64,000 nt of DNA from Betaproteobacteria bacterium Ga0077527 (lineage in GTDB: Bacteria; Pseudomonadota; Gammaproteobacteria; Burkholderiales; SG8-41): NCBI GenBank assembly GCA_001464815.1, contig LNDW01000021.1, positions 148,218 to 212,217 on the forward strand, written 5' to 3'. Positions 1-64,000 of the stretch are shown in pieces. The number at the start of each line of letters is the position of its first letter. The first letter of the stretch is position 1. The position numbers were made by a program, and so were the translations under genes. The notes under the pieces were generated by a model that saw only the letters and a program-made list of their open reading frames with translations, did not search any database and was not told where the DNA came from.

Positions 1-773
1 CTTGGTTTGAAGCGATAAAGAATAAATTTCCGGCTTGGGATGTTCATGTTTCTCCAGATATTACCGAGAGTGAATATGCGGCAGGTCATGCCCTGGAGTC
101 CCTTGCGGGTCGTGCAAATGTATTTAGGGATGATGCGCTCCACCTCGCAGTGTCTATGAGGTCTTTCCGGGCGGAAAATGTGTCAACTTTCGTAAAAGCT
201 GTTTTGGATTGTGACAGTGATAAAGCGAGTCGAATTTTGGCAAGTAATCTGTCTAACTATCCGATAGCACTTACTCGTGATTTGGTGGTTGCAAAGCAGT
301 GGATCCGTGATCGAGCGCGTGGTTCGGAGCGTTTTGGGATGGTGGCGTCTTCAGGTGCGCTGCGCTTGAAGCCGCATGCAATTGATGTTCGCGTAAATAT
401 TAATCCAGTGCATTGGTTTTTGAATGATTCTGATGACACTCGATCAAGTTATTACATGGAAGATGCAGCAACCGAATTTCAGGTGCAAGGTTTAGAGCTT
501 GATTGGGTCTGTATGACATGGGACGCCGATCTTCGTTACGATAAAAATGGGTGGCTTCATCACTCTTTTGTTGGATCAAAATGGACCTCGGTTAAGAAAG
601 AAGATCGTCGGCAATATTTAAGGAATGCATACCGTGTCTTGTTAACTCGTGCACGTCAGGGAATGGTTATTTTTGTTCCGTCTGGTGATGAAGGCGATAG
701 GACCCGTTTATCTAGTTATTACGATTCGACTTTTTCCTATCTCGAGGCCATTGGTATTCCGGTTATTAGCTAA
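1..773 (+). CDS. DUF2075 / Schlafen-type DNA/RNA helicase, C-terminal part
   Basis: The reading frame is open from the left edge (codons start at base 3), so this is the C-terminal ~256 residues of a longer protein. The end looks like the C-terminal half of a superfamily 1 helicase of the DUF2075 type: a motif V-like EFQVQGLELDWV and a motif VI-like block LRNAYRVLLTRARQGMVIFV with the arginines expected to contact ATP. The Walker A half would lie left of the window. Codon use is AT-rich, unlike nearly every other gene here, which suggests horizontal acquisition. Such proteins occur in defence or repair islands, but substrate and partners cannot be inferred from this part. A first in-frame ATG at 150 is not the true start, because family-like sequence continues upstream of it. 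Confidence 0.8.
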   Translation, partial: WFEAIKNKFPAWDVHVSPDITESEYAAGHALESLAGRANVFRDDALHLAVSMRSFRAENVSTFVKAVLDCDSDKASRILASNLSNYPIALTRDLVVAKQWIRDRARGSERFGMVASSGALRLKPHAIDVRVNINPVHWFLNDSDDTRSSYYMEDAATEFQVQGLELDWVCMTWDADLRYDKNGWLHHSFVGSKWTSVKKEDRRQYLRNAYRVLLTRARQGMVIFVPSGDEGDRTRLSSYYDSTFSYLEAIGIPVIS

Positions 774-889
774 ATAAGTGTTTTGTGGATTAAGACTTAA
801 AGTGAGATTTATTTTCACTGCTAGGTGATTGAGTATGTTTGAGATTCCAGTTCGATTAATTAATCGACTAGGTTATCCCGGGAGAGGAA

Positions 890-1057
890 ATGAATTTATC
901 TCGCGAGCCCATTTTTCTTGGATCAGATCAGCCTGAGACGTGTCGTGTTTGTGGGGCAGGGACGAATTTCTATGTTTTTCTCAACGGCCAGCAAATTCAT
1001 GAATGCTTGAGCTGTAAAAAGGTCTATCTTCTGGAGTTCGAGGAAGGAGAGAGCTGA
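890..1057 (+). CDS. Small zinc-ribbon protein, 55 aa
   Basis: A 55-residue ORF starts at an ATG preceded by a good ribosome binding site (GGGAGAGGAA directly upstream) and stops at TGA 1055-1057. It has two CxxC knuckles, CRVC (residues 18-21) and CLSC (39-42), about 17 residues apart, the spacing of a one-zinc ribbon. The C-terminus is acidic. Its base composition matches the upstream helicase fragment and not the downstream gene, so it probably belongs to the same acquired segment. The stop codon is immediately followed by the ATG of the next ORF. The function is unknown; it could be a nucleic-acid-binding or adaptor protein. Confidence 0.6.
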   Translation: MNLSREPIFLGSDQPETCRVCGAGTNFYVFLNGQQIHECLSCKKVYLLEFEEGES

Positions 1058-2002
1058 ATGTTTGTGCGACACGCCAACCCCCACCGCACCGGCGAACAAG
1101 CCCGCAACGTCGAAGTCGCCCTCCGCTTCAAGACAAAGCAGGGCACGCCGGAGATGTCGCAGGTCGAGAAGGAGGTGCTCGCGCCGAATTACGACCGGGT
1201 GCGCGGCGGCAATCTGCATCTGGCCAACAACGCGCGGGATCAGGGCTGGCCGCATCCGGCGCTGTATCTGCGTGCGGCATTCCCGGATCGGGTGGATGTG
1301 ATGGAGCGGGTGATTGCCGACGGTGACCGGGTCGGCCTGCTGTTCCGAGTCACCGGCACACAGACCGGCAATTTTTTCGGAATCGAGCCGACCGGCAAAC
1401 GTGTGGATGTGTATGAGGTCGCGCTGCTGCGTGTGGTCAACGGCCAGATGGTCGAGGGCTGGTTCATGATGGACGAGGCTGAACTGCTGCGTCAGTTGGG
1501 CAGCCCGTTGCCGCCGCGCCCCGATGGCCGCATCGTTGCGCCGCCGGTGCCGAAGACTGCCGATACGGCAGGTTTCATCCGCGCGCTGGAACAACGGCCT
1601 GCGGTGACGGTGCAGGACCACAACCGGCTCGCTGCGGCAAAGACGCGGCTGGGGCCTGCGGCGCGTGAGGGCGCGGGGCAGGTGCTGCGCCAGGGTTTTG
1701 AGCATCTGCGCAATTTCTGCAAGGCGCGTGGCGTGGCGCTGGACCTCGACGGCGCGTTTCCGGATCGCCGGTACGGGCTGGACATCATGCTCGCCGAGGG
1801 TGACGAGGTGTGGATGCGCTTCAATGTCTGCGGCACCCACCGTGGCGCCTTCTGCGGCATTGCGCCGACCGGGCGCGAGGTCGGCGTGCATGGCGTGGCG
1901 ATCATGACTTTCCGCGATGGCCGCTGGATCGACAGCTGGACCTTTGCCGACGAACTGGGCCTGCTGCTGCAGCTGGGGCAGCCGGATTTGCTGATGCGCT
2001 GA
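1058..2002 (+). CDS. Tandem SnoaL-like (ester cyclase / NTF2-fold) protein
   Basis: The 314-residue product carries two SnoaL-like polyketide-cyclase domains. Both halves show the family core: LRAAFPD...VIADGDRV...TGTQTGNFFGIEPTGKRV (about residues 68-135) and GAFPDRR...AEGDEV...CGTHRGAFCGIAPTGREV (about 232-285), each followed by an aspartate/tryptophan-rich strand. These NTF2-fold proteins bind or cyclise small hydrophobic substrates; the substrate here is unknown. The first ~30 residues do not resemble the domain, and composition changes sharply from AT-rich to GC-rich right at this start, so the N-terminus may be a junction product. An internal ATG at 1154 (MSQVEKEV) would remove the odd leader. 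No strong ribosome binding site decides between them. Confidence 0.7.
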   Translation: MFVRHANPHRTGEQARNVEVALRFKTKQGTPEMSQVEKEVLAPNYDRVRGGNLHLANNARDQGWPHPALYLRAAFPDRVDVMERVIADGDRVGLLFRVTGTQTGNFFGIEPTGKRVDVYEVALLRVVNGQMVEGWFMMDEAELLRQLGSPLPPRPDGRIVAPPVPKTADTAGFIRALEQRPAVTVQDHNRLAAAKTRLGPAAREGAGQVLRQGFEHLRNFCKARGVALDLDGAFPDRRYGLDIMLAEGDEVWMRFNVCGTHRGAFCGIAPTGREVGVHGVAIMTFRDGRWIDSWTFADELGLLLQLGQPDLLMR

Positions 2003-2025
2003 GCATTTCCCCTTGGGGGGTTTGC

Positions 2026-2041
2026 TAAGCCATTGTTTTTA
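2026..2041 (+). promoter_or_regulatory. Recurrent intergenic AT motif, copy 1
   Basis: TAAGCCATTGTTTTTA lies 23 bases after the stop of the SnoaL gene and 71 bases before the TPR operon, oriented toward it. It is followed by more A/T sequence (AATAAATAAATTTTATA). It is one of nine copies of the same pattern in the window. Confidence 0.55.
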
Positions 2042-2112
2042 ATAAATAAATTTTATACACTGGGCGACCCTGCTCCAGTGCCGGCGTCCGATGGCGCCGA
2101 TGACCTTTCGCC

Positions 2113-4386
2113 ATGCCGAAATCCAAGTCCGAAAAACCGGTGAAAAAGCCCGCGGCTGCGAAGCGCGCGCCGGTTGCGGCGGCACCGGCTGCGGCGTTGC
2201 CGGTGCCGCTGGCGGTTGCGCCCATCGTGTCGCCTGCGTTTGCTACCGCCCCGGCTTATGCGCCGGTTTTCGCGCCCTCGGCAGCGCCTGCCGCCAGCGG
2301 AGATTCGGTATGGGAAATCTACCAGTCGGCACTGGTGGCCCAGCGCAGCGGCGACATGAAGACCGCGCGCGAGGGTTATCTGAAGGTGCTGCGCGCGAAT
2401 CCGAATGATTTCGACGTGCTGCACATGCTCGGTGTGCTCGAGACCCAGCAGAAGAATTACCCCGAGGCGCTGCGCCTGCTCAACGAAGCGCTGAAGCTTG
2501 ATCCCGAAAGCGCGCCGGTGCTCAACAACATCGGCGTCGCGCTGTGCGGCACCGGACGCCATGCCGAAGGCCTGCAAATGATGCAGCGCGCGCTGAAAAT
2601 CGAACCTGATTTCGCCGATGCCTGCGCCAACATGGGCCGCGCGCTGTGCGATTCCGGACGGATGGCCGAGTCGATGCCTTTTTTTGATCGCGCGGTGACC
2701 CTGGAGCCGGATATCGCGGACATGCATTTCCAGCGCGCGCTGGTGCTTGACAAGCTGATGCGCCGCGACGAGGCACTGATCGGCTACGACCGCGTGGTCG
2801 AGCTGAGCCCCGGCCACGCCGAGGCGCATTGCCGGCGCGGCCACCTTCTGGCCCATGCCAAACGTTTTCGTGATGCGCTGGTCAGTTACGACCGCGCGAT
2901 TTCCGCAAAAAACGACTACGCCGAGGCGCACTGCAACCGCGGCAACGCGCTGCGCCTGCTCGGCCATCTGCCCGAGGCGCTGGTCAGCGTCGACCGTGCG
3001 GTGGCGCTGCAGCCCGACATCGCCCAGGCCCACCGCATCCGCGGCGTGGTGCTGATGGGGCTCGCCAAATACGCGCAGGCGCTGGAGGCCTTTGACAAGG
3101 CGCTGGCGCTGAATCCGAAGCTGATCGAGGCGATCAACGACCGCGGCAACGCGCTGCGCCTGCTCGGACGGCTGGAAGAGGCGGTGGCGGCGCAGGAGGA
3201 GGCGGTGCGTCTCGCGCCCAATGCCTCGGCCGCCTACGCCAACCGCGCCGTGGCGCTGATGGACATCGGCCGCCCGGCCGGAGCGCTGGCCGACATGCAG
3301 CGCGCACTCGAACTGGCGCCGGACAATGCCGAATTCTGGAACCTGCGCGGCAATGCGCTGCAGGCGCTGAATCGCCACGCCGAGGCGCTGGGGGCCTACC
3401 AGCATTCGCTGAAGCTCGCGCCGGATTATGCGCAGCCTGAATTCAACATCAGCATGTGTACGCTGGTGCGCGGCGAGTTCGCGCAGGGCTGGTCCGGCTA
3501 CGAGGCGCGCTGGCGCACCGGGCAGCGCCTGGGTTTCATCAAGTTCCGCAAGCCGCAGTGGCAGGGTGAACAGGTCGGGGGCCGCATCCTCGCCTGGGGC
3601 GAGCAGGGCATCGGCGACCAGATTTTTCATCTGAGCATGCTTGAGTCGCTGCGCAAAAAGGCGCCGAACCTGCTGCTCGCGGTGGCGCCGCGGCTGATGC
3701 CGCTGGCGGAGCGCAGTTTTCCGGGCGTGAAGTTTGTGCCACTTGCCCGCGCCCAGCGCGAGCGCTGCGAGGTGCAGGTGCCGCTCGGCAGCATCGGCCG
3801 CTTCGTGCGCCGCTCCTGGCATGAATTCCCGCGCGAGCGCATGGCCTATCTGTATGCCGACGGGGCCAGGGTGCAGCAGTTGCGCGCGCGCCTCGGTGGC
3901 GGCCGCCAGCCGGTGGTCGGCATTTCCTGGCTGTCGCGCGCGGAGCGTTTCGGCGAACTCAAAAGCCTTCAGCTGATGGCACTGAAGCCGCTGCTGACCC
4001 GGCCCGGGCTGCGTTTTGTCGACATCCAGTACGGCAACACCGATGCCGAACGCGCCGCGGTTTGTGCGGAACTCGGCATCAGCATCGACCGCCTGCCCGA
4101 TATTGATCCGTACAACGACATGGACGGACTCGCCGCCCTGATCCGTGCCTGTGACCTGATCGTCACCACCAGCAACACCACTGCCCACCTTGCCGGCGCG
4201 CTCGGCGCGCCGACGTTGCTGATGCTGCCGTTTTCGAGCGGCCGCCACTGGTACTGGCATGAAGAGCGCAGCGACAGTCCCTGGTATCCGTCGATGAAGC
4301 TGTTCCGTCAGCGCGCGGTCGGCGACTGGTCCGATATCGCCGCCGAGGTCACCGCCGAAGTGGCGCAACGTATTCCCGCTGCATGA
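2113..4386 (+). CDS. TPR-repeat protein with GT9-like glycosyltransferase domain (paralogue 1)
   Basis: The 757-residue protein has a Lys/Ala/Pro-rich low-complexity leader (1-63), about twelve consecutive 34-residue TPR units (64-470; for example NRGNALRLLGHLPEALVSVD), and a C-terminal domain of about 270 residues resembling family 9 (heptosyltransferase-like) glycosyltransferases. Shared motifs are WGEQGIGDQIF, a GISWLSRAERF turn, an STTAHLAG-like NTTAHLAGALG nucleotide-sugar loop, and a terminal WYPSMKLFRQ. The architecture recalls O-GlcNAc-transferase-like enzymes, where the TPR superhelix presents a protein acceptor, but donor and acceptor here are unknown. It is the first gene of an operon: its stop overlaps the next start in ATGA. 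No signal peptide is seen, so cytoplasmic action is inferred. Confidence 0.85.
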   Translation: MPKSKSEKPVKKPAAAKRAPVAAAPAAALPVPLAVAPIVSPAFATAPAYAPVFAPSAAPAASGDSVWEIYQSALVAQRSGDMKTAREGYLKVLRANPNDFDVLHMLGVLETQQKNYPEALRLLNEALKLDPESAPVLNNIGVALCGTGRHAEGLQMMQRALKIEPDFADACANMGRALCDSGRMAESMPFFDRAVTLEPDIADMHFQRALVLDKLMRRDEALIGYDRVVELSPGHAEAHCRRGHLLAHAKRFRDALVSYDRAISAKNDYAEAHCNRGNALRLLGHLPEALVSVDRAVALQPDIAQAHRIRGVVLMGLAKYAQALEAFDKALALNPKLIEAINDRGNALRLLGRLEEAVAAQEEAVRLAPNASAAYANRAVALMDIGRPAGALADMQRALELAPDNAEFWNLRGNALQALNRHAEALGAYQHSLKLAPDYAQPEFNISMCTLVRGEFAQGWSGYEARWRTGQRLGFIKFRKPQWQGEQVGGRILAWGEQGIGDQIFHLSMLESLRKKAPNLLLAVAPRLMPLAERSFPGVKFVPLARAQRERCEVQVPLGSIGRFVRRSWHEFPRERMAYLYADGARVQQLRARLGGGRQPVVGISWLSRAERFGELKSLQLMALKPLLTRPGLRFVDIQYGNTDAERAAVCAELGISIDRLPDIDPYNDMDGLAALIRACDLIVTTSNTTAHLAGALGAPTLLMLPFSSGRHWYWHEERSDSPWYPSMKLFRQRAVGDWSDIAAEVTAEVAQRIPAA

Positions 4387-6206
4387 TGGGGGCTGCGCCG
4401 TCGCGTCCGCAGGCGGCGGCCATTTCCGCGCAACTGTCGCTGCAGTACAAATCGGCGCGCGAAGCTTTCGGCCGCGGCGATTTTGCCAAGGCGATCAGCA
4501 AGCTGCGCGGCATCATCGGCAAGGCGCCGGACCATGCCGATGCGCTGAACCTGCTCGGCATCATCGGCATGCAGGGCGGCCGCGCCGCCGAAGCCGAAGC
4601 GCTGTTCGCGCGCGCGGTGGCGGCGAATCCCGGTGAACCCGGTTTTTACAACAGCCACGCCAGCGCGCTGCACGCGCTGGGGCGCAGTGACGAAGCCATC
4701 GCCGCCTTCCGCGGCGCGCTGGCGATTGATGCCGATTACGCCGCCGCGCACCTCAACCTCGGCAAGCTGCTGCTGCGGCTGGGCCGCGGTGAAGAAGCGC
4801 TGCCACATTTTGCGCGGCTCAGTGAACTGCGGCCGGATGACGCGCCGGTGCATTTCGGGCACGGCGAGCTGCTCTATGCGCTGCGCCGTTTTGAACCCGC
4901 GGCTGCGGCTTTCCGGCGGGTGCTGGAATTGCAACCGGCCTATCCCGATGCGCGCTTTTGCCTCGGCAATGCGCTGTGGGGCGGCAAACAGGCCGGGGCC
5001 GCGCTGGCCGAGTATGGCGCGGTGATCGCGGCCGACAGCAAGGCCGCCGGTGCCTGGGCCAACCGCAGCGTGGTGCAGATTGATCTCGGCCGGCCGGCCG
5101 CGGCGCTGGCCGACATCGAAAGCGCGCTGCAGCTCAAGCCCGGCAACGCCGATTTCCACAACCTGCACGGCAATGCCCTGCATGCGCTGAACCGTCATCA
5201 CGAGGCGCGGCAGGCCTATGCCCGCGCGCTGCAGATTCAGCCGGCGCATGCCAATGCCCGTTTCAACACCGGGCTGTGCCATCTGGTCGAATGCGAATTT
5301 GCCGAAGGCTGGAACGATTACGAGGCGCGCTGGCGGACTTCGCTGAATCTCGGTCGCATCGACACCACGCTGCCGGAATGGGATGGCCAGCCGACGCAGG
5401 CGCGGCTGCTGGTCTGGGGCGAACAGGGCATCGGCGACCAGATTCTGCAGCTGAGCCTGGCCGATGCCGTGGCACAGCGCGCGCCGCAGGCGGAGTTCGC
5501 GGTGATGCCGCGGCTGCTGGCGCTGGCACGGCGCAGTTACCCGCAACTGCAGTTCACCGGATTGAACGAGCTGGCCAACAGCGGCTGCACCGTGCAGAAA
5601 GCTTTCTGGAGCACCGGCGCGCTGGTGCGGCGCAGCCTGGATGATTTTCCGCGCCAACGTGCAGCCTTTCTGCAGGCCGACCCGCTGCGGGTTGCGGCAC
5701 TGCGCCAGCGGGTGTCCGGCGATGAGCGGCCGGTGATCGGCCTGGCCTGGCACAGCCGCGCGGTGCTCTACAGCCGCCTGAAAAGCATGCCGCTGAAAAC
5801 ACTGATGCCGCTGCTTGCGGACAAACGTTACCGCTTTGTCGATCTGCAGTACGGTGATACCGCGGCGGAGCGTGAGGCCTTGCGTGGCGTCGCGACACTG
5901 CAGCGGCTGGATGACATTGATCCAATCAAGGACATCGACGGTCTGGCGGCATTGGTCCGTGCCTGTGACATGGTGGTGACCATCAGCAATTTCACCGCGC
6001 ATCTTGCCGGTGCGCTGGGTGTGCCGACGCTGCTGATGCTGCCCTGGTCCACCGGACGGCAGTGGTACTGGCATGACAATCGAACCAGCAGCCCATGGTA
6101 CCCGCGGCTTTCGATCCTGCGCCAGAGTGAACCGCTGCGCTGGGATGACGTGATCGAACGCGTCTGTGCCGAAGTGCCGCGCATGCTCGCCGGAGCAGGC
6201 CGATGA
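4383..6206 (+). CDS. TPR-repeat protein with GT9-like glycosyltransferase domain (paralogue 2)
   Basis: This 607-residue paralogue of the preceding gene lacks the long Ala/Pro leader and has about nine TPR units (14-320) before the same C-terminal domain (WGEQGIGDQIL, GLAWHSRAVLY, NFTAHLAGALG, WYPRLSILRQ). The shorter TPR array suggests a different acceptor from the same catalytic chemistry, which is an inference. Start and stop overlap the neighbours by four bases (ATGA) on both sides, so the three genes are almost certainly co-transcribed and translationally coupled. Long open frames on the opposite strand here are codon-composition shadows. Confidence 0.85.
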   Translation: MMGAAPSRPQAAAISAQLSLQYKSAREAFGRGDFAKAISKLRGIIGKAPDHADALNLLGIIGMQGGRAAEAEALFARAVAANPGEPGFYNSHASALHALGRSDEAIAAFRGALAIDADYAAAHLNLGKLLLRLGRGEEALPHFARLSELRPDDAPVHFGHGELLYALRRFEPAAAAFRRVLELQPAYPDARFCLGNALWGGKQAGAALAEYGAVIAADSKAAGAWANRSVVQIDLGRPAAALADIESALQLKPGNADFHNLHGNALHALNRHHEARQAYARALQIQPAHANARFNTGLCHLVECEFAEGWNDYEARWRTSLNLGRIDTTLPEWDGQPTQARLLVWGEQGIGDQILQLSLADAVAQRAPQAEFAVMPRLLALARRSYPQLQFTGLNELANSGCTVQKAFWSTGALVRRSLDDFPRQRAAFLQADPLRVAALRQRVSGDERPVIGLAWHSRAVLYSRLKSMPLKTLMPLLADKRYRFVDLQYGDTAAEREALRGVATLQRLDDIDPIKDIDGLAALVRACDMVVTISNFTAHLAGALGVPTLLMLPWSTGRQWYWHDNRTSSPWYPRLSILRQSEPLRWDDVIERVCAEVPRMLAGAGR

Positions 6207-8365
6207 GTGAGGCCGGCAAGGCGGGCAAAGGGAAGGGCGGGCCGCCACGCGCACGCAACGTCAGCTTCCAGATCACCCGCGGTGGTGAGGCAGGGGAAGC
6301 GGGTGCCGGGGCGGGCACCTGTTACCGCGAAGGCCGCGCAGCGCTGCAGCAGGGCCGGGCCGACGTCGCCGAAGCAAAATTCCGCGCGGCACTGGCCGCT
6401 GATCCCGCGCACTTTGATGCGATGCACATGCTCGGCATCGTTGTTGCGCAGTGCGGGCGACCGGCGGAAGCGGTGGCGCTGTTCACCGCGGCCGCGGCTT
6501 TGCGGCCCGATGACCACAATATCCACAACAGCCGTGGCAACGCGCTGTGCGCGCTGCGCCGTTACGACGAGGCCTGCCGTGCCTTCGAGCGCGCGCTGGA
6601 ATTGCATCCGCTGTATGCCGATGGCCGCGCCAACTATGCCAAGGCGCTGCTCGATTCGGGGCGTCCGGCCGAGGCGCTGGTGCAATTCGAGCGGGTGCTC
6701 GAACTGCGCCCGGAAGACGAAGATGCATTGTTCCGCCGCGCGCTGGCGCTGGGCGCGCTGCGCCGCGAGGCTGAGGCGATTGCCGCGCTGGACCGGCTGA
6801 TCGTGTTGCGTCCCGGACATGGCGACGCCCATTTCAATCGCGGCAACCTGCTGCGCATGTCGGGCCGCACCGGGGAAGCACTGCTCAGCTTCGATCGCGC
6901 GGCCGCTGCAAAGCCGGAAATGGCCGAGGCGCACTGCAACCGCGCCAATGCGCTGCTCGCGCTGAAGCAGTGGCCGGATGCGCTGGCCGCGGTGGACCAC
7001 GCGCTGAAGCTGAAGCCCGACTTCGCCATCGCGCATTGCCTGCGTGGTGATGTGCTGGTCGCGATGGAGCGTTACGGCGAGGCGCTGGCCAGCGTCGAGC
7101 GCGCGCTGGAACTCAAGCCCGATCTGCCCGAGGCGCACAACAATCGCGCGGTATCGCTGCGCCGGCTCGGCCGCAACGCGGAGGCCGTCGCCAGCTATGA
7201 CCGCGCGCTGGCCCTGCGCCCGAATTACGCCGGGGCCCATGCCAACCGCGCGGTTTCGCTGCTCGAGCTGGAGCGCCCGGCCGAGGCGCTGCTGGCGGTG
7301 GAGCGCGCGATCACCATTGACGGCAGCAACGCCGATTACCACAACATCCGCGGCAACATCCTGCAGGACCTGCATCGTCACCGCGAGGCGCTCGAGGCCT
7401 ATTCGCAAGTGCAGCGCCTGCAACCCGGCCATGCCGAGGGCGCATGGAACGAAAGTGTGTGCCGGCTGCTGCTCGGCGATTTTGAAAGCGGCTGGCCGCT
7501 GTTCGAAAGCCGCTGGCGCAGCGGCCAGATTGTTGCCGAAGTCGATCCGTCGCTGCCGCGCTGGGATGGCCGCGGCAGCGAAGGCCGGCTGCTGGTTTGG
7601 GGCGAGCAGGGTGTGGGTGACCAGATTCACCAGCTCGGCATGATCGACGGCGTGCAGGGACGCGGCGAACTGGTGGTCGCGGTCAGCGAGAAGCTGCAGC
7701 CGCTGGTTGCGCGCAGCCTGCCCGGCATTGCGGTGACCAGCCTGCGGGCGGCCGAGCGCCAGTCCTGCACCATGCAGATGCCGCTGGGCAGCCTCGGCGG
7801 ATTGTGCCGCAGGAGCTGGGCCGATTTTCCAAAGCGCCGCAGCTATCTGCAGGCCGATGCCGCGCGTGTGGCCGAGTTCCGCAAACGTCTGGGCAAGGAG
7901 GGCCGGCGGCTGGTCGGTTTGTCATGGCACAGCATCGCGCCCAAGGTTGGCGCGGCAAAAAGCCTGCAACTCGCCATGCTCGAAACGCTGCTGCGCCGGC
8001 CCGATCTGTGTTTTGTCGATCTGCAGTACGGCGACACCGGGGCGGAGCGGCGCATGGTGCGAGAACGCTTCGGCGCGGATGTCGCGCACATCGACGGGCT
8101 TGACCTGTTCAACGACCTCGACGGCATGGCCGCGCTGGTGGCGGCCTGTGATGCGGTGGTGACCATCAGCAACACCACCGCGCATCTGGCCGGCGCGCTG
8201 GGTGTGAACACGCTGCTGATGCTGCCGCGGGGCGTGGCGCGGCACTGGTACTGGCATGAAGGGCGTGACGACAGTCCCTGGTATCCGTCACTGCGCATTT
8301 ACCGCCAGTTGCGTGCCGGCGACTGGCAGCCCGTGATTGATGCGGTGGCGGCTGCGCTGGCCTGA
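6203..8365 (+). CDS. TPR-repeat protein with GT9-like glycosyltransferase domain (paralogue 3)
   Basis: The last gene of the TPR operon encodes 720 residues. A basic leader rich in Gly/Lys (1-35) is followed by about twelve TPR units (37-440) and the C-terminal glycosyltransferase-like domain (WGEQGVGDQIH, GLSWHSIAPKV, NTTAHLAGALG, WYPSLRIYRQ). The catalytic-domain motifs match paralogues 1 and 2 closely, whereas the TPR arrays differ in number. It ends 17 bases before the stop of the convergent antiporter gene; no intrinsic terminator is evident in the gap. Predicted cytoplasmic glycosyltransferase with unknown donor and acceptor. Confidence 0.85.
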   Translation: MSEAGKAGKGKGGPPRARNVSFQITRGGEAGEAGAGAGTCYREGRAALQQGRADVAEAKFRAALAADPAHFDAMHMLGIVVAQCGRPAEAVALFTAAAALRPDDHNIHNSRGNALCALRRYDEACRAFERALELHPLYADGRANYAKALLDSGRPAEALVQFERVLELRPEDEDALFRRALALGALRREAEAIAALDRLIVLRPGHGDAHFNRGNLLRMSGRTGEALLSFDRAAAAKPEMAEAHCNRANALLALKQWPDALAAVDHALKLKPDFAIAHCLRGDVLVAMERYGEALASVERALELKPDLPEAHNNRAVSLRRLGRNAEAVASYDRALALRPNYAGAHANRAVSLLELERPAEALLAVERAITIDGSNADYHNIRGNILQDLHRHREALEAYSQVQRLQPGHAEGAWNESVCRLLLGDFESGWPLFESRWRSGQIVAEVDPSLPRWDGRGSEGRLLVWGEQGVGDQIHQLGMIDGVQGRGELVVAVSEKLQPLVARSLPGIAVTSLRAAERQSCTMQMPLGSLGGLCRRSWADFPKRRSYLQADAARVAEFRKRLGKEGRRLVGLSWHSIAPKVGAAKSLQLAMLETLLRRPDLCFVDLQYGDTGAERRMVRERFGADVAHIDGLDLFNDLDGMAALVAACDAVVTISNTTAHLAGALGVNTLLMLPRGVARHWYWHEGRDDSPWYPSLRIYRQLRAGDWQPVIDAVAAALA

Positions 8366-8381
8366 GTTTGCCTCCTGCGGT

Positions 8382-10169
8382 TTATTTTCCGGCCTGCGGA
8401 AATCCCGCCTGCGGCCCGGTGGCGTCGGCCTCGAACAGTTCCTGCAACTGCTGGGCGGCATCGCGCGCGGTCTGGATCAGCTGCGCCTCGTCGTGGTGAA
8501 CGGCGTACTGGATGCCGAGCTGTTCTTCATCGTGATGGCGGAACAATGCAATCGCGCGTTCGGCGGCGGCCACGCCCAGCCCCAGTTGCAGCAGCGCGCG
8601 GTGCGCGGCTTCCAGGCTCGACGGGAAGGTCTCGCGGTAGACCGCGGTGATGCCGAGGTCGCGCAGGCGGAACCAGTGGATGCGGTTGCGCGCGCGGGCG
8701 AGGATCGGCAACTGCGGGAAATGCCGGCGCACGACTTCGGCGGTGCGCACCGAGGCTTCGACATCGTCGATGGCCAGCACAAACAGTCTGGCCTCGCCCG
8801 TTTTTGCGGCTTCAAGCAGTTCGAGCCGTGATGCATCACCGAAATACACCTTGTTGCCGAAGCGGCGCACAAAATCGACCTGCTGGTAATTGGCCTCGAG
8901 CGCGGTGAAATGTACGCCGCACATGCGCAGCACGCGGGCGACGATCTGGCCGTAGCGGCCAAAGCCGGCGATGATCACCGGGGTGGCCGGTTCGTCGATG
9001 TTGTCGTAGTCGGGCGGAGCGCTGCGTTCCAGCCAGCGTTTCAACAGCCGGTCGTGCAGCGCAAAGCTCGCCGGGGCGAGCAGCATCGACAGCGTGACCA
9101 CCAGCACCAGCAGCTGCGACTGGCCGGATGACAGGGCGCCCATCGCCGCCGCCGCGGCGAGCAGCACAAAGGCGAATTCACCGCCCTGCGACAGCAGCAC
9201 CGCGGTGCGCTGTGCAGTTTGGTTGCTGCCACCGCGCAGGCGCAGGATGGCGTAGAGCACGGCGCTCTTGACGGTCATCAGCAGCAGGGCAAGGCCGATC
9301 ACGGTGAGTGGCTGCGCGATGAGCAGGCCGAGGTCGGCACTCATGCCCACCGCCATGAAAAACAGCCCGAGCAGCAGTCCCTTGAACGGCTCGATGTCGG
9401 CGCGCAGCTCATGGGTGAATTCGGAGTCGGCAAGCAGCACGCCCGCGAGGAAGGCGCCGAGCGCCATCGACAGGCCGATTTTCTGCATCACCACCGCGGT
9501 GCCGACCACCAGCAGCAGCGCCGCCGCGGTGAATACTTCCCGGCTGCCGTGGGTGGCGATGAACTGGAGCAGCGGCCGCACCGCGACGCGCCCGAGCACG
9601 ATCACCGCGGCGACGACGGCGACACCTTTCAGCGCGGCCAGGCCGCCGCCAGCCTGGGCTTCGCCGGCTAGCAGCGGCAGCAGTGCCAGCAGCGGAATCA
9701 CCGCGAGGTCCTGGAACAGCAGGATGGCGAAGGACTCGCGGCCGTGCGGCGCGCCGAGTTCGCCCTTTTCGCCCAGCGCCGAGAGCACCAGCGCGGTGGA
9801 GGACATCGCCGCGGCAAAACCGGTGATCAGTGCCGCCGGCCACGCGAGGCCGAAGGCGAGTGCAATGGCGGTGATTACCGCGGCCGTGACGATGACCTGA
9901 GCGCCGCCGCTGCCGAATACCGGGCGGCGCAGCGCCCACAGCCGTGCCGGTTGCAGTTCGAGCCCGATCAGGAACAGCAGCAGCACGACGCCGAATTCAG
10001 CGAAGTGCAGCGTCGATTCGACATCGCCGACCACGCCGAATCCCCAGGGGCCGACCAGCATTCCCGAGGCGAGATAACCGAGGATCGCACCGAGCTTGAA
10101 ACGCTGGAACAGCGGCACCAGCAGCACGGCGGTGAGCAGGAAGATCGCGGTCTGTTCGAGGAGGGTCAT
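8382..10169 (-). CDS. KefB/KefC-type monovalent cation:proton antiporter (CPA2) with RCK domain
   Basis: The 595-residue protein has an N-terminal block of about twelve hydrophobic segments (1-380) with the CPA2 signature FLIGLELQP, then a cytoplasmic TrkA-N/RCK Rossmann domain starting near residue 397 (IIAGFGRYGQIV, the GxGxxG nucleotide loop). The C-terminal ~80 residues are helical and charged. Members exchange K+ or Na+ for protons, and many are gated by NAD(H) or glutathione adducts; the ion cannot be told from sequence. It is convergent with the TPR operon. Its 5' side holds a GC-rich dispersed repeat and a strong hairpin before the next minus-strand gene, so it may be transcribed separately. 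Confidence 0.9.
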   Translation of the reverse strand: MTLLEQTAIFLLTAVLLVPLFQRFKLGAILGYLASGMLVGPWGFGVVGDVESTLHFAEFGVVLLLFLIGLELQPARLWALRRPVFGSGGAQVIVTAAVITAIALAFGLAWPAALITGFAAAMSSTALVLSALGEKGELGAPHGRESFAILLFQDLAVIPLLALLPLLAGEAQAGGGLAALKGVAVVAAVIVLGRVAVRPLLQFIATHGSREVFTAAALLLVVGTAVVMQKIGLSMALGAFLAGVLLADSEFTHELRADIEPFKGLLLGLFFMAVGMSADLGLLIAQPLTVIGLALLLMTVKSAVLYAILRLRGGSNQTAQRTAVLLSQGGEFAFVLLAAAAAMGALSSGQSQLLVLVVTLSMLLAPASFALHDRLLKRWLERSAPPDYDNIDEPATPVIIAGFGRYGQIVARVLRMCGVHFTALEANYQQVDFVRRFGNKVYFGDASRLELLEAAKTGEARLFVLAIDDVEASVRTAEVVRRHFPQLPILARARNRIHWFRLRDLGITAVYRETFPSSLEAAHRALLQLGLGVAAAERAIALFRHHDEEQLGIQYAVHHDEAQLIQTARDAAQQLQELFEADATGPQAGFPQAGK

Positions 10170-10210
10170 GGCGGGCTCAGTACAGGATGGCTGGTTGAGT
10201 GAAAACTTTT

Positions 10211-10250
10211 TCCCTCACCCCCGGCCCCTCCCCCTCAGGGAGAGGGGGGA
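10211..10250. repeat. GC-rich dispersed palindromic repeat (CCCTCACCC ... GGGAGAGGG type)
   Basis: The segment begins CCCTCACCCCCGGCCCCT and closes CAGGGAGAGGGGGGA, an imperfect inverted repeat. A related, longer copy is at 27376-27456. Both lie outside genes. Sequences of this type are common dispersed intergenic repeats in proteobacteria. Confidence 0.55.
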
Positions 10251-10256
10251 TATTGG

Positions 10257-10284
10257 CTGACAATGCGCTGATACGCATTGTCAG
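10257..10284. other. Perfect 11-bp hairpin between hydrolase and antiporter genes
   Basis: CTGACAATGCG and CGCATTGTCAG are perfect inverted arms around a six-base loop. It starts 17 bases beyond the stop of the minus-strand hydrolase gene. There is no U-run after the stem on either strand, so it is not a classic intrinsic terminator. It could be a transcript-end stabiliser or a protein site. Confidence 0.5.
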
Positions 10285-10300
10285 GGTGTCAGGAACGGGG

Positions 10301-11206
10301 TCAGTAGGTTTTGGCCTGGCGCTGCTCGGCGATGAAGGCGCGGATTTCGCTGACCAGCGCCGGAGTGCCCTGGATGCCGGTCTTGCCGGTGTGCGAGATG
10401 CCTTCGAGCAGCACCAGTTTCATCGCCGGGCGCAGCGTTTTCAGCAGTTGCATTGCTTTCAGCGTGTGGTCGAGGGTGCCGACGATGCCCAGCGTCGGCA
10501 CTTTCACCGCGGCCATCTGTTCGGCGGTGACGGCCTGATCCTTGTAGCCGCGCAGCGATGCGGCTACCGCCAGTGGATCAAAAGTCCTGTCGGCGCGGCA
10601 GGCGGCGATGCGTTGCTGGATGTCCTCTTCGGTGGGTTTCATGCCGGCGGGTGCCTGGCGCATCACGCGGCTGCGGCTGATGCAGTCGCGGGCGATTTCG
10701 GCGGCTTCGGTTTCGATGCGCGGGTCGTTGGCTTCTTCCGGCGAGCGGCCCGCGCCGGCGACCTGCACCCCGGTGAGGAAACGTTCCGGATGCAACGTCA
10801 GCAGTTGCGCCACCGTGCTGCTGCCCAGCGAAAAGCCGATGATGTGCGCCTTGCTGATCTTCAGCGCGTCGAGGATGCGCACCACGTCCAGCGCCTGCTG
10901 CCGGCCGTAGGCTGAAGGTTCGCGCGGTGAATCGCTTTTGCCATGACCGCGGGCATCAAAGGCGATGACGCGGAAATCCTTCGCCAGGTTATCGACGACG
11001 CCGGGTGTGATCCAGCTCTCCAGCCGCGAGGTGCCGCCGTGCAGCAGCACGATGGCCTCACCCTTGCCGGCGTCGATGTAGCGGATTTTCACGCCGCTGG
11101 CGTCGAGGAATTTGTCTTCGTACGCGGTCGCAGCCTGTGCGGGTGAAATGGCAAATGTCATGGCGAAACACAGCAGCAGTGTCGGGATGCGGGTAAACGG
11201 GTGCAT
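10301..11206 (-). CDS. Secreted alpha/beta hydrolase
   Basis: The 301-residue product starts with a signal peptide (hydrophobic LLLCFAMTFAI, likely cleavage after AQA near residue 25), so it is exported. The alpha/beta-hydrolase fold is shown by the oxyanion HGG (about 55-57), FDARGHGKSD (about 88-97), the nucleophile elbow GFSLGSS (about 134-140) and a late histidine in EGISHTG. Such enzymes cleave esters or similar bonds; the substrate is unknown. It lies downstream of the TRAP permease genes on the same strand, with 40 bases between, so a link to uptake of a small carboxylate or ester is possible but only inferred. Ribosome binding site CGGAGGA precedes the ATG. Confidence 0.85.
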   Translation of the reverse strand: MHPFTRIPTLLLCFAMTFAISPAQAATAYEDKFLDASGVKIRYIDAGKGEAIVLLHGGTSRLESWITPGVVDNLAKDFRVIAFDARGHGKSDSPREPSAYGRQQALDVVRILDALKISKAHIIGFSLGSSTVAQLLTLHPERFLTGVQVAGAGRSPEEANDPRIETEAAEIARDCISRSRVMRQAPAGMKPTEEDIQQRIAACRADRTFDPLAVAASLRGYKDQAVTAEQMAAVKVPTLGIVGTLDHTLKAMQLLKTLRPAMKLVLLEGISHTGKTGIQGTPALVSEIRAFIAEQRQAKTY

Positions 11207-11226
11207 GATTTTCCTCCGGATTGATA

Positions 11227-11242
11227 TAAGTAATTGTTTTTA
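11227..11242 (+). promoter_or_regulatory. Recurrent intergenic AT motif, copy 2 (reversed relative to flanking genes)
   Basis: TAAGTAATTGTTTTTA, a perfect consensus copy, lies between the DctM stop and the hydrolase start. Both genes run on the minus strand while the motif reads on the plus strand, so this is the only copy pointing away from its downstream gene. Confidence 0.5.
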
Positions 11243-11246
11243 TTAA

Positions 11247-12689
11247 CTATTTTTGTTCACGTAGCAGGCGTTCGATTTCAGCGGTCGACTTGTTGTCCTG
11301 GCTCTCGGATGTGTTTTCCTGCGGCGGCAGCGTGATCTCGATGGCGGGATTGCCGGCCGCCGGCTGTTCACGCAGAACACTGACCAGCTGTGGGTAGCAC
11401 ACCACCAGAAGCAGCGCCAGCAACTGCACGCCGACGAAGGGCAGGATGCCGCGGTAGATGTCCGCGGTCTTGATCTGTGGTGGTGCCACGCTGCGCAGGT
11501 AGAACAGCGACAGGCCGAAGGGCGGCGTCAGGAAGGAGGTCTGCAGGTTCAAGCCGATCATCACGCCGAACCACACCGGGTCAATGCCGAGCTTCACCGC
11601 CACCGGTGCCAGCAGCGGCAGCAGGATGAAGGCGATCTCGAAAAAGTCGATGAAAAATCCGAGCACGAACACCATCAGGGTGACAACGGCCAGGAAGCCG
11701 ATCTCGCCGCCGGGCACCAGGTTGAACAGGCGCTCCACCCAGAGGTCGCCATCGACGGCGCGGAACACCAGCGCGAACACCGTCGAACCGATCAGGATGA
11801 ACATCACGAAGCAGGAGAGTCTGGTGGTGGCATCCAGCGCCTCGCGCAGCATCTTCAGATTGAACCGGCCCTTCACCGCCGCGAGCAGCAGCGCGCCGAT
11901 CGAGCCCAGCGCGCCACCCTCGGACGGTGTGGTGATGCCGGCGAACAGCGAGCCGAGCACCACCAGGATCAGCGTCAGCGGCGGCACCATCACCAGCAGC
12001 GCGTGGCGCCACAGCGCGGCGCCGCGCAGGGTGCGCGCTTCCGGCGGCAGCGCCGGTGCCGCGGCCGGATTAAACAGCGTGACCATGAACACATAGGTCA
12101 TCAGCAGCCCGACCAGGATCAGGCCCGGCAGCAGCGCGCCGGCATAGAGGTCGCCGACGGAAGCGCCAAGCACATCGGCAAGCACGATCAGCACGATCGA
12201 CGGCGGAATGATCTGCGCCAGCGTGCCCGAGGCGCAGATCACGCCGCTGGCGAGCCGCGGCGAATAGCGGTAGCGCATCATCACCGGCAGCGAGATCAGT
12301 CCCATCGCGATCACCGAGGCGGCGATCACGCCGGTGGTCGCGGCGAGCAGCGCGCCGACCACGATCACCGCATAGGCCACACCGCCGCGCAGCGGGCCGA
12401 AGATCTGGCCGACGGTGTCGAGCAGGTCTTCGGCCATGCCGCTGCGCTCGAGCACCAGGCCCATGAAGGTGAAAAACGGAATCGCCAGCAGCAGCTGATT
12501 CGACATGATGCCGAACAGCCGCTGCGGCAGCGCCTGCAGCAACTCCGGTTGCAGCAGGCCCATCTCGAAGCCGATGAAGGCAAAGAGCAGGCCGTTGGCT
12601 GCGAGTGCAAAAGCCACCGGGTAGCCAAGCAGCAGGAATACCGCGAGCCCGGCGAACATCAGCGGTGCCATCAGCTCCATTGCCATCAC
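11247..12689 (-). CDS. TRAP transporter large permease subunit (DctM-like)
   Basis: The 480-residue, very hydrophobic protein has the DctM layout of about 12-13 membrane segments, with typical stretches such as IPFFTFMGLVLERSG and ASGTLAQIIPPSIVLIVLAD. It forms the sodium-driven channel subunit of a TRAP transporter for organic acids. The last ~45 residues are hydrophilic (ENTSESQDNKSTAEIERLL), an extension beyond the usual end. A GTG start overlaps the DctQ stop (GTGA), with an ATG one codon later, so the two subunits are coupled. No periplasmic DctP gene is adjacent, so the binding protein must lie elsewhere or be lost. Confidence 0.92.
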   Translation of the reverse strand: MMAMELMAPLMFAGLAVFLLLGYPVAFALAANGLLFAFIGFEMGLLQPELLQALPQRLFGIMSNQLLLAIPFFTFMGLVLERSGMAEDLLDTVGQIFGPLRGGVAYAVIVVGALLAATTGVIAASVIAMGLISLPVMMRYRYSPRLASGVICASGTLAQIIPPSIVLIVLADVLGASVGDLYAGALLPGLILVGLLMTYVFMVTLFNPAAAPALPPEARTLRGAALWRHALLVMVPPLTLILVVLGSLFAGITTPSEGGALGSIGALLLAAVKGRFNLKMLREALDATTRLSCFVMFILIGSTVFALVFRAVDGDLWVERLFNLVPGGEIGFLAVVTLMVFVLGFFIDFFEIAFILLPLLAPVAVKLGIDPVWFGVMIGLNLQTSFLTPPFGLSLFYLRSVAPPQIKTADIYRGILPFVGVQLLALLLVVCYPQLVSVLREQPAAGNPAIEITLPPQENTSESQDNKSTAEIERLLREQK

Positions 12690-13228
12690 GCGTCACCGTG
12701 CGGCGATGCTGGCGGCTGTTCCGGCAGCAGCCCGCGCAATACCGCGATCTTGCGGATGGTTTCGGCAAGGCCCTGCAGGATCAGCAGCGCAAAGGCGGCC
12801 GGCACCACGAACTTGACCGGCCATCGCGCGAGACCGCCGGCATCGGTGGAGATTTCACCGATGCGGTACGACTCGAGGAAGGCGGTCCAGCCAAACCAGA
12901 GCATGATCGCGCACACCGGCAGCAGCATGAACAGGTGGCCGAAGAGGTCGATCCAGGCGCGGGTGCGTGGTTGGAGACGGCCGTTGATGATGTCGATGCG
13001 GACGTGGGCGTTGTGTTTCAGCGTGTAGCCGGCGGCACCGAGAAAGACCAGCGAATACAGGTACCACTGGATTTCGAGAAAAGCATTCGAGCTCAGGTTG
13101 AGCCCGTAACGGGACACCGCATTGGCGGTGCTGATCACGATGCAGGCGAGGATCAGCCAGCGCGCGCCGCGGCCGGCAGCCTCGTTCAGCGCATCAATGG
13201 CGCGCGCCAGCGCCAGCCAGCCTTTCAT
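12686..13228 (-). CDS. TRAP transporter small permease subunit (DctQ-like)
   Basis: The chosen ATG gives 180 residues starting MKGWLALARAI. A longer open frame to 13396 would add 56 residues of non-family sequence reaching into the glyA start, so it is rejected. Four hydrophobic segments and the DctQ signature (SRYGLNLSSNAFLEIQWYLY...GAAGYTLKHNAHVRID) are present. DctQ supports the DctM channel in the inner membrane. It is the first gene of the minus-strand TRAP pair and diverges from glyA; the shared gap of about 150 bases should hold both promoters. Confidence 0.9.
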   Translation of the reverse strand: MKGWLALARAIDALNEAAGRGARWLILACIVISTANAVSRYGLNLSSNAFLEIQWYLYSLVFLGAAGYTLKHNAHVRIDIINGRLQPRTRAWIDLFGHLFMLLPVCAIMLWFGWTAFLESYRIGEISTDAGGLARWPVKFVVPAAFALLILQGLAETIRKIAVLRGLLPEQPPASPHGDA

Positions 13229-13294
13229 GACCTGAAAACCCTCCCCATGACCGACATGATAAGGGCTCGCGCGCCCGGTCGCCGCGGTTTCGCA

Positions 13295-13303
13295 TGGTAA
13301 AAT
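13295..13303 (+). promoter_or_regulatory. Extended -10 promoter element for glyA
   Basis: TGGTAAAAT is a TGn-extended -10 hexamer (TAAAAT at 13298-13303), 74 bases before the glyA ATG. No convincing -35 is present, which fits an extended -10 promoter. Similar TAAAAT boxes precede alaS and the cyclase gene. Confidence 0.45.
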
Positions 13304-13376
13304 CAGCGCCTCGCAGCGGCCCGCACACGACGTCGCCTGCGCCCCGTCAAACCGTTGCCGGAATCCCGCGATCATC

Positions 13377-14630
13377 ATGTCGATTTCATCGAGCACACTG
13401 CAAGCCGTCGATCCTGAATTACACGCTGCGATTGCGCAGGAAGCGCAGCGCCAGGAAGACCATATCGAGCTGATCGCCTCAGAGAACTACGCCAGTCCGG
13501 CGGTGCTCGAGGCCCAGGGGTCGGTGCTGACCAACAAATACGCCGAGGGTTATCCCGGCAAGCGTTATTACGGCGGCTGCGAATACGTCGATATCGCCGA
13601 ACGGCTGGCGATTGGGCGCGCGAAAGAGCTGTTCAAGGCCGGCTACGCCAATGTGCAGCCCCACTCCGGCGCCCAGGCCAATGCCGCGGTTTTCCTCGCC
13701 GTGCTGAAACCCGGCGACACCATCCTTGGCATGCGTCTGTCCGACGGCGGCCACCTGACCCACGGCGCCAAGGTCAACCTCAGCGGCAAGTACTACAACG
13801 CGGTGACCTATGGCCTTGATCCGCAGACCCAGGCAATCAATTACGACGAGGTGGCCGAACTGGCGCAAGCCCACAAGCCGAAGCTGATCGTTGCCGGCGC
13901 CTCGGCCTATGCCCTGGTGATCGACTGGAAAAAATTCCGCGAGATCGCCGACAGCGTCGGCGCGCTGCTGATGGCCGACATGGCGCATTACGCCGGGCTG
14001 GTTGCCGCCGGCCTGTATCCGAGCCCGGTGGGCATCGCCGACTTCGTCACCACCACCACGCACAAGACCCTGCGCGGCCCGCGCGGCGGCCTGATCCTGT
14101 CCGGCGCCGAACACGAGAAGATCCTCAACTCCGCGGTGTTCCCCGGTTCGCAGGGCGGCCCGCTGATGCATGTCATTGCCGCCAAGGCGGTGGCGCTGAA
14201 GGAGGCGATGAGCCCGGAGTTCCGCAAATACCAGCAGCTGGTGCTCGACAATGCGCGCACCATGGCGAAGGTGGTGCAGCAGCGCGGCTACCGCATCGTC
14301 TCCGGCCGCACCGATTGCCATCTGTTCCTGCTTGATTTGCGCGACAAGCCGGTGACCGGCATCGAGGCCGAAGCCGCGCTGGGCCGTGCACACATGACGG
14401 TGAACAAGAACGCCGTGCCCAACGATACCCGCCCGCCGGCGGTGACCAGCGGCATCCGCATCGGCTCGCCGGCGATGACCACCCGCGGCTTCGCCATCCC
14501 CGAAGCCGAAAAACTCGGCGGGCTGATCGCCGACGTGCTCGACGCGCCGCAGGACGAGGCGGTGATCGCCAAGGTGCAGGGCGAGGTGAAGCGGCTTTGT
14601 GACCAATTCCCGGTTTACCGCAAGGCCTGA
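13377..14630 (+). CDS. glyA: Serine hydroxymethyltransferase
   Basis: The 417-residue protein is full length for GlyA. It interconverts serine and glycine with tetrahydrofolate as the one-carbon carrier, using pyridoxal phosphate. Lys230 in [14 protein letters not shown] is the PLP lysine; other signatures are [25 protein letters not shown] and QPHSGAQAN. It begins the run glyA-nrdR-ribD, an order common in betaproteobacteria. Only 13 bases separate it from nrdR, so co-transcription is likely. An extended -10 box lies 74 bases upstream. Confidence 0.98.
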
Positions 14631-14643
14631 GCGCGCGCCGGCG

Positions 14644-15105
14644 ATGAAGTGTCCTTTCTGCAAACACGACGAAACCCAGGTCATCGACTCGCGGGTCAGT
14701 GACGACGGCGACAGCATCCGCCGCCGCCGCAAGTGCGTGTCCTGCGAAAAGCGCTTCACCACCTACGAGACGGTGGAGCTGCGCATGCCGCAGGTGGTCA
14801 AGCAGGACGGCAGCCGCGCCGAGTTCGACCTCGGCAAGCTGCGCACCAGCTTCATGCGCGCGCTGCACAAGCGGCCGGTGCCGACGCCGCTGGTCGACGA
14901 AGCGATTGGCGCGCTGACCAACGAACTGCTGGCGATGGGTGAGCGTGAAGTGCCGGCGCGCCGCGTCGGCGAGATGGTGATGCGCGAGCTGAAAAAGCTC
15001 GACGAGGTGGCCTATATCCGTTTTGCCTCGGTCTACAAGAGTTTCCAGGGCGTCGATGATTTCACCGACGCGATCAAGGAAGTACGCAAGCCCGGCCGCA
15101 AGTGA
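14644..15105 (+). CDS. nrdR: Transcriptional repressor NrdR
   Basis: The 153-residue protein starts [17 protein letters not shown], the canonical NrdR N-terminus, so the internal ATG at 14644 is preferred over an upstream in-frame start that would add 15 unrelated residues. The zinc ribbon cysteines are C3, C6, C31 and C34, followed by an ATP-cone domain (about 49-139). NrdR senses dATP/ATP and represses ribonucleotide reductase genes at NrdR boxes. None of its targets is in the window. It sits between glyA and ribD on the same strand. Confidence 0.97.
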
Positions 15106-15124
15106 CCGGTTGTTCTTTCCCGCC

Positions 15125-16225
15125 ATGATGTTCACCGCCGACGATCAACGCCACATGGCCCGCGCGCTGCAGCTTGCGGCGCAGGGCCTCCACACCACCA
15201 CGCCGAATCCGCGCGTGGGCTGTGTCATCGTGCGCGACGGCATGGTGATTGGTGAGGGCTGGCACGCGAAGGCCGGCGAGTTGCATGCCGAGCCGCTGGC
15301 GCTGGCCGCGGCCGGTGAGCGGGCCGCGGGTTCGACGGTGTATGTCACGCTGGAGCCCTGTGCCCACCACGGCCGCACGCCGCCCTGCGTTGATGCGCTG
15401 CTCGCGGCGAAACCGGCGCGGGTGGTGGCGGCGATGCAGGACCCCAATCCGAAGACCGCGGGCAAGGGTTTTGCGCAGTTGCGCGCTGCCGGCATCCGGG
15501 TGGATACCGGATTGATGGAGTTGGAAGCGCGCGAACTCAACATCGGCTTCGTATCACGGATGACCCGCGGCACACCCTGGGTGCGGATGAAGGTCGCCGC
15601 CAGCCTCGACGGCCGTACCGCGCTGGCCGACGGCCAGAGCCAGTGGATCACCGGAGCCGAAGCGCGCCGCGACGGCCATGCCTGGCGCGCACGCGCCTGC
15701 GCGGTGCTCACGGGGGTCGGCACGGTCAAGGATGACGATCCGCAATTGAACGTGCGCGACGTCGAGACCAGCCGCCAGCCGCTGCGCGTGGTGGTCGACA
15801 GCCGGATGCAGACCCCGCTGACGGCGAAGATTCTCGGGCCGGGCACCATCATCGCCGCCGCCGGTGCCGATGTGCCGCGTTCGGTGGCGCTGCGCGCAAA
15901 GGGCGCCGAAGTGGTGGTGCTGCCCAATCACGATGGCAAGGTCGAGCTGCCGGCGCTGCTGCAGGAACTGGCGCGGCGCGGCTGCAACGAAATCCATGTC
16001 GAGGCCGGGCACAAGCTGAATGGATCGCTGATCGACGAAGGCCTGGTCGATGAGTTGCTGATCTACATGGCGCCGTGCATTCTCGGTGACACCGCGCAGG
16101 GCATGTTCCACCTGCCCCCGCTGAAATCGCTGGCCGAACGGCGCAGCGTAAAAATCACCGAAGTCACGCAGGTTGGTGAAGACCTGCGCATTCTGGCGAG
16201 ATTGAATATGGAGAAAACCGGCTGA
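15125..16225 (+). CDS. ribD: Bifunctional diaminohydroxyphosphoribosylaminopyrimidine deaminase / 5-amino-6-(5-phosphoribosylamino)uracil reductase
   Basis: The 366-residue RibD performs steps two and three of riboflavin synthesis. The N-terminal deaminase has zinc ligands H54 and the C79/C88 pair of PCAHHGRTPPC, with the catalytic E56 in HAE. The reductase domain starts near residue 150 (WVRMKVAASLDGRTAL) and includes a conserved GSLIDEGLVDELLIY stretch. The start is taken at the ATG at 15125 (a second ATG follows directly) because the longer frame adds 34 residues that overlap nrdR. The stop overlaps the ribE start (TGATG). Confidence 0.96.
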   Translation: MMFTADDQRHMARALQLAAQGLHTTTPNPRVGCVIVRDGMVIGEGWHAKAGELHAEPLALAAAGERAAGSTVYVTLEPCAHHGRTPPCVDALLAAKPARVVAAMQDPNPKTAGKGFAQLRAAGIRVDTGLMELEARELNIGFVSRMTRGTPWVRMKVAASLDGRTALADGQSQWITGAEARRDGHAWRARACAVLTGVGTVKDDDPQLNVRDVETSRQPLRVVVDSRMQTPLTAKILGPGTIIAAAGADVPRSVALRAKGAEVVVLPNHDGKVELPALLQELARRGCNEIHVEAGHKLNGSLIDEGLVDELLIYMAPCILGDTAQGMFHLPPLKSLAERRSVKITEVTQVGEDLRILARLNMEKTG

Positions 16226-16830
16226 TGTTCACCGGCATCGTTGCCGCGATTGGCCGCATCGACCGTGTGGAGCCCGCGCCCGGTGGCGTGCGCCTGCACA
16301 TCGTCAGCGGCGGGCTCGACATGGCTGATGTCGTGCTGGGTGACAGCATCGCTGTCAATGGCGCCTGTCTGACGGTGGTTGCTTTTGACGCGGTGCATTT
16401 TGAAGCGGAAGTGTCGCAGGCCTCGCTGGCTGTGGTTGCCGGTTTCGCCGCAGGCGCGCCGGTGAATCTCGAAAAGGCGCTGCGCCTGTCCGACCGCCTC
16501 GGCGGCCACCTGATGAGCGGTCATGTCGACGGCACCGGCAGCGTCACCGCCTTTGATGCGGCCGGCGACAACCGCCGGCTGGAAGTCGAAGCACCGGCGG
16601 CGATTGCCCGTTACATCGCGCGCAAGGGTTCGATCACCATCGACGGCGTCAGCCTGACCGTGAATGCCGTGAATGGCGTGCGCTTCGAGGTCAACCTGAT
16701 CTCCCATACACTCGCCGCAACCACGCTGCAGCACCTGAAACCGGGGGCGCGTGTCAATCTTGAGGTCGATCTGCTGGCGCGGTACATTGAGCGGCTGCAC
16801 GATGCCGGAAGCACTGAAACAGGACACTGA
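16225..16830 (+). CDS. ribE: Riboflavin synthase alpha chain
   Basis: The 201-residue protein begins MFTGIV, the invariant start of riboflavin synthase, and has two similar lumazine-binding barrels (about 1-97 and 98-195; [13 protein letters not shown] and [13 protein letters not shown]). It dismutates 6,7-dimethyl-8-ribityllumazine into riboflavin. Its ATG shares one base with the ribD stop, so it is translationally coupled. The gene is called ribC or ribE depending on the species. Confidence 0.96.
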
Positions 16831-16833
16831 CCC

Positions 16834-17955
16834 TTGAAATCAGGAACCCAGGAATTGGCCATCAGCCCGACCACCGAAATCATCGCCGAGATCCGCGCCG
16901 GGCGGATGGTGGTGCTGGTGGATGAGGAGGACCGCGAGAACGAGGGTGACCTGGTGCTGGCGGCCGAGTTCGCCACGCCGGAGGCCATCAACTTCATGGC
17001 GCGCTACGGCCGCGGCCTGATCTGCCTGACGCTGACTGAAGAACGCTGCCGGCAATTGAACCTGCCGCTGATGGTCAGCAACAACCGTTCGCCAATGGGT
17101 ACCAATTTCACGCTGTCGATCGAGGCGGCGGAGGGGGTGACCACCGGCATCTCGGCGGCCGACCGCGCGAAGACGGTGCAGGCGGCGATCCGCGCCGATG
17201 CCGGTCCCAATGACATCGTGCAGCCCGGCCACATTTTTCCGCTGATGGCGCAGAACGGCGGCACGCTGATGCGCGCCGGCCACACCGAGGCCGGTTGCGA
17301 CCTGGCGCGCCTCGCGGGACTCATGCCCGCGTCGGTGATCTGCGAAATCCTCAAGGACAACGGCGAGATGGCGCGGCTCCCCGACCTGATTCCCTTTGCC
17401 GCCGAACATGGGTTGAAGATCGGCACCATCACCGACCTGATCCAGTACCGCAGCAGCACCGAATCCCTGGTGAAGCGCGCTACCGAGCGCGAGATCGAGA
17501 CCGCGCACGGCCCGTTCCGGCTGGTTGCCTACAGCGAAACCGCCGGCGCGCAGACCCACCTTGCGCTGGTGCGCGGCAACATCACGGCAAAGGACGACGT
17601 GCTGGTGCGCGTGCACGAGCCGGTGTCGCTGATCGACCTGCTCGACACCGGCGCGACCAGCCACTCCTGGAACCTCAACGATGCGATGAAGGCGATCGCG
17701 GGCGAGGGCCGCGGCGTGATCGTGCTGCTGCACCGTCCGGAGAGCGCCGCCGAACTGCTGGAGCGCGCCCGTCCGCGTTCGGAGCGCGGCGGCCCGGCGA
17801 AGATTGTGCTGCGCAACTACGGTATCGGTGCGCAGATCCTGCGCGACCTCGGCGTGAAAAAAATGCGCGTGATGGCGCAGCCGCTGCGCATGCCGAGCAT
17901 GGCGGGTTTCGACCTTGAAGTGACCGGCTACATGCAGCCGCCGGGCAAACGCTGA
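16834..17955 (+). CDS. ribB: 3,4-dihydroxy-2-butanone-4-phosphate synthase with degenerate GTP cyclohydrolase II domain (RibBX-type)
   Basis: The N-terminal ~205 residues are a complete DHBP synthase ([12 protein letters not shown] acidic motif, [16 protein letters not shown]). The C-terminal ~165 residues have the GTP cyclohydrolase II fold (ending [15 protein letters not shown]) but the expected zinc-binding cysteine triad is absent: the segment after RVH reads [12 protein letters not shown], without any cysteine. This matches hybrid RibB proteins whose second domain is inactive. The start is TTG at 16834; a second TTG at 16855 (reading AISPTTEII) with AGGAA upstream is equally plausible. 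It is placed between ribE and ribH. Confidence 0.93.
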
Positions 17956-17968
17956 AGGAGTCAGCAAC

Positions 17969-18427
17969 TTGAATCAGATGAACAGACTGGAACCTGACCA
18001 TAACGGCAAGGGGTTGCGCATCGGCATCGTCGCCGGCCGCTTTAATGTGGAAGTCTGCGACGGCCTGCTCGCCTCTTGCGGCGCCGCGCTGGAAAAGCAG
18101 GGTGTGACCGACGTGACGGTGGTCACCGTGCCCGGCGCGCTGGAAATTCCGCTGACACTGCAAACCATGGCGCAGTCCGGACAGTTTGACGCGCTGGTGG
18201 CACTCGGCGCGGTGATCCGCGGCGAGACCTATCACTTCGAAATCGTCTCCAACGAGTCGGCGCGCGGCATCACCGAAGTGCAGCTCGAAACCGGCGTGCC
18301 GATTGCCAACGGCATCCTCACCACCGAGAACGACGAACAGGCCGAAGCGCGCGTGGCGCAGAAGGGCCTGGACTGCGCGATGGCTGCAATCGAAATGGCG
18401 CGTCTGCTGCCGCGGCTGGTGAAGTAA
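17969..18427 (+). CDS. ribH: 6,7-dimethyl-8-ribityllumazine synthase
   Basis: The 152-residue lumazine synthase condenses the RibD-pathway pyrimidine with dihydroxybutanone phosphate. Signatures are [23 protein letters not shown] and [14 protein letters not shown] (the histidine of this last block is catalytic). The TTG at 17969 is chosen because AAGGAG (17955-17960) lies eight bases before it; the in-frame ATG at 17978 would have a 17-base spacing. It lies 13 bases after ribB and closes the riboflavin run. Confidence 0.96.
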
Positions 18428-18455
18428 GTCGCTGGATTTACTCCGGCATTAATCA

Positions 18456-18471
18456 TAAGTAATTGTTTTTA
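18456..18471 (+). promoter_or_regulatory. Recurrent intergenic AT motif, copy 3
   Basis: TAAGTAATTGTTTTTA, a perfect consensus copy, starts 28 bases after the ribH stop and ends 43 bases before nusB, pointing at nusB. AAAGGAAAAAAAT follows. Confidence 0.55.
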
Positions 18472-18514
18472 AAGGAAAAAAATCATACCGTTTGTTGCGG
18501 CATGAAATGAAACG

Positions 18515-18940
18515 ATGAAATCCAGCCGCAGACGTTCCCGTGAATTTGCACTGCAGGGCCTCTACCAGTGGCAGCTTGCAGGCACCGAACCCAAAATCAT
18601 CATCGAGCAGTTGGCCGATGCCGAGGGCTTCAACAAGATTGATGTCGATTATTTCAAGGTGTTGCTCAATGGTGCGGTCGCTGACGCGGTTGTCATCGAG
18701 CAACTGGTGGCGCCATTGCTCGATCGTGCCTACAAAAGCCTGTCGCCGGTGGAGCGCGGCATCCTGCTGCTGGCCGGCTACGAACTGGGTCACCAGCCCG
18801 AGGTGCCATACCGCGTGGTGATCAACGAGGCCATCGAACTCGCCAAATCTTTCGGCGGCACCGACGGCCACAAATACGTCAACGGCGTGCTCGACAAGAT
18901 GGCCGCGCAACTGCGCGCGGTCGAGGTCCGGGCGCGCTGA
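18515..18940 (+). CDS. nusB: Transcription antitermination factor NusB
   Basis: The 141-residue all-helical NusB starts MKSSRRRSREFALQGLYQWQL, the usual Arg-rich N-terminus, and ends within a FGGTDGHKYVNGVLDKMA block conserved in the family. NusB pairs with NusE (S10) on boxA RNA and supports antitermination of rRNA transcripts. The position after ribH is the usual one. It is separated from ribH by 87 bases containing the recurrent AT motif. Confidence 0.96.
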   Translation: MKSSRRRSREFALQGLYQWQLAGTEPKIIIEQLADAEGFNKIDVDYFKVLLNGAVADAVVIEQLVAPLLDRAYKSLSPVERGILLLAGYELGHQPEVPYRVVINEAIELAKSFGGTDGHKYVNGVLDKMAAQLRAVEVRAR

Positions 18941-18972
18941 ACTTTCACGGGTCTTCAACGGAGTTTCAGGGC

Positions 18973-19245
18973 ATGGATGACAAGCTGAAAAAACGCATCT
19001 ATATCTTCATGTTCGCCGGCGCGCTGAACCTGCTGCTCGGCTGCTGGGTGCTGATCATGGGCGGTGACCTCGATCCGAAGACGCGCTGGGTGATGATCAT
19101 CTTTTTCTTCGGCTTTGCCGCCGTCGATTTCTGGTTCCCGATCGCGCTGAAAAGAAAATTCGAGCAGGAAAAAGCCGAGTGGGAGCGCCAGCAGCGCGAG
19201 CGTGCGGCGCAGGCGCTGGCCGGGGACGAGTCGGCGAAGGGCTAG
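18973..19245 (+). CDS. Small membrane protein with charged tail, unknown function
   Basis: The 90-residue product has two hydrophobic segments (about 9-31 and 38-59, with the tract MIIFFFGFAAVDFWF) and a highly charged C-terminal tail (60-90, EQEKAEWERQQRERAAQ) likely to be helical or coiled-coil. It is predicted to be an inner-membrane hairpin with the tail in the cytoplasm. It lies 32 bases after nusB on the same strand and before thiL. I do not recognise a named family. Confidence 0.75.
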   Translation: MDDKLKKRIYIFMFAGALNLLLGCWVLIMGGDLDPKTRWVMIIFFFGFAAVDFWFPIALKRKFEQEKAEWERQQRERAAQALAGDESAKG

Positions 19246-19363
19246 CCGGCGGTTCCAGCCGCCGGCAGCGGAATTTTTTCGGGCTGGCGCGGGCCTGAGC
19301 CTGACTGGAATATCCCCGCCGTGATGCCAGCCGATGGCCTGTTCAGGGCACAATACCGCTGCC

Positions 19364-20341
19364 ATGCCTTCCGAATTCGAACTGATCGCCCGCCATTTCA
19401 CCCACGCCACGCCGCGCAGCCTGCTTGGCGTCGGTGATGATGCCGCGCTGATCCGGCCGGCACGCGGCCAGGTGCTGGCGGTATCCGCCGACATGCTGGT
19501 TGGCGGCCGCCACTTTTTCATTGATGCCGATCCGGCCGCTGTCGGGCACAAGGCGCTGGCGGTGAATCTCTCCGACATGGCGGCGATGGGTGCGACGCCG
19601 CGCTGGGTGACGCTGGGCCTTGCGCTGCCGAAAGCGGACGAACGCTGGGTGGCCGCGATGGCCCAAGGTTTTATCACCTGCGCGCGCCGGCATGGCGTCG
19701 ATCTGATCGGCGGCGACACCACGCGCGGGCCGCTCAACCTCTGTGTGCAGATCATCGGCGAAGTGCCGGCGCGCCGGGCACTGCGCCGTGATGGCGCGCG
19801 GCCCGGCGATGACATCTGGGTGTCAGGCACGCTGGGGGATGCGGCGCTGGCGGTGACGGCGCGCAAGGGTGGCATCCGCCTCAAACCCGCCGAACGCAAA
19901 GCCGCGCAACGGCGCCTCGACTGGCCGCAACCGCGGGTCGCGCTGGGTCTGGCGCTGCGCGGCATCGCGCGCAGTGCCATCGATGTTTCCGATGGATTGG
20001 TTGCCGACCTTGGCCACATCTGCGAACGCTCGAAGGTGGCGGCCGTGGTGTCGCTCGAGCGCCTGCCGCGTTCATCGCTGCTGCGCCGCCACCGCGCGCA
20101 TCCTGCGGCGCTGGCCGCGGTGCTTGGCGGCGGCGACGATTACGAACTGTGTTTCACCGCGGCGCCGGACCGTCATGCCGCCGTGCTGCGTGCCGCCGCG
20201 CGCGCCCAAACCGCGGTGACCTGCATCGGCCGCGTGCTGCGCGCGCCGCAGGCCGCGTACCGCGTTGTGGTGGTGGACCGCGACGGACTGCCGCTGGCGC
20301 CGCTGCGCGGCGGCTTTGACCATTTTGCGGAGCCGGTGTGA
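19364..20341 (+). CDS. thiL: Thiamine-monophosphate kinase
   Basis: The 325-residue ThiL phosphorylates thiamine monophosphate to the active diphosphate with ATP. Visible motifs are LLGVGDDAALI (N-terminal glycine/aspartate loop), the metal-binding DVSDGLVADLGHI, and GGGDDYELCF near the C-terminus. ATG 19364 (MPSEFELIARHF) is chosen because the longer frame adds 10 residues with no family match. In many betaproteobacteria thiL is followed directly by pgpA; here its stop instead overlaps a glycosyltransferase gene and pgpA appears 7 kb later. Confidence 0.95.
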   Translation: MPSEFELIARHFTHATPRSLLGVGDDAALIRPARGQVLAVSADMLVGGRHFFIDADPAAVGHKALAVNLSDMAAMGATPRWVTLGLALPKADERWVAAMAQGFITCARRHGVDLIGGDTTRGPLNLCVQIIGEVPARRALRRDGARPGDDIWVSGTLGDAALAVTARKGGIRLKPAERKAAQRRLDWPQPRVALGLALRGIARSAIDVSDGLVADLGHICERSKVAAVVSLERLPRSSLLRRHRAHPAALAAVLGGGDDYELCFTAAPDRHAAVLRAAARAQTAVTCIGRVLRAPQAAYRVVVVDRDGLPLAPLRGGFDHFAEPV

Positions 20342-21135
20342 TGAACCTTCCTGTGCATCAGGACCCGCGCATTTTTGTCGCGATGCCGGCCTATGCCGGC
20401 ATGATCCACGCCGCTTTCGCTGAATCGCTGCTGCGCAGCGTGGCTGAGCTGAAGATCGACATTGCCGGCAAGGCACGGCCGCTGATCGGCCATTACGGTT
20501 TCATCAAGAACGACGCCCTGGTCAGCCGCGCACGCAACAACCTCGCCGCCGAATTCCTGCGCGGCATCCCCACGGTTGACGGCAAGGGCGCCGAGTCGCT
20601 GACCCAGTTCGACTGGCTGATGTTCCTGGATACCGATCTGGTATTCGCGCCGGCTGATGTTGATCGCCTGTTCCGCGCCGCGCAGCGGTTTGGTCCCGGC
20701 ATCTACGCCGGCAGTTATGCGCTGAAAAGCATCGAATCCGGATTTGTCTACAACGCCCAGCCGGGTGCGCTGCCCGATGCCGATGGGGTGATTGAAGTCC
20801 GCGAGGCCGGCACCGGCTTCATGCTGATCCACCGCGAGGTGTTTGTGCGGATGGCCGAACGTTACCGCGACGAGATCGCCTACGAGACCGATCGTATGGA
20901 TGCCAGCGGCGGGCGCGAGCAGCGCCATGATTTTTTCACGGTTGGTGTGCGCTTCGATGCCTTTGTCGGCTGGAAGCGTTATTTGTCTGAGGACTGGTAC
21001 TTCTGCCAGCGCTGGCTGGAAATGGACGGCAAGATAAGGCTGCACACCGGCATCCGCTGCCAGCATATTGGTCAGATGACCTACCCGGTGCCGGCCGAGC
21101 AACTGCTGGCGGCGGCGCGCAAGCTGCAGGCGTGA
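20341..21135 (+). CDS. GT-A type glycosyltransferase, unknown specificity
   Basis: The 264-residue protein has an N-terminal FVAMPAYAGMIH, an arginine-asparagine helix (VSRARNNLAAEFL) and the metal-binding DxD motif FLDTDLVF (about residues 98-105), followed by GTGFMLIHREVF and SEDWYFCQRW, an acidic acceptor-side motif. This is the plan of an inverting GT-A enzyme. The ATG shares a base with the thiL stop, and an in-frame GTG lies one codon earlier. Its stop overlaps the next gene (GTGA), which is another glycosyltransferase, so the two probably act together. Sugar and acceptor are unknown. Confidence 0.75.
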   Translation: MNLPVHQDPRIFVAMPAYAGMIHAAFAESLLRSVAELKIDIAGKARPLIGHYGFIKNDALVSRARNNLAAEFLRGIPTVDGKGAESLTQFDWLMFLDTDLVFAPADVDRLFRAAQRFGPGIYAGSYALKSIESGFVYNAQPGALPDADGVIEVREAGTGFMLIHREVFVRMAERYRDEIAYETDRMDASGGREQRHDFFTVGVRFDAFVGWKRYLSEDWYFCQRWLEMDGKIRLHTGIRCQHIGQMTYPVPAEQLLAAARKLQA

Positions 21136-22697
21136 AACCGGCCAAGCGATCCGGCATGGCGCGGGCTCCCGCGGGTGCAAAAAAACCGCTCACTGAAGTG
21201 CTGCGGTTGGCACAGCGTGGTGCTTACGCCGAAGCACGCGCGCTGCTAGAACCGCTGATCGCCAGTCGCCCTGAAGATGTCGAGGCGCTGCAACTGCTCG
21301 GTGTGATCACGCTGCAGCAGGGGCGGCCCGATCTGGCCGAAGCTGAACTGCGCCGTGTGCTGGCGCTCAATCCCGCACATGCCATCGCCAATTCCAACCT
21401 CGGTCTTGCGTTGAGCCAGATGAACCGCGATGCCGAGGCTGTTGAACATTACGACCGTGCCATTGCCACCGACCCGAACTACATTGATGCACTGGTCAAT
21501 CGCGGCGTCGCGCTGAACAAACTCAAGCGTTATGACGAAGCCATAGCCGCACAGCGCCGCGCGCTCGAACTCAAGCCCGGCCATGCCGGGGCGCTGAGCA
21601 ACCTCGGCATGGCGCTGGCCAACCTGAACCGCCACGCCGAGGCGATTGCCTGCCACGAAGAGGCACGGCGGCTGGAGCCGCAATCCGCCGCCGCCCAGCA
21701 CAACCTCGGCAATGTGCTGCTGCTCACCGGCGAATTCGCCCGCGGCTGGCCGCAGTTTGCCTGGCGCTGGCAGGCCAATCTGCCGCGGCTGGCCGCGGAG
21801 CAGCCGTTCTGGCTGGGCAATGAGCAGCAGCATGGCCGTTTTGATCTGCCGCATGGCGTGCGTTGCGCGATCAACCTGCCGTTCTGGGACGGTCGACCAA
21901 CGCCGGATGCGCTGCTGGTATGGCCGGAAAAAGGGCTGGGCGAGCTGATCATGTTTGCGTCGATGCTGGACGAGGCCCGCGCCCGCGTCGGGCGGCTGAC
22001 GCTGATCACCGATCCGCGGCTGATTCCGCTGTTCCGGCGCTCGTTTCCGCAGATTGAAGTGATTGCGCTCGAAGCAGCGCAGCGGCGCAGTGATTTCCGC
22101 TGGCAGTTGCCGATGGGTGATCTTTGCGGATTGTTGCGTCAGGGCAGGGATGATTTTCTGCGCAATCGCAAAGCCTATCTGGGCGCAGACCCGCAGCGTG
22201 TTGCCGCGTTGCAGGCGCAGTTGCCGCAAGGACGGCGCTGCGGGCTGGCCTGGTTCAGCAAGAATGTGCTGATCGGCAACCACAAAAGCCTCGGTCCCGA
22301 GCCTATCCGCAGCCTGCTCGGCGCCGCCGGCTGGCAGTTCATCGACCTGCAGTACGGCGATACCGGTGCGATCCGCGAGGAACTGCGGCGCGATACCGGC
22401 GTGGCAATCACCCGTGTCGATTCGGTGGATAACTTCAACGATCTCGAAGGCCTCGCCGCGCTGGTCGAAAGCTGCGATCTGGTGGTCACCGTCAGCACCG
22501 CCACCGCGCACCTTGCAGGTGCGCTGGGCAAGACCGTGTTCCTGATGCTGCCCCATGCCCAAGGTCGGTTCTGGTACTGGCAGGCCGAGGGTGATGTCGC
22601 GCTGTGGTATCCCAACGTACGCCTGTTCCGGCAGTCACGGGCTGGTGACTGGATGGCGGTGGTGAAGCGGGTGGGGGCGGAGATGGACAGGTTATGA
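21132..22697 (+). CDS. TPR-repeat protein with GT9-like glycosyltransferase domain (paralogue 4)
   Basis: The 521-residue protein is a shorter member of the family at 2113-8365. About six TPR units (15-215; NLGLALSQMNRDAEAVEHYD) precede the C-terminal glycosyltransferase-like domain. The glycine loop reads WPEKGLGELI instead of WGEQGIGDQI, so it has diverged at a putative donor-binding position; the TATAHLAGALG and LWYPNVRLFRQ motifs are kept. The GTG start overlaps the stop of the GT-A gene, so the pair is coupled. Its presence away from the first TPR operon suggests a separate acceptor, which is an inference. Confidence 0.85.
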   Translation: MKPAKRSGMARAPAGAKKPLTEVLRLAQRGAYAEARALLEPLIASRPEDVEALQLLGVITLQQGRPDLAEAELRRVLALNPAHAIANSNLGLALSQMNRDAEAVEHYDRAIATDPNYIDALVNRGVALNKLKRYDEAIAAQRRALELKPGHAGALSNLGMALANLNRHAEAIACHEEARRLEPQSAAAQHNLGNVLLLTGEFARGWPQFAWRWQANLPRLAAEQPFWLGNEQQHGRFDLPHGVRCAINLPFWDGRPTPDALLVWPEKGLGELIMFASMLDEARARVGRLTLITDPRLIPLFRRSFPQIEVIALEAAQRRSDFRWQLPMGDLCGLLRQGRDDFLRNRKAYLGADPQRVAALQAQLPQGRRCGLAWFSKNVLIGNHKSLGPEPIRSLLGAAGWQFIDLQYGDTGAIREELRRDTGVAITRVDSVDNFNDLEGLAALVESCDLVVTVSTATAHLAGALGKTVFLMLPHAQGRFWYWQAEGDVALWYPNVRLFRQSRAGDWMAVVKRVGAEMDRL

Positions 22698-22775
22698 TGA
22701 TCAAATCGCCCGCTGCAAATGATGAAAATTCTGCATAGCGCGATAACCCTCAGTATTGTTGAGAAGGTGCCCGCA

Positions 22776-23606
22776 ATGACAACCAGCCCGCAACCGATGA
22801 TTCTCGACCGCGATATTTATGTCCTGACCTTCAGGGGCAACAAGGAACTCCAGGCCTCGGAGACCGCGCTGTCGGCCCTGCAACTGGAACTGCTGGTGCT
22901 GATCGACGGGCGCGCGACGGTGGGTAAAATACGCCAGCGCCTGAAGACTGTGCTGAGCGACGAACAGTTCGCTGCTGCGGTGCACGAACTCAGCGCGGGT
23001 GGCTTCATCGATATCGGCACCAACCTGGTGACAATGTCGCCCGATTTCATTGAGTTTTTCAGTGCGACATCCCAGCCGCCATCAGACAGCGCGCTTGACC
23101 AGGCACAATCTGACGCATCCTCGGGCATGACCACGCTGCAGCAGCACGGCTATTTTGTGCGCATCGCGATCCGCGGCAGCGCAACGGCGCGGTCCGGTGC
23201 GCTCAATGTGCTGATCGTCGAGGATGACGAAGCGCTGGCGAAATTTTTGCGCCAGTACCTGCAGCTCGAGGGTTTTGTCGCCACCACCGCCGGCAACCGT
23301 GCCGAAATCATTACCGGGCTGCGCCAGCAACCACCGCCCGATCTGGTGTTGCTCGACGTGATGCTCCCCGACGCCGATGGCTTCGATGTATTGCTGAAGA
23401 TGCGCGCACATCCGGCATTGAAGGCGGTGCCGGTGCTGATGCTCACCGCCAAGGCCAGCCGCGAATCGGTGCTGAAGGGACTGGCCGGTGGCGCCAACGG
23501 CTACATCACCAAGCCTTTCCAGCCTGACGCGCTGATCACCGCGGTAAAAACCGTGCTCGGCATTTCAAAAAATCCCTTCGACCGCGACAGCGGTCGTGTC
23601 GAGTAA
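22776..23606 (+). CDS. Response regulator with an uncharacterised N-terminal domain
   Basis: The 276-residue protein ends in a receiver domain (about 143-268): acidic pair D150/D151, phospho-acceptor D194 in VLLDVMLPD, and K246 in TKPF. Residues 1-90 form a small helical domain (DGRATVGKIRQRL...ELSAGGFIDI) that looks like a winged-helix or related fold but has no name I recognise. A 50-residue linker joins them. ATG 22776 is chosen because GAGAAGG lies eight bases upstream; an in-frame ATG at 22719 has no such site. The HPt gene lies 19 bases downstream. No sensor kinase is present. Confidence 0.85.
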   Translation: MTTSPQPMILDRDIYVLTFRGNKELQASETALSALQLELLVLIDGRATVGKIRQRLKTVLSDEQFAAAVHELSAGGFIDIGTNLVTMSPDFIEFFSATSQPPSDSALDQAQSDASSGMTTLQQHGYFVRIAIRGSATARSGALNVLIVEDDEALAKFLRQYLQLEGFVATTAGNRAEIITGLRQQPPPDLVLLDVMLPDADGFDVLLKMRAHPALKAVPVLMLTAKASRESVLKGLAGGANGYITKPFQPDALITAVKTVLGISKNPFDRDSGRVE

Positions 23607-23625
23607 ATGCGGGTTGTGAGTGCAG

Positions 23626-23952
23626 ATGAGTGACGAAGAATTCCGCCAGATGATGGCCGCAGCCAATGCCGAATTTCGTGCCAGCCTGCCTGCGCGCATT
23701 ACTGCCATTGACGCGCTGTGGGCGCCAATTGCTGGCGGCAGCGCTACCGTCGCGCAGATGGAAGAGCTGATCCTGCTGGTGCACAAGATCGCCGGATCGG
23801 CGGGAACCTTCGGCGAGGATGAAGCAGGGGAACTGGCGTCAGAGATTGAGGCGAGGCTCACGCCTTATCGTGGTGCTGCGGGGATTGCGGATACAGGGGT
23901 GCGTGAGGAGATTGCTGCAGTGTTGGGGCGGTTGCGGGCGAGGGTAGGGTAA
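23626..23952 (+). CDS. HPt-domain histidine phosphotransfer protein
   Basis: The 108-residue product is almost entirely an HPt four-helix domain. The phospho-histidine lies in LLVHKIAGSAGTFGEDEAGELASEIE, matching the HxxxGSAxxxG pattern. It should relay phosphate between a hybrid kinase and a receiver, here most simply the response regulator just upstream. A GTG two codons earlier is an alternative start. The downstream gap carries a broken REP-transposase fragment, which may have removed further partners. Confidence 0.8.
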   Translation: MSDEEFRQMMAAANAEFRASLPARITAIDALWAPIAGGSATVAQMEELILLVHKIAGSAGTFGEDEAGELASEIEARLTPYRGAAGIADTGVREEIAAVLGRLRARVG

Positions 23953-23984
23953 TTGGTTTGAAAGTTACATCGCCCCTGAGGTTT

Positions 23985-24103
23985 TTCACGCTGCCCGATA
24001 TGCTGCGGGTGGCCGATCAGGTTTACACATGGGCTGCCAAGCATGGTTGAGGGGCGATCAGACTAATGAATGGTCATGGCTGAAAAGAAATCGACTCCGG
24101 TAC
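23985..24103. repeat. Solo fragment of the REP-transposase element
   Basis: This stretch is highly similar to 26866-26982, the 5' end and outer terminus of the transposase gene below. It includes GCTGCGGGTGGCCGATCAG, CTAATGAATGGTCATGGCTG and the REP-like end GACTCCGGT. On the minus strand it encodes only the first part of the transposase (VNLIGHPQHI), so it is a broken copy. Confidence 0.7.
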
Positions 24104-24192
24104 TCATGGCACTCTTGGCCAATCTTGCTAGCACCGCCGTCAGCCTCATAAACCAGGTCGCTCAGTTTTGCCAATTGCAGGTTCGTTGTCAT
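24104..24192 (-). pseudogene. 5' fragment of an interrupted gene
   Basis: On the minus strand a good site (AGGGGGG) precedes ATG 24192, and about 29 codons of protein-like sequence follow (MTTNLQLAKLSDLVYEADGG...). The frame then runs into the REP-like end of the solo repeat and stops at 24058. The start lies 12 bases after the stop of the periplasmic-protein gene on the same strand, so this was probably the next gene of that operon, cut off by the repeat. The opening loosely recalls class 3 lipase-like proteins, which is weak evidence. Confidence 0.45.
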
Positions 24193-24203
24193 CGCCCCCC
24201 CTA

Positions 24204-25100
24204 TCATCTCTTGGGATTCAGTATGTCACCCACTTGTCGACGCACTTTCGGATCTGCCAATTCCCTGTCCCATTCCTTCATTTGCTGCTCGGCTTCTTTC
24301 ATCCGTTCAGGTCGTTCCCGCTTCCAGCGCGCTTCCGCTTCAACCATGTTGTAATCTTGCCCTGCCTTGATCCAAGGCAACACGTGTGCGAGGAAAGGTA
24401 GGGGGAGTGGAACGCGGAGGAAGTCTGTTGCATCAATTACCGGGTATTGCCGGTAGTCCTTCCCTTCAGGCCTCCTAAACCACAATTCGACACCCTTGCC
24501 ATATTGCAAAAATCGCTCCAGCTGGGTTCCAGTCATGGTGCATCCGATATCCAGCTTGAGGTAGGCAAGGCCGGGAAAGAATGACTTGTCGTATTCTCGA
24601 ATAGTGACGTCCAGCGAGCCGCCTTGCTTAAGACGCTGGTAATCAGGAGTTGACAGGCGCACCAAACGCCCATAGCGGCTGCTCCGTTCACCTGAATACC
24701 TCCGATCTTCGACGCTCATGGCAAGAAACCTTTCCCGTGGCACGTTGCTCATCAGCAAGGTATCTTGCGTCGGAATACCGGACACGCTGGCTCGCGCATC
24801 CTCCGGCCACGCGATAGGCAGTGTGTTGTCGAGGTACAGGATCAGCTCGCATGAATAGCCCGCCATGATTCGGTGGTGTCTGACCCGAAACTCCATCCCC
24901 TGGATCGCCCCGCTTGGCTCGGTGCCCGGTTCCGGGTCGGGCAAGACAAAACGCTTGGCGAATGCTTTGGTATAAACCGCCACCTTCATGGTTTCGATAG
25001 GTAGCGGGTCGGTAAGCTTGGCCTCAGCAGCACTTGAGAACGCAGGCAACAAAAGCCATAAGCATAAACCAATGATCAAGATGCAAGGGATTTTCTTCAC
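24204..25100 (-). CDS. Exported protein of unknown function
   Basis: The 298-residue protein has a classic signal peptide (MKKIPCILIIGLCLWLLLPAF, cleavage probably after SSAA near residue 25), so it is periplasmic or outer-membrane associated. The rest mixes strands and helices, with a charged helical C-terminus (EARWKRERPERMKEAEQQ). No family is recognised. It starts with GTG and lies on the minus strand between two broken genes. Base composition is lower in GC than the core genes, consistent with an acquired cassette; an effector-accessory or immunity role is possible but unsupported. Confidence 0.65.
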   Translation of the reverse strand: MKKIPCILIIGLCLWLLLPAFSSAAEAKLTDPLPIETMKVAVYTKAFAKRFVLPDPEPGTEPSGAIQGMEFRVRHHRIMAGYSCELILYLDNTLPIAWPEDARASVSGIPTQDTLLMSNVPRERFLAMSVEDRRYSGERSSRYGRLVRLSTPDYQRLKQGGSLDVTIREYDKSFFPGLAYLKLDIGCTMTGTQLERFLQYGKGVELWFRRPEGKDYRQYPVIDATDFLRVPLPLPFLAHVLPWIKAGQDYNMVEAEARWKRERPERMKEAEQQMKEWDRELADPKVRRQVGDILNPKR

Positions 25101-25340
25101 GCCACCACCTCTCGAATACGCTTAAATTTTTATGTTGAAGTCTTGTTTTTTCTTGGCGCATTTTCGCCGCTTTCTGAATTGCAGCACCAACAGAGTTAAG
25201 TGCTTTAGAGAGTTCAGCCGCCGCCGGCAAGGGCAGCACCAGGCGCTGACTGACCACACGCTGCTCCGGTCGCCCCTCCCCGCCAGGGACCAAGACTTGA
25301 TACAAGTCAATTTGCGCAACACCACCACGCAATCCAATAC
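25024..25340 (-). pseudogene. 3' remnant of a gene truncated by an IS end
   Basis: A minus-strand frame enters from the IS boundary at 25340 and reads QIDLYQVLVPGGEG...RVVSQRLVLPLPAAAELSKAL before ending at 25024, overlapping the start of the exported-protein gene. It looks like real coding sequence lacking its 5' end, which was presumably displaced when the IS left end (TGAGCTTCCCCC) inserted. Family unknown. The last ~40 residues could also be read-through, so the true 3' end is uncertain. Confidence 0.4.
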
Positions 25341-25406
25341 TGAGCTTCCCCCGAAATTTCGTCTTCCAAGGCAGTGCGGATAGGATAACGAAATTGGAGG
25401 CTATTA

Positions 25407-25700
25407 ATGTTCAAGATACCAAAGCAGGAATACACCGCGGAGTTCAAGACACTGGCGGTCAAGCGGGTTGAGGCTGGGCAAGGGATCGGGCCTGTGGCGC
25501 GGGATCTGGGTCTGGTCGAGCAGACGCTGCGCAACTGGGTCAAGGCGGTCAAGCAAGGCAAGCTCAACGCGCCTGGCAGCAAGGCGGTCACGGCAGAGCA
25601 GATGGAACTCTCACGCGTGCGTGCCGAGAATGCCCGTCTGCGGATGGAGAATGAAATTTTAAAAAAAGCGACGGCGTACTTCGCCAAGGATGCGCTATGA
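25407..25700 (+). CDS. IS3-family transposase OrfA
   Basis: The 97-residue OrfA has a helix-turn-helix (YTAEFKTLAVKRVEAGQG...VEQTLRNWVKA, residues 9-50) and a C-terminal leucine-zipper-like helix (ELSRVRAENARLRMENEIL). It binds the IS ends. A run of seven A at 25661-25667 forms a slippery A-AAA-AAA site; shifting to -1 there enters the orfB frame without a stop, the usual way IS3 elements make the OrfAB transposase. GGAGG lies upstream of the ATG. Its stop also overlaps an orfB ATG (ATGA). Confidence 0.85.
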   Translation: MFKIPKQEYTAEFKTLAVKRVEAGQGIGPVARDLGLVEQTLRNWVKAVKQGKLNAPGSKAVTAEQMELSRVRAENARLRMENEILKKATAYFAKDAL

Positions 25701-26027
25701 AGTACGCCTGGATCGACACGCAGCGCAAAGCGTATCCGCTGCCGGTGATGTGCGAAACGCTGACGGTGAGCATTAGCGGCTACCGTGCCTGGAAGCGTGG
25801 TGGCTGCCCGACCCGAAAACGACTGACCGATGTCCAAGTGCTGGCCCTGATCCGCGCCATCCATACCCAGCGCAAGGGGGCATACGGCTCGCCCCGGATG
25901 ATGCGGGAGATCCGGGGGCGTGGTTTCCCGGCGAGCAAGGCACGGGTTGAGCGTTTGATGCGTGCGCATGGCATCCGGGGTCGGCACAAGCGGTGCTACA
26001 AGGCGACGACGGACTCGAAACATGGAT
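25697..26027 (+). pseudogene. IS3-family transposase OrfB, truncated
   Basis: Only the N-terminal HTH_21 part remains (GAYGSPRMMREIRGRG...VERLMRAHGIRGRHKR), followed by the start of the linker (KATTDSKHGL). The rve/DDE catalytic domain is absent: at 26028 the sequence switches to the left end of another IS copy, and the frame runs on only to 26062. It cannot catalyse transposition. Confidence 0.8.
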
Positions 26028-26122
26028 TGAGCTTCCCCCGAAATTTCGTCTTCCATGAGTAAGTCGATAGGATGACGAAACGGGAGGAAGCTGATGTTCA
26101 AGATACCGAAGCAGGAATACAC
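26028..26122 (+). mobile_element. Left-end fragment of a second, related IS
   Basis: The first 27 bases repeat the left end at 25341 exactly. The leader then diverges, but the orfA start (MFKIPKQEYT) with GGGAGG upstream is again recognisable. Homology stops at 26122, where the REP-type element begins. It inserted into, or recombined with, the first IS copy and was itself interrupted. Confidence 0.75.
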
Positions 26123-26127
26123 ATCCC

Positions 26128-26177
26128 AAAGGTACCGGAGTAGATTTCTTTCAAAGGTGCCGGAGTAGATTTCTTTT
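26128..26177. repeat. Two tandem REP-like repeats
   Basis: Two copies of AAAGGT[A/G]CCGGAGTAGATTTCTTT follow each other with one base between them. The inverted relative is at 26961-26985 and another at 24083-24103. They flank the REP-associated transposase and are its likely substrates. Confidence 0.6.
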
Positions 26178-26197
26178 CCATCACAATCCTCCGTTCT

Positions 26198-26923
26198 CTA
26201 TAAACCCAACACCAGTTGATCCACTGACTCAACATCACCCACCTTGGCTCGTCGCCCTTGCCGCATAGGCTTGAGCCGCTTGCCCAACGCGGCTTCCATT
26301 TCTTCACGAAACCGCTCATTGCCCAAGGGCTGCCCGTGGTTCAGGGCCTTGCGGATATCGGCGACCGCCGCCTCATCGAGATGAGCGCGAAACAAGGCGC
26401 GGTACACTGATCGACGCTCTTCCGCATTGATGGCCAAGGCCAGATAGAGTGGATGGTCGGTGATCAGCGGATTGGTTTCGCCCAAGCCATGCCAGCGGTA
26501 GCTGGTCCAGCGATAGTCCGCCGGGTCATCAACCATGTTCGCGGTAACGGGGTTGAGTTCAATATAGCGATAGCAGGTGAGCAGATAGTCTTCAGCCTGG
26601 ATGACGCTGGCCTTGAAGCGTCCCTCCCAGACCGAGCCGCTGCGTTTATAAGTGCGATTGAGGTATTGTGCGTAGTGGCGCCCGAGGGATTGCATCATCC
26701 AGGTAATGCTGTCGGCCTGCCGGGGGCTTACCAGCAGGTGGACGTGATTGGTCATCAAGGCATAGGCGTGGATATCACAGCCGTATTTGGCTGCGGCATC
26801 TTTCAGCCAGTGCAGGTAACAGTGATAGTCCTCATCGCTAAAAAAACACGCCGTGCGATTATGTCCACGCTGCACGATGTGCTGCGGGTGGCCGATCAGA
26901 TTGACGCGGGGACGGCGAGGCAT
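26198..26923 (-). CDS. REP-associated tyrosine transposase (RAYT, Y1 HUH family)
   Basis: The 241-residue protein carries the HUH motif NHVHLLV (H60, H62) and a tyrosine-bearing helix YRYIELNPV (Y118/Y120), the layout of single-strand Y1 transposases related to IS200/IS605 TnpA. The opening MPRRPRVNLIGHPQHIVQRG and the basic C-terminus are typical of RAYT proteins that process REP hairpins. The frame is intact. Its ends carry matching REP-like repeats, so it may be or have been active. A similar fragment lies 2.9 kb upstream. Confidence 0.92.
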   Translation of the reverse strand: MPRRPRVNLIGHPQHIVQRGHNRTACFFSDEDYHCYLHWLKDAAAKYGCDIHAYALMTNHVHLLVSPRQADSITWMMQSLGRHYAQYLNRTYKRSGSVWEGRFKASVIQAEDYLLTCYRYIELNPVTANMVDDPADYRWTSYRWHGLGETNPLITDHPLYLALAINAEERRSVYRALFRAHLDEAAVADIRKALNHGQPLGNERFREEMEAALGKRLKPMRQGRRAKVGDVESVDQLVLGL

Positions 26924-26960
26924 GGTTGGGGCCGATCAGGCTAATGAATGGTCATGGCTG

Positions 26961-26985
26961 AAAAGAAATTGACTCCGGTTCCTTT
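26961..26985. repeat. Inverted REP-like repeat at the right end of the transposase element
   Basis: AAAAGAAATTGACTCCGGTT is the inverted counterpart of the left-end repeats, with a few mismatches, and is also present in the solo fragment at 24083-24103. Confidence 0.6.
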
Positions 26986-27133
26986 GGTGTTCCTTTGGCC
27001 GTTCTTTTGGTCGGTACCTTTGGTGGCGATCGTCTGGGCATGACAAGTGCCGCGCGTTGATTGTCTGGCTTTAACGCGTTGCTGGCGGTAAAGTTATACC
27101 GACCCTGTTCAAAGTCATGGAATTAAAAATCAC

Positions 27134-27313
27134 GTGAAAGAGCGCGCCAAGTATGGTCGCAGCAAGGTGGCGGCAACCCGTCAGTTTCCTCGCATTGCGA
27201 CAGAGGAATCTTCCTGTGCACGGTCAGGGCTGGGTTCACGCATTGCGGCACGTTTCAGCAAGGTGGGTCTTGCGGTTGAGTTGCCGGAGTTTCACGCCGC
27301 TGCAACCCGGTAA
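27134..27313 (+). pseudogene. Remnant of a FitA-like antitoxin gene
   Basis: A GTG-initiated frame of 59 codons ends in SGLGSRIAARFSKVGLAVELPEF, closely resembling the C-terminal toxin-binding tail of FitA-type ribbon-helix-helix antitoxins, and begins with KERAKYGRSKVAA, reminiscent of the end of their DNA-binding helix. The N-terminal strand is missing or out of frame (MELKIT in another frame just upstream) and no PIN-domain toxin follows. The surrounding 26986-27375 region otherwise shows no intact gene, so this is read as decayed. Confidence 0.35.
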
Positions 27314-27375
27314 AACTCATTCAAGCCTTGATCATTTAGAGCGCCTAGCAAAATGATTCTGACCATCCGAAAAAT

Positions 27376-27456
27376 CCCCCTCACCCTCGGTCCTTCTCCC
27401 GGAAGGAGAGGGAAGAAAAGCCCTTCTCCCACTGGGAGAAGGCTTGGGATGAGGGA
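27376..27456. repeat. Dispersed palindromic repeat (REPIN-like)
   Basis: The element runs from CCCCCTCACCCTCGG to GGGATGAGGG, so its ends are inverted (CCCTCA / TGAGGG). It contains a perfect stem CCTTCTCCC-ACT-GGGAGAAGG at 27422-27442. A shorter relative is at 10211-10250. It lies in the gap before pgpA. Confidence 0.6.
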
Positions 27457-27503
27457 AGCTTTTCATTCTGCTGGGCACCCTTAGACGTACCAGCTTCCGT
27501 TTT

Positions 27504-27998
27504 ATGACTGATACCACCGTCCGCCCCGATTTCCGTTTCCTGTTCCGCCATCCCGCGCACTTCATCGCCTTCGGCGGCGGGGCGGGGCTGGCGCCGGTGG
27601 CGCCGGGTACCTTCGGCACGCTGCTGGCGCTGCCGATCTTTCACTGGCTGTCGCCACAGATTGAGCCCTGGAGTTTTCTGGTGCTGGTGGTGGCGCTGTT
27701 CTGGATCGGTGTCTGGGCTTCAGCGGTGACCGGGCGTGCCCTCGGAGCGGCAGACCACGGCGGCATGGTGTGGGACGAGACAGTGGCTTTTCTGCTGGTG
27801 CTGTTTTTTGTGCCAGCCACCGGCTACTGGCAGGCATTTGCCTTCCTGATTTTCCGCTTGTTCGACATTCTGAAACCGCCGCCGATTCGCTACTATGACC
27901 GCTTGCTCAAGAACGGCTTTGGTGTGATGTGGGATGACCTGCTCGCTGCCGGTTACACGTTGCTGGTGATGGCCGTGGCCTACAGCCTGATTGGATGA
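27504..27998 (+). CDS. pgpA: Phosphatidylglycerophosphatase A
   Basis: The 164-residue inner-membrane enzyme removes phosphate from phosphatidylglycerophosphate to form phosphatidylglycerol. PgpA signatures are FGGGAGLAPVAPGTFGTLLALP at the N-terminus, the acidic MVWDETVAF, FRLFDILKPPPIRYYDRL and a final MWDDLLAAGYTLL; four hydrophobic segments are present. The usual upstream neighbour thiL is 7 kb away, separated by accessory DNA. The stop lies 13 bases before pncC. Confidence 0.95.
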   Translation: MTDTTVRPDFRFLFRHPAHFIAFGGGAGLAPVAPGTFGTLLALPIFHWLSPQIEPWSFLVLVVALFWIGVWASAVTGRALGAADHGGMVWDETVAFLLVLFFVPATGYWQAFAFLIFRLFDILKPPPIRYYDRLLKNGFGVMWDDLLAAGYTLLVMAVAYSLIG

Positions 27999-28011
27999 CG
28001 GGAGATTGCGC

Positions 28012-28527
28012 ATGGGAGTGGCGGTGGATGATCAAACGCTGGTGCGGCTGGCGTCCGAGGTCGGCGAGGCGCTGAAGGCGCAGGGGCTGATGCTGGCCAC
28101 GGCCGAATCCTGCACCGGCGGCTGGATTGCGCAGGCCTGCACTTCGGTGGACGGCAGCTCGAACTGGTTCGAGCGTGGTTTTGTCAGCTACACCTATATT
28201 TCCAAGCGCGAAATGCTCGGCGTGACGCAGCAAACGCTGGGCGCGCACGGAGCGGTGTCCGAACCGGTGGTGCAGGAGATGGTGACCGGTGCGCTGGCCA
28301 ACAGCCATGCCCAGGTGGCGGTGGCGGTCAGCGGTACCGCCGGTCCCGGTGGCGGCACGCCGCAGAAACCGGTGGGTACTGTGTGTATCGCCTGGGGCGT
28401 CAAGAATGGCGAGCCGAAAAGCCTTACCCGGCACTACGCCGGTGACCGTGAAGCCGTGCGGCGGCAGACGGTGCGTGATGCCCTGCAGGGCCTGCTCGAA
28501 CTGCTGCCCGGTACACACAAGCCATGA
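28012..28527 (+). CDS. pncC: Nicotinamide-nucleotide amidohydrolase (CinA C-terminal family)
   Basis: The 171-residue protein is the stand-alone CinA C-terminal domain that deamidates NMN in NAD recycling. Motifs are LATAESCTGGWIAQ (serine nucleophile region), NWFERGFVSYTY and SGTAGPGGGTPQKPVGTV. ATG 28012 is chosen because GGGAG lies seven bases upstream; a TTG at 27991 would overlap pgpA. It follows pgpA and precedes recA, with about 235 bases of regulatory DNA before the recA start. Confidence 0.94.
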   Translation: MGVAVDDQTLVRLASEVGEALKAQGLMLATAESCTGGWIAQACTSVDGSSNWFERGFVSYTYISKREMLGVTQQTLGAHGAVSEPVVQEMVTGALANSHAQVAVAVSGTAGPGGGTPQKPVGTVCIAWGVKNGEPKSLTRHYAGDREAVRRQTVRDALQGLLELLPGTHKP

Positions 28528-28538
28528 CGGAAAATTTA

Positions 28539-28554
28539 TAAGTATTTGTTTTTA
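28539..28554 (+). promoter_or_regulatory. Recurrent intergenic AT motif, copy 4
   Basis: TAAGTATTTGTTTTTA starts 11 bases after the pncC stop and points toward recA. It is followed by a perfect palindrome ATTGAAT-TTTTT-ATTCAAT (28554-28572). Unlike most copies it is far (209 bases) from the next start codon, upstream of the LexA box. Confidence 0.5.
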
Positions 28555-28592
28555 TTGAATTTTTTATTCAATGAGTGGTTTTTTACACACTA

Positions 28593-28608
28593 CTGTATAA
28601 ATATTCAC
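28593..28608 (+). promoter_or_regulatory. LexA (SOS) box in the recA promoter
   Basis: CTGTATAAATATTCAC matches the proteobacterial LexA consensus CTGTATATATATACAG at 13 of 16 positions. It overlaps a -10-like TATAAA (28596-28601), the arrangement expected for LexA-repressed recA. The distance to the ATG is 155 bases. Confidence 0.6.
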
Positions 28609-28763
28609 CTTTTCCTGAAATTTGTGTAAACTGCGAGCCATCGCAAGACATTAAGCACAACAGAACAAGCATCACGGATCGAGCAAGACCGATCGAATCA
28701 ATCATCAGGCTGGCGCGCAGTCATTCAATCGAACACGCAGACTTGAAAGGCAAAGAGGACATC

Positions 28764-29834
<1,071 letters not shown>

Positions 29835-29877
29835 CGCAGGCGGGTAAGCCAACAGATCATCCCCGGCAGCACGCGCC

Positions 29878-30333
29878 ATGCCGGCTCAAGAACCCAAGCT
29901 GAGGGTCCGTGCACTTAGGCACTTGGCGCGGCGCGAGTACACAAGGCAGGAGCTGGCACGTGTACTCGCGCCGCACGATGCAGTCCTCGACGAGTTCTCG
30001 CAGCGCGGCTGGTTGTCTGAAACAAGGGCTGCGGAGCAGCTGGTGCATGCCCGGCGCGGGCGCTACGGTCCGGCACGTATCCGCCGCGACCTCGAGGCCA
30101 GGGGTGTTTCGGCCGAATTGATCGGCAGTACCGTGGCCGGCCTGAAGGAAGGCGAGTTCGAGGCGGCGCGTGTGGTGTGGCAGAAAAAATTCCGTGAACC
30201 GGCAGGCAGTGCCGCGGAGCGGGCGAAACAGGCGCGGTTCCTGCTGGGCCGCGGTTTCAGTGGCGAAGTGATCACCAAACTGCTGCGGTCCATCGGTCGC
30301 GGCCAAACAGAAGATAACGGAGACGAATCATGA
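29878..30333 (+). CDS. recX: Regulatory protein RecX
   Basis: The 151-residue RecX inhibits RecA filament activity. It is built of three-helix repeats, with family signatures RVRALRHLARREYTRQEL, FSQRGWLSETRAAEQLVHARRGRYGPARIRRDLEARGV and ARFLLGRGFSGEVITKLL. The position directly after recA is conserved in many proteobacteria and suggests shared SOS control. Its stop overlaps the ATG of a 33-codon ORF. Confidence 0.94.
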   Translation: MPAQEPKLRVRALRHLARREYTRQELARVLAPHDAVLDEFSQRGWLSETRAAEQLVHARRGRYGPARIRRDLEARGVSAELIGSTVAGLKEGEFEAARVVWQKKFREPAGSAAERAKQARFLLGRGFSGEVITKLLRSIGRGQTEDNGDES

Positions 30334-30431
30334 TCCTGATGATGATGCTGTGGAACAAGGCCCAGGAGTACCGCGACCAGTGCGTGTTTTACGGCGCAAT
30401 GGCGATCACCTTCATGCTGATGGTGGTCTGA
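30330..30431 (+). CDS. 33-residue hydrophobic peptide overlapping recX
   Basis: An ATG shares four bases (ATGA) with the recX stop and opens 33 codons: MILMMMLWNKAQEYRDQCVF then YGAMAITFMLMVV. ACGGAGA lies nine bases upstream. The product is Met-rich, with a short hydrophobic N-terminus, a polar middle and a hydrophobic C-terminus of about 13 residues, suggesting a tiny membrane-associated peptide. There is no homologue I can name. Tight overlap and a plausible binding site are the only evidence for translation. Confidence 0.4.
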   Translation: MILMMMLWNKAQEYRDQCVFYGAMAITFMLMVV

Positions 30432-30567
30432 GCCGGCGCACGGATGGCACGTCCACAGGCTACAATGTGGATGCCGCCGGATGGACCGCGCAACGGTCCT
30501 GAACTACTGAAATCACGGCGGCACCGGCCGCCGTTCGCGGCTGAACCCAATCGATGAGGTTTGCCGC

Positions 30568-31563
30568 ATGAAATCCTGCTTTTTCACCTTCCGCTTTTTT
30601 ACTGTATTTACCCCGCTGTTTTTGCTGCCAGTGCTGATGCTGCCGGCGATGCCGGCCACGGCGCAGGCCTACCCGACCAAGCCGCTGCGTTTTGTGGTGT
30701 CGTTCACCCCCGGTGGTTCGCAGGATGTGGTGGCGCGGCTGTTCGGGCAGAAGGTCGGCGAGGCGCTTGGCCAGCAGGTGGTGATCGAGAACCGTGCCGG
30801 CGCCGGCGGGCTGATCTCGGCGCAGATCGTGGCCCGCTCCAACCCGGACGGTCATACGCTGTTCCTGTCCAACGGCGCGCCGCTGGCGATCATTCCCAAC
30901 CTGCAGCCGAATGTCGATTACCATCCGCTGAAGGATTTCACCCACATCATTCATCTGATTGATTTGCCGCTGGTGGTGCTGGTCAATACCAAACTGCCGG
31001 TCACCGGCATCAAGGAGCTGATCGCCTATTCAAAGGCGAACAAGGGGCGCATCAACACCGCCTCCACCGGCAACGGCACCTACACCCACCTCACGCTGGA
31101 ACTGTTCAAGATCGCCACCGGCGCGAATCTGACCCATGTGCCGTACAAGGGCGCCGCGCCGGCTTTCACCGACCTGCTCGGCGGCCAGATCGAGAGCATG
31201 TTCACCACCACCGCTTCGGCGCAGCCGCATCTGGCTTCGGGCCGGGTTCGGGTGCTGGCGGTGACCACGCCGAAACGCGCGTCGCTGATGCCCAGTGTGC
31301 CGACGATGACCGAATCCGGTTTCCCCGGTTTTGAAGTGTCATCATGGGCCGGCGTGTCCGGGCCGGCGGGCATTCCGCCGGCGGTGGCGAAGCGGCTGGC
31401 GGTGGAATTCGGCAAGGCGATGGAATTGCCGGATACCAAGGCCCGTCTTGCCAGCCTCGGTGTCGAGCCTTCAGGGGCGACGCATGAGGTCTTCACCAAA
31501 ATGATCCGCGACGAGAGCGAGCGCTGGGCGAAGGTGATCAAGACCGCCGAAATCCGGCCCTGA
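30568..31563 (+). CDS. Bug/TctC-family tripartite tricarboxylate transporter solute-binding protein
   Basis: The 331-residue protein has a signal peptide (hydrophobic FFTVFTPLFLLPVLML, cleavage after ATAQA near residue 31) and the Bug fold: YPTKPLRFVVSFTPGGSQDVVAR, ENRAGAGGLISA, NTASTGNGTYTHLTLELF and VPYKGAAPAFTDLLGGQI. Bug proteins bind carboxylates, often with the carboxylate held by the two-glycine loop. No TctA/TctB membrane genes are nearby, as is usual for orphan Bugs. An opine-dehydrogenase-like gene follows within eight bases, so the two may handle related substrates. Confidence 0.93.
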   Translation: MKSCFFTFRFFTVFTPLFLLPVLMLPAMPATAQAYPTKPLRFVVSFTPGGSQDVVARLFGQKVGEALGQQVVIENRAGAGGLISAQIVARSNPDGHTLFLSNGAPLAIIPNLQPNVDYHPLKDFTHIIHLIDLPLVVLVNTKLPVTGIKELIAYSKANKGRINTASTGNGTYTHLTLELFKIATGANLTHVPYKGAAPAFTDLLGGQIESMFTTTASAQPHLASGRVRVLAVTTPKRASLMPSVPTMTESGFPGFEVSSWAGVSGPAGIPPAVAKRLAVEFGKAMELPDTKARLASLGVEPSGATHEVFTKMIRDESERWAKVIKTAEIRP

Positions 31564-31570
31564 TCCGGCG

Positions 31571-32647
31571 ATGCGTTCCGTCGCGATAGTCGGCGCCGGT
31601 CCGGTGGCCCGCGCCAGCGCGGTGTTGCTGGTGCGCATGGGCCATGCCGCATCACTGTGGTCACCCAGCGGCCGCAAGACGGCGGCGCTGGCGCCTGCCG
31701 CCGCCGGCCGCGCGCGCCTGCCTTACACCGGCTGCATCAGCGGCAGCATCGAGGTCGGCATCATCACCGATCCGGCGCAGCTCGCGCAGCACGATGTGGT
31801 GCTGATCGCCGTTCCGGGCAATGCCTACCCATCGATCCTGCCGTGTATCACCCCGCATCTGCGTGTTGCGCAGACCGTGATCGTCAGCGGCGCGTTGTCA
31901 CTGGCGCCGTTGTGGCTTTATGAGCGCAGCGGTGCGCCCGGTGCGCGGCCGCTGCTGCTGTCCTGGGGCACCACCATTGCCACCGCGCGGCTGCCCGATC
32001 CGGCGGGGGTTCAGGTCAACACCGTGCGAACGCGTTTTGAGGTTGCAGCATTGCCCGAAAGCCGCGGCGGGGAAGCATTGACGATCTGCCGCGAACTGTT
32101 TGGTGATCACTTCAGCGTCGCTCCACTGCTCGCCACGGCCCTGCTCAACGTCAATCCGGTGGCGCATGTCGCGGAAGTGCTGCCCAACCTGACACGTATC
32201 GACCGGCGCGAAGCCTGGTCGCTGTTCGGTTGCCTGACCCCTTCGGCGGCGCGGCTGGGCGAAGCCATTGACCTGGAGCGTCAGGCGATTGCCCGCGCCT
32301 TTGGCCTTGAGGTGCGCTCGATCCACGAGCACACTCATCTTTCCTATCATGTGCCACTGGGCAGCTATGCCGAAATGGCGGCCGCCATTGATGCCGGCGG
32401 CGGCAGCCCGCTGGGCCCGGTCACGCTGGAGCACCGGTATCTGCTGGAGGACGTGCCCTATGGCCTGGTGTTCTACGAAACCCTGGCGGCAATTGTCGGC
32501 GTCGCGGTACCCAATATCAGCGCCGCAATCACGCTGTTTTCGACGGTCAGCGGACATGATTTCCGCACTGAAAACGTGCTGTTGCACGAGCTGGGGCTGG
32601 ATCGCCTGAGCCCGGCCGAACTGATGGCCCGCTGCAGTGGTGACTGA
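31571..32647 (+). CDS. NAD/NADP octopine/nopaline dehydrogenase family protein
   Basis: The 358-residue protein starts with a Rossmann fold (SVAIVGAGPVARASAVLLVR, GxGxxA). The C-terminal domain shows the opine-dehydrogenase core: ALLNVNPVAHVAEVLPNLTRID, EVRSIHEHTHLSYH and LEHRYLLEDVPYGLVFYETLAAIVGV, including the His/Asp pair used for catalysis. The family reduces imines formed from amino acids and keto acids, or acts in the reverse direction; the substrate is unknown. It is directly downstream of the Bug gene and upstream of alaS. Confidence 0.82.
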   Translation: MRSVAIVGAGPVARASAVLLVRMGHAASLWSPSGRKTAALAPAAAGRARLPYTGCISGSIEVGIITDPAQLAQHDVVLIAVPGNAYPSILPCITPHLRVAQTVIVSGALSLAPLWLYERSGAPGARPLLLSWGTTIATARLPDPAGVQVNTVRTRFEVAALPESRGGEALTICRELFGDHFSVAPLLATALLNVNPVAHVAEVLPNLTRIDRREAWSLFGCLTPSAARLGEAIDLERQAIARAFGLEVRSIHEHTHLSYHVPLGSYAEMAAAIDAGGGSPLGPVTLEHRYLLEDVPYGLVFYETLAAIVGVAVPNISAAITLFSTVSGHDFRTENVLLHELGLDRLSPAELMARCSGD

Positions 32648-32675
32648 GCCGGGAGGGACGCGGAAGAAAGTGGTT

Positions 32676-35650
<2,975 letters not shown>

Positions 35651-35670
35651 TGAGTGCAGAATGCAGAGTA

Positions 35671-35706
35671 AAACCCGGGGCGGAGACGTTGCCGGGTTTT
35701 TTATTT
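35671..35706 (+). terminator. Intrinsic terminator after the alaS unit
   Basis: AAACCCGG and CCGGGTTT form a stem around a 13-base loop, followed by TTTATTTT. It lies between the small exported-protein gene and the convergent phosphomutase gene. Confidence 0.75.
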
Positions 35707-35731
35707 TGTACTTTGCATTTTGCAACGCCCT

Positions 35732-37117
35732 TCAGAAGGGCAGCGTCGCATCCGGTTTGAGCGCAAGCAGTGCCGAGCGAAACTCGCCCTGAATACGCCG
35801 CAGCGCGGTTTCATCATCGGCTTCGAAACGCAGCACGATGATCGGCGTGGTGTTTGACGGCCGCGCGAGACCGAAACCGTCGGCGTATTCCACGCGCAGG
35901 CCGTCGATTCTGATGATGTCTTTCGCGGCCGGGAATTTCGCGGTTTTTTGGAGCTGCTCCATCAACGCGTAGTTTTCACCCTCGCTGAGCTGCCATTGCA
36001 GTTCCGGCGTGCTCACCGAGTCGGGCAGGGCTTCGAGCACGGCCGAGGGGTTGTCGCCGCGGCTGAGGATTTCGAGCAGGCGTGCCCCCGCATACAGGCC
36101 GTCGTCAAAGCCGTACCAGCGTTCCCTGAAAAAGATGTGCCCGCTCATTTCCCCTGCAAGCGGCGCGCCGGTTTCGCGCAGTTTCTGCTTGATGAAGGAA
36201 TGCCCGGTCTTCCACAGCAGCGGCTTGCCGCCGTGTTCGCGGATCCAGCCGAACAGGTGGCGCGTACACTTCACGTCGAAAATGACCTCGCCGCCGGGCA
36301 CACGCGACAGCACGTCGGCGGCGAACAGCATCAGCTGGCGGTCGGGATAGATGATTTTTCCGGATCGGGTGACCACACCGAGGCGGTCACCGTCGCCGTC
36401 GAAGGCGAGCCCGAGCTCGGCATCACCCTGGCGCAGCGCCGCGATCAGGTCTTCAAGGTTGTGCGGCTGCGAGGGATCGGGGTGGTGGTTGGGAAATGTG
36501 CCATCGACTTCGCAGAACAGTTCCTGCACCGTGCAGCCGAGCCGGCGGTACAGCTCCGGCGCGGTGGCGCCGGCTACGCCGTTGCCGGCATCAACCGCGA
36601 TGTGCATCGGCCGCGCGAGCTTGAGCGTGGAGACAATGCGCTCGAGGTAGGCGGCGCGGATATCGTGCGTACGGTATCCGCCGCTGCCGTTGTCGAGCCG
36701 GTTGTCGGTGAGTCGCGCGCGTAAAGCCTGGATGGTTTCACCGGCGAGGGTTTCGCCGGCCAGCATCATCTTCAGGCCGTTGTACTGCGGCGGATTGTGC
36801 GAGCCGGTGACCATTACGCCGGACAGCGTGTCCAGTTCATGTGCCGCGAAGTAGAGCATCGGTGTCGCTACCTGACCGACATCGATGACATCAACGCCGG
36901 CGGACTGCAGGCCGCGCGCCAGCGCCGCGGCCAGTGCCGGTCCCGACAGCCGGCCGTCGCGGCCGATGACCACGCTGCTGCGTCCGCGTGCCCGTGCTTC
37001 GCTGCCGATGGCGCGGCCGATCTGTTCGACGCCGGCTTCGGTCAGCGTGTCGCCGACGATGCCGCGGATGTCATAGGCCTTGAAGATTCCCGGTGGTGGC
37101 AGTTTGGTGTCGGGCAT
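35732..37117 (-). CDS. Phosphomannomutase/phosphoglucomutase
   Basis: The 461-residue alpha-D-phosphohexomutase interconverts hexose 6- and 1-phosphates (mannose and/or glucose) for nucleotide-sugar synthesis, relevant to the glycosyltransferases in this window. The phosphoserine is S106 in VMVTGSHNPP; the metal loop is AFDGDGDRLGV; the sugar-binding GEMSGHIFF and C-terminal phosphate-binding RPSNTTP are present. It resembles AlgC-type enzymes in length and motifs. A copy of the recurrent AT motif lies 37 bases upstream of its ATG. Confidence 0.93.
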   Translation of the reverse strand: MPDTKLPPPGIFKAYDIRGIVGDTLTEAGVEQIGRAIGSEARARGRSSVVIGRDGRLSGPALAAALARGLQSAGVDVIDVGQVATPMLYFAAHELDTLSGVMVTGSHNPPQYNGLKMMLAGETLAGETIQALRARLTDNRLDNGSGGYRTHDIRAAYLERIVSTLKLARPMHIAVDAGNGVAGATAPELYRRLGCTVQELFCEVDGTFPNHHPDPSQPHNLEDLIAALRQGDAELGLAFDGDGDRLGVVTRSGKIIYPDRQLMLFAADVLSRVPGGEVIFDVKCTRHLFGWIREHGGKPLLWKTGHSFIKQKLRETGAPLAGEMSGHIFFRERWYGFDDGLYAGARLLEILSRGDNPSAVLEALPDSVSTPELQWQLSEGENYALMEQLQKTAKFPAAKDIIRIDGLRVEYADGFGLARPSNTTPIIVLRFEADDETALRRIQGEFRSALLALKPDATLPF

Positions 37118-37154
37118 GGTTTGAAATACCGAGTGATGAGTATAAAATAATCAA

Positions 37155-37170
37155 TAAAAACAATAACTTA
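37155..37170 (-). promoter_or_regulatory. Recurrent intergenic AT motif, copy 5
   Basis: On the minus strand this reads TAAGTTATTGTTTTTA; its first three bases are the TAA stop of the YheT-like gene. It points toward the phosphomutase gene 37 bases further on. Confidence 0.55.
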
Positions 37171-38166
37171 GGTATTATACCCGAGTGAATCGAGAAATTC
37201 GATGACAGCCTGCGGCAACCAGCCCAGCCCGCCGCGGGGATCGGGGAATCCGACATGGCCGCCGGTCTGCGGAAACACTGCCGTGATTGCCGGAGACAGC
37301 ATTGCTGTCACCGGAAGTGCTGTGCCGGGCAGGAAGGGATCGTTGCGCGCATTGAGCAGCAGCGTCGGCACCGCAATCGACTGCAGCAGCGGCTTGCTGC
37401 TGGCACGGGTGTAGTAGTCATCGACGTTGCGAAAGCCGTGCAGCCTTGCGGTGACCAGATCGTCGAATTCGCGCAGCGTGCGCGAAGCCTGCAATTTTGT
37501 GATGTCGAACAATCCGGGGTGTTGCGCCAGCTTGAGCAGTGATTTGCGTTTCATCGTCGCCAGGAAGTTGCGCGTGTAAATCATGTTGAAGCCAAGCTCC
37601 AGCGCATTGGCCGCGGCGTGCAGGTCCAGCGGCGCCGAGATCGCCGCGGCGCGGTGGACCACGGCCGCAGCCGCCGCGCCCTGTTCACCCAGCCATTTCA
37701 GCAGCGCGTTGCCGCCGAGCGATACCCCGGTGGCATGGATCGGACCATCATGTGCGGCGCGCAACCGGCGCAGGACCCAGTCGATTTCGGCGCTGTCGCC
37801 GGAATGGTAGGCCCGCGGCAGGCGATTGATTTCACCGCTGCAGCCGCGAAAGTGCGCAACCACGCCATGCCAGCCGCGCCTCGCGGCCGCATCCATCAGC
37901 GCCCTCGCGTAGTGACTGTTCGAGCTGCCTTCAAGCCCGTGGAACAGCACCAGCAGCGGTTTCCGGTCCGGCTCAATCCTCAATCCCCGATCCTGAAGTT
38001 CAGTCCAGTCGAGATCGATGAAATCGCCGTCGGGCGTGTCCCAGCGCTCACGCCGGTAGTACAGGCGCGGCCGCGGCGCGAGCAGGGCCGGATAGAGGGT
38101 TTGCAGATTGCCACCGGGCAGCCAGGGTGGTGCGCGGTAGTCCAGAGCGGTGGGCATGGTCGCCAT
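37168..38166 (-). CDS. YheT-family alpha/beta hydrolase
   Basis: The 332-residue protein belongs to the YheT/EMB8-like alpha/beta hydrolases: RAPPWLPGGNLQTLYPAL at the N-terminus, VLFHGLEGSSNSHYAR, VVAHFRGCSGE, and the nucleophile elbow GVSLGGNALLKWLG, with a late VTAMLSPAITAVFPQTGGHVG supplying the catalytic histidine. Family members are esterases of unclear substrate. The start at 38166 (MATMPTALDY) is preferred over a frame extending to 38232 that would cross the terminator; 38157 is an alternative. No strong ribosome binding site is seen. Confidence 0.88.
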   Translation of the reverse strand: MATMPTALDYRAPPWLPGGNLQTLYPALLAPRPRLYYRRERWDTPDGDFIDLDWTELQDRGLRIEPDRKPLLVLFHGLEGSSNSHYARALMDAAARRGWHGVVAHFRGCSGEINRLPRAYHSGDSAEIDWVLRRLRAAHDGPIHATGVSLGGNALLKWLGEQGAAAAAVVHRAAAISAPLDLHAAANALELGFNMIYTRNFLATMKRKSLLKLAQHPGLFDITKLQASRTLREFDDLVTARLHGFRNVDDYYTRASSKPLLQSIAVPTLLLNARNDPFLPGTALPVTAMLSPAITAVFPQTGGHVGFPDPRGGLGWLPQAVIEFLDSLGYNT

Positions 38167-38193
38167 GTTAGGTGAAGCGCGGTGCCCCGCCCC

Positions 38194-38222
38194 AAAAAAA
38201 AGAGCCCCGCAGGGCTCTTTGG
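38194..38222 (-). terminator. Intrinsic terminator after the class II aldolase gene
   Basis: On the minus strand AAAGAGCCC-TGC-GGGGCTCTTT with a following run of T forms a strong hairpin. It begins 18 bases after the aldolase stop and separates it from the YheT-like gene. Confidence 0.85.
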
Positions 38223-38239
38223 CGGCACGCACCGGGTGC

Positions 38240-39016
38240 TCAGTCGCGGTACGACGGATCCTTGCGGTCGAGCTTGCGCAGCAGCGCCGGCCATTCCAGC
38301 AGGCCGAAGCGGCGGCGCACGCCGGGCAGCATCAGGTTGTTGGTGTACTTGGTGACTTCCTCGGGCGGCATCTGCAGTTCGGTGTTGCAGGACAGCGTCA
38401 TCACCTGCAGTTCACAGGCGCGCTCGAGGCGGAACATGTTGTTGAAGCACTCGGCAATGCTGGCGCCGCAGGTCAGCAGGCCGTGGTTGCGCAGCACCAT
38501 CGCTTCGCGGTTGCCGAGGTTTTGCACCAGGCGTTCGCGCTCTTCGAGGCGCAGCGCCACGCCCTCATAGTCGTGATAGGCAATGTCGAGGAAACGCATC
38601 GACGACTGGGCGATCGGCAGGATGCCGCATTTCATCGCGGACACCGCCATGCCCGGCAGGGTGTGGGTGTGGATGATGCACTCGACGTCGTGGCGCGCGG
38701 CGTGGATGGCGCTGTGGATCACGAAGCCGGCCTGGTTCACGCCGTACTCGGTGGCGTTGAACAGCACATTGCCGTCGAGGTCGATCTTCAGCATCGACGA
38801 GGCGGTCATTTCCTCGTAGAGCATGCCGTAGGGGTTGATCAGGAATTCGTTGTGGGTGCCGGGCACACGAACCGAGATGTGGTTGGCGACCATCTCGACC
38901 ATGCCGTATTCCGCCATCAGGCGGTAACAGGCGGCGAGATTGACACGGGCTTCCCATTCTTCCTTGCTGACCTGTTCACGCACAGGCTTGTTGATCTTGA
39001 TGGCTGGGGCGTTCAT
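38240..39016 (-). CDS. Class II aldolase/adducin family protein
   Basis: The 258-residue protein shows the zinc-site pattern of the family: MVEMVANHISVRVPG, CIIHTHTLPGMAVSA (the HTH zinc ligands) and NHGLLTCGASIAECFN with a further histidine. These enzymes cleave or isomerise phosphorylated or carboxylated sugars, or act as decarboxylases in related branches; the substrate is not clear. AAGGAG lies five bases before the ATG. It is followed by a strong terminator and preceded by a TcuA-like flavoprotein gene on the same strand. Confidence 0.88.
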   Translation of the reverse strand: MNAPAIKINKPVREQVSKEEWEARVNLAACYRLMAEYGMVEMVANHISVRVPGTHNEFLINPYGMLYEEMTASSMLKIDLDGNVLFNATEYGVNQAGFVIHSAIHAARHDVECIIHTHTLPGMAVSAMKCGILPIAQSSMRFLDIAYHDYEGVALRLEERERLVQNLGNREAMVLRNHGLLTCGASIAECFNNMFRLERACELQVMTLSCNTELQMPPEEVTKYTNNLMLPGVRRRFGLLEWPALLRKLDRKDPSYRD

Positions 39017-39168
39017 GGCGGCTCCTTCGTGGGCTCAGAGGGCGTTAAATCGGGTGCGTTGATTCTTCGGCTACGTTGAGTCGGAAAACATTAAGTCAGC
39101 GGGGATTCTACGCCCGCAATCGCAGGTGCATGGGCGGTTGCTCACAGTCTGGAACAGGGCGCCCGGAG

Positions 39169-40668
39169 TCACGCTGCGGCGTAGGCACCAGCGCCACCGC
39201 CGGCCAGTTTGCCGAACACCGCGCCCGAGGTCAGGCCGGTGCCGCCGGGATAGTTGTGATAGAACAGCCCGCCGACCATTTCCCCTGCAGCAAAGAGTCC
39301 GGGAATCGGCTGGCCGGCAGTGTCTTCGACATTGCCGTCACCGTTGACCTTGACGCCGCCGAAGGTGAAGGTCACACCACAGGTCACCGCATAGGCCTCG
39401 AACGGCCCCTGTTCGATGGTCAGCGCCCAATTCGATTTGTTGACCTTGAGGCCTTCGGTGCGGCGGCCGTCCTTGACCGTCAGGTTGAACGGAATGTCGG
39501 TGCGCACCGCCTTGTTGTAGGCCCTGATTTCGCGCAGGCAGTTGTCGGCGTTGACGCCGTCGAGTTTTTTCACCAGCTCCTCCAGGGTGTCGGCGCGGAC
39601 CTTGGTCACCTGCTTGATGCGGTATTCGTCACGCAGCATCGGGATCGACTGCGCATCAAAGACCTGCCACGCGAACATGCCCGGCTGGTTCAGCACCACG
39701 GCGCCGTACTTGGCATAGGTGTAGTTGCGGATATCGGCGCCTTCGTCGACGAAGCGCTCGCCGTTGGCATTGATCATGATGCCGATCGGATAGCTGTGTT
39801 TCTGGAAGTTGTCGCCGACGGCGAGATCGCCGAAGGCCGGCGCATTCATGTCCCAGCCGACAGCATGGCAGCCCGACCAGTGGCCGTAGGGCAGTGCGCC
39901 GGCTTCCAGCGCCATGCGGATGCCGGCGCCGGTGTTGAAGCGGGTGCCGCGCACCTTGGCGAGGTCCCAGCCGGCGCCGAGGTAGCGCGTGCGCATCTCG
40001 GCGTTGGATTCGAAGCCGCCGCAGGCGAGCACCACCGCCTTGCAGCGGATTTCGACATTGCGGCCCTGACTCCGCGCTTTTACCCCGATCACGCGGCCTT
40101 CGTCATCCTGGATCAGCCCTGTCGCCGGGGTTTCGTAGAAGATGGTGATGCCTTCGCGTTCGCAGGCCTTGTGTTCGTTTTCAACGAGGCCGGGGCCGCC
40201 ACCCCAGGTTTCGGCGGCGAGTCCGCCGAAGAACTTGAACTTGCCGTCGATTTTCATCGCCTGGCGGCCGAAGCTCGCCTGGAATTTCACGCCCTTTTTG
40301 CGCATCCATGCCAACGTTTCAAGGCTGCGCGATACCAGGATTTCGCAGAGGTCGGGATCGGTGCGGTACTGGGTGATACGACCCATGTCGTCGTAGAACT
40401 GCTCGGCGGTGTAGGTGCCGAAGTCGGCGCTGTCGATCTCGGCCTGGGTCAGGTCGGGCACCAGTTGCTTGAGGTCCTCCACGCCGTTGAACAGCACTCG
40501 CATCGCGCCGGCGGTGTAACGGCTGTTGCCGCCGCATTCCTCGACCGGTGCGGCCTCGAGCATGATCACGCGGCCACCGTGTTCGCGGGCGGCGAGTGCG
40601 GCGCAGGCGGCGGCATTGCCGGCGCCGATGACGATGACATCGGGATTGCCAAAAATGGATGTACTCAT
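39169..40668 (-). CDS. FAD-dependent oxidoreductase, tricarballylate-dehydrogenase-like (TcuA type)
   Basis: The 499-residue flavoprotein belongs to the succinate dehydrogenase/fumarate reductase group. It starts with the FAD loop VIVIGAGNAAACAALAAREHG and ends with GLFAAGEMVGGLFYHNYPGG, typical of this clade; a GGFESNAEMRTRYLG block and a YPIGIMINANGERFVDEG segment are also typical. It most resembles TcuA, which oxidises tricarballylate to cis-aconitate, but other dicarboxylate-like substrates are possible. The start MSTSIFGNPDV is chosen because the longer frame (to 40779) adds 37 unrelated residues. No tcuB or tcuC is adjacent. Confidence 0.82.
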   Translation of the reverse strand: MSTSIFGNPDVIVIGAGNAAACAALAAREHGGRVIMLEAAPVEECGGNSRYTAGAMRVLFNGVEDLKQLVPDLTQAEIDSADFGTYTAEQFYDDMGRITQYRTDPDLCEILVSRSLETLAWMRKKGVKFQASFGRQAMKIDGKFKFFGGLAAETWGGGPGLVENEHKACEREGITIFYETPATGLIQDDEGRVIGVKARSQGRNVEIRCKAVVLACGGFESNAEMRTRYLGAGWDLAKVRGTRFNTGAGIRMALEAGALPYGHWSGCHAVGWDMNAPAFGDLAVGDNFQKHSYPIGIMINANGERFVDEGADIRNYTYAKYGAVVLNQPGMFAWQVFDAQSIPMLRDEYRIKQVTKVRADTLEELVKKLDGVNADNCLREIRAYNKAVRTDIPFNLTVKDGRRTEGLKVNKSNWALTIEQGPFEAYAVTCGVTFTFGGVKVNGDGNVEDTAGQPIPGLFAAGEMVGGLFYHNYPGGTGLTSGAVFGKLAGGGAGAYAAA

Positions 40669-40893
40669 GGTGTTGCCAAGGCTCCGGTTGCGGTGTTGCG
40701 GTGTATTCGGATGGTTTCGCGAGTTGGGTTGTGAATCACCTGCAATGGCTGCGGGCGGCAGCATTTTGGTGGCGTCCACTAAACGGACTTGTAAATTATA
40801 TTTCAGGGGTGCCGCAGAGGGGTGATCAAATCCATTTTACGGACACGATCTGCGGATGAATCCCGGATGAACGAAGTCCGGTGGTGCTGCGGA

Positions 40894-41331
40894 TCAGTGC
40901 AGTGTTTTTGAGGACGGTTCGCCGGTGACATCCGCTTTCACCGTGGCCGGCGCAGGACCGGCATGGTGGGCGACCATGCGCCAGCCGTGTTCGGTGCGCT
41001 GGTAGACATTGGTGGCGATCATTGCCTGCCGCGCTCGTGGCTGGCTGGCGATGCTGATGTGTTCGTAGACGCTGTGCACGGCGAGCATCATGGTGTGAAT
41101 CAGTTGTGCTTCACGCAGGGTGAAACGCAGGTCCTGGCCACCGGCAAAAATCTGCCGCCATGATTCACGCACTTTTGCATAGCCGGAGATACGTGCCGCG
41201 CCGGGATGTACGCAGTAGATATCGTCGTCCTCACCCCATACTTCCATCATCGCTTCGAGGTCGCGCTTGATGAAAGCCTCGTAGAAGGCGGCTTCCGCAT
41301 CCTGGGGGGTTGAGTACAGCTTTTTTTTCAA
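40894..41331 (-). CDS. NTF2-like / SnoaL-like protein
   Basis: From a TTG at 41331 the product is 145 residues with the NTF2-like pattern: AEAAFYEAFIKRDLEAMMEVWG, DIYCVHPGAARISGYAKVRESW and a final strand TNVYQRTEHGWRMVAHHAGP. Such proteins often bind small ligands; the function is unknown. The same frame is open up to 41418, overlapping the end of waaF, with TTG alternatives at 41376 and 41418; no ribosome binding site decides. It lies directly downstream of waaF on the same strand. Confidence 0.72.
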   Translation of the reverse strand: MKKKLYSTPQDAEAAFYEAFIKRDLEAMMEVWGEDDDIYCVHPGAARISGYAKVRESWRQIFAGGQDLRFTLREAQLIHTMMLAVHSVYEHISIASQPRARQAMIATNVYQRTEHGWRMVAHHAGPAPATVKADVTGEPSSKTLH

Positions 41332-41359
41332 GGGCGGCTCGGGCGTTTGCGTCGGGCGT

Positions 41360-42379
41360 TTACGGCTCGGCTTCAAGTTTAGCAAAGTCGATACCGGCAA
41401 TGACCTGCTGCGGCGCAAGGCCGTTCAGGCAGTTGAGGTGGCCGAGCGGGCAGTTACGCTCGAAGCAGGGGCTGCAGTCGAGGTTCAGCGACAGCACCCT
41501 GGCCAGCGGTGACAGCGGTGGCGTGAAGCCGGGGGAGCTTGAGCCATACAGTGCGATCAGCGGTCGTCCGACGGCCGCGGCCACATGCATCAGTCCTGAG
41601 TCGTTGCTGACCACCAGTCGCGCCGCGGCGAGCAGATCCGCGGCTTCGGCGATGTCGCTGCGGCCGCAGAGATTAATGCAGTTGCCAGGTGCAAGATTGG
41701 CGATGGTTTCGGCTACCGCATGGTCTTTTTTTGATCCGAGCAGCCACACCGTGTAGCCGCGTGCCGCGAATTCACCGGCCAGGGTGGCGTAGTGCCGCTC
41801 CGGCCAGCGTTTGGCCGGGCCGTATTCGGCGCCGGGGCAGAAGGCCACTGCAGGACGGGCCGGATCGAGCCCGAGTCTTGCGAGCAGCGTCTGTTGTTGC
41901 GTCCGGTCTGACTTCAAACACGGCAAGGGCAGCGGTGATGGCGGCACGGTGTTCGCGGGCAGGGCGAGTGCCGCGAAGCGTTGCGCCATTTCCGGCAGCG
42001 CCTGTTTGTCCAGCGGACGCGGGTCGTTGAGCAAGCCCCAGCGTGCTTCGCCGCGAAATCCCGTGCGCAGGGGGATGTTGGCGAACCACGGTGGCAGGGC
42101 CGACTTCCAGGAATTGGGCAGCACGATGGCCTGGTCGTAGCGGCCGGCGCGCAGGCTGAGGCCGAGGCGGCGGCGGGTGGCGAGTTGCAGCGCGCCGTGG
42201 CCGAAAGGGTTGGTGATGCCGGTGCGCACCTCCGGCATCCGCGCCAGCAGCGGCAGGGTCCAGGGTGGTGCGAGGTAGTCGATGGCCGCGTCCGGGTGCC
42301 GCCCGCGCAGCAGGCGCAGCATCACCTGCGAGATCACGGTATCGCCGACCCAGGACGGGCCGACAACCAGGATGTTCAT
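41360..42379 (-). CDS. waaF: ADP-heptose--LPS heptosyltransferase II
   Basis: The 339-residue GT9 enzyme adds the second heptose to the lipopolysaccharide inner core in the cytoplasm. It starts MNILVVGPSWVGDTVISQ and has the donor-binding CPGAEYGPAKRWPERHYATLA and VVSNDSGLMHVAAAVGRP, ending with a cysteine-containing CSPCFERNCPLGHLNCLN segment typical of WaaF. Unlike the TPR proteins above it has no repeats. It lies downstream of ilvE and the zinc-finger gene, a grouping seen in betaproteobacteria. Confidence 0.94.
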   Translation of the reverse strand: MNILVVGPSWVGDTVISQVMLRLLRGRHPDAAIDYLAPPWTLPLLARMPEVRTGITNPFGHGALQLATRRRLGLSLRAGRYDQAIVLPNSWKSALPPWFANIPLRTGFRGEARWGLLNDPRPLDKQALPEMAQRFAALALPANTVPPSPLPLPCLKSDRTQQQTLLARLGLDPARPAVAFCPGAEYGPAKRWPERHYATLAGEFAARGYTVWLLGSKKDHAVAETIANLAPGNCINLCGRSDIAEAADLLAAARLVVSNDSGLMHVAAAVGRPLIALYGSSSPGFTPPLSPLARVLSLNLDCSPCFERNCPLGHLNCLNGLAPQQVIAGIDFAKLEAEP

Positions 42380-42427
42380 GCGACAGGGATGTTCATGTCA
42401 GGGGTGCAGTGTTCAACTGCACCCCGT

Positions 42428-42631
42428 TCAGTGGTGGCCGGCGCCCGCGCCGCCCTTCAGGGTGTAGCGCGTACCGCAGTATGGACACAGCGCTTCGCCG
42501 GTTTTCTCGATCGGCAGGAATACCCGCGGGTGGGCATTCCACAGCAGCATCGCCGGTGTCGGGCAGTGCAGCGGCAGGTCGGTTGCGGTGACCTCGATTT
42601 CACGCGACTTGTTGACGGTGGGTTCGCTCAT
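42428..42631 (-). CDS. Small zinc-finger domain protein
   Basis: The 67-residue protein has a C-terminal CPYCGTRY knuckle and an upstream LPLHCPTPAMLLWNAHPRVFL, the pattern of the small zf-CHCC domain proteins related to the NDUFS6 type. The zinc ligands are probably C23, H34 and the CxxC pair (C49/C52). These proteins are commonly encoded between ilvE and waaF in betaproteobacteria, as here (13 bases after the ilvE stop). The role is not established. Confidence 0.82.
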   Translation of the reverse strand: MSEPTVNKSREIEVTATDLPLHCPTPAMLLWNAHPRVFLPIEKTGEALCPYCGTRYTLKGGAGAGHH

Positions 42632-42644
42632 GGCGGCGGCCGTG

Positions 42645-43571
42645 TCAGGCCTTCACCGGCGACAACCACTCGCGGTGGTCGGCGGTTTTGGCGTTGATGA
42701 CATCAAAAAAGCGTTTCTGCAGTTTTTCGGTGATCGGGCCGCGTTTGCCCTGGCCAATGGCGCGGCCGTCAACTTCGCGAATCGGTGTGACCTCGGCGGC
42801 GGTGCCGGTGAAAAAGGCCTCGTCGGCGATGTAGAGGTCGTCGCGGGTGATGCGCTTCGAGGACACTTCATAGCCCATCTCGCGTGCGAGCGTGATGATC
42901 GAGTCGCGGGTGATGCCGATCAGCGCGCTGGTCAGCTCCGGCTCGTAGAGCTTGCCATTCTTGACCATGAACAGGTTTTCGCCCGAGCCTTCGGCCACAA
43001 AACCGTCGACATCGAGCAGCAGGCCCTCGTCATAACCGTGCTCGGTGGCTTCGAGGTTGGCGAGGATCGAGTTGGCGTAGGTGCCGGAGTATTTGGCGCG
43101 GCACATCGACACGTTGACGTGATGGCGGGCGTAGGACGAAGTCTTGACCCGGATGCCTTTTTCAAGCGCCTCGGGCCCGAGGTAGGCGCCCCAGGGCCAG
43201 GCGGCGATGGCGACATGGACGCTGGCACCCTTGGGTGACACGCCCATTTTTTCCGAGCCATAGAAGGCGATCGGACGGATGTAGCAGGATTCAAGATTGT
43301 TGGCGCGCACGACTTCCTTTTGCGCGTCCATCAGCTGTTCCGGCGTGTACGGGATCTTCATCAGGTAGATGTGCGCCGAATTGAACAGCCGCTCGGTGTG
43401 CTCCTTCAGACGGAAGATCGCGGTGCCGATGTCGGTATTGTAGGCGCGCACACCTTCGAACACCGCCAGTCCGTAATGCAGGGAATGTGTCAGGACGTGG
43501 GTGGTCGCGTCGCGCCAGGGCACCAGTTTTCCGTCGTGCCAGATGAATCCGTCGCGATCAGCCATGGACAT
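42645..43571 (-). CDS. ilvE: Branched-chain amino acid aminotransferase
   Basis: The 308-residue class IV PLP aminotransferase transfers amino groups between glutamate and the branched-chain keto acids. Visible are the N-terminal FIWHDGKLVPWRDATTHVLTHSLHYG, the PLP lysine region CRAKYSGTYANSILANLEA, the EGSGENLFMVKNG loop and EAFFTGTAAEVTPI. The start MSMADRDGFIW is chosen; the frame continues upstream for 44 non-family residues. A second ATG two codons in (43565) is an alternative. It heads the minus-strand group ilvE-zinc finger-waaF. Confidence 0.96.
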   Translation of the reverse strand: MSMADRDGFIWHDGKLVPWRDATTHVLTHSLHYGLAVFEGVRAYNTDIGTAIFRLKEHTERLFNSAHIYLMKIPYTPEQLMDAQKEVVRANNLESCYIRPIAFYGSEKMGVSPKGASVHVAIAAWPWGAYLGPEALEKGIRVKTSSYARHHVNVSMCRAKYSGTYANSILANLEATEHGYDEGLLLDVDGFVAEGSGENLFMVKNGKLYEPELTSALIGITRDSIITLAREMGYEVSSKRITRDDLYIADEAFFTGTAAEVTPIREVDGRAIGQGKRGPITEKLQKRFFDVINAKTADHREWLSPVKA

Positions 43572-43731
43572 GCTGCAATTCTCCGTAAGTGTGTAGGGTG
43601 TGGCAGTGGCCTGCACGGGTCGCAGGCGCCGTGCTTGCCCGCAAAGCCTTTGCGCAGTGCCAGCCAAATAAATACCCGGATATTTTAGCCGAATTGTCCA
43701 CAACCGCCGCGCCAGGGCTGCGGCCTGCGGT

Positions 43732-43737
43732 TAAAAT
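43732..43737 (+). promoter_or_regulatory. -10 box upstream of the cyclase gene
   Basis: TAAAAT in GCGGTTAAAATGCC, 49 bases before the chosen ATG, similar to the boxes before glyA and alaS. Confidence 0.35.
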
Positions 43738-43786
43738 GCCGGGACAATGACGGTTGCGCCACGCCGGGCGCCGCGAGGGAGAAGCA

Positions 43787-45094
43787 ATGCTGGCAAGGAC
43801 ACGCGCATGGCTCAATGAAATGAGCGAGCGCGTCATCAACGAGCAGGACAGCGAGCAGGACCGGCTGAACAAGACGCTGCTGATCTTTGCCTGCGGCCTT
43901 ATGGGCTTCGGCTCGATCCTGTGGCTGGCGCTGTATTGGGCGATGGGCATCAAGTTCTCGTCCACCGTGCCGCTGACCTACCTCGGCATCTCCTCGGCAT
44001 CCCTCGCCTACTACGTTTACACCCGCAACTTCGAACTGTTCCGCACGCTGCAGGTGAGCCTGTTCCTGTTCGTGCCCTTTGTCATGCAGTGGAGCATCGG
44101 CAGCTACGTCAGCTCCTCAGGCGTCGCGCTGTGGGCATTGCTGGCCCCGGTCGGGGTGATGATTTTCCAGGGCGCGCGTCAGTCGCTGCCGTGGTTCGCC
44201 GCATATATCGTACTCACCGCGATATCCGGATTTTTCGATTACTGGCTGACCTCCGGTGTCGAGTCCGGCGTGACCATGCAGAGCATCGCTGTGTTCTTCA
44301 CGCTGAACTTCGCCGCGATGTCGACCATCATGTACCTGCTGATCAGCTATTTCGTGCGCCAGCGCGACCGGCTGCAGGAGGCGGTGGACGAGCAGAACAA
44401 GCTGCTGCGTGTTGAGCAGGAGAAGTCGGAGGCGCTGTTGCTCAATATCCTGCCCGCACCAATTGCGCGCAGGCTCAAGGACTCGCAGGGCATCATCGCC
44501 GACGGTTTTGCCGATGTCACCGTGATGTTCGCCGACATTGTCGATTTCACGCGGATTTCCGAGGAGCTGCCGCCGAAGGCGGTGGTCGAACTGCTGAACG
44601 ACCTGTTCTCCAAATTCGATGCGCTTGCCGAGCATCACAGCCTGGAAAAAATCAAGACCGTCGGTGACGCCTATCTGGTCGCGGGCGGACTGCTCGAGCA
44701 CGACGGCGTCAACTTCGCGGTCGATGCCCGTGATTACACCGGTGCCATCCTGCGTCTGGCGCTGGACATGCGCGAGTATGCCGGCCGGCTCGCCCGCGAG
44801 CGCGACATGAACCTGGCGATCCATGTTGGCATCTGCTCCGGCCCGGTGGTCGCCGGGGTCATCGGCACCCGCAAGTTCATCTACGACCTGTGGGGCGACA
44901 CCGTGAACACCGCCAGCCGCGTCACCGACGAGGCGCGGGCCGGCATCATCCTGGTTGATGCCACGACTTACCGCCGTTCGCGCCAGCAGTTCGAATTCGA
45001 GGGTCCGCTGACCGTCACCGGCAAGGGCAAGGGCAATATCGAAGTCTACAAACTGATCGATATCGCGCCGCATCTGCGACCGGTCACGGTCTAG
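43787..45094 (+). CDS. Membrane-bound class III adenylate cyclase
   Basis: The 435-residue protein has about six membrane segments (30-190), a short coiled linker (DRLQEAVDEQNKLLRVEQEKS) and a C-terminal class III cyclase domain (about 225-425). Metal aspartates sit in VMFADIVDFTRIS and KTVGDAYLV; the lysine of KTVGDAY and the aspartate of YDLWGDTVNTASR are the adenine-specifying pair, so ATP rather than GTP is expected. ATG 43787 is chosen with GAGGGAGAA upstream; the frame is open to a TTG at 43754. It converges on glnE, with stops sharing the palindrome CTAG. Confidence 0.9.
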   Translation: MLARTRAWLNEMSERVINEQDSEQDRLNKTLLIFACGLMGFGSILWLALYWAMGIKFSSTVPLTYLGISSASLAYYVYTRNFELFRTLQVSLFLFVPFVMQWSIGSYVSSSGVALWALLAPVGVMIFQGARQSLPWFAAYIVLTAISGFFDYWLTSGVESGVTMQSIAVFFTLNFAAMSTIMYLLISYFVRQRDRLQEAVDEQNKLLRVEQEKSEALLLNILPAPIARRLKDSQGIIADGFADVTVMFADIVDFTRISEELPPKAVVELLNDLFSKFDALAEHHSLEKIKTVGDAYLVAGGLLEHDGVNFAVDARDYTGAILRLALDMREYAGRLARERDMNLAIHVGICSGPVVAGVIGTRKFIYDLWGDTVNTASRVTDEARAGIILVDATTYRRSRQQFEFEGPLTVTGKGKGNIEVYKLIDIAPHLRPVTV

Positions 45095-47799
45095 GGCCTG
45101 CTGTTTTGCTCTCCCCCGCCGAGTAAACGCATCCACAGGCTTTTCACAGCGGAAACGGCTGTCGCCACCTGCGACGCATCGACCCGCGCATAACGTTCAC
45201 CGGCCAGCCGAAGCTGGTGCTGCAGGCTGCGGAACTGGCGGTAGGCGTCGCGTACCTGACTGGCTTCCGCCGCGCTGATCAGGCCAAGTCCGGCCGCGCT
45301 GTTGAGCAGCGCCAGATTGCCGGAATTGGCGGTCAGCCCGGGATGTTCCCGGGCGTGGCCCAGCACCAGGTACTGCACCATGAACTCAACGTCGATGATG
45401 CCGCCGCGGTCGTGCTTGAGATCGAACAGCGCGCTGGTGTTGGGGTGAGCCTCGAGCATCTTCGCGCGCATTTCGGCGATGCCGCTGCGCAATGCCTTGG
45501 CTTCGCGCGGCGCGCACAGCACTTCCTGTCGCAGGTCTTCAAAGGCACTGCCAATGGCCGCATCGCCGGCCACCGCACGGGCGCGGGTCAACGCCTGGTG
45601 CTCCCACAGCCAGGCCTGCTCGAGCTGGTAGCGGCGCATGCTGTCCAGCGGCGTCACCAGCAGGCCGCTTGCACCATCCGGCCGCAGCCTGAGGTCGGTT
45701 TCGTAGAGCACACCGGCCGCGGTGACGCTGGTCAGCCAGTTGTTGATGCGCTGGGCGAGGCGCGCGTAGTTCTCGGCGGCCTCCGGCGCCGGGTCGTCAT
45801 AGACGAACACGATGTCGAGGTCTGAGGCGTAGCCGAGTTCCTTGCCGCCGAGCTTGCCGTAGCCGACCACCGCGAACAGCGGGATTTCGCGATGGCGCTG
45901 GCGCAGTCCCCGCCACGACAGGCGCAGCACCTCCCCGAGAATCACGCAGGCGAGATCGGAAAGGTGGTCCGACAGGGTCTCCAGCGGCAGCGTGCCGGCA
46001 AAATCCTGTGCGATCAGGTGCAGGGTCTGGGTGTTCTTGAAGTGGCGCAGCAGGTCCATCTGCCGCTCGAGGTCGCCATCGGCGGTGTCGAGGTTCGCGC
46101 GCAAGGTGTGGCCCAGCGCCTTCCAGTCGGGTGCCGCGAGCAGGGTGCGCGAGTCGAGCAGTTCGTCGAGCAGGATGGGATGCCGCGTGATGTATTCGGC
46201 AACCCAGGGGCTCGCGCTCATCAGGTCGGCGACCCGGTCCAGCGCGTGCGGGTATTCGTAGAGCAGGGCGAGGTAAGCCTCGCGCCGGCTGACGCTCTCG
46301 AACAGGGCGAGCAGCCTCTCCAGCGTCTGGTCGGGTTCGCGCCGGCCTGCCGCCGCGGCGATGGCCGAGGGTACCAGGCGGTCGAGTCGCTGCTGGCTGG
46401 CCGCCGGCATCTGGCGGTAACGGTTGCCATGGCGCAGCAGCGCCAGCCTGCGGCACAGCTCTTCCGGCTGGCGGTAGCCGAGTTCGGCGAGCCTTGAGGC
46501 ACAGGCGCTGCTGTCGTCATCGGGCGCGCGCAGCCACAGCGTGGCGAGCGGGTGCACGGCTGCCGCATCGTCGCCGAAGATGGCTTCGAAATTGCGCGTC
46601 ACCGCCGCACGGTGTGCCGACAGCGCGGCGGTGAATGCGGCCGTGTCGGCAAACCCCATGCTGGCTGCGAGCAGCGCATATTCGGCGGCGTCCGCCGGCA
46701 GTTCCTGGGTCTGCTGGTCGTCGCGGTACTGCAGCCGGTGCTCAAGGTTGCGCAGGAAAACATAGGCCCCGCGCAGTTCGCCCGCCGCTTCGGCGGAGAT
46801 GTAACCGCGCCCGGCGAGTGTCTCCAGCACCGGCAGTGTCGCCAGCTGCTGCAGCGCCGGCTCGCGGCCGCCGCGGATCAACTGGAACACTTGTACCGTG
46901 AATTCGATTTCACGGATGCCACCGGGCCCGAGCTTGATGTTATCAAGGCGGTCGCGGCGATTGACCTCCTGGCGAACCTGGCTGTGCAGGCTGCGCATCG
47001 CGGCAAAAGCGCTGAAATCGAGGTGGCGGCGGAATACGAAGGGCCGCACCATCGCCGTCAGCGCCGCGCCCTGGTCGCCGGTGAGCACGCGGCCCTTGAT
47101 CCAGGCGAAACGTTCCCATGGCCGGCCCTGGGTCACCAGATAGTTTTCGAGCATGTCAAAGCCGACCACCAGCGGACCGCTGTCGCCATAGGGCCGCAGC
47201 CGGGTATCGACACGGAACACGAAGCCGTCCGCGGTCCATTCATTGAGCGCGTTGATCAACCGCCGCGCGAGCCGGGTGAAGAACTCGTGGTTGCTCAGCG
47301 GGCGCCCGCCGTCGGTATCGCCCTCCTCCGGGTAGACCAGCACCAGATCAATATCGGAGGAGGCGTTGAGTTCTGCGCCGCCGAGCTTGCCCATGCCAAC
47401 CACATGCAGTGCCTGCACCGCGCCCTGGCTGCCGCGCGGCTCACCGTGAATTTTGGCGAGGTCGCAGTGCAGCCACGCCACGGCGGTTTCGATGGCCACT
47501 TCGGCCAGCGCCGTCACCGTCGTCACCACTTCGTCCAGCGTCGCGCGACCGCACAGGTCGCGGGTGATCAGCCTGGCCATCACCCGCTGGCGCAGCCGGC
47601 GCAGCGCGCGGCCGAGCGCGGCATCACCGGTCACCGGTGCCGCGGCGAGTTCGCTGCGCATGCAGGTCGCGGTGAAGGGTTGCTCCGTTTCCGCGGCGCT
47701 CAGCAGCTCCGGATCGGCGTTGAGCAGCCGAGCCAGGTAGCGGCTGTATTCAGCGGCGCGGCTGATGTTCAGCTTTGAATCGGTGTTGCTGGTGGTCAC
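45091..47799 (-). CDS. glnE: Bifunctional glutamine synthetase adenylyltransferase/deadenylase
   Basis: The 902-residue GlnE has two nucleotidyltransferase domains: one with GMGKLGGAELNASSDIDLVL near residue 135 (removase half) and one with GYGKLGGKELGYASDLDIVFV near residue 650 (transferase half), joined by a regulatory helical region. It adenylylates glutamine synthetase in nitrogen excess and reverses this in nitrogen limitation under PII control. The start is GTG. It is convergent with the cyclase and divergent from yhdP. Confidence 0.96.
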   Translation of the reverse strand: MTTSNTDSKLNISRAAEYSRYLARLLNADPELLSAAETEQPFTATCMRSELAAAPVTGDAALGRALRRLRQRVMARLITRDLCGRATLDEVVTTVTALAEVAIETAVAWLHCDLAKIHGEPRGSQGAVQALHVVGMGKLGGAELNASSDIDLVLVYPEEGDTDGGRPLSNHEFFTRLARRLINALNEWTADGFVFRVDTRLRPYGDSGPLVVGFDMLENYLVTQGRPWERFAWIKGRVLTGDQGAALTAMVRPFVFRRHLDFSAFAAMRSLHSQVRQEVNRRDRLDNIKLGPGGIREIEFTVQVFQLIRGGREPALQQLATLPVLETLAGRGYISAEAAGELRGAYVFLRNLEHRLQYRDDQQTQELPADAAEYALLAASMGFADTAAFTAALSAHRAAVTRNFEAIFGDDAAAVHPLATLWLRAPDDDSSACASRLAELGYRQPEELCRRLALLRHGNRYRQMPAASQQRLDRLVPSAIAAAAGRREPDQTLERLLALFESVSRREAYLALLYEYPHALDRVADLMSASPWVAEYITRHPILLDELLDSRTLLAAPDWKALGHTLRANLDTADGDLERQMDLLRHFKNTQTLHLIAQDFAGTLPLETLSDHLSDLACVILGEVLRLSWRGLRQRHREIPLFAVVGYGKLGGKELGYASDLDIVFVYDDPAPEAAENYARLAQRINNWLTSVTAAGVLYETDLRLRPDGASGLLVTPLDSMRRYQLEQAWLWEHQALTRARAVAGDAAIGSAFEDLRQEVLCAPREAKALRSGIAEMRAKMLEAHPNTSALFDLKHDRGGIIDVEFMVQYLVLGHAREHPGLTANSGNLALLNSAAGLGLISAAEASQVRDAYRQFRSLQHQLRLAGERYARVDASQVATAVSAVKSLWMRLLGGGEQNSRP

Positions 47800-47895
47800 G
47801 GTTGTGTGGTGTCCGGCAGTGATGAACCCGGCTGCGTTGCAGGCGTCTTAACGGGGGCGGCGAGGGCTTATATTGCCGCGTTCACGGGTGACTCC

Positions 47896-47904
47896 TGCTA
47901 GAAT
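47896..47904 (+). promoter_or_regulatory. Extended -10 promoter element upstream of yhdP
   Basis: TGCTAGAAT is a TGn-extended -10 (TAGAAT 47899-47904), 24 bases before the AT motif and 72 before the ATG. Confidence 0.4.
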
Positions 47905-47927
47905 GGCCGGGCTGCTCAGGGTTGTTC

Positions 47928-47943
47928 TAAGTCATTGTTTCAG
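47928..47943 (+). promoter_or_regulatory. Recurrent intergenic AT motif, copy 6 (imperfect)
   Basis: TAAGTCATTGTTTCAG matches the first 13 bases of the pattern; the T-tract is interrupted and resumes as TTTTATATTTTATTATTTTTTT. It points toward yhdP, 32 bases before the ATG. The preceding gene (glnE) is divergent, so this copy does not follow a stop codon. Confidence 0.45.
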
Positions 47944-47975
47944 TTTTATATTTTATTATTTTTTTGAACCCGCGC

Positions 47976-50900
47976 ATGAGCGTAGACGAAGTGCGTCGCC
48001 GGCTGCAGAACAGCACCCTGCTGATTTATCGCGTGCTGACCTGGCTGGTGCTCGGATGCGGCCTGCTGTTCGCTGCCGTGATTCTTGCGCTGCGCTACTG
48101 GATTCTGCCCGACATTGGCGAGCACCGTGAGGCCATTGCCCTGGCGCTGAGCCGCGGCGCGACGCAAAACATCAGCATAGGCGCCATCAGCGCCAACTGG
48201 GATGGACTGCGGCCCCAGCTCGCCCTGTCCAAGGTGGTGGTGCATGACGCCGAAGGGCGCCCGGCGCTGGAATTGCCGCGGGTCGATGCCACATTGTCTT
48301 GGCGCTCTCTGTTGTTGTTCCAGGTCAATTTCCACTCGCTGGACATCCATCGTCCCCAGCTGCAGGTACGCCGCGACAGCGCTGGCCGGATCACCGTGGG
48401 TGGTGTCGCCGTGGAAGGCGCCGGACAGGGGGATGGCGCGTTCTCGGAATGGCTGCTCAGCCAGCGCGAAATTGAAATTTTCGATGCCGCGCTGGACTGG
48501 CACGACGAGATGAGGGCGGCCCCGGTTCTTGAGTTGCGCAAGGTGCAACTGCGCATCGTCAACAGAGGCGGGCGCCATCGTTTCGCGCTGAGCGCGCAGC
48601 CGCCGCAGGCAATTTCCGCGCCGCTGGACCTGCGTGCCGACCTGCGTGGCGAGGACTGGTCCGAACTGACCGGACGCATGAACGGGCAGTGGTATGTTCA
48701 TGTCGCCAGCATCGACATCGCGGCATGGCGGCAATGGGTCGATTTTCCGGTGCAGATGAGCCAGGGCAGCGGAGCCCTGCGTGCCTGGATGACTTTTGCC
48801 GATGGCAAGATGCAGGCCGGCACCGCCGATGCCGAGTTGCGCGATGTGCGGGCGAGGCTGGCCACCAACCTGCCCGAACTCGACCTGCGGCAGATGGGCG
48901 GGCGGTTGGGTTTGAAACGCACACCCGGCGGCTTTGAACTCAACGCGCGCCGTCTCGGTTTCATCACCGGCGACAATCTGGCGCTGCCGCCGGCTGACAT
49001 CAGCCTGCGACTGTCGGGCGGCGGCAGTGATTACACCCGCGGCGAACTGCAGGCAACCTCACTCGATCTGGCGCCGCTGGTTACGCTGGCCGACCGCCTG
49101 CCACTGCATGCCGGATTCCGCGGCGCGCTCGAAGCCTATTCCCCTGGCGGTGGTGTGCATGACCTCAGCGTCAAGTGGGACGGCGCGTGGCCGGACCTGA
49201 AGACCTACAGCCTGCGCGGACGTTTTAACGAACTGTCGTTGCGTCGCCACGGTAACTGGCCCGGATTCACCGGTTTCAGCGGCAACATCGACGGCAACGA
49301 GCGCGGCGGCAACCTTAATGTGAGCAGCCAGCGGGCGGTGCTTGATCTGCCCAGGGTGTTTCGCGAGCGCTTGCAGTTTGATTCACTGACCGGCCAGCTC
49401 GGCTGGACACGCCAGCCCGGCGGCATCGAGCTGCGCTTCGGTAATTTCGCCTATGCCAACAGCGATCTTGCCGGCACCCTGTTCGGCAGCTTTCGCACGG
49501 CTGCCGATGGCCCCGGGGTGGCTGACCTTACCGGTCACCTGACCCGTGGCGTGGCGCGCCGCGTCACCGATTACCTGCCGCTGCAAGTGGCGCAAACCTC
49601 GCGCGGCTGGCTTGACCAGGCGTTTACCGCGGGCAGTTCGAACGACGTACGTTTCCGGGTGAAGGGTGACCTGCGCGATTTCCCTTTTGCCGGTGAAAAG
49701 GCTGGTGTGTTTGAGGTTGCGGCCAAAATGCAGGACGGCACCCTGAATTATGGCGAGGGCTGGCCGCGCATCTCTGGTATCGACGGTGACCTGCTGTTCC
49801 GTGGTCAGCGCATGGATATCAATGTCCGCCAGGCGATGATCGGCGATGTCCGGCTGTCCAGGGTGCGCGCGCAGATTCCCGACCTGGTGCACCATGAGGA
49901 GGTGCTGGATGTCAGCGGTGAGGCCGAGGGGCAGACCGCGGACTTCCTGCAATTCATCGCGCAAAGTCCGGTGCGCGGCATGATCGACGGCTTCACCGAC
50001 GGCATGCAGGCCCAGGGCCGCGGCAAGCTCGGCCTGAAGCTCACACTGCCGCTGCGCAGACTGAAGGCCGGCAAGGTTGCCGGCAACTATCAGTTCATCA
50101 ATAACCAGCTTACGCCCGAACCCGGCTTTCCGCCGCTGGAGCAGGTCAACGGCAGACTCGAATTTACAGAATCCATGGTGCGTGTGCCGGGCGCCACCGC
50201 GCAGTTCCTCGGCGGGCCGCTGACGGTGTCCGCCGGCAGCCAGCGCGACGCCGCGGTGAGCATCCAGTTCCAGGGGCGGATCAATGCCGATGCCGCGCGC
50301 CGCGCCGGCAACAACATTGAATGGCTGCGCCACATCCGCGGTGCCACCGACTGGCGCGGCACGCTGACCCTGCGCAACAAGCGCACCGATTTTGTCATCG
50401 ACTCTTCGTTGCAGGGCCTCGCCGTCAGCCTGCCGGCACCGTTCGCCAAGTCCGCCGCGGAGACATTGCCGCTGCGCGTTGAACGGCGGTTCACCGGCGC
50501 GCAGCAGGAGCGGCTGGCGTTTTCGCTGGGCAACGTGACCAACGGCGTGCTGCTGCGCCGGTCCCAGGGCGGCGAACTGCGCATCGAGCGCGGCACGGTG
50601 CGTTTTGGCGAAGGCCTTGCCACCGAACCGGACCGCCCCGGCCTGCAGCTCGGCGGTTCGATCCGCCAGCTCGATGCCGATGGCTGGATCGCGCTGCTCG
50701 GCAAGGACAGCGGAGGTGCCGGCAGCCTGCCGGTCACCGCCGATCTGCGCATCGGCGAGCTGGAGTGGTTCGACCGCCGCTTCAGCGCGATCGCGGTGAC
50801 CGCGACTCCTCAGCCCGGCGTGGTGCAACTGACACTGAAGGGGCGCGAGGTCGAGGGGGCTGCATCCTGGCGCGGCCAGGGTCGCGGGCGCGTCACCGCG

Positions 50901-51824
50901 CGGCTGCGCCGCCTGGTGCTGCCTGCGCGCGACGAGGCCGCGGTGGTGGCGGCGGCCCAGCCGGCGGCACAGCAGGCAGCCGCCGAGCAGGCGGCGCTGG
51001 AGTTGCCCGCGCTGGATGTGGTGATCGACGAATTCCAGCTTGCCGACAAGGTGCTGGGCCGGTTTGAGTTGCAGGCGACACCGCAGGGTCGCGACTGGCG
51101 CATCGAACGCCTGCGTGTGGCCAATCCCGACGGCACGCTGAACATCGACGGCCTGTGGCAGTCATGGCTGTCGCGGCCCGGCACCCAGGTCAATGTCCGC
51201 CTAGATGTCGTCGACATCGGCAGGATGCTGGCGCGGCTGGGTTACCCCGAGGGGGTGCGCCGCGGCACCGCGAAAATAGAGGGTTCACTGGCCTGGGCCG
51301 GCAGCCCGCAGCGCATTGATTACCCTACGCTTTCCGGCAACTTCGTGCTCGATGCGGCGAAGGGGCAGTTCGTCAAACTCGATCCGGGCATTGGCAAGCT
51401 GCTGGGTATCCTCAGCCTGCAGTCGCTGCCGCGGCGCATCTCGCTGGATTTCCGCGACATTTTCAGCGAGGGGCTCGCTTTTGATGAAATCGTCGGCGCG
51501 GTGAAGGTGGTCAAGGGCATTGCCAGCACCGACAACCTCCGTATTGCCGGCCCCGCGGCACGCATCGTGATGAGCGGCACCGTTGATCTGGCGAAGGAAA
51601 CCCAGGCGTTGCGGGTGAAGGTCAGTCCGCAACTTTCCGATACCGTGTCGGTGGCCGGCGCGCTGATCGGCGGCCCGGTGGCGGGTGTTGCCGCGTTCAT
51701 CGCGCAGCGCCTGCTCAAGGATCCATTGAACCAGATCGCCGCCCATGAGTACGATGTCACCGGCAACTGGGCTGATCCGCAGGTGGCCAAGGTCGAGAGG
51801 GCAACCGAGGCGTTAACACCATGA
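47976..51824 (+). CDS. yhdP: YhdP-family AsmA-like protein
   Basis: The product is about 1282 residues, the usual size for YhdP, a member of the AsmA-like group implicated in transport of phospholipids to the outer membrane. It has one N-terminal membrane anchor (VLTWLVLGCGLLFAAVILALRYWILP), a long periplasmic beta-rich body, and the C-terminal signature ISLDFRDIFSEGLAFDEIVGAVKVVKGIASTDNLRI. A TTG four codons upstream (47964) is an alternative start; neither has a clear binding site. Its stop overlaps the next gene (ATGA). The AT motif and an extended -10 lie upstream. Confidence 0.93.
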   Translation: MSVDEVRRRLQNSTLLIYRVLTWLVLGCGLLFAAVILALRYWILPDIGEHREAIALALSRGATQNISIGAISANWDGLRPQLALSKVVVHDAEGRPALELPRVDATLSWRSLLLFQVNFHSLDIHRPQLQVRRDSAGRITVGGVAVEGAGQGDGAFSEWLLSQREIEIFDAALDWHDEMRAAPVLELRKVQLRIVNRGGRHRFALSAQPPQAISAPLDLRADLRGEDWSELTGRMNGQWYVHVASIDIAAWRQWVDFPVQMSQGSGALRAWMTFADGKMQAGTADAELRDVRARLATNLPELDLRQMGGRLGLKRTPGGFELNARRLGFITGDNLALPPADISLRLSGGGSDYTRGELQATSLDLAPLVTLADRLPLHAGFRGALEAYSPGGGVHDLSVKWDGAWPDLKTYSLRGRFNELSLRRHGNWPGFTGFSGNIDGNERGGNLNVSSQRAVLDLPRVFRERLQFDSLTGQLGWTRQPGGIELRFGNFAYANSDLAGTLFGSFRTAADGPGVADLTGHLTRGVARRVTDYLPLQVAQTSRGWLDQAFTAGSSNDVRFRVKGDLRDFPFAGEKAGVFEVAAKMQDGTLNYGEGWPRISGIDGDLLFRGQRMDINVRQAMIGDVRLSRVRAQIPDLVHHEEVLDVSGEAEGQTADFLQFIAQSPVRGMIDGFTDGMQAQGRGKLGLKLTLPLRRLKAGKVAGNYQFINNQLTPEPGFPPLEQVNGRLEFTESMVRVPGATAQFLGGPLTVSAGSQRDAAVSIQFQGRINADAARRAGNNIEWLRHIRGATDWRGTLTLRNKRTDFVIDSSLQGLAVSLPAPFAKSAAETLPLRVERRFTGAQQERLAFSLGNVTNGVLLRRSQGGELRIERGTVRFGEGLATEPDRPGLQLGGSIRQLDADGWIALLGKDSGGAGSLPVTADLRIGELEWFDRRFSAIAVTATPQPGVVQLTLKGREVEGAASWRGQGRGRVTARLRRLVLPARDEAAVVAAAQPAAQQAAAEQAALELPALDVVIDEFQLADKVLGRFELQATPQGRDWRIERLRVANPDGTLNIDGLWQSWLSRPGTQVNVRLDVVDIGRMLARLGYPEGVRRGTAKIEGSLAWAGSPQRIDYPTLSGNFVLDAAKGQFVKLDPGIGKLLGILSLQSLPRRISLDFRDIFSEGLAFDEIVGAVKVVKGIASTDNLRIAGPAARIVMSGTVDLAKETQALRVKVSPQLSDTVSVAGALIGGPVAGVAAFIAQRLLKDPLNQIAAHEYDVTGNWADPQVAKVERATEALTP

Positions 51825-52135
51825 TCCGTTGCTGCGTTTTTTTCATGGGGCTGTTTGCCGGCTCAGCCGCCGCCGCTGAACTGCCGCCCGAGCTGTGGGA
51901 TCGTCCGCGTACTGCGCAGGCGATACTCGCGCAGCCGCAGTTGCGTGCCGCGGTGGAGCGCCTGCAGGCGCGGCCGGTGGCGCGGCTTGAACTGGTGCAC
52001 GGCAACCGTGCCGAGACCAGGGCTCAGGCCGAGGAACTGCGGGCCTGGCTGGTGGCGCTGGCGGTGGACCCATCGCGGCTGCAACTGCGCGCCGATAACG
52101 CGGCAGCGGGACTGCGGCTGGAGTTTGTTGAGTGA
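51821..52135 (+). CDS. Small exported protein coupled to yhdP
   Basis: The 104-residue product has a signal peptide (MIRCCVFFMGLFAGSAAAA, cleavage after AAA-E near residue 19). The mature part is an Ala/Leu/Arg-rich, mainly helical ~85 residues (ELVHGNRAETRAQAEELRAWL...DPSRLQL), recalling short OmpA-like periplasmic repeats but without a firm match. The start overlaps the yhdP stop by four bases, so it is probably made together with YhdP and exported to the same compartment. Confidence 0.65.
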   Translation: MIRCCVFFMGLFAGSAAAAELPPELWDRPRTAQAILAQPQLRAAVERLQARPVARLELVHGNRAETRAQAEELRAWLVALAVDPSRLQLRADNAAAGLRLEFVE

Positions 52136-52233
52136 ATGTCGCATTTAAAGGACCCGATGGACGGGATGGGCGGGATTTAAGACCGGACGCGAATTAACCG
52201 CTGCAGTGACGAGACAAAAGGGAGTGATTCACC

Positions 52234-53100
52234 GTGAGTACCAGACTGCGTTCGACGCGCGCACAGCGCAAAGGTGAGCCCGCGGCCGAGGCCGGCGCGG
52301 TGCGTATAGCCGCGGTGCAGATGGCTTCGGGGCCGCGCGTCGAGTCGAACCTGAAGGAGGCGGCGTGGCTGATCGAGATGGCCGTCGAGCAGGGCGCGCG
52401 GCTGGTCGCGCTGCCCGAGTACTTCGGCATCATGGGCATGAAGGACACCGACAAGGTCGCGGTGCGCGAGGATTACGGCGACGGGCCGATCCAGTCCTTT
52501 CTCGCCGCCACCGCACGCAAATTCGGCATCTGGCTGGTTGGCGGCTCGGTGCCGCTGGTGGCCTCGAGCAAGGACAAGGTGCTAAACACCAGCGTGGTCT
52601 ACGACGATAAGGGCAAGTGCGTCGCGCGCTACGACAAGATCCATCTCTTCGGTTTCGAGATGGGCAAGGAGCGTTACTCCGAGGAGCGCACCATCGAGCA
52701 CGGCAGGCAGGTGCAAACCGTGGATACCCCCTTCGGCCGCATCGGGCTTTCGATTTGTTATGACCTGCGTTTTCCCGAGCTGTATCGCGCGATGGGGGAG
52801 GTCGATCTGATCGTGGTGCCTTCGGCCTTCACCGAAACCACCGGCAAGGCGCACTGGGAAACTTTGATCCGCGCCCGCGCCATCGAGAATCTCGCCTATG
52901 TGCTGGCGCCGGCACAGGGCGGTTATCATCTCAACGGTCGCGAAACCCACGGCAATTCGATGATTGTCGATCCCTGGGGGGTCGTGCTGGATCGTCTGCC
53001 GCGCGGCTCTGGGGTGGTTGTGGCCGGCATGAACCGGGCCCATATACAACGTCTGCGCCAGAGTCTGCCTGCCTTGAGCCACCGTACCATCGGCCTCTGA
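52234..53100 (+). CDS. Carbon-nitrogen hydrolase (Nit family)
   Basis: The 288-residue protein carries the nitrilase-superfamily triad: E62 in ALPEYFG, K135 in YDKIHLFGF and C175 in LSICYDLRFPELYR. It most resembles Nit1/YafV-type amidases that hydrolyse deaminated glutathione or similar amides. It lies between yhdP and tldD, a common betaproteobacterial order. GTG start with AAGGGAG upstream. A copy of the recurrent motif begins nine bases after its stop. Confidence 0.93.
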   Translation: MSTRLRSTRAQRKGEPAAEAGAVRIAAVQMASGPRVESNLKEAAWLIEMAVEQGARLVALPEYFGIMGMKDTDKVAVREDYGDGPIQSFLAATARKFGIWLVGGSVPLVASSKDKVLNTSVVYDDKGKCVARYDKIHLFGFEMGKERYSEERTIEHGRQVQTVDTPFGRIGLSICYDLRFPELYRAMGEVDLIVVPSAFTETTGKAHWETLIRARAIENLAYVLAPAQGGYHLNGRETHGNSMIVDPWGVVLDRLPRGSGVVVAGMNRAHIQRLRQSLPALSHRTIGL

Positions 53101-53109
53101 TTTTATTCA

Positions 53110-53125
53110 TAAGTAATTGTTTTTA
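53110..53125 (+). promoter_or_regulatory. Recurrent intergenic AT motif, copy 7
   Basis: TAAGTAATTGTTTTTA, a perfect consensus copy, starts nine bases after the nit stop and ends 11 bases before the tldD TTG. It runs straight into the ribosome binding site AAAGGA. Confidence 0.55.
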
Positions 53126-53136
53126 AAGGAATAATT

Positions 53137-54579
53137 TTGCAATCCGCGAATGTCTTTGAAACCGCCAGTGCGACCCTGCTGGCACCGCATGCTCTCGACG
53201 AAGCGCGGCTGCAGCGGGTATTCGGCGAAATCATGGCGCACCGCGTTGATTACGCCGATCTTTATTTCCAGTATTCGCGCAGCGAGTCGTGGAGCCTCGA
53301 AGAGGGCATCGTCAAATCCGGCAGCTTCAACATCGACCAGGGCGTCGGTGTGCGCGCGGTGAGTGGTGAAAAAACCGCCTTCGCCTATTCCGACGACATC
53401 AGCTTCAACGCACTGAGCGCGGCGGCGCAGGCGACGCGGGCGATCGCGCGCCAGGGCGGCGAAGGCCGCACGGCCGTGGCGCGCCAGGGTGAACTGCGTG
53501 CGCTGTATGCGCCGCAGGATCCGCTGGCCAGCCTTGGCGCGCCGGAGAAGGTGGCGCTGCTCGAGCGGCTGGAGCGCAAGGCGCGGGCCATCGATCCGCG
53601 GGTGACGCAGGTGATGGCTTCACTCGCCGGCGAATACGAGGTGGTGATGGTCGCGCGCAGTGACGGCGTGCAGGCTGCAGACGTGCGGCCGCTGGTGCGG
53701 CTGTCGCTGCAGGTGATCGTCGAGTCCGGCGGGCGCCGCGAGCAGGGCAGTGCCGGCGGTGGCGGCCGTTTTGATTACGCTTATTTTGACGACGCGATAC
53801 TCGATGATTTTGCGGCGAAGGCCGTGCAGCAGGCGCTGACCAATCTTGATGCGCGGCCGGCACCTGCCGGCACGATGACCGTGGTGCTCGGGCCGGGCTG
53901 GCCCGGCGTGCTGCTCCATGAGGCGGTGGGGCACGGGCTCGAGGGCGACTTCAACCGCAAGGGCACATCGGCGTTCAGCGGCCGCATCGGTGAACGTGTT
54001 GCGGCGCGCGGTGTGACCGTGGTCGACGACGGCACGCTGGAACGGCGCCGTGGCTCGCTCAATGTGGATGACGAAGGCAACCCGACGCAGCACAACGTGC
54101 TGATCGAGGACGGCGTGCTGCGCGGCTACATCCAGGACACGCTCAATGCACGGCTGATGAAGGTGGCGCCCACCGGCAATGGCCGCCGCGAGTCCTATGC
54201 CCATGTGCCGATGCCGCGGATGACCAACACCTACATGCTCAATGGCGACAAGGACCCGCAGGAGATCATCGCCTCGGTCGACCGCGGTCTGTATGCGGTC
54301 AACTTCGGCGGCGGCCAGGTCGACATCACCAGCGGCAAATTCGTGTTTTCGGCTTCTGAAGCCTTCATCATCGAAAACGGCAAGCTGACCCATCCGGTGC
54401 GCGGCGCGACACTGATCGGCAACGGCCCCGACGCATTGACCCGGGTCTCGATGATCGGCAACGACATGCGCCTCGATCCGGGCGTGGGCACCTGTGGCAA
54501 GGAAGGCCAGAGCGTGCCGGTGGGTGTGGGCCAGCCGACGTTGCGCATTGATGGCTTGACCGTCGGCGGCACGGTCTGA
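53137..54579 (+). CDS. tldD: Metalloprotease TldD
   Basis: The 480-residue protein has the TldD zinc motif HEAVGH (H261, E262, H266) followed by [10 protein letters not shown]. With TldE it degrades unfolded peptides and matures microcin B17 and CcdA-like substrates; a tldE/pmbA partner is not in the window. The TTG start is preferred because AAAGGA (53125-53130) lies six bases upstream. It is downstream of nit and upstream of aroG, with copies of the recurrent motif in both gaps. Confidence 0.94.
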
Positions 54580-54604
54580 CCGGTGACCGGCAATCGTTTA
54601 TAAT
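54576..54604 (+). promoter_or_regulatory. Predicted promoter of aroG
   Basis: CTGACC (54576-54581) and a perfect TATAAT (54599-54604) are 17 bases apart. The -10 box overlaps the first bases of motif copy 8. Confidence 0.45.
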
Positions 54605-54616
54605 GCATTGTTTTTA
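54601..54616 (+). promoter_or_regulatory. Recurrent intergenic AT motif, copy 8
   Basis: TAATGCATTGTTTTTA starts 21 bases after the tldD stop and points toward aroG, 26 bases before its ATG. Its opening TAAT overlaps a -10 TATAAT. Confidence 0.5.
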
Positions 54617-54642
54617 AAGAACTTAGGGAAAGCCATTCAGTC

Positions 54643-55713
54643 ATGTTGCACCGTACCGACGACCTGCGGATCAAGGAAATCAAGGAACTCGCACCTCCCA
54701 TTCATTTGCTGGGCGAGATTCCGCTGACCGAAAAAGCCGCCGACACCACCTTCCAGGCACGCCAGGACATCCACCGCATCCTGCACGGCGCCGACGACCG
54801 CCTGCTGGTGATCATGGGCCCGTGCTCGGTGCACGACGTCAAGGCCGCCAGGGAATACGCCGGCAAGCTGCTGGAAGCAAAGAAAAAATTCGCCGCCGAA
54901 CTGCTGGTGGTGATGCGCGTGTATTTCGAGAAGCCGCGCACCACCGTCGGCTGGAAGGGGCTGATCAACGACCCCAAACTCGACGGCAGCTTCCAGATCA
55001 ACGAGGGCCTGCGTGTCGCGCGGCAGTTGCTGCTCGAACTCAACGAGACCGGCATGCCGGTCGGTTGCGAGTTCCTCGACATGATCACGCCGCAGTACAT
55101 CGCCGACCTGGTGTCCTGGGGTGCCATCGGCGCGCGTACCACCGAATCGCAGATCCACCGCGAGCTCGCCTCGGGCCTGTCCTGCCCGGTGGGCTTCAAG
55201 AACGGCACCGACGGCAACATCAAGATCGCGATTGACGCGATCCGCGCGGCGCAGGCGCCGCACCATTTCCTGTCGGTGACCAAGGCCGGCCATTCCGCCA
55301 TCGTCTCCACCACCGGCAACGAGGACTGTCATGTCATCCTGCGCGGCGGCAAGGCGCCGAATTACGACGCGGCGAATGTCGATGCCGCGGGCAAGGGCCT
55401 GGCCGAGGCCGGCATCCCGGCGCGGATCATGATTGACTTCAGCCACAGCAACAGCAGCAAGAAACCGGAAAAGCAGGTGGACGTGGCCAAGGATGTCGCC
55501 GGGCAGGTGGCCGCGGGTGACGAGCGCATTTTCGGCGTGATGGTGGAAAGCCACCTCAAGGCCGGACGTCAGGATCTGGTTCCGGGCAAGCCGCTGGCCT
55601 ATGGCGTCAGCATCACCGACGGCTGCATCGGCTGGGACGAAAGTCGCGGCGTACTCGAAGACCTCGCTGAGGGCGTGCGCAAGCGCCGCCTCAACGCGGT
55701 GAGCAAGGACTGA
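54643..55713 (+). CDS. aroG: 3-deoxy-7-phosphoheptulonate synthase, class I
   Basis: The 356-residue class I DAHP synthase condenses phosphoenolpyruvate and erythrose 4-phosphate, the first step of aromatic amino acid synthesis. Motifs are VIMGPCSVHDVKAA, RVYFEKPRTTVGWKGLINDP, the GARTTESQ substrate loop, GTDGNIKIAIDAI and a C-terminal MIDFSHSNSSK. The AroF/G/H subtype, and so which amino acid inhibits it, cannot be told reliably. It lies downstream of tldD with a promoter and the AT motif in the gap. Confidence 0.94.
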   Translation: MLHRTDDLRIKEIKELAPPIHLLGEIPLTEKAADTTFQARQDIHRILHGADDRLLVIMGPCSVHDVKAAREYAGKLLEAKKKFAAELLVVMRVYFEKPRTTVGWKGLINDPKLDGSFQINEGLRVARQLLLELNETGMPVGCEFLDMITPQYIADLVSWGAIGARTTESQIHRELASGLSCPVGFKNGTDGNIKIAIDAIRAAQAPHHFLSVTKAGHSAIVSTTGNEDCHVILRGGKAPNYDAANVDAAGKGLAEAGIPARIMIDFSHSNSSKKPEKQVDVAKDVAGQVAAGDERIFGVMVESHLKAGRQDLVPGKPLAYGVSITDGCIGWDESRGVLEDLAEGVRKRRLNAVSKD

Positions 55714-55768
55714 GCGCCGGACATCGCTTCCGGCGCCAGCAACGGATTTCGCGCAAAGGCGGACCACT

Positions 55769-56341
55769 ATGGCACTGGACATGGACATGCAGGATGACGC
55801 CGCCGAGGTCGAGCGGGCACCAGCCTCGGACCAGGGCAACCTCGAGAAGCTCGAGCGCGTCGGTGCGGGTACCGCGATCGCCGCAGAGATTTTCGGGCTG
55901 GTCGGCAAGTCGCAGTTCTTCACCGAATTCTCGCGCGAGGACATTTCGACCATGGCCGGCTACATGGAGGTCTTTCGCGCGCTGCCCGGCGAGATCATCA
56001 TCCGCGAGGGCGACGAGGGCGACTTCATGCTGCTCATCGTCGGCGGGGAGATCGACATCCTCAAGAAAAACCACCGCGGTGAGCAGCAGCACATGACCAC
56101 CTCCGGCCCCGGCATGACGCTGGGCGAAATGTCGATGATCGACGGAGAGCCGCGCTTCGCCACCTGCATGGCCTCGCAGCCGACCACCTTCGCCGTGCTC
56201 ACCCGCGACAACATGGCCAAGATCATCCTTGACCATTCCGGCCTCGGCTCGAAGATCCTGGTCAAGATGGTGACCATGCTCTCGCTGCGCCTGCGCCAGA
56301 CCAGCGCGCGCCTGCTGCGCTACATGGCGGAGCCGCGCTGA
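55769..56341 (+). CDS. Cyclic nucleotide-binding domain protein
   Basis: The 190-residue protein has a CAP-type cNMP-binding domain (about 35-150): a LPGEIIIREGDEGDFMLLIVGGEIDIL core and the phosphate-binding cassette GMTLGEMSMIDGEPRFATC with the ligand-contacting Glu and Arg. There is no DNA-binding helix-turn-helix at the C-terminus, only a helical tail (LSLRLRQTSARLLRYMAE), so it is a protein-level effector rather than a CRP-like regulator. It could respond to cAMP from the cyclase encoded 11 kb upstream, which is an inference. Confidence 0.85.
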   Translation: MALDMDMQDDAAEVERAPASDQGNLEKLERVGAGTAIAAEIFGLVGKSQFFTEFSREDISTMAGYMEVFRALPGEIIIREGDEGDFMLLIVGGEIDILKKNHRGEQQHMTTSGPGMTLGEMSMIDGEPRFATCMASQPTTFAVLTRDNMAKIILDHSGLGSKILVKMVTMLSLRLRQTSARLLRYMAEPR

Positions 56342-56391
56342 TCCTCGATGGCTTCGGCCGGCGGCTGCAGCAGTCACGGCCTGTTTTTCCA

Positions 56392-57285
56392 ATGAAAATC
56401 CTCTGGAGTTGCGCCGCGCTTGCGCTGTGCGGGCTGACGGCTGCGGCTCCGTTACGCGCGGCGCCGGTCGAGGCCACCGATGCGCGCGGCCGCACTGTCC
56501 GCCTCGCGCAGCCGGCGCAACGCATCGTCACCCTCGCACCACATCTGACCGAACTCGCTTTCGCCGCAGCGGCGGGCGACCGTGTCGCGGGCGTCGCGCG
56601 CTTCAGCGATCATCCGCCCGAGGCACGCCGCCTGCCGGTGGTCAGCGACGCGCTGCATTTCGACCTCGAACGCATGCTCGCGCTGCGTGCCGACCTGGTG
56701 CTGGCCTGGGACAGCGGCACCCCCAACGAAGCCATCGCGCGCATCGAACGCGCGGGGTTGCCGGTGTTCGTCGCCGCGGCGGGGCGCCTTGATGACATCG
56801 CCGCCAACCTCGCGGCCATTGCGCGGCTCGCCGGCCGCACGGAAGAAGCGCGGTCCCGGAGCGAGGCGTTCACCGCCGGGCTGGCCGCGCTGCGCCAGCG
56901 CCGCAGCGAAGGCAAGCCGCCGCGCGTGTTCTACGAAATCTGGGACCGCCCGCTGATGACGGTGAGCGACCGCCACCTCATCGGCGAGATCATCGCGCTG
57001 TGCGGCGGCGTCAACGTCTTTGGCGGCGAGCGTCCGTTGACGCCGGAAGTCTCGCGCGAGGCGCTGATCGCCGCACGCCCCGACCTCGTGCTCGGCGGCA
57101 CCTCGGCTGATCGCCCGCAGGATTTCGCCGCGCGCTGGCGCGTATTGCCGCCGCCGATGAACCGCTGGCCCGCGCACTACATCGCGGCCGATCTCATCCA
57201 GCGGCCGACGCCGCGCATCCTCGAAGCGGCGCGGCAGGTGTGTACGCAGCTAGATGCCATACGCGCGAGCCGTCAGCCGTATTGA
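56392..57285 (+). CDS. Periplasmic cobalamin-binding protein (BtuF-like)
   Basis: The 297-residue protein has a signal peptide (CAALALCGLTAAAPLRA) and the two-lobed helical-backbone binding fold: RIVTLAPHLTELAFAAAAGDRVAGVARFSDHPPEA...LPVVSDALHFDLERMLALRADLVLAW, and FYEIWDRPLMTVSDRHLIGEIIALCGGVNVF, characteristic of BtuF-like proteins that deliver vitamin B12 or other corrinoids to BtuCD. No BtuC/BtuD genes are nearby. The neighbouring adenosyltransferase (minus strand) supports a cobalamin role. No cobalamin riboswitch is evident in the ~50-base gap upstream. Confidence 0.82.
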   Translation: MKILWSCAALALCGLTAAAPLRAAPVEATDARGRTVRLAQPAQRIVTLAPHLTELAFAAAAGDRVAGVARFSDHPPEARRLPVVSDALHFDLERMLALRADLVLAWDSGTPNEAIARIERAGLPVFVAAAGRLDDIAANLAAIARLAGRTEEARSRSEAFTAGLAALRQRRSEGKPPRVFYEIWDRPLMTVSDRHLIGEIIALCGGVNVFGGERPLTPEVSREALIAARPDLVLGGTSADRPQDFAARWRVLPPPMNRWPAHYIAADLIQRPTPRILEAARQVCTQLDAIRASRQPY

Positions 57286-57303
57286 TGCCGGCGGTGATGC
57301 TTG

Positions 57304-57858
57304 TCAGATCCGGTTGCGTCCCTGCTGCCAATGCACATCGCCGCCGCCGGCGGCGCGGTTGAGCACGCGCGCGAGCACGAACATCAGGTCGGACAGGCGG
57401 TTGAGGTATTGCCGCGGCAGCGGTGGCAGGGGTTCGCCGCGGTCGAGCGCGACCACGCTGCGTTCGGCGCGGCGGCACACGGTGCGCGCGACATGGGCCA
57501 GTGACGCGGCGCGGCTGCCACCGGGCAGGATGAATTCCTTCAGCGGCGGCAGTCCGGCGTTGAAGGTTTCGATCAGGCCGTCAAGTCGCGCGAGGTGTGC
57601 GTCGCTGACCAGCGTATGGCCGGGCAGGCTCAGTTCACCGCCGAGATCGAACAGGTCGTGCTGGATGCCTTCCAGCGCATCACGCACCGCGGGCGGCAGG
57701 GTTTCGCTGAGCAGCAGGCCGAGCGCGCTGTTCAGTTCATCGACATCACCCATTGCCGCCACCCGCGGTTCGTGTTTGCCGATGCGGGTGCCGGTGGACA
57801 GCCCGGTGCTGCCGTCGTCACCGGTGCGGGTGACAATTTTGGAGAGTCGATTGGCCAT
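57304..57858 (-). CDS. Cob(I)alamin adenosyltransferase, PduO type
   Basis: The 184-residue protein matches PduO-type ATP:cob(I)alamin adenosyltransferases: ATP-binding TRTGDDGSTGLSTGTRIGKHEPRVAAMGDVDELNSALG at the N-terminus, the FILPGGSRAASLAHVARTVCRRAERSVV core, and NRLSDLMFVLARVLN. It attaches the 5'-deoxyadenosyl group to cobalamin. It is convergent with the BtuF-like gene. A variant of the AT motif precedes it by 12 bases. Confidence 0.94.
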   Translation of the reverse strand: MANRLSKIVTRTGDDGSTGLSTGTRIGKHEPRVAAMGDVDELNSALGLLLSETLPPAVRDALEGIQHDLFDLGGELSLPGHTLVSDAHLARLDGLIETFNAGLPPLKEFILPGGSRAASLAHVARTVCRRAERSVVALDRGEPLPPLPRQYLNRLSDLMFVLARVLNRAAGGGDVHWQQGRNRI

Positions 57859-57870
57859 AAATTTATGTTT

Positions 57871-57885
57871 TAAAAAAATTACTTA
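57871..57885 (-). promoter_or_regulatory. Recurrent intergenic AT motif, copy 9 (variant)
   Basis: On the minus strand this reads TAAGTAATTTTTTTA, lacking the G of TTG. It starts six bases after the stop of the SulP gene and ends 12 bases before the adenosyltransferase ATG, pointing at it. Confidence 0.45.
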
Positions 57886-57891
57886 TGATTA

Positions 57892-60018
57892 TCAAGGGGA
57901 TCGGCTGCGTGTTGCGTGTTGCGCGTGCAGCGTGGCATCAAAGTCAGGGTCCTGCAGCGCTCGGCTTATCGATTCCAGCGCCAGTTCCTCGGTGCGGAAA
58001 AAATGCTGCGTGCCGATGCGGTCATACAGTCCGGTGCTTTCCATCACCGACAGCACCTGGCGCTTCAGGCCGCTGAAGACAATGGTCAGTCCGCTCTCGC
58101 GCAGCCGCATCACCAGGTGGCTGATCATCTCCTCGCCCGAGGCGTCGAGTTCATTGATCGCGTCACCGACCACCAGGATGTAACGCGCCTGCGGATGGCG
58201 TGCCGCCTGCTCGAGGATTGCATCCTCGAAATAGGGTACGTTGGCAAAAAACAGCGAGCCGTCGAAGCGGATGATGATCACCTTTTCACTGGTCGGCAGA
58301 TTGAACATGCGCGCGTCGCGCAGCGTGCCGTCGCCATGGCGGCCGAGCACCGCCACCCGTGGCCGCATCGTGCGGTAAAGATAGAGCACCACCGCGAGCA
58401 GTGCGCCGATCAGGATGCCGTTGTCGAGGTGGGGCGCGAAGGCCAGCGTCGCGGCGAAAGTCACCACCGCGGCGATGCCGTCGTGGCGGTGCGCCTGCCA
58501 GGCATGCTTGATCGCCTTGAAGTTAACCAGATTGACCACCGCCAGCATGATGATCGCTGCGAGTGCGGCCTGGGGCAGGTGGTAGAGCAGCGGGGTGAAC
58601 AGCAGCAGTGTCACCAGTACGATCGCGCCCGCGATCACCGATGACAGGCCGGTGACGGCGCCGGCGGAGAGATTGACCGCGGAGCGCGAAAAGGAGCCGC
58701 TGACCGGGAAGGACTGGAACAGGCTGCCGACGATGTTGGCCAGGCCCTGGCCGATCAGCTCCTGGTTGGGGTCGATGCGCTGCTTGGTGCGCGTCGCCAT
58801 CGACTTGGCGATGGAGATCGCCTCCATGAAGCCGACCAGGGCGATCACCAGCGCGGTCGGCAGAAGCTTGAGCAGCGTGTCCCATTTGATTTCGGGGATG
58901 TCCGGCGCCGGCAGCCCCGCGGGAATCGAGCCGACCACTTCGCCGCCGCCGGCGAGCTGCACCCGGCCGTTGTCGATTTTTGCGATGACCCAGCGCCGGC
59001 CGTCGCTCGGAGCGCCCTGCGGCAGCGTACCGGCGAGGCGGAAGGCCGGCATCCCGGCATCATCGGTGATGCCGGTGAAGCGCAGCCGCCGCGCCTCCGC
59101 GAAACGCACGCGGCGCTCGGCGTCTATCGCGCGCAGCTCCAGACGCAGGAATTCGACGTCCGCGTTGAGCGAGATCAGCCGCGGATGGCTGCGGCCCTCG
59201 GCCTTTGTGACGCGGTCGATCTCCTCGTCTTTTTCCGCGAGGTCGCCGCGCAGCTCCGCCGCGCGGGAATTGAGCGCGGTCAGTGAATCAATGACATTGC
59301 GCACCTGGGGGTCGCTGAACTGCGCGGCCTCGGCACTGGTGTTGCGCTCGAAATCCACCGCCCAGCTGAGCAGCGTGGTCAGTGCCACCGCGACCAGCAC
59401 GCCGGGCCAGGCCGGCCGGTGGCGCTTGAGCAGCACGATCACCGCCATCGCCAGCATGCCCATGGCGAGCGTGGGCCAGTGGGTGTCGCCGAGACGCAGG
59501 ATCACATCCCAGATGTCGGCAAGGAAACGCTCGCTGCGCGCGCTGTGCACGCCAAACAGCTTGTTGAACTGCGACAGCGCGATGATGATCGCCGCGGCAT
59601 TGGTGAAGCCGACAATCACCGGGTGTGACAGGAAGCTGACGATGGCACCGAGGCGGAACACGCCCATCACCAGTTCAATCACCCCGACCATCAGCGCGAG
59701 CAGGATCGCGAGCGCGATGAACTGCTCGCTGCCGGGCGCGGCGAACTGCGACAGCGCGGAGCCGGTTAGCAGCGACACCATCGCCACCGGACCCGAGGCG
59801 AGCTGGCGCGAGGAGCCCCACATCGCGGCGATCAGCACCGGCAGGAAGGCGGCGTAAAGGCCGTAATAGGCGGGCAGGCCGGCAAGCTGGGCGTAAGCCA
59901 TCGACTGCGGGATCAGCACCATCGCCACCGTGGCCCCGGCGACGAAGTCCGCGCGCAGGGTTTTCCGTTCCAGCGGAAACCAGGACAGGAAGGGCAGCAG
60001 CTTTTCCTTGATGTTCAT
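57892..60018 (-). CDS. SulP-family anion transporter with a large internal insertion
   Basis: The 708-residue protein has the SulP transport core (start MNIKEKLLPFLSWFPL, then QSMAYAQLAGLPAYYGLY, the ASGPVAMVS segment, and later SGSFSRSAVNLSAGA) and a C-terminal STAS domain (VVGDAINELDASGEEM). Residues about 222-363 are an extra ~140-residue segment: first a charged, heptad-like helical part (SRAAELRGDLAEKDEEIDRV), then a small beta part. This is not part of the usual SulP fold. Substrates of the family are sulfate, bicarbonate or other anions. The ATG overlaps the stop of the upstream SulP gene, so the two are coupled. Confidence 0.9.
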   Translation of the reverse strand: MNIKEKLLPFLSWFPLERKTLRADFVAGATVAMVLIPQSMAYAQLAGLPAYYGLYAAFLPVLIAAMWGSSRQLASGPVAMVSLLTGSALSQFAAPGSEQFIALAILLALMVGVIELVMGVFRLGAIVSFLSHPVIVGFTNAAAIIIALSQFNKLFGVHSARSERFLADIWDVILRLGDTHWPTLAMGMLAMAVIVLLKRHRPAWPGVLVAVALTTLLSWAVDFERNTSAEAAQFSDPQVRNVIDSLTALNSRAAELRGDLAEKDEEIDRVTKAEGRSHPRLISLNADVEFLRLELRAIDAERRVRFAEARRLRFTGITDDAGMPAFRLAGTLPQGAPSDGRRWVIAKIDNGRVQLAGGGEVVGSIPAGLPAPDIPEIKWDTLLKLLPTALVIALVGFMEAISIAKSMATRTKQRIDPNQELIGQGLANIVGSLFQSFPVSGSFSRSAVNLSAGAVTGLSSVIAGAIVLVTLLLFTPLLYHLPQAALAAIIMLAVVNLVNFKAIKHAWQAHRHDGIAAVVTFAATLAFAPHLDNGILIGALLAVVLYLYRTMRPRVAVLGRHGDGTLRDARMFNLPTSEKVIIIRFDGSLFFANVPYFEDAILEQAARHPQARYILVVGDAINELDASGEEMISHLVMRLRESGLTIVFSGLKRQVLSVMESTGLYDRIGTQHFFRTEELALESISRALQDPDFDATLHAQHATRSRSP

Positions 60019-61832
60019 GTCGGCGCCTGCCGCGGCGAACCGTCGGGCAGATGGTTGTGGCACTCGCGGAAGATGCGAAGTGTACAGTCCCGGCACTGCG
60101 CGGCGTCGAGTTTCGGGTAGATCGCTGCCAGCGCCCGCGATTTGACCGGAAACAGCCGGTCGCGGCCGATTTCATCGATGTGGCCGCCGCGTTCGAGCAG
60201 TTGCACCACCTCGTCCTTCAGGCGGTAGAAATACAGGCCGCCGCCCATCCGCTGGCGCCGCCGCGCCTCCTGCACCATCAGTTCGGCGCCGGCGACATCG
60301 ACGAAGTTGATGCCGCTCGCCACCACCAGCACGTGTTTTTGCGGCGTGCGCTCGCCGATCTCGAGAAGCGCCTGCTGCACATGGTCAACCGCGCCAAAAA
60401 ACAGCGAGCCGTTGATGCGCAGGCATTTCAACTGCGGGCAGTCCGGCAGTCCGGTATCGGCGGAATAATGGTAGCTGTCATCCGCCGGGTCGGGCTTGAC
60501 GTCGCGGATCACCGGATGCGAGGTGCGGTTCAGGTAGAGCATCAGCGACAGCAGGATGCCGGCGTAGATCGCGAATTCGAGTTCGACGAACAGCGTTGCG
60601 AGCAAGGTCACCAGCAGCACCACGGCCTCGGCGCGGCTCACGCGCAGTATGGCGCGCATCTGAGGGATGTCGATCAGGCCCCAGGCGACCATGAACAGCA
60701 GTCCGGCCATCGCCGGCACCGGCAGGAATTGCAGCAGGGGTGCCACCAGCAGCACGATCAGCAGCAGGAACAGCGCGGAGAGCACCGCGGCGAGCGGCGT
60801 GCGCGCGCCGGCGTCATAGTTGGCGCCGCTGCGGTTGAAGGAGCCGCTGGAGGCATAGGCCGAGAAAAAACTGCCGGCGATGTTCGACAGGCCCTGGCCG
60901 ATGAATTCCTGGTTGCCGTCGATGCGCTGCTCTGAGCGGCCGGCGATGGCGCGCGCGATCGATACCGCCTCGGTCAGGCCGAGCATCGCCACCGCCAGCG
61001 CGATTGACAGCGTCTTGCGCAGCGTCTCCAGCGTGATTTCGGGCGGCGTGAAAGACGGCACCAGTCCCGACAGCGCCTGCACCATGCGGATATGGCCGGC
61101 GGCATCGATGCCGGGCACCAGTTTCAGCGCCGCCGCCACCAGACTGCCGGCGAGCAGCGCGATGATCATGTGCGGCAGCCGCGGAAAGCGGCGCTTGACC
61201 AGCAGCCCGCAGAGCAGGGTGACCATGCCGATTGCGGTGGCGATCCAGTCGATGTCGTCGAGGCCGGCGAGTGTGTGCTGCAGGGTTTCGGCGAAGGAGA
61301 TGCCGCCGGGCATGTCGATGCCGAAAAAGTGGCGGACCTGGGTGCTGATGATCAGAAGGCCGGCGCCGGCGGTGAAGCCGACGACCACGGTGTGGGAAAT
61401 GAAGTTGACCAGTGCGCCGAGGCGGGCGAGGCCCATCGCCAACTGGAATACACCGACCAGCAGCGTCATCGCCAGCACCAGACGGATGTATTCAGGGGTG
61501 CCCGGCACCGCCAGTCCGCTGACCGTGGAATAGACCACGATGGAAATCGCGGTGGTTGGCCCCGAGACCAGGTGCCAGCTCGAGCCCCACAACGCGGCGA
61601 TCACCGCCGGGATCATCGCCGCGTAGAGACCATATTCAGGCGGCAGCCCGGCGATCGCGGCAAAGGCGACGCCCTGCGGCAGCACCAGCACCGCACCGGT
61701 GAGGCCGGCGAGTGCGTCCGCACGCAGCGTGCCGCGGTTGACCATCGGCCACCAGCGCAGAAAGGGGGCCAGCGGCAGCAGCCTTTGCGGCCAGGACCGG
61801 ACCGGATTGGCGAGAGGTGTTGGCGAACTCAA
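60015..61832 (-). CDS. SulP-family anion transporter
   Basis: From the TTG at 61832 the product is about 605 residues with the SulP core (LRADALAGLTGAVLVLPQGVAFAAIAGLPPEYGLY, SGPTTAISIVVY, SSGSFNRSGANYDAGA) and a C-terminal STAS domain (GINFVDVAGAELMVQEA). The end carries a short cysteine-rich tail (QCRDCTLRIFRECHNHLP). The TTG is preferred because GGGA lies seven bases upstream; the frame is open to a TTG at 61886. Together with the downstream SulP gene it forms a pair that may be a heteromer or two transporters with different preference. Confidence 0.88.
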   Translation of the reverse strand: MSSPTPLANPVRSWPQRLLPLAPFLRWWPMVNRGTLRADALAGLTGAVLVLPQGVAFAAIAGLPPEYGLYAAMIPAVIAALWGSSWHLVSGPTTAISIVVYSTVSGLAVPGTPEYIRLVLAMTLLVGVFQLAMGLARLGALVNFISHTVVVGFTAGAGLLIISTQVRHFFGIDMPGGISFAETLQHTLAGLDDIDWIATAIGMVTLLCGLLVKRRFPRLPHMIIALLAGSLVAAALKLVPGIDAAGHIRMVQALSGLVPSFTPPEITLETLRKTLSIALAVAMLGLTEAVSIARAIAGRSEQRIDGNQEFIGQGLSNIAGSFFSAYASSGSFNRSGANYDAGARTPLAAVLSALFLLLIVLLVAPLLQFLPVPAMAGLLFMVAWGLIDIPQMRAILRVSRAEAVVLLVTLLATLFVELEFAIYAGILLSLMLYLNRTSHPVIRDVKPDPADDSYHYSADTGLPDCPQLKCLRINGSLFFGAVDHVQQALLEIGERTPQKHVLVVASGINFVDVAGAELMVQEARRRQRMGGGLYFYRLKDEVVQLLERGGHIDEIGRDRLFPVKSRALAAIYPKLDAAQCRDCTLRIFRECHNHLPDGSPRQAPT

Positions 61833-61925
61833 GTGGATTCCCGCATGGCGGACTTGATTATCGGAGATCACGGCGGATAAGGACAATCAGCCATTTTTGA
61901 CCGTTAATCAGCGCGGCTTTTGGGC

Positions 61926-61931
61926 TATAAT
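61926..61931 (+). promoter_or_regulatory. -10 box upstream of the cytochrome genes
   Basis: TATAAT in GGGCTATAATCGGC, 43 bases before the ATG of the first cytochrome. A TTGACC upstream (61897-61902) is 23 bases away, too far for a standard -35. Confidence 0.4.
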
Positions 61932-61973
61932 CGGCGACCTGAAAGTGACTGCCAAAAAGGAAAGAACGCATTC

Positions 61974-62333
61974 ATGAAACGGATCAAGCAGACATTGGTC
62001 GTGGCATTGGTTGCCGCCCTCGGCTGGCTGGCTCCGGCGGTGGCGCTGGCCAATGCAGGCGATCCAGTAGCCGGCAAGGGCAAGATTTCAATGTGCATGG
62101 GTTGCCACAGCATCCCGAACTACAAGACGGCATTTCCCGCGACCTACAACGTGCCGAAGATCGGTGGCCAGCATGCCGCCTATATCGTCAAGGCGCTGCA
62201 GGCCTACAAGAGCGGCGACCGCAAGCATCCGTCGATGCGCGCCATCGCCGCCACGCTGTCCGACCAGGACATGGCCGATATTGCCGCCTACTACGCGAAC
62301 ACCGCGCCGGCAGCCCCGGCCGCGAAGAAATAA
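61974..62333 (+). CDS. Exported single-haem cytochrome c
   Basis: The 119-residue protein has a signal peptide (TLVVALVAALGWLAPAVALA) and one haem-binding CMGCH motif, plus methionine ligand candidates in the second half (HPSMRAIAATLS). It resembles short c-type cytochromes of the c553/c4-half type, likely a periplasmic electron carrier. The internal ATG at 61974 is chosen with AAGGAAAG upstream; an earlier in-frame start adds 18 non-signal residues. A second cytochrome gene follows on the same strand. Confidence 0.88.
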   Translation: MKRIKQTLVVALVAALGWLAPAVALANAGDPVAGKGKISMCMGCHSIPNYKTAFPATYNVPKIGGQHAAYIVKALQAYKSGDRKHPSMRAIAATLSDQDMADIAAYYANTAPAAPAAKK

Positions 62334-62372
62334 AGTGATGGGAATCGAGTCATGCCAAAAAAGCAGGGCATC

Positions 62373-62696
62373 ATGAACAGCAGAATGATCGTAATCGCCG
62401 GTTGTATTGCCGCGCTCGCAGCGGGCACCGCCCAGGCCGGCAATCCTGCCGCAGGCAAGGAAAAATCCAAATCCTGCGCGGCCTGCCACGGCGCCGACGG
62501 CAACAGCGCCAGCGGCGAATTTCCGCGGCTTGCCGGCCAGCACTATGACTATCTGCTGCGCACCTTGCAGGACTACAAGTCGGGGGAGCGCAAGAACGCG
62601 ATCATGAACGGACTGGCGGCCGGACTGTCCACCCGTGACATGCAGGACCTCGCGGCCTACTACTCGCGTCAGCAGGGCCTGACCACCAAGCGCTGA
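62373..62696 (+). CDS. Exported single-haem cytochrome c
   Basis: The product is 107 residues from ATG 62373 (MNSRMIVIAGCIAALAAGTAQA signal peptide), with an in-frame ATG at 62352 as an alternative. It has the haem motif CAACHGADGNS and a later methionine (NAIMNGLAAGLS). The mature sequence is similar to the preceding cytochrome and to one half of cytochrome c4 (GQHYDYLLRTLQDYKSGERKN), so the pair may derive from duplication. It ends 24 bases before a strong bidirectional terminator. Confidence 0.88.
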   Translation: MNSRMIVIAGCIAALAAGTAQAGNPAAGKEKSKSCAACHGADGNSASGEFPRLAGQHYDYLLRTLQDYKSGERKNAIMNGLAAGLSTRDMQDLAAYYSRQQGLTTKR

Positions 62697-62720
62697 TTGA
62701 CTTGCGCGTTTCCGGCCCTG

Positions 62721-62752
62721 AAAAAACCGCGCTTACCGGCGCGGTTTTTTTT
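62721..62752. terminator. Bidirectional intrinsic terminator
   Basis: AAAAAACCGCGC and GCGCGGTTTTTTTT form a stem with a six-base loop, with an A-run on one side and T-run on the other. It can terminate the cytochrome transcript (plus) and nth (minus), which converge here. Confidence 0.9.
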
Positions 62753-62757
62753 CGCGT

Positions 62758-63396
62758 TCAAGCGTTGCCGGTCTTGCCGCGGAACTCGCAGAGCCCGCTG
62801 ATCAGGCACTCCGGGCAGCGCGGCTTGCGCGCGAGGCAGACATAGCGTCCGTGCAGGATCAGCCAGTGGTGGGCGTGCAGGCGGAATTCCTGGGGCACGA
62901 ATTTCAGCAGTTTTTTCTCAACTGCCAGCGGATCCTTGCCCGGCGCGATGCCGGTGCGGTTGGAGATGCGGAAGATATGGGTATCCACCGCGATCGTCGG
63001 CTCGCCGAAGGCGATGTTGAGCACCACATTGGCGGTCTTGCGGCCGACGCCGGGCAGTGCCTGCAGCGCCTCACGGTCGCGCGGCACTTCGCCGCCGTGG
63101 TGCTCGAGCAGCTGCGCGCAGGTGGCGATGATGTTTTTCGCCTTGGTGCGGTAAAGCCCGATACTTTTGACATAAGCCTCCACCCCCTTGACCCCGAGTG
63201 CCAGCAGGGCCTTCGGCGTATTGGCTTTTTTGTACAGTTCCCGGGTGGCGAGGTTGACGCTGCGGTCGGTGGCCTGCGCCGACAGGATCACCGCGATCAG
63301 CAGTTCGAAGGGGGTACGGTATTCAAGCTCACCGCGCGGTTCGGGGTTGGCGGCGCGCAGCCGCTCGAAGATGGCCTGGCGTTTTGCGGGGTTCAT
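62758..63396 (-). CDS. nth: Endonuclease III
   Basis: The 212-residue DNA glycosylase/AP lyase removes oxidised pyrimidines. The helix-hairpin-helix LPGVGRKTANVVL contains the catalytic K120, with D138 further on (TIAVDTHIFR). The [4Fe-4S] cysteines C187, C194, C197 and C203 have the classic C-x6-C-x2-C-x5-C spacing. Length and motif positions match the enterobacterial enzyme. It converges on the cytochrome genes. Confidence 0.97.
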   Translation of the reverse strand: MNPAKRQAIFERLRAANPEPRGELEYRTPFELLIAVILSAQATDRSVNLATRELYKKANTPKALLALGVKGVEAYVKSIGLYRTKAKNIIATCAQLLEHHGGEVPRDREALQALPGVGRKTANVVLNIAFGEPTIAVDTHIFRISNRTGIAPGKDPLAVEKKLLKFVPQEFRLHAHHWLILHGRYVCLARKPRCPECLISGLCEFRGKTGNA

Positions 63397-63408
63397 GGGT
63401 GTTCTGAT

Positions 63409-63414
63409 TATAAT
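63409..63414 (+). promoter_or_regulatory. -10 box upstream of the SH3b gene
   Basis: TATAAT in CTGATTATAATGG, 37 bases before the ATG at 63452. The -35 is unclear, and the box begins 12 bases beyond the nth start on the other strand. Confidence 0.35.
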
Positions 63415-63451
63415 GGCCGGAACTGGCGCGGAGCCTCTTGCGGAGCCTTTG

Positions 63452-63979
63452 ATGATTCATCGCGCATTCCAACGCGCATTCCATCGCGTATTGCCCCTGT
63501 TCTTCCTGCTGCTGTCGGCATCGCCCCTGCATGCCGAGCCGGTGCTGGTCGAGCGCGCCAGCGTGCTGCGCAGCGAACCGCGCGTTGATGCCGCCACGGT
63601 GGGCGAGCTGGCGCTGGGCACCGCCGGCGAGGCGATCAACCGCCAGGGCGCCTGGGTGCAGGTGCGCTCGGGCGCGCTGACCGGCTGGCTGTATTCCTTC
63701 AATCTGCGTTTTGGCACAGCCACCTCGGGTGGCGCCGGTGAAGGGGCAGGAGCGGTGCTCGGCCGCATCTTCGCGCCGCGGCAACGGGTCAGTGTCACCA
63801 GTACCATCGGCATTCGCGGCCTTGACGAGGAGGATCTGAAGCAGGCGCAGTTCGATGCCGGCCAGGTCAGGCAGCTCGATGCCTTTGCCGCCAGCCGCGG
63901 TGACGCGCAATCCCATGCCGGCGGTGCCGGCCTTGCCGCGGAGCGGGTCGATTATCTGGGCGGCGGGGCGCGCGAATGA
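63452..63979 (+). CDS. Exported SH3b-domain protein
   Basis: The 175-residue product starts MIHRAFQRAFHRVLPLFFLL with a signal peptide, then an SH3b-like domain (VERASVLRSEPRVDAATVGEL...GAWVQVRSGALTGWLYSFNLRFG, about 27-85). The rest is Gly/Ala-rich and disordered, with a helical IRGLDEEDLKQAQFDAGQVRQ stretch. SH3b domains often bind cell-wall peptides. The ATG at 63452 is chosen with GCGGAG seven bases upstream; the long open frame to 63188 crosses nth. The stop overlaps the next start (ATGA). Confidence 0.75.
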   Translation: MIHRAFQRAFHRVLPLFFLLLSASPLHAEPVLVERASVLRSEPRVDAATVGELALGTAGEAINRQGAWVQVRSGALTGWLYSFNLRFGTATSGGAGEGAGAVLGRIFAPRQRVSVTSTIGIRGLDEEDLKQAQFDAGQVRQLDAFAASRGDAQSHAGGAGLAAERVDYLGGGARE

Positions 63980-64000
63980 ATATGTGCCGCAACATGCTGC
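63976..64000 (+). CDS. Start of a gene running off the window
   Basis: An ATG overlapping the SH3b stop by four bases opens a frame (MNMCRNML...) that leaves the window after eight codons. Only the coupling to the SH3b gene can be stated; the product cannot be recognised. Confidence 0.4.

Follow-up and report, generated by a model that had tools for sequence, protein, structure and literature searches.

The repeated sequence that lies between genes of Betaproteobacteria bacterium Ga0077527 belongs to a genome-wide family, and we estimate at roughly three in four the probability that its members are dedicated sites for IHF, predicted to act as an IhfA/IhfB dimer. IHF itself is very probably the ligand of the element. 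The site spans about 38 bp, reading TAA-NNNN-TTG-W-TTTTA and then an A/T-rich stretch or, on the other strand, an A-rich stretch and then WA(T/A)CAANNNNTTA. The DNA would be bent sharply by IHF bound at this intergenic site, which mostly follows closely on a stop codon and occurs in both orientations. We infer, besides occupancy of the sites by IHF, that the bent site may mark or insulate gene ends, as a topology or transcription boundary of the kind proposed for enterobacterial RIBs. This gene-end boundary role is tentative, at somewhat under even odds.

The window, that is the whole stretch of 64,000 nucleotides that was analysed, contains nine matches to the motif at up to 3 mismatches, against 0.07 expected, and none of 100 shuffles reached nine. 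All nine copies reported in an earlier note were thus present, with their positions and strands (Table 1); four of them are exact (11227, 18456, 53110 and, on the minus strand, 37155). Family searches supported the gene pairs it had named, the SnoaL-like gene only under that family's cut-off. As it had described, seven of the nine copies lie −3 to 28 bases after a same-strand stop, and one stop codon coincides with the motif (37155). Its grouping of the nine copies as one family holds for seven, while 54601 and 47928 are doubtful members. The TATAAT that it had seen under 54601 is indeed there and is retained in 19 of the 19 genus genomes examined; this sequence is probably the aroG promoter rather than a member of the family. 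For the weaker site at 57870, a search anchored on pduO found nothing with 2 or fewer mismatches in the 200 bases upstream of that gene in 5 relatives. A position weight matrix applied to the window did not separate weak sites, and it was dropped because reversed controls scored up to 37.8. No Rfam family matched within the window at gathering scores.

Table 1. Members and doubtful members of the repeat family in the window
Feature	Positions	Core	Strand	Location	Remarks
IHF-type element	2017..2054	2026-2041	+	after SnoaL-like gene, before TPR gene	0 mismatches to TAANNNNTTGWTTTWAWW
IHF-type element	11218..11255	11227-11242	+	gap between dctM-family stop (11247) and alpha/beta-hydrolase gene	opposite in sense to both genes
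IHF-type element	18447..18484	18456-18471	+	ribH/nusB gap	16/16 genus genomes having upstream sequence (own included)
IHF-type element	28530..28567	28539-28554	+	pncC stop 11 bases before; recA next	
IHF-type element	37142..37179	37155-37170	-	YheT-like/phosphomutase gap	YheT-like stop is the element's first TAA; 19/20 genus genomes (own included)
IHF-type element	53101..53138	53110-53125	+	nit/tldD gap	extends into tldD ribosome-binding site; 19/19 genus genomes (own included) and sister-genus G025, G028
Weaker IHF-type element	57857..57894	57870-57885	-	SulP/cobalamin adenosyltransferase gap	TTG replaced by TTT
Doubtful member	54601..54618		+	upstream of aroG	pattern match over TATAAT
Doubtful member	47928..47945		+	yhdP leader	3 mismatches to motif, 2 to looser pattern

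The exact motif occurs 57 times in the whole genome (G000, 3.42 Mb), and its reversed pattern 0 times; at up to 2 mismatches the counts are 292 and 18. With the looser pattern TAANNNNTTGWTTTWAWW, which is the motif with a free spacer and two more bases allowed to be A or T, 301 copies were found against 0 reversed. Copies of this pattern in sister genera reach 688 (G034, against 0), and its reversed controls gave 0-1 per genus genome. The excess over what A/T-rich spacers would produce, which the earlier note had wanted checked, is therefore real.

The exact motif is absent from G034 and G017 (0 copies in each), where the canonical TTGAT form is present. A pattern made of the E. coli consensus plus the T-run, written without the letters of the motif's spacer, was found 312 times against 3 for the control over the 21 genus genomes, and 169 times against 0 in G034; the strict canonical pattern gave only 6 against 1 in G000. 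G034 contains 0 copies of TAAGTNATTGTTTTTA and 442 of TAAGTNWTTGATTTWA, G025 194 and 25 respectively, and among the sites listed for G017, 28 of 50 start with TAAC and 44 of 50 have TTGA. From lineage to lineage, the copies change their preferred sequence together.

The element is A/T-rich and about 38 bp long: when 34 exact sites were aligned from −40 to +85, no column was conserved beyond about −9..+28. Its shape was read from 54 orthologous sites in three gaps, located by pattern with up to 2 mismatches, a procedure that favours the fixed positions of the pattern (43 of the 54 are full matches). At positions 0-2 the sites have YAA (T 48, C 6), this Y being the counterpart of the R in the TTR half of the IHF consensus, and at positions 7-9 TTG, with core counts of Y 54, A 54, A 53, T 52, T 54 and G 54. 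The four spacer bases at positions 3-6 differ between genomes, their commonest letter reaching 54-74%. Position 10 is A in 18 sites and T in 36. TTTTA follows at positions 11-15, then A/T-rich sequence to about +28, with 98-100% A/T at positions 21-25 and a T at position 25 in 52 of the 54. The bases immediately beyond the element are not conserved.

In the three orthologous gaps the element is retained, as the conservation check proposed earlier had called for. The counts, own genome included, are 19/19 for tldD and 19/20 for the phosphomutase, among the 21 genomes of the genus and leaving aside those with no locus among the matches listed (G003 and G017 for tldD, G003 for the phosphomutase), and 16/16 for nusB, leaving aside G002, G003 and G010, without a match, and G011 and G012, with too little upstream sequence. 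In other genera and families, just 2/11, 1/10 and 1/12 loci of the three gaps have the element. The background sample for gap conservation is an overestimate, because it was drawn from loci that included the element-bearing ones of G025 and G028.

These features match the E. coli IHF site, whose consensus is given as TAAnnnnTTGATW / WATCAAnnnnTTR in PMC10380432. The same positions are fixed and the same are free, the A/T-rich flank lies on the WATCAA side, and the host has both IhfA and IhfB. What differs is that here there are hundreds of near-identical copies per genome, that one consensus base is T or A depending on the lineage, and that a TAAGT start is preferred in G000. It had been objected to IHF that the base after TTG is T where the consensus has A. 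Comparison across the orthologous sites and with G034 and G017 weakens this objection: both letters occur, with the A form prevailing in G034 and G017 and the T form in G025. In G000 the T form is the commoner one when strict copies are counted (57 against 43, the second pattern being more degenerate), so that most of these copies lack the T of WATCAA. Of the three options offered by the earlier note, the evidence favours an architectural protein.

IhfA and IhfB are named by NCBIfam (NF001401 and NF001222, above cut-off in G000, G017 and G025), and the solved structures closest to them are IHF chains, 1ihf for example. G000 has no DNABII matches besides these two, and no HU gene was found in this genome, which is 91% complete. 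Loss of HU as the cause of the element was rejected: G023 and G031, likewise with 2 DNABII matches each, carry just 0-1 copies, so that HU loss is at most permissive. A bolder picture is that, in apparently HU-less bacteria, IHF would be the main chromatin protein and 100-700 co-evolving single gene-end sites would set gene boundaries, by topological insulation or a two-way transcription stop, as a sequence-encoded chromatin mark of gene ends. We consider it speculative and rather unlikely.

The position of the element relative to genes was analysed on 102 sites of G000: 57 exact, 40 with one mismatch (fetched out of at least 43) and 5 window variants. Four of the 102 are inside predicted ORFs and 2 have no left neighbour, both groups falling outside the 69 codirectional sites. 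The element sits at 3′ ends: 55 of the 69 codirectional sites are nearer the upstream stop (P 2.7×10−7), a result that depends on a purpose-built gene finder and becomes 48/67 and 47/62 under stricter settings. Eighteen sites are in convergent gaps and 9 in divergent ones. In G034, 18 of 24 codirectional sites are nearer the stop; of its 54 distinct sites (55 rows, L283 and L284 being one site), 10 are convergent, 11 divergent and 7 inside predicted ORFs, so the convergent excess of G000 is absent there. For G017, 14 of 15 loci had no neighbours called, with a gene model taken from a 64% GC genome and loci of 50% GC.

One functional form of the IHF reading, with odds that therefore overlap those of the reading itself, is a bidirectional roadblock, in which the bound, bent site would halt RNA polymerase behind genes in place of hairpin terminators. 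Convergent ends with the element are poorer in hairpin-plus-T terminators (5/26 against 19/44 without it, Fisher P 0.067), and some convergent gaps contain little besides the element, as in L005, with 3 and 4 bases on its two sides. The difference is however non-significant and could reflect lack of room, no such effect is seen at codirectional ends (6/58 against 16/107, P 0.48), and several sites lie between closely spaced codirectional genes that may be co-transcribed. We consider a roadblock unlikely, without dismissing it; a hairpin terminator as partner of the element was rejected on the same weak, non-significant contrast.

Could the element be read by some DNA-binding protein that is peculiar to the lineage and distinct from IHF, the likeness to the consensus being convergent? 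The sites of G000 are more uniform than the IHF consensus demands, TAAGT being common to the 57 exact copies and position 3 being G in 31 of 40 one-mismatch sites, and T is commoner than A after TTG in the strict copies, which speaks for such a protein. Between genomes, however, the positions left free by IHF drift and those fixed by IHF stay, including Y at the first base; the A/T-rich flank is on the side expected for IHF, and IhfA and IhfB are the sole DNABII matches of G000. We consider another protein quite improbable.

The element might instead be part of a promoter, or serve the downstream gene at the RNA level, in its leader, in processing or in translation; in favour of this, seven of nine window copies point to the next gene. 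This orientation proved to be a small-sample effect. The element is read equally in both directions, with a strand split of 42:42 over the 84 gene ends carrying it, and 40 codirectional sites run with the downstream gene against 29 the other way (P 0.23), so that 'aimed at the next gene' fails as a general rule. The conserved TATAAT under 54601, and the TANAAT-like box often found ahead of the element in the phosphomutase gap, where the element reaches into the start codon, fit such a signal. The lack of strand preference and the 18 of 102 sites between convergent genes leave both the promoter and the transcript-processing readings unsupported, and the 34 aligned sites have no conserved column outside the element; a promoter was rejected on the first and last of these. 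Orientation data thus largely refute this reading, to which we give very little weight. That the family is a very small mobile repeat, or simply follows from A/T-rich spacer composition, is hardly credible: the copies are many, mostly intergenic and A/T-rich, but reversed controls are nearly empty, similarity ends at the element's limits, and orthologous copies stay fixed in place while the spacer drifts, unlike fresh copying.

IHF sites are usually regarded as degenerate and are studied singly. Here, several related genera have hundreds of stereotyped IHF-type sites each, and a literature search, covering mostly titles and abstract openings, found no account of this family. The closest known system is that of the RIBs of enterobacteria, reported to be repeats bound by IHF at the 3′ ends of genes (Boccard and Prentki 1993), and thus likewise repeated IHF-type sites behind genes. 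The host here belongs to a distant betaproteobacterial group and, unlike in RIBs and in BIME-1 (an IHF-binding sequence flanked by two REPs in enterobacteria), the unit is the site alone, with no palindromic REP or conserved flank. With REP and BIME repeats the family shares its intergenic location and its hundreds of copies, but the element is non-palindromic. Because the stereotyped sites are kept in the gaps examined, their flanks are not, and the favoured letters change in concert between lineages, comparison could test co-evolution of a nucleoid protein with its sites, the role of a site at a gene end, and substitution of IHF for HU. An unexplained repeat of environmental betaproteobacteria would thus become a case in which joint change of a chromosome-folding protein and its sites can be tested. 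On contigs C1-C16 of G025, the 82 spacings between elements had a CV of 0.75 against 0.87 in the simulated null (P 0.027), a signal of even chromosomal spacing too weak to rely on.

The earlier note had listed nine copies in the window, and all were recovered at their positions: nine matches to TAAGTNATTGTTTTTA were found where up to 3 mismatches were allowed (0.07 expected), and 100 dinucleotide-preserving shuffles of the window never produced as many. In the genome that holds the window (3.42 Mb in 26 contigs, 91% complete), 57 exact copies were counted versus 0 for the pattern read backwards, and 292 versus 18 with up to 2 mismatches. The gene pairs named for these gaps were borne out by NCBIfam, apart from the SnoaL-like gene, which matches only under the family cut-off. 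Among named sequences, those closest to the tldD protein come from MAGs labelled Betaproteobacteria or Burkholderiales, some of these names being misleading; the window thus probably belongs to a betaproteobacterium that has not been cultivated.

Copies in the window, named by core start, and their match to the loose pattern TAANNNNTTGWTTTWAWW (any base in the spacer, A or T at two positions)
Core start	Match to loose pattern	Remarks
2026	full	firm member
11227	full	firm member
18456	full	firm member
28539	full	firm member
37155	full	firm member
53110	full	firm member
57870	1 mismatch	weaker copy
54601	full	overlaps a TATAAT common to 19/19 genus genomes; bases after TATAAT change
47928	2 mismatches	

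Copies 54601 and 47928 would be better left out of the family, and the former is probably explained by a promoter-like box, not by the repeat. At the position of the latter, in the yhdP leader, a similar sequence (1-2 mismatches) was found in 6 of the 11 named relatives having such a leader. In four named relatives (loci L032, L036, L039 and L042) a TARAAT box stands 3 bases ahead of the YAA....TTG sequence, L039 being a locus with no other copy seen in 9.6 kb; in the window (47900-47976) the box does not adjoin that sequence. Upstream of aroG (window 54590-54640), all 19 genus genomes examined keep a TATAAT with a CATTG-like stretch after it.

An alignment of 34 of the 57 exact sites shows an element that is A/T-rich from about -9 to +28, counted from the first T of TAA, and no conserved column was found outside it between -40 and +85. 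Forty one-mismatch sites have the same shape (G3 to C or A, T4 to C, A6 to T, T10 to A), with TTG and the T-run constant. On the opposite strand, it reads as an A-rich stretch, WA(A/T)CAA, four bases and TTA. The E. coli IHF consensus is given as TAAnnnnTTGATW, equivalent to WATCAAnnnnTTR on the other strand, in PMC10380432. The T following TTG in the window had been held against IHF; comparison of orthologous gaps weakens this doubt, as 54 orthologous sites have A in 18 cases and T in 36. Three gaps were compared, those preceding tldD, the phosphomutase gene and nusB, allowing up to 2 mismatches. Conservation in place was observed, the element being present in 19/19, 19/20 and 16/16 genus genomes with upstream sequence, respectively, counts that take in the window's own genome. 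These sites were located with the pattern itself, which favours the fixed letters: 43 of the 54 match the loose pattern in full, base 1 is T in 48 and C in 6, i.e. Y, the complement of R in the IHF consensus, base 2 is A in 54 and base 3 in 53, the TTG bases are kept in 52, 54 and 54, and TTTTA after the next base in 52 to 54. Since the four spacer bases vary and YAA and TTG hold, drift falls mainly at bases that IHF leaves free.

Outside the genus, the element was found at 2/11 tldD loci (G025 and G028, of sister genera), 1/10 phosphomutase loci (G028) and 1/12 nusB loci (G025). The background, 52 of 3000 random 150-base stretches of out-of-genus loci matching at up to 2 mismatches, is an overestimate because the pool contains loci bearing the element. 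In the nusB gap of G025 (L383) the orientation is opposite. In 11 of the 19 element-bearing phosphomutase loci of the genus (window 37100-37180, L324-L343), the start codon directly follows the T-run, with no visible Shine-Dalgarno sequence; a TANAAT-like box often lies immediately upstream.

The loose pattern occurs 85 to 331 times per genome in the 21 genus genomes (4440 in total), versus 0-1 for its reversed control. Counts elsewhere were 627 in G025, 663 in G028 and 688 in G034, of a sister genus; genus g7 had 47 and 43, G021 had 16, and each of the 10 remaining genomes of the family had 0-1. Over 24 genomes of other families there were 61, versus 9 reversed. A canonical pattern made only of the E. 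coli consensus and the T-run, counted in 61 genomes, gave 312 versus 3 reversed over the genus, 169 versus 0 in G034, 37 versus 3 in G028 and 31 versus 9 in the 24 genomes of other families. Its maximum is G034 among all 61 genomes, and the congener G017 (32 versus 1) within the genus; both have 0 copies of the exact motif. TAAGTNWTTGATTTWA is found 442 times in G034 and 25 times in G025, the form with T after TTG 0 and 194 times. Of 85 sites in G017, 28 of the 50 listed begin with TAAC and 44 of these 50 have TTGA. The preferred letters shift as a set between lineages.

A simple coding model was used to place 102 sites, namely the 57 exact ones, 40 of the 43 listed one-mismatch ones and 5 window variants. 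Of these, 69 lie between codirectional genes, 40 in the direction of the genes and 29 against it, 18 in convergent and 9 in divergent gaps, 4 inside predicted ORFs and 2 at edges. The excess just behind stops was confirmed: of the 69 codirectional sites, 55 lie closer to the stop of the upstream gene than to the next start, 13 show the reverse and 1 is equidistant (P 2.7e-7), with median distances of 16 bases to the stop and 56 to the start; stricter gene calls gave 48/67 and 47/62 nearer the stop. In G034, the stop is the closer end for 18 of 24 codirectional sites, and 7 of 54 distinct sites lie within predicted ORFs. The idea that the element is aimed at the next gene does not extend to the genome, as 84 element-bearing gene ends among 235 examined split into 42 with the gene and 42 against. 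The convergent over divergent excess was not repeated in G034 (10 and 11). In another bacterium, divergent regions are expected to draw IHF more than convergent ones, according to a study of IHF there (PMC7826290); the element family does not follow this. In some gaps the stop codon is supplied by the element's own TAA, or by TTA at its other end (distances -3), and in several with a close start codon a ribosome-binding site, AAAGGA or similar, is present in the flank.

For an IHF-type site that lies behind genes in either orientation and is conserved there, the best interpretation is an architectural role at the level of the DNA, in which IHF would bind and bend the intergenic gap. The bend may have an effect at gene ends, where enterobacterial RIBs, which are IHF-bound repeats, are reported to lie (title cited in PMC2817692), and BIMEs appear as candidate supercoil-domain barriers in the review PMC6907758. 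It is possible that the element acts as a roadblock to transcription: hairpin terminators were found at 5/26 convergent ends with the element versus 19/44 without, a weak difference (P 0.067), but codirectional ends displayed no terminator effect (6/58 versus 16/107). In Table 2 of PMC6907758, the H-NS row prints WATCAANNNNTTR and the IHF row another sequence, and the two sequences look swapped.

Two Pfam DNABII matches were found in the window's genome, and among 20 congeners, all drafts, two in 13, three in 2, one in 4 and none in 1. NCBIfam names those of the window's genome (L194 and L195), G017 and G025 as IhfA and IhfB, HU not being found among the DNABII matches of these three element-bearing genomes; the nearest solved relatives of the first pair are IHF chains, e.g. 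1ihf. G029, of another genus of the family, has IhfA, IhfB and a third protein nearest HU models, below their cut-offs. Loss of HU as sole cause of the element was rejected, as G023 and G031 have two DNABII matches, yet 0-1 copies.

A search by subject of the literature available found no description of such a lone-site family. Unlike REP/BIME repeats, it comes without their palindromes. What appears new is a lone IHF-type site, with predicted binding, in hundreds of near-identical gene-end copies and with a lineage-specific consensus. In G080, from another family, TAATGCATTGTTTTAAAA is identical in 6 of 13 pattern matches, perhaps a separate small repeat. Directly upstream of two copies of the element (L007 and L027) there is a CTCTGTG-CTCTGTGGCT-type repeat, and L014 and L018 have in common a GGGAGAGGG-rich stretch.
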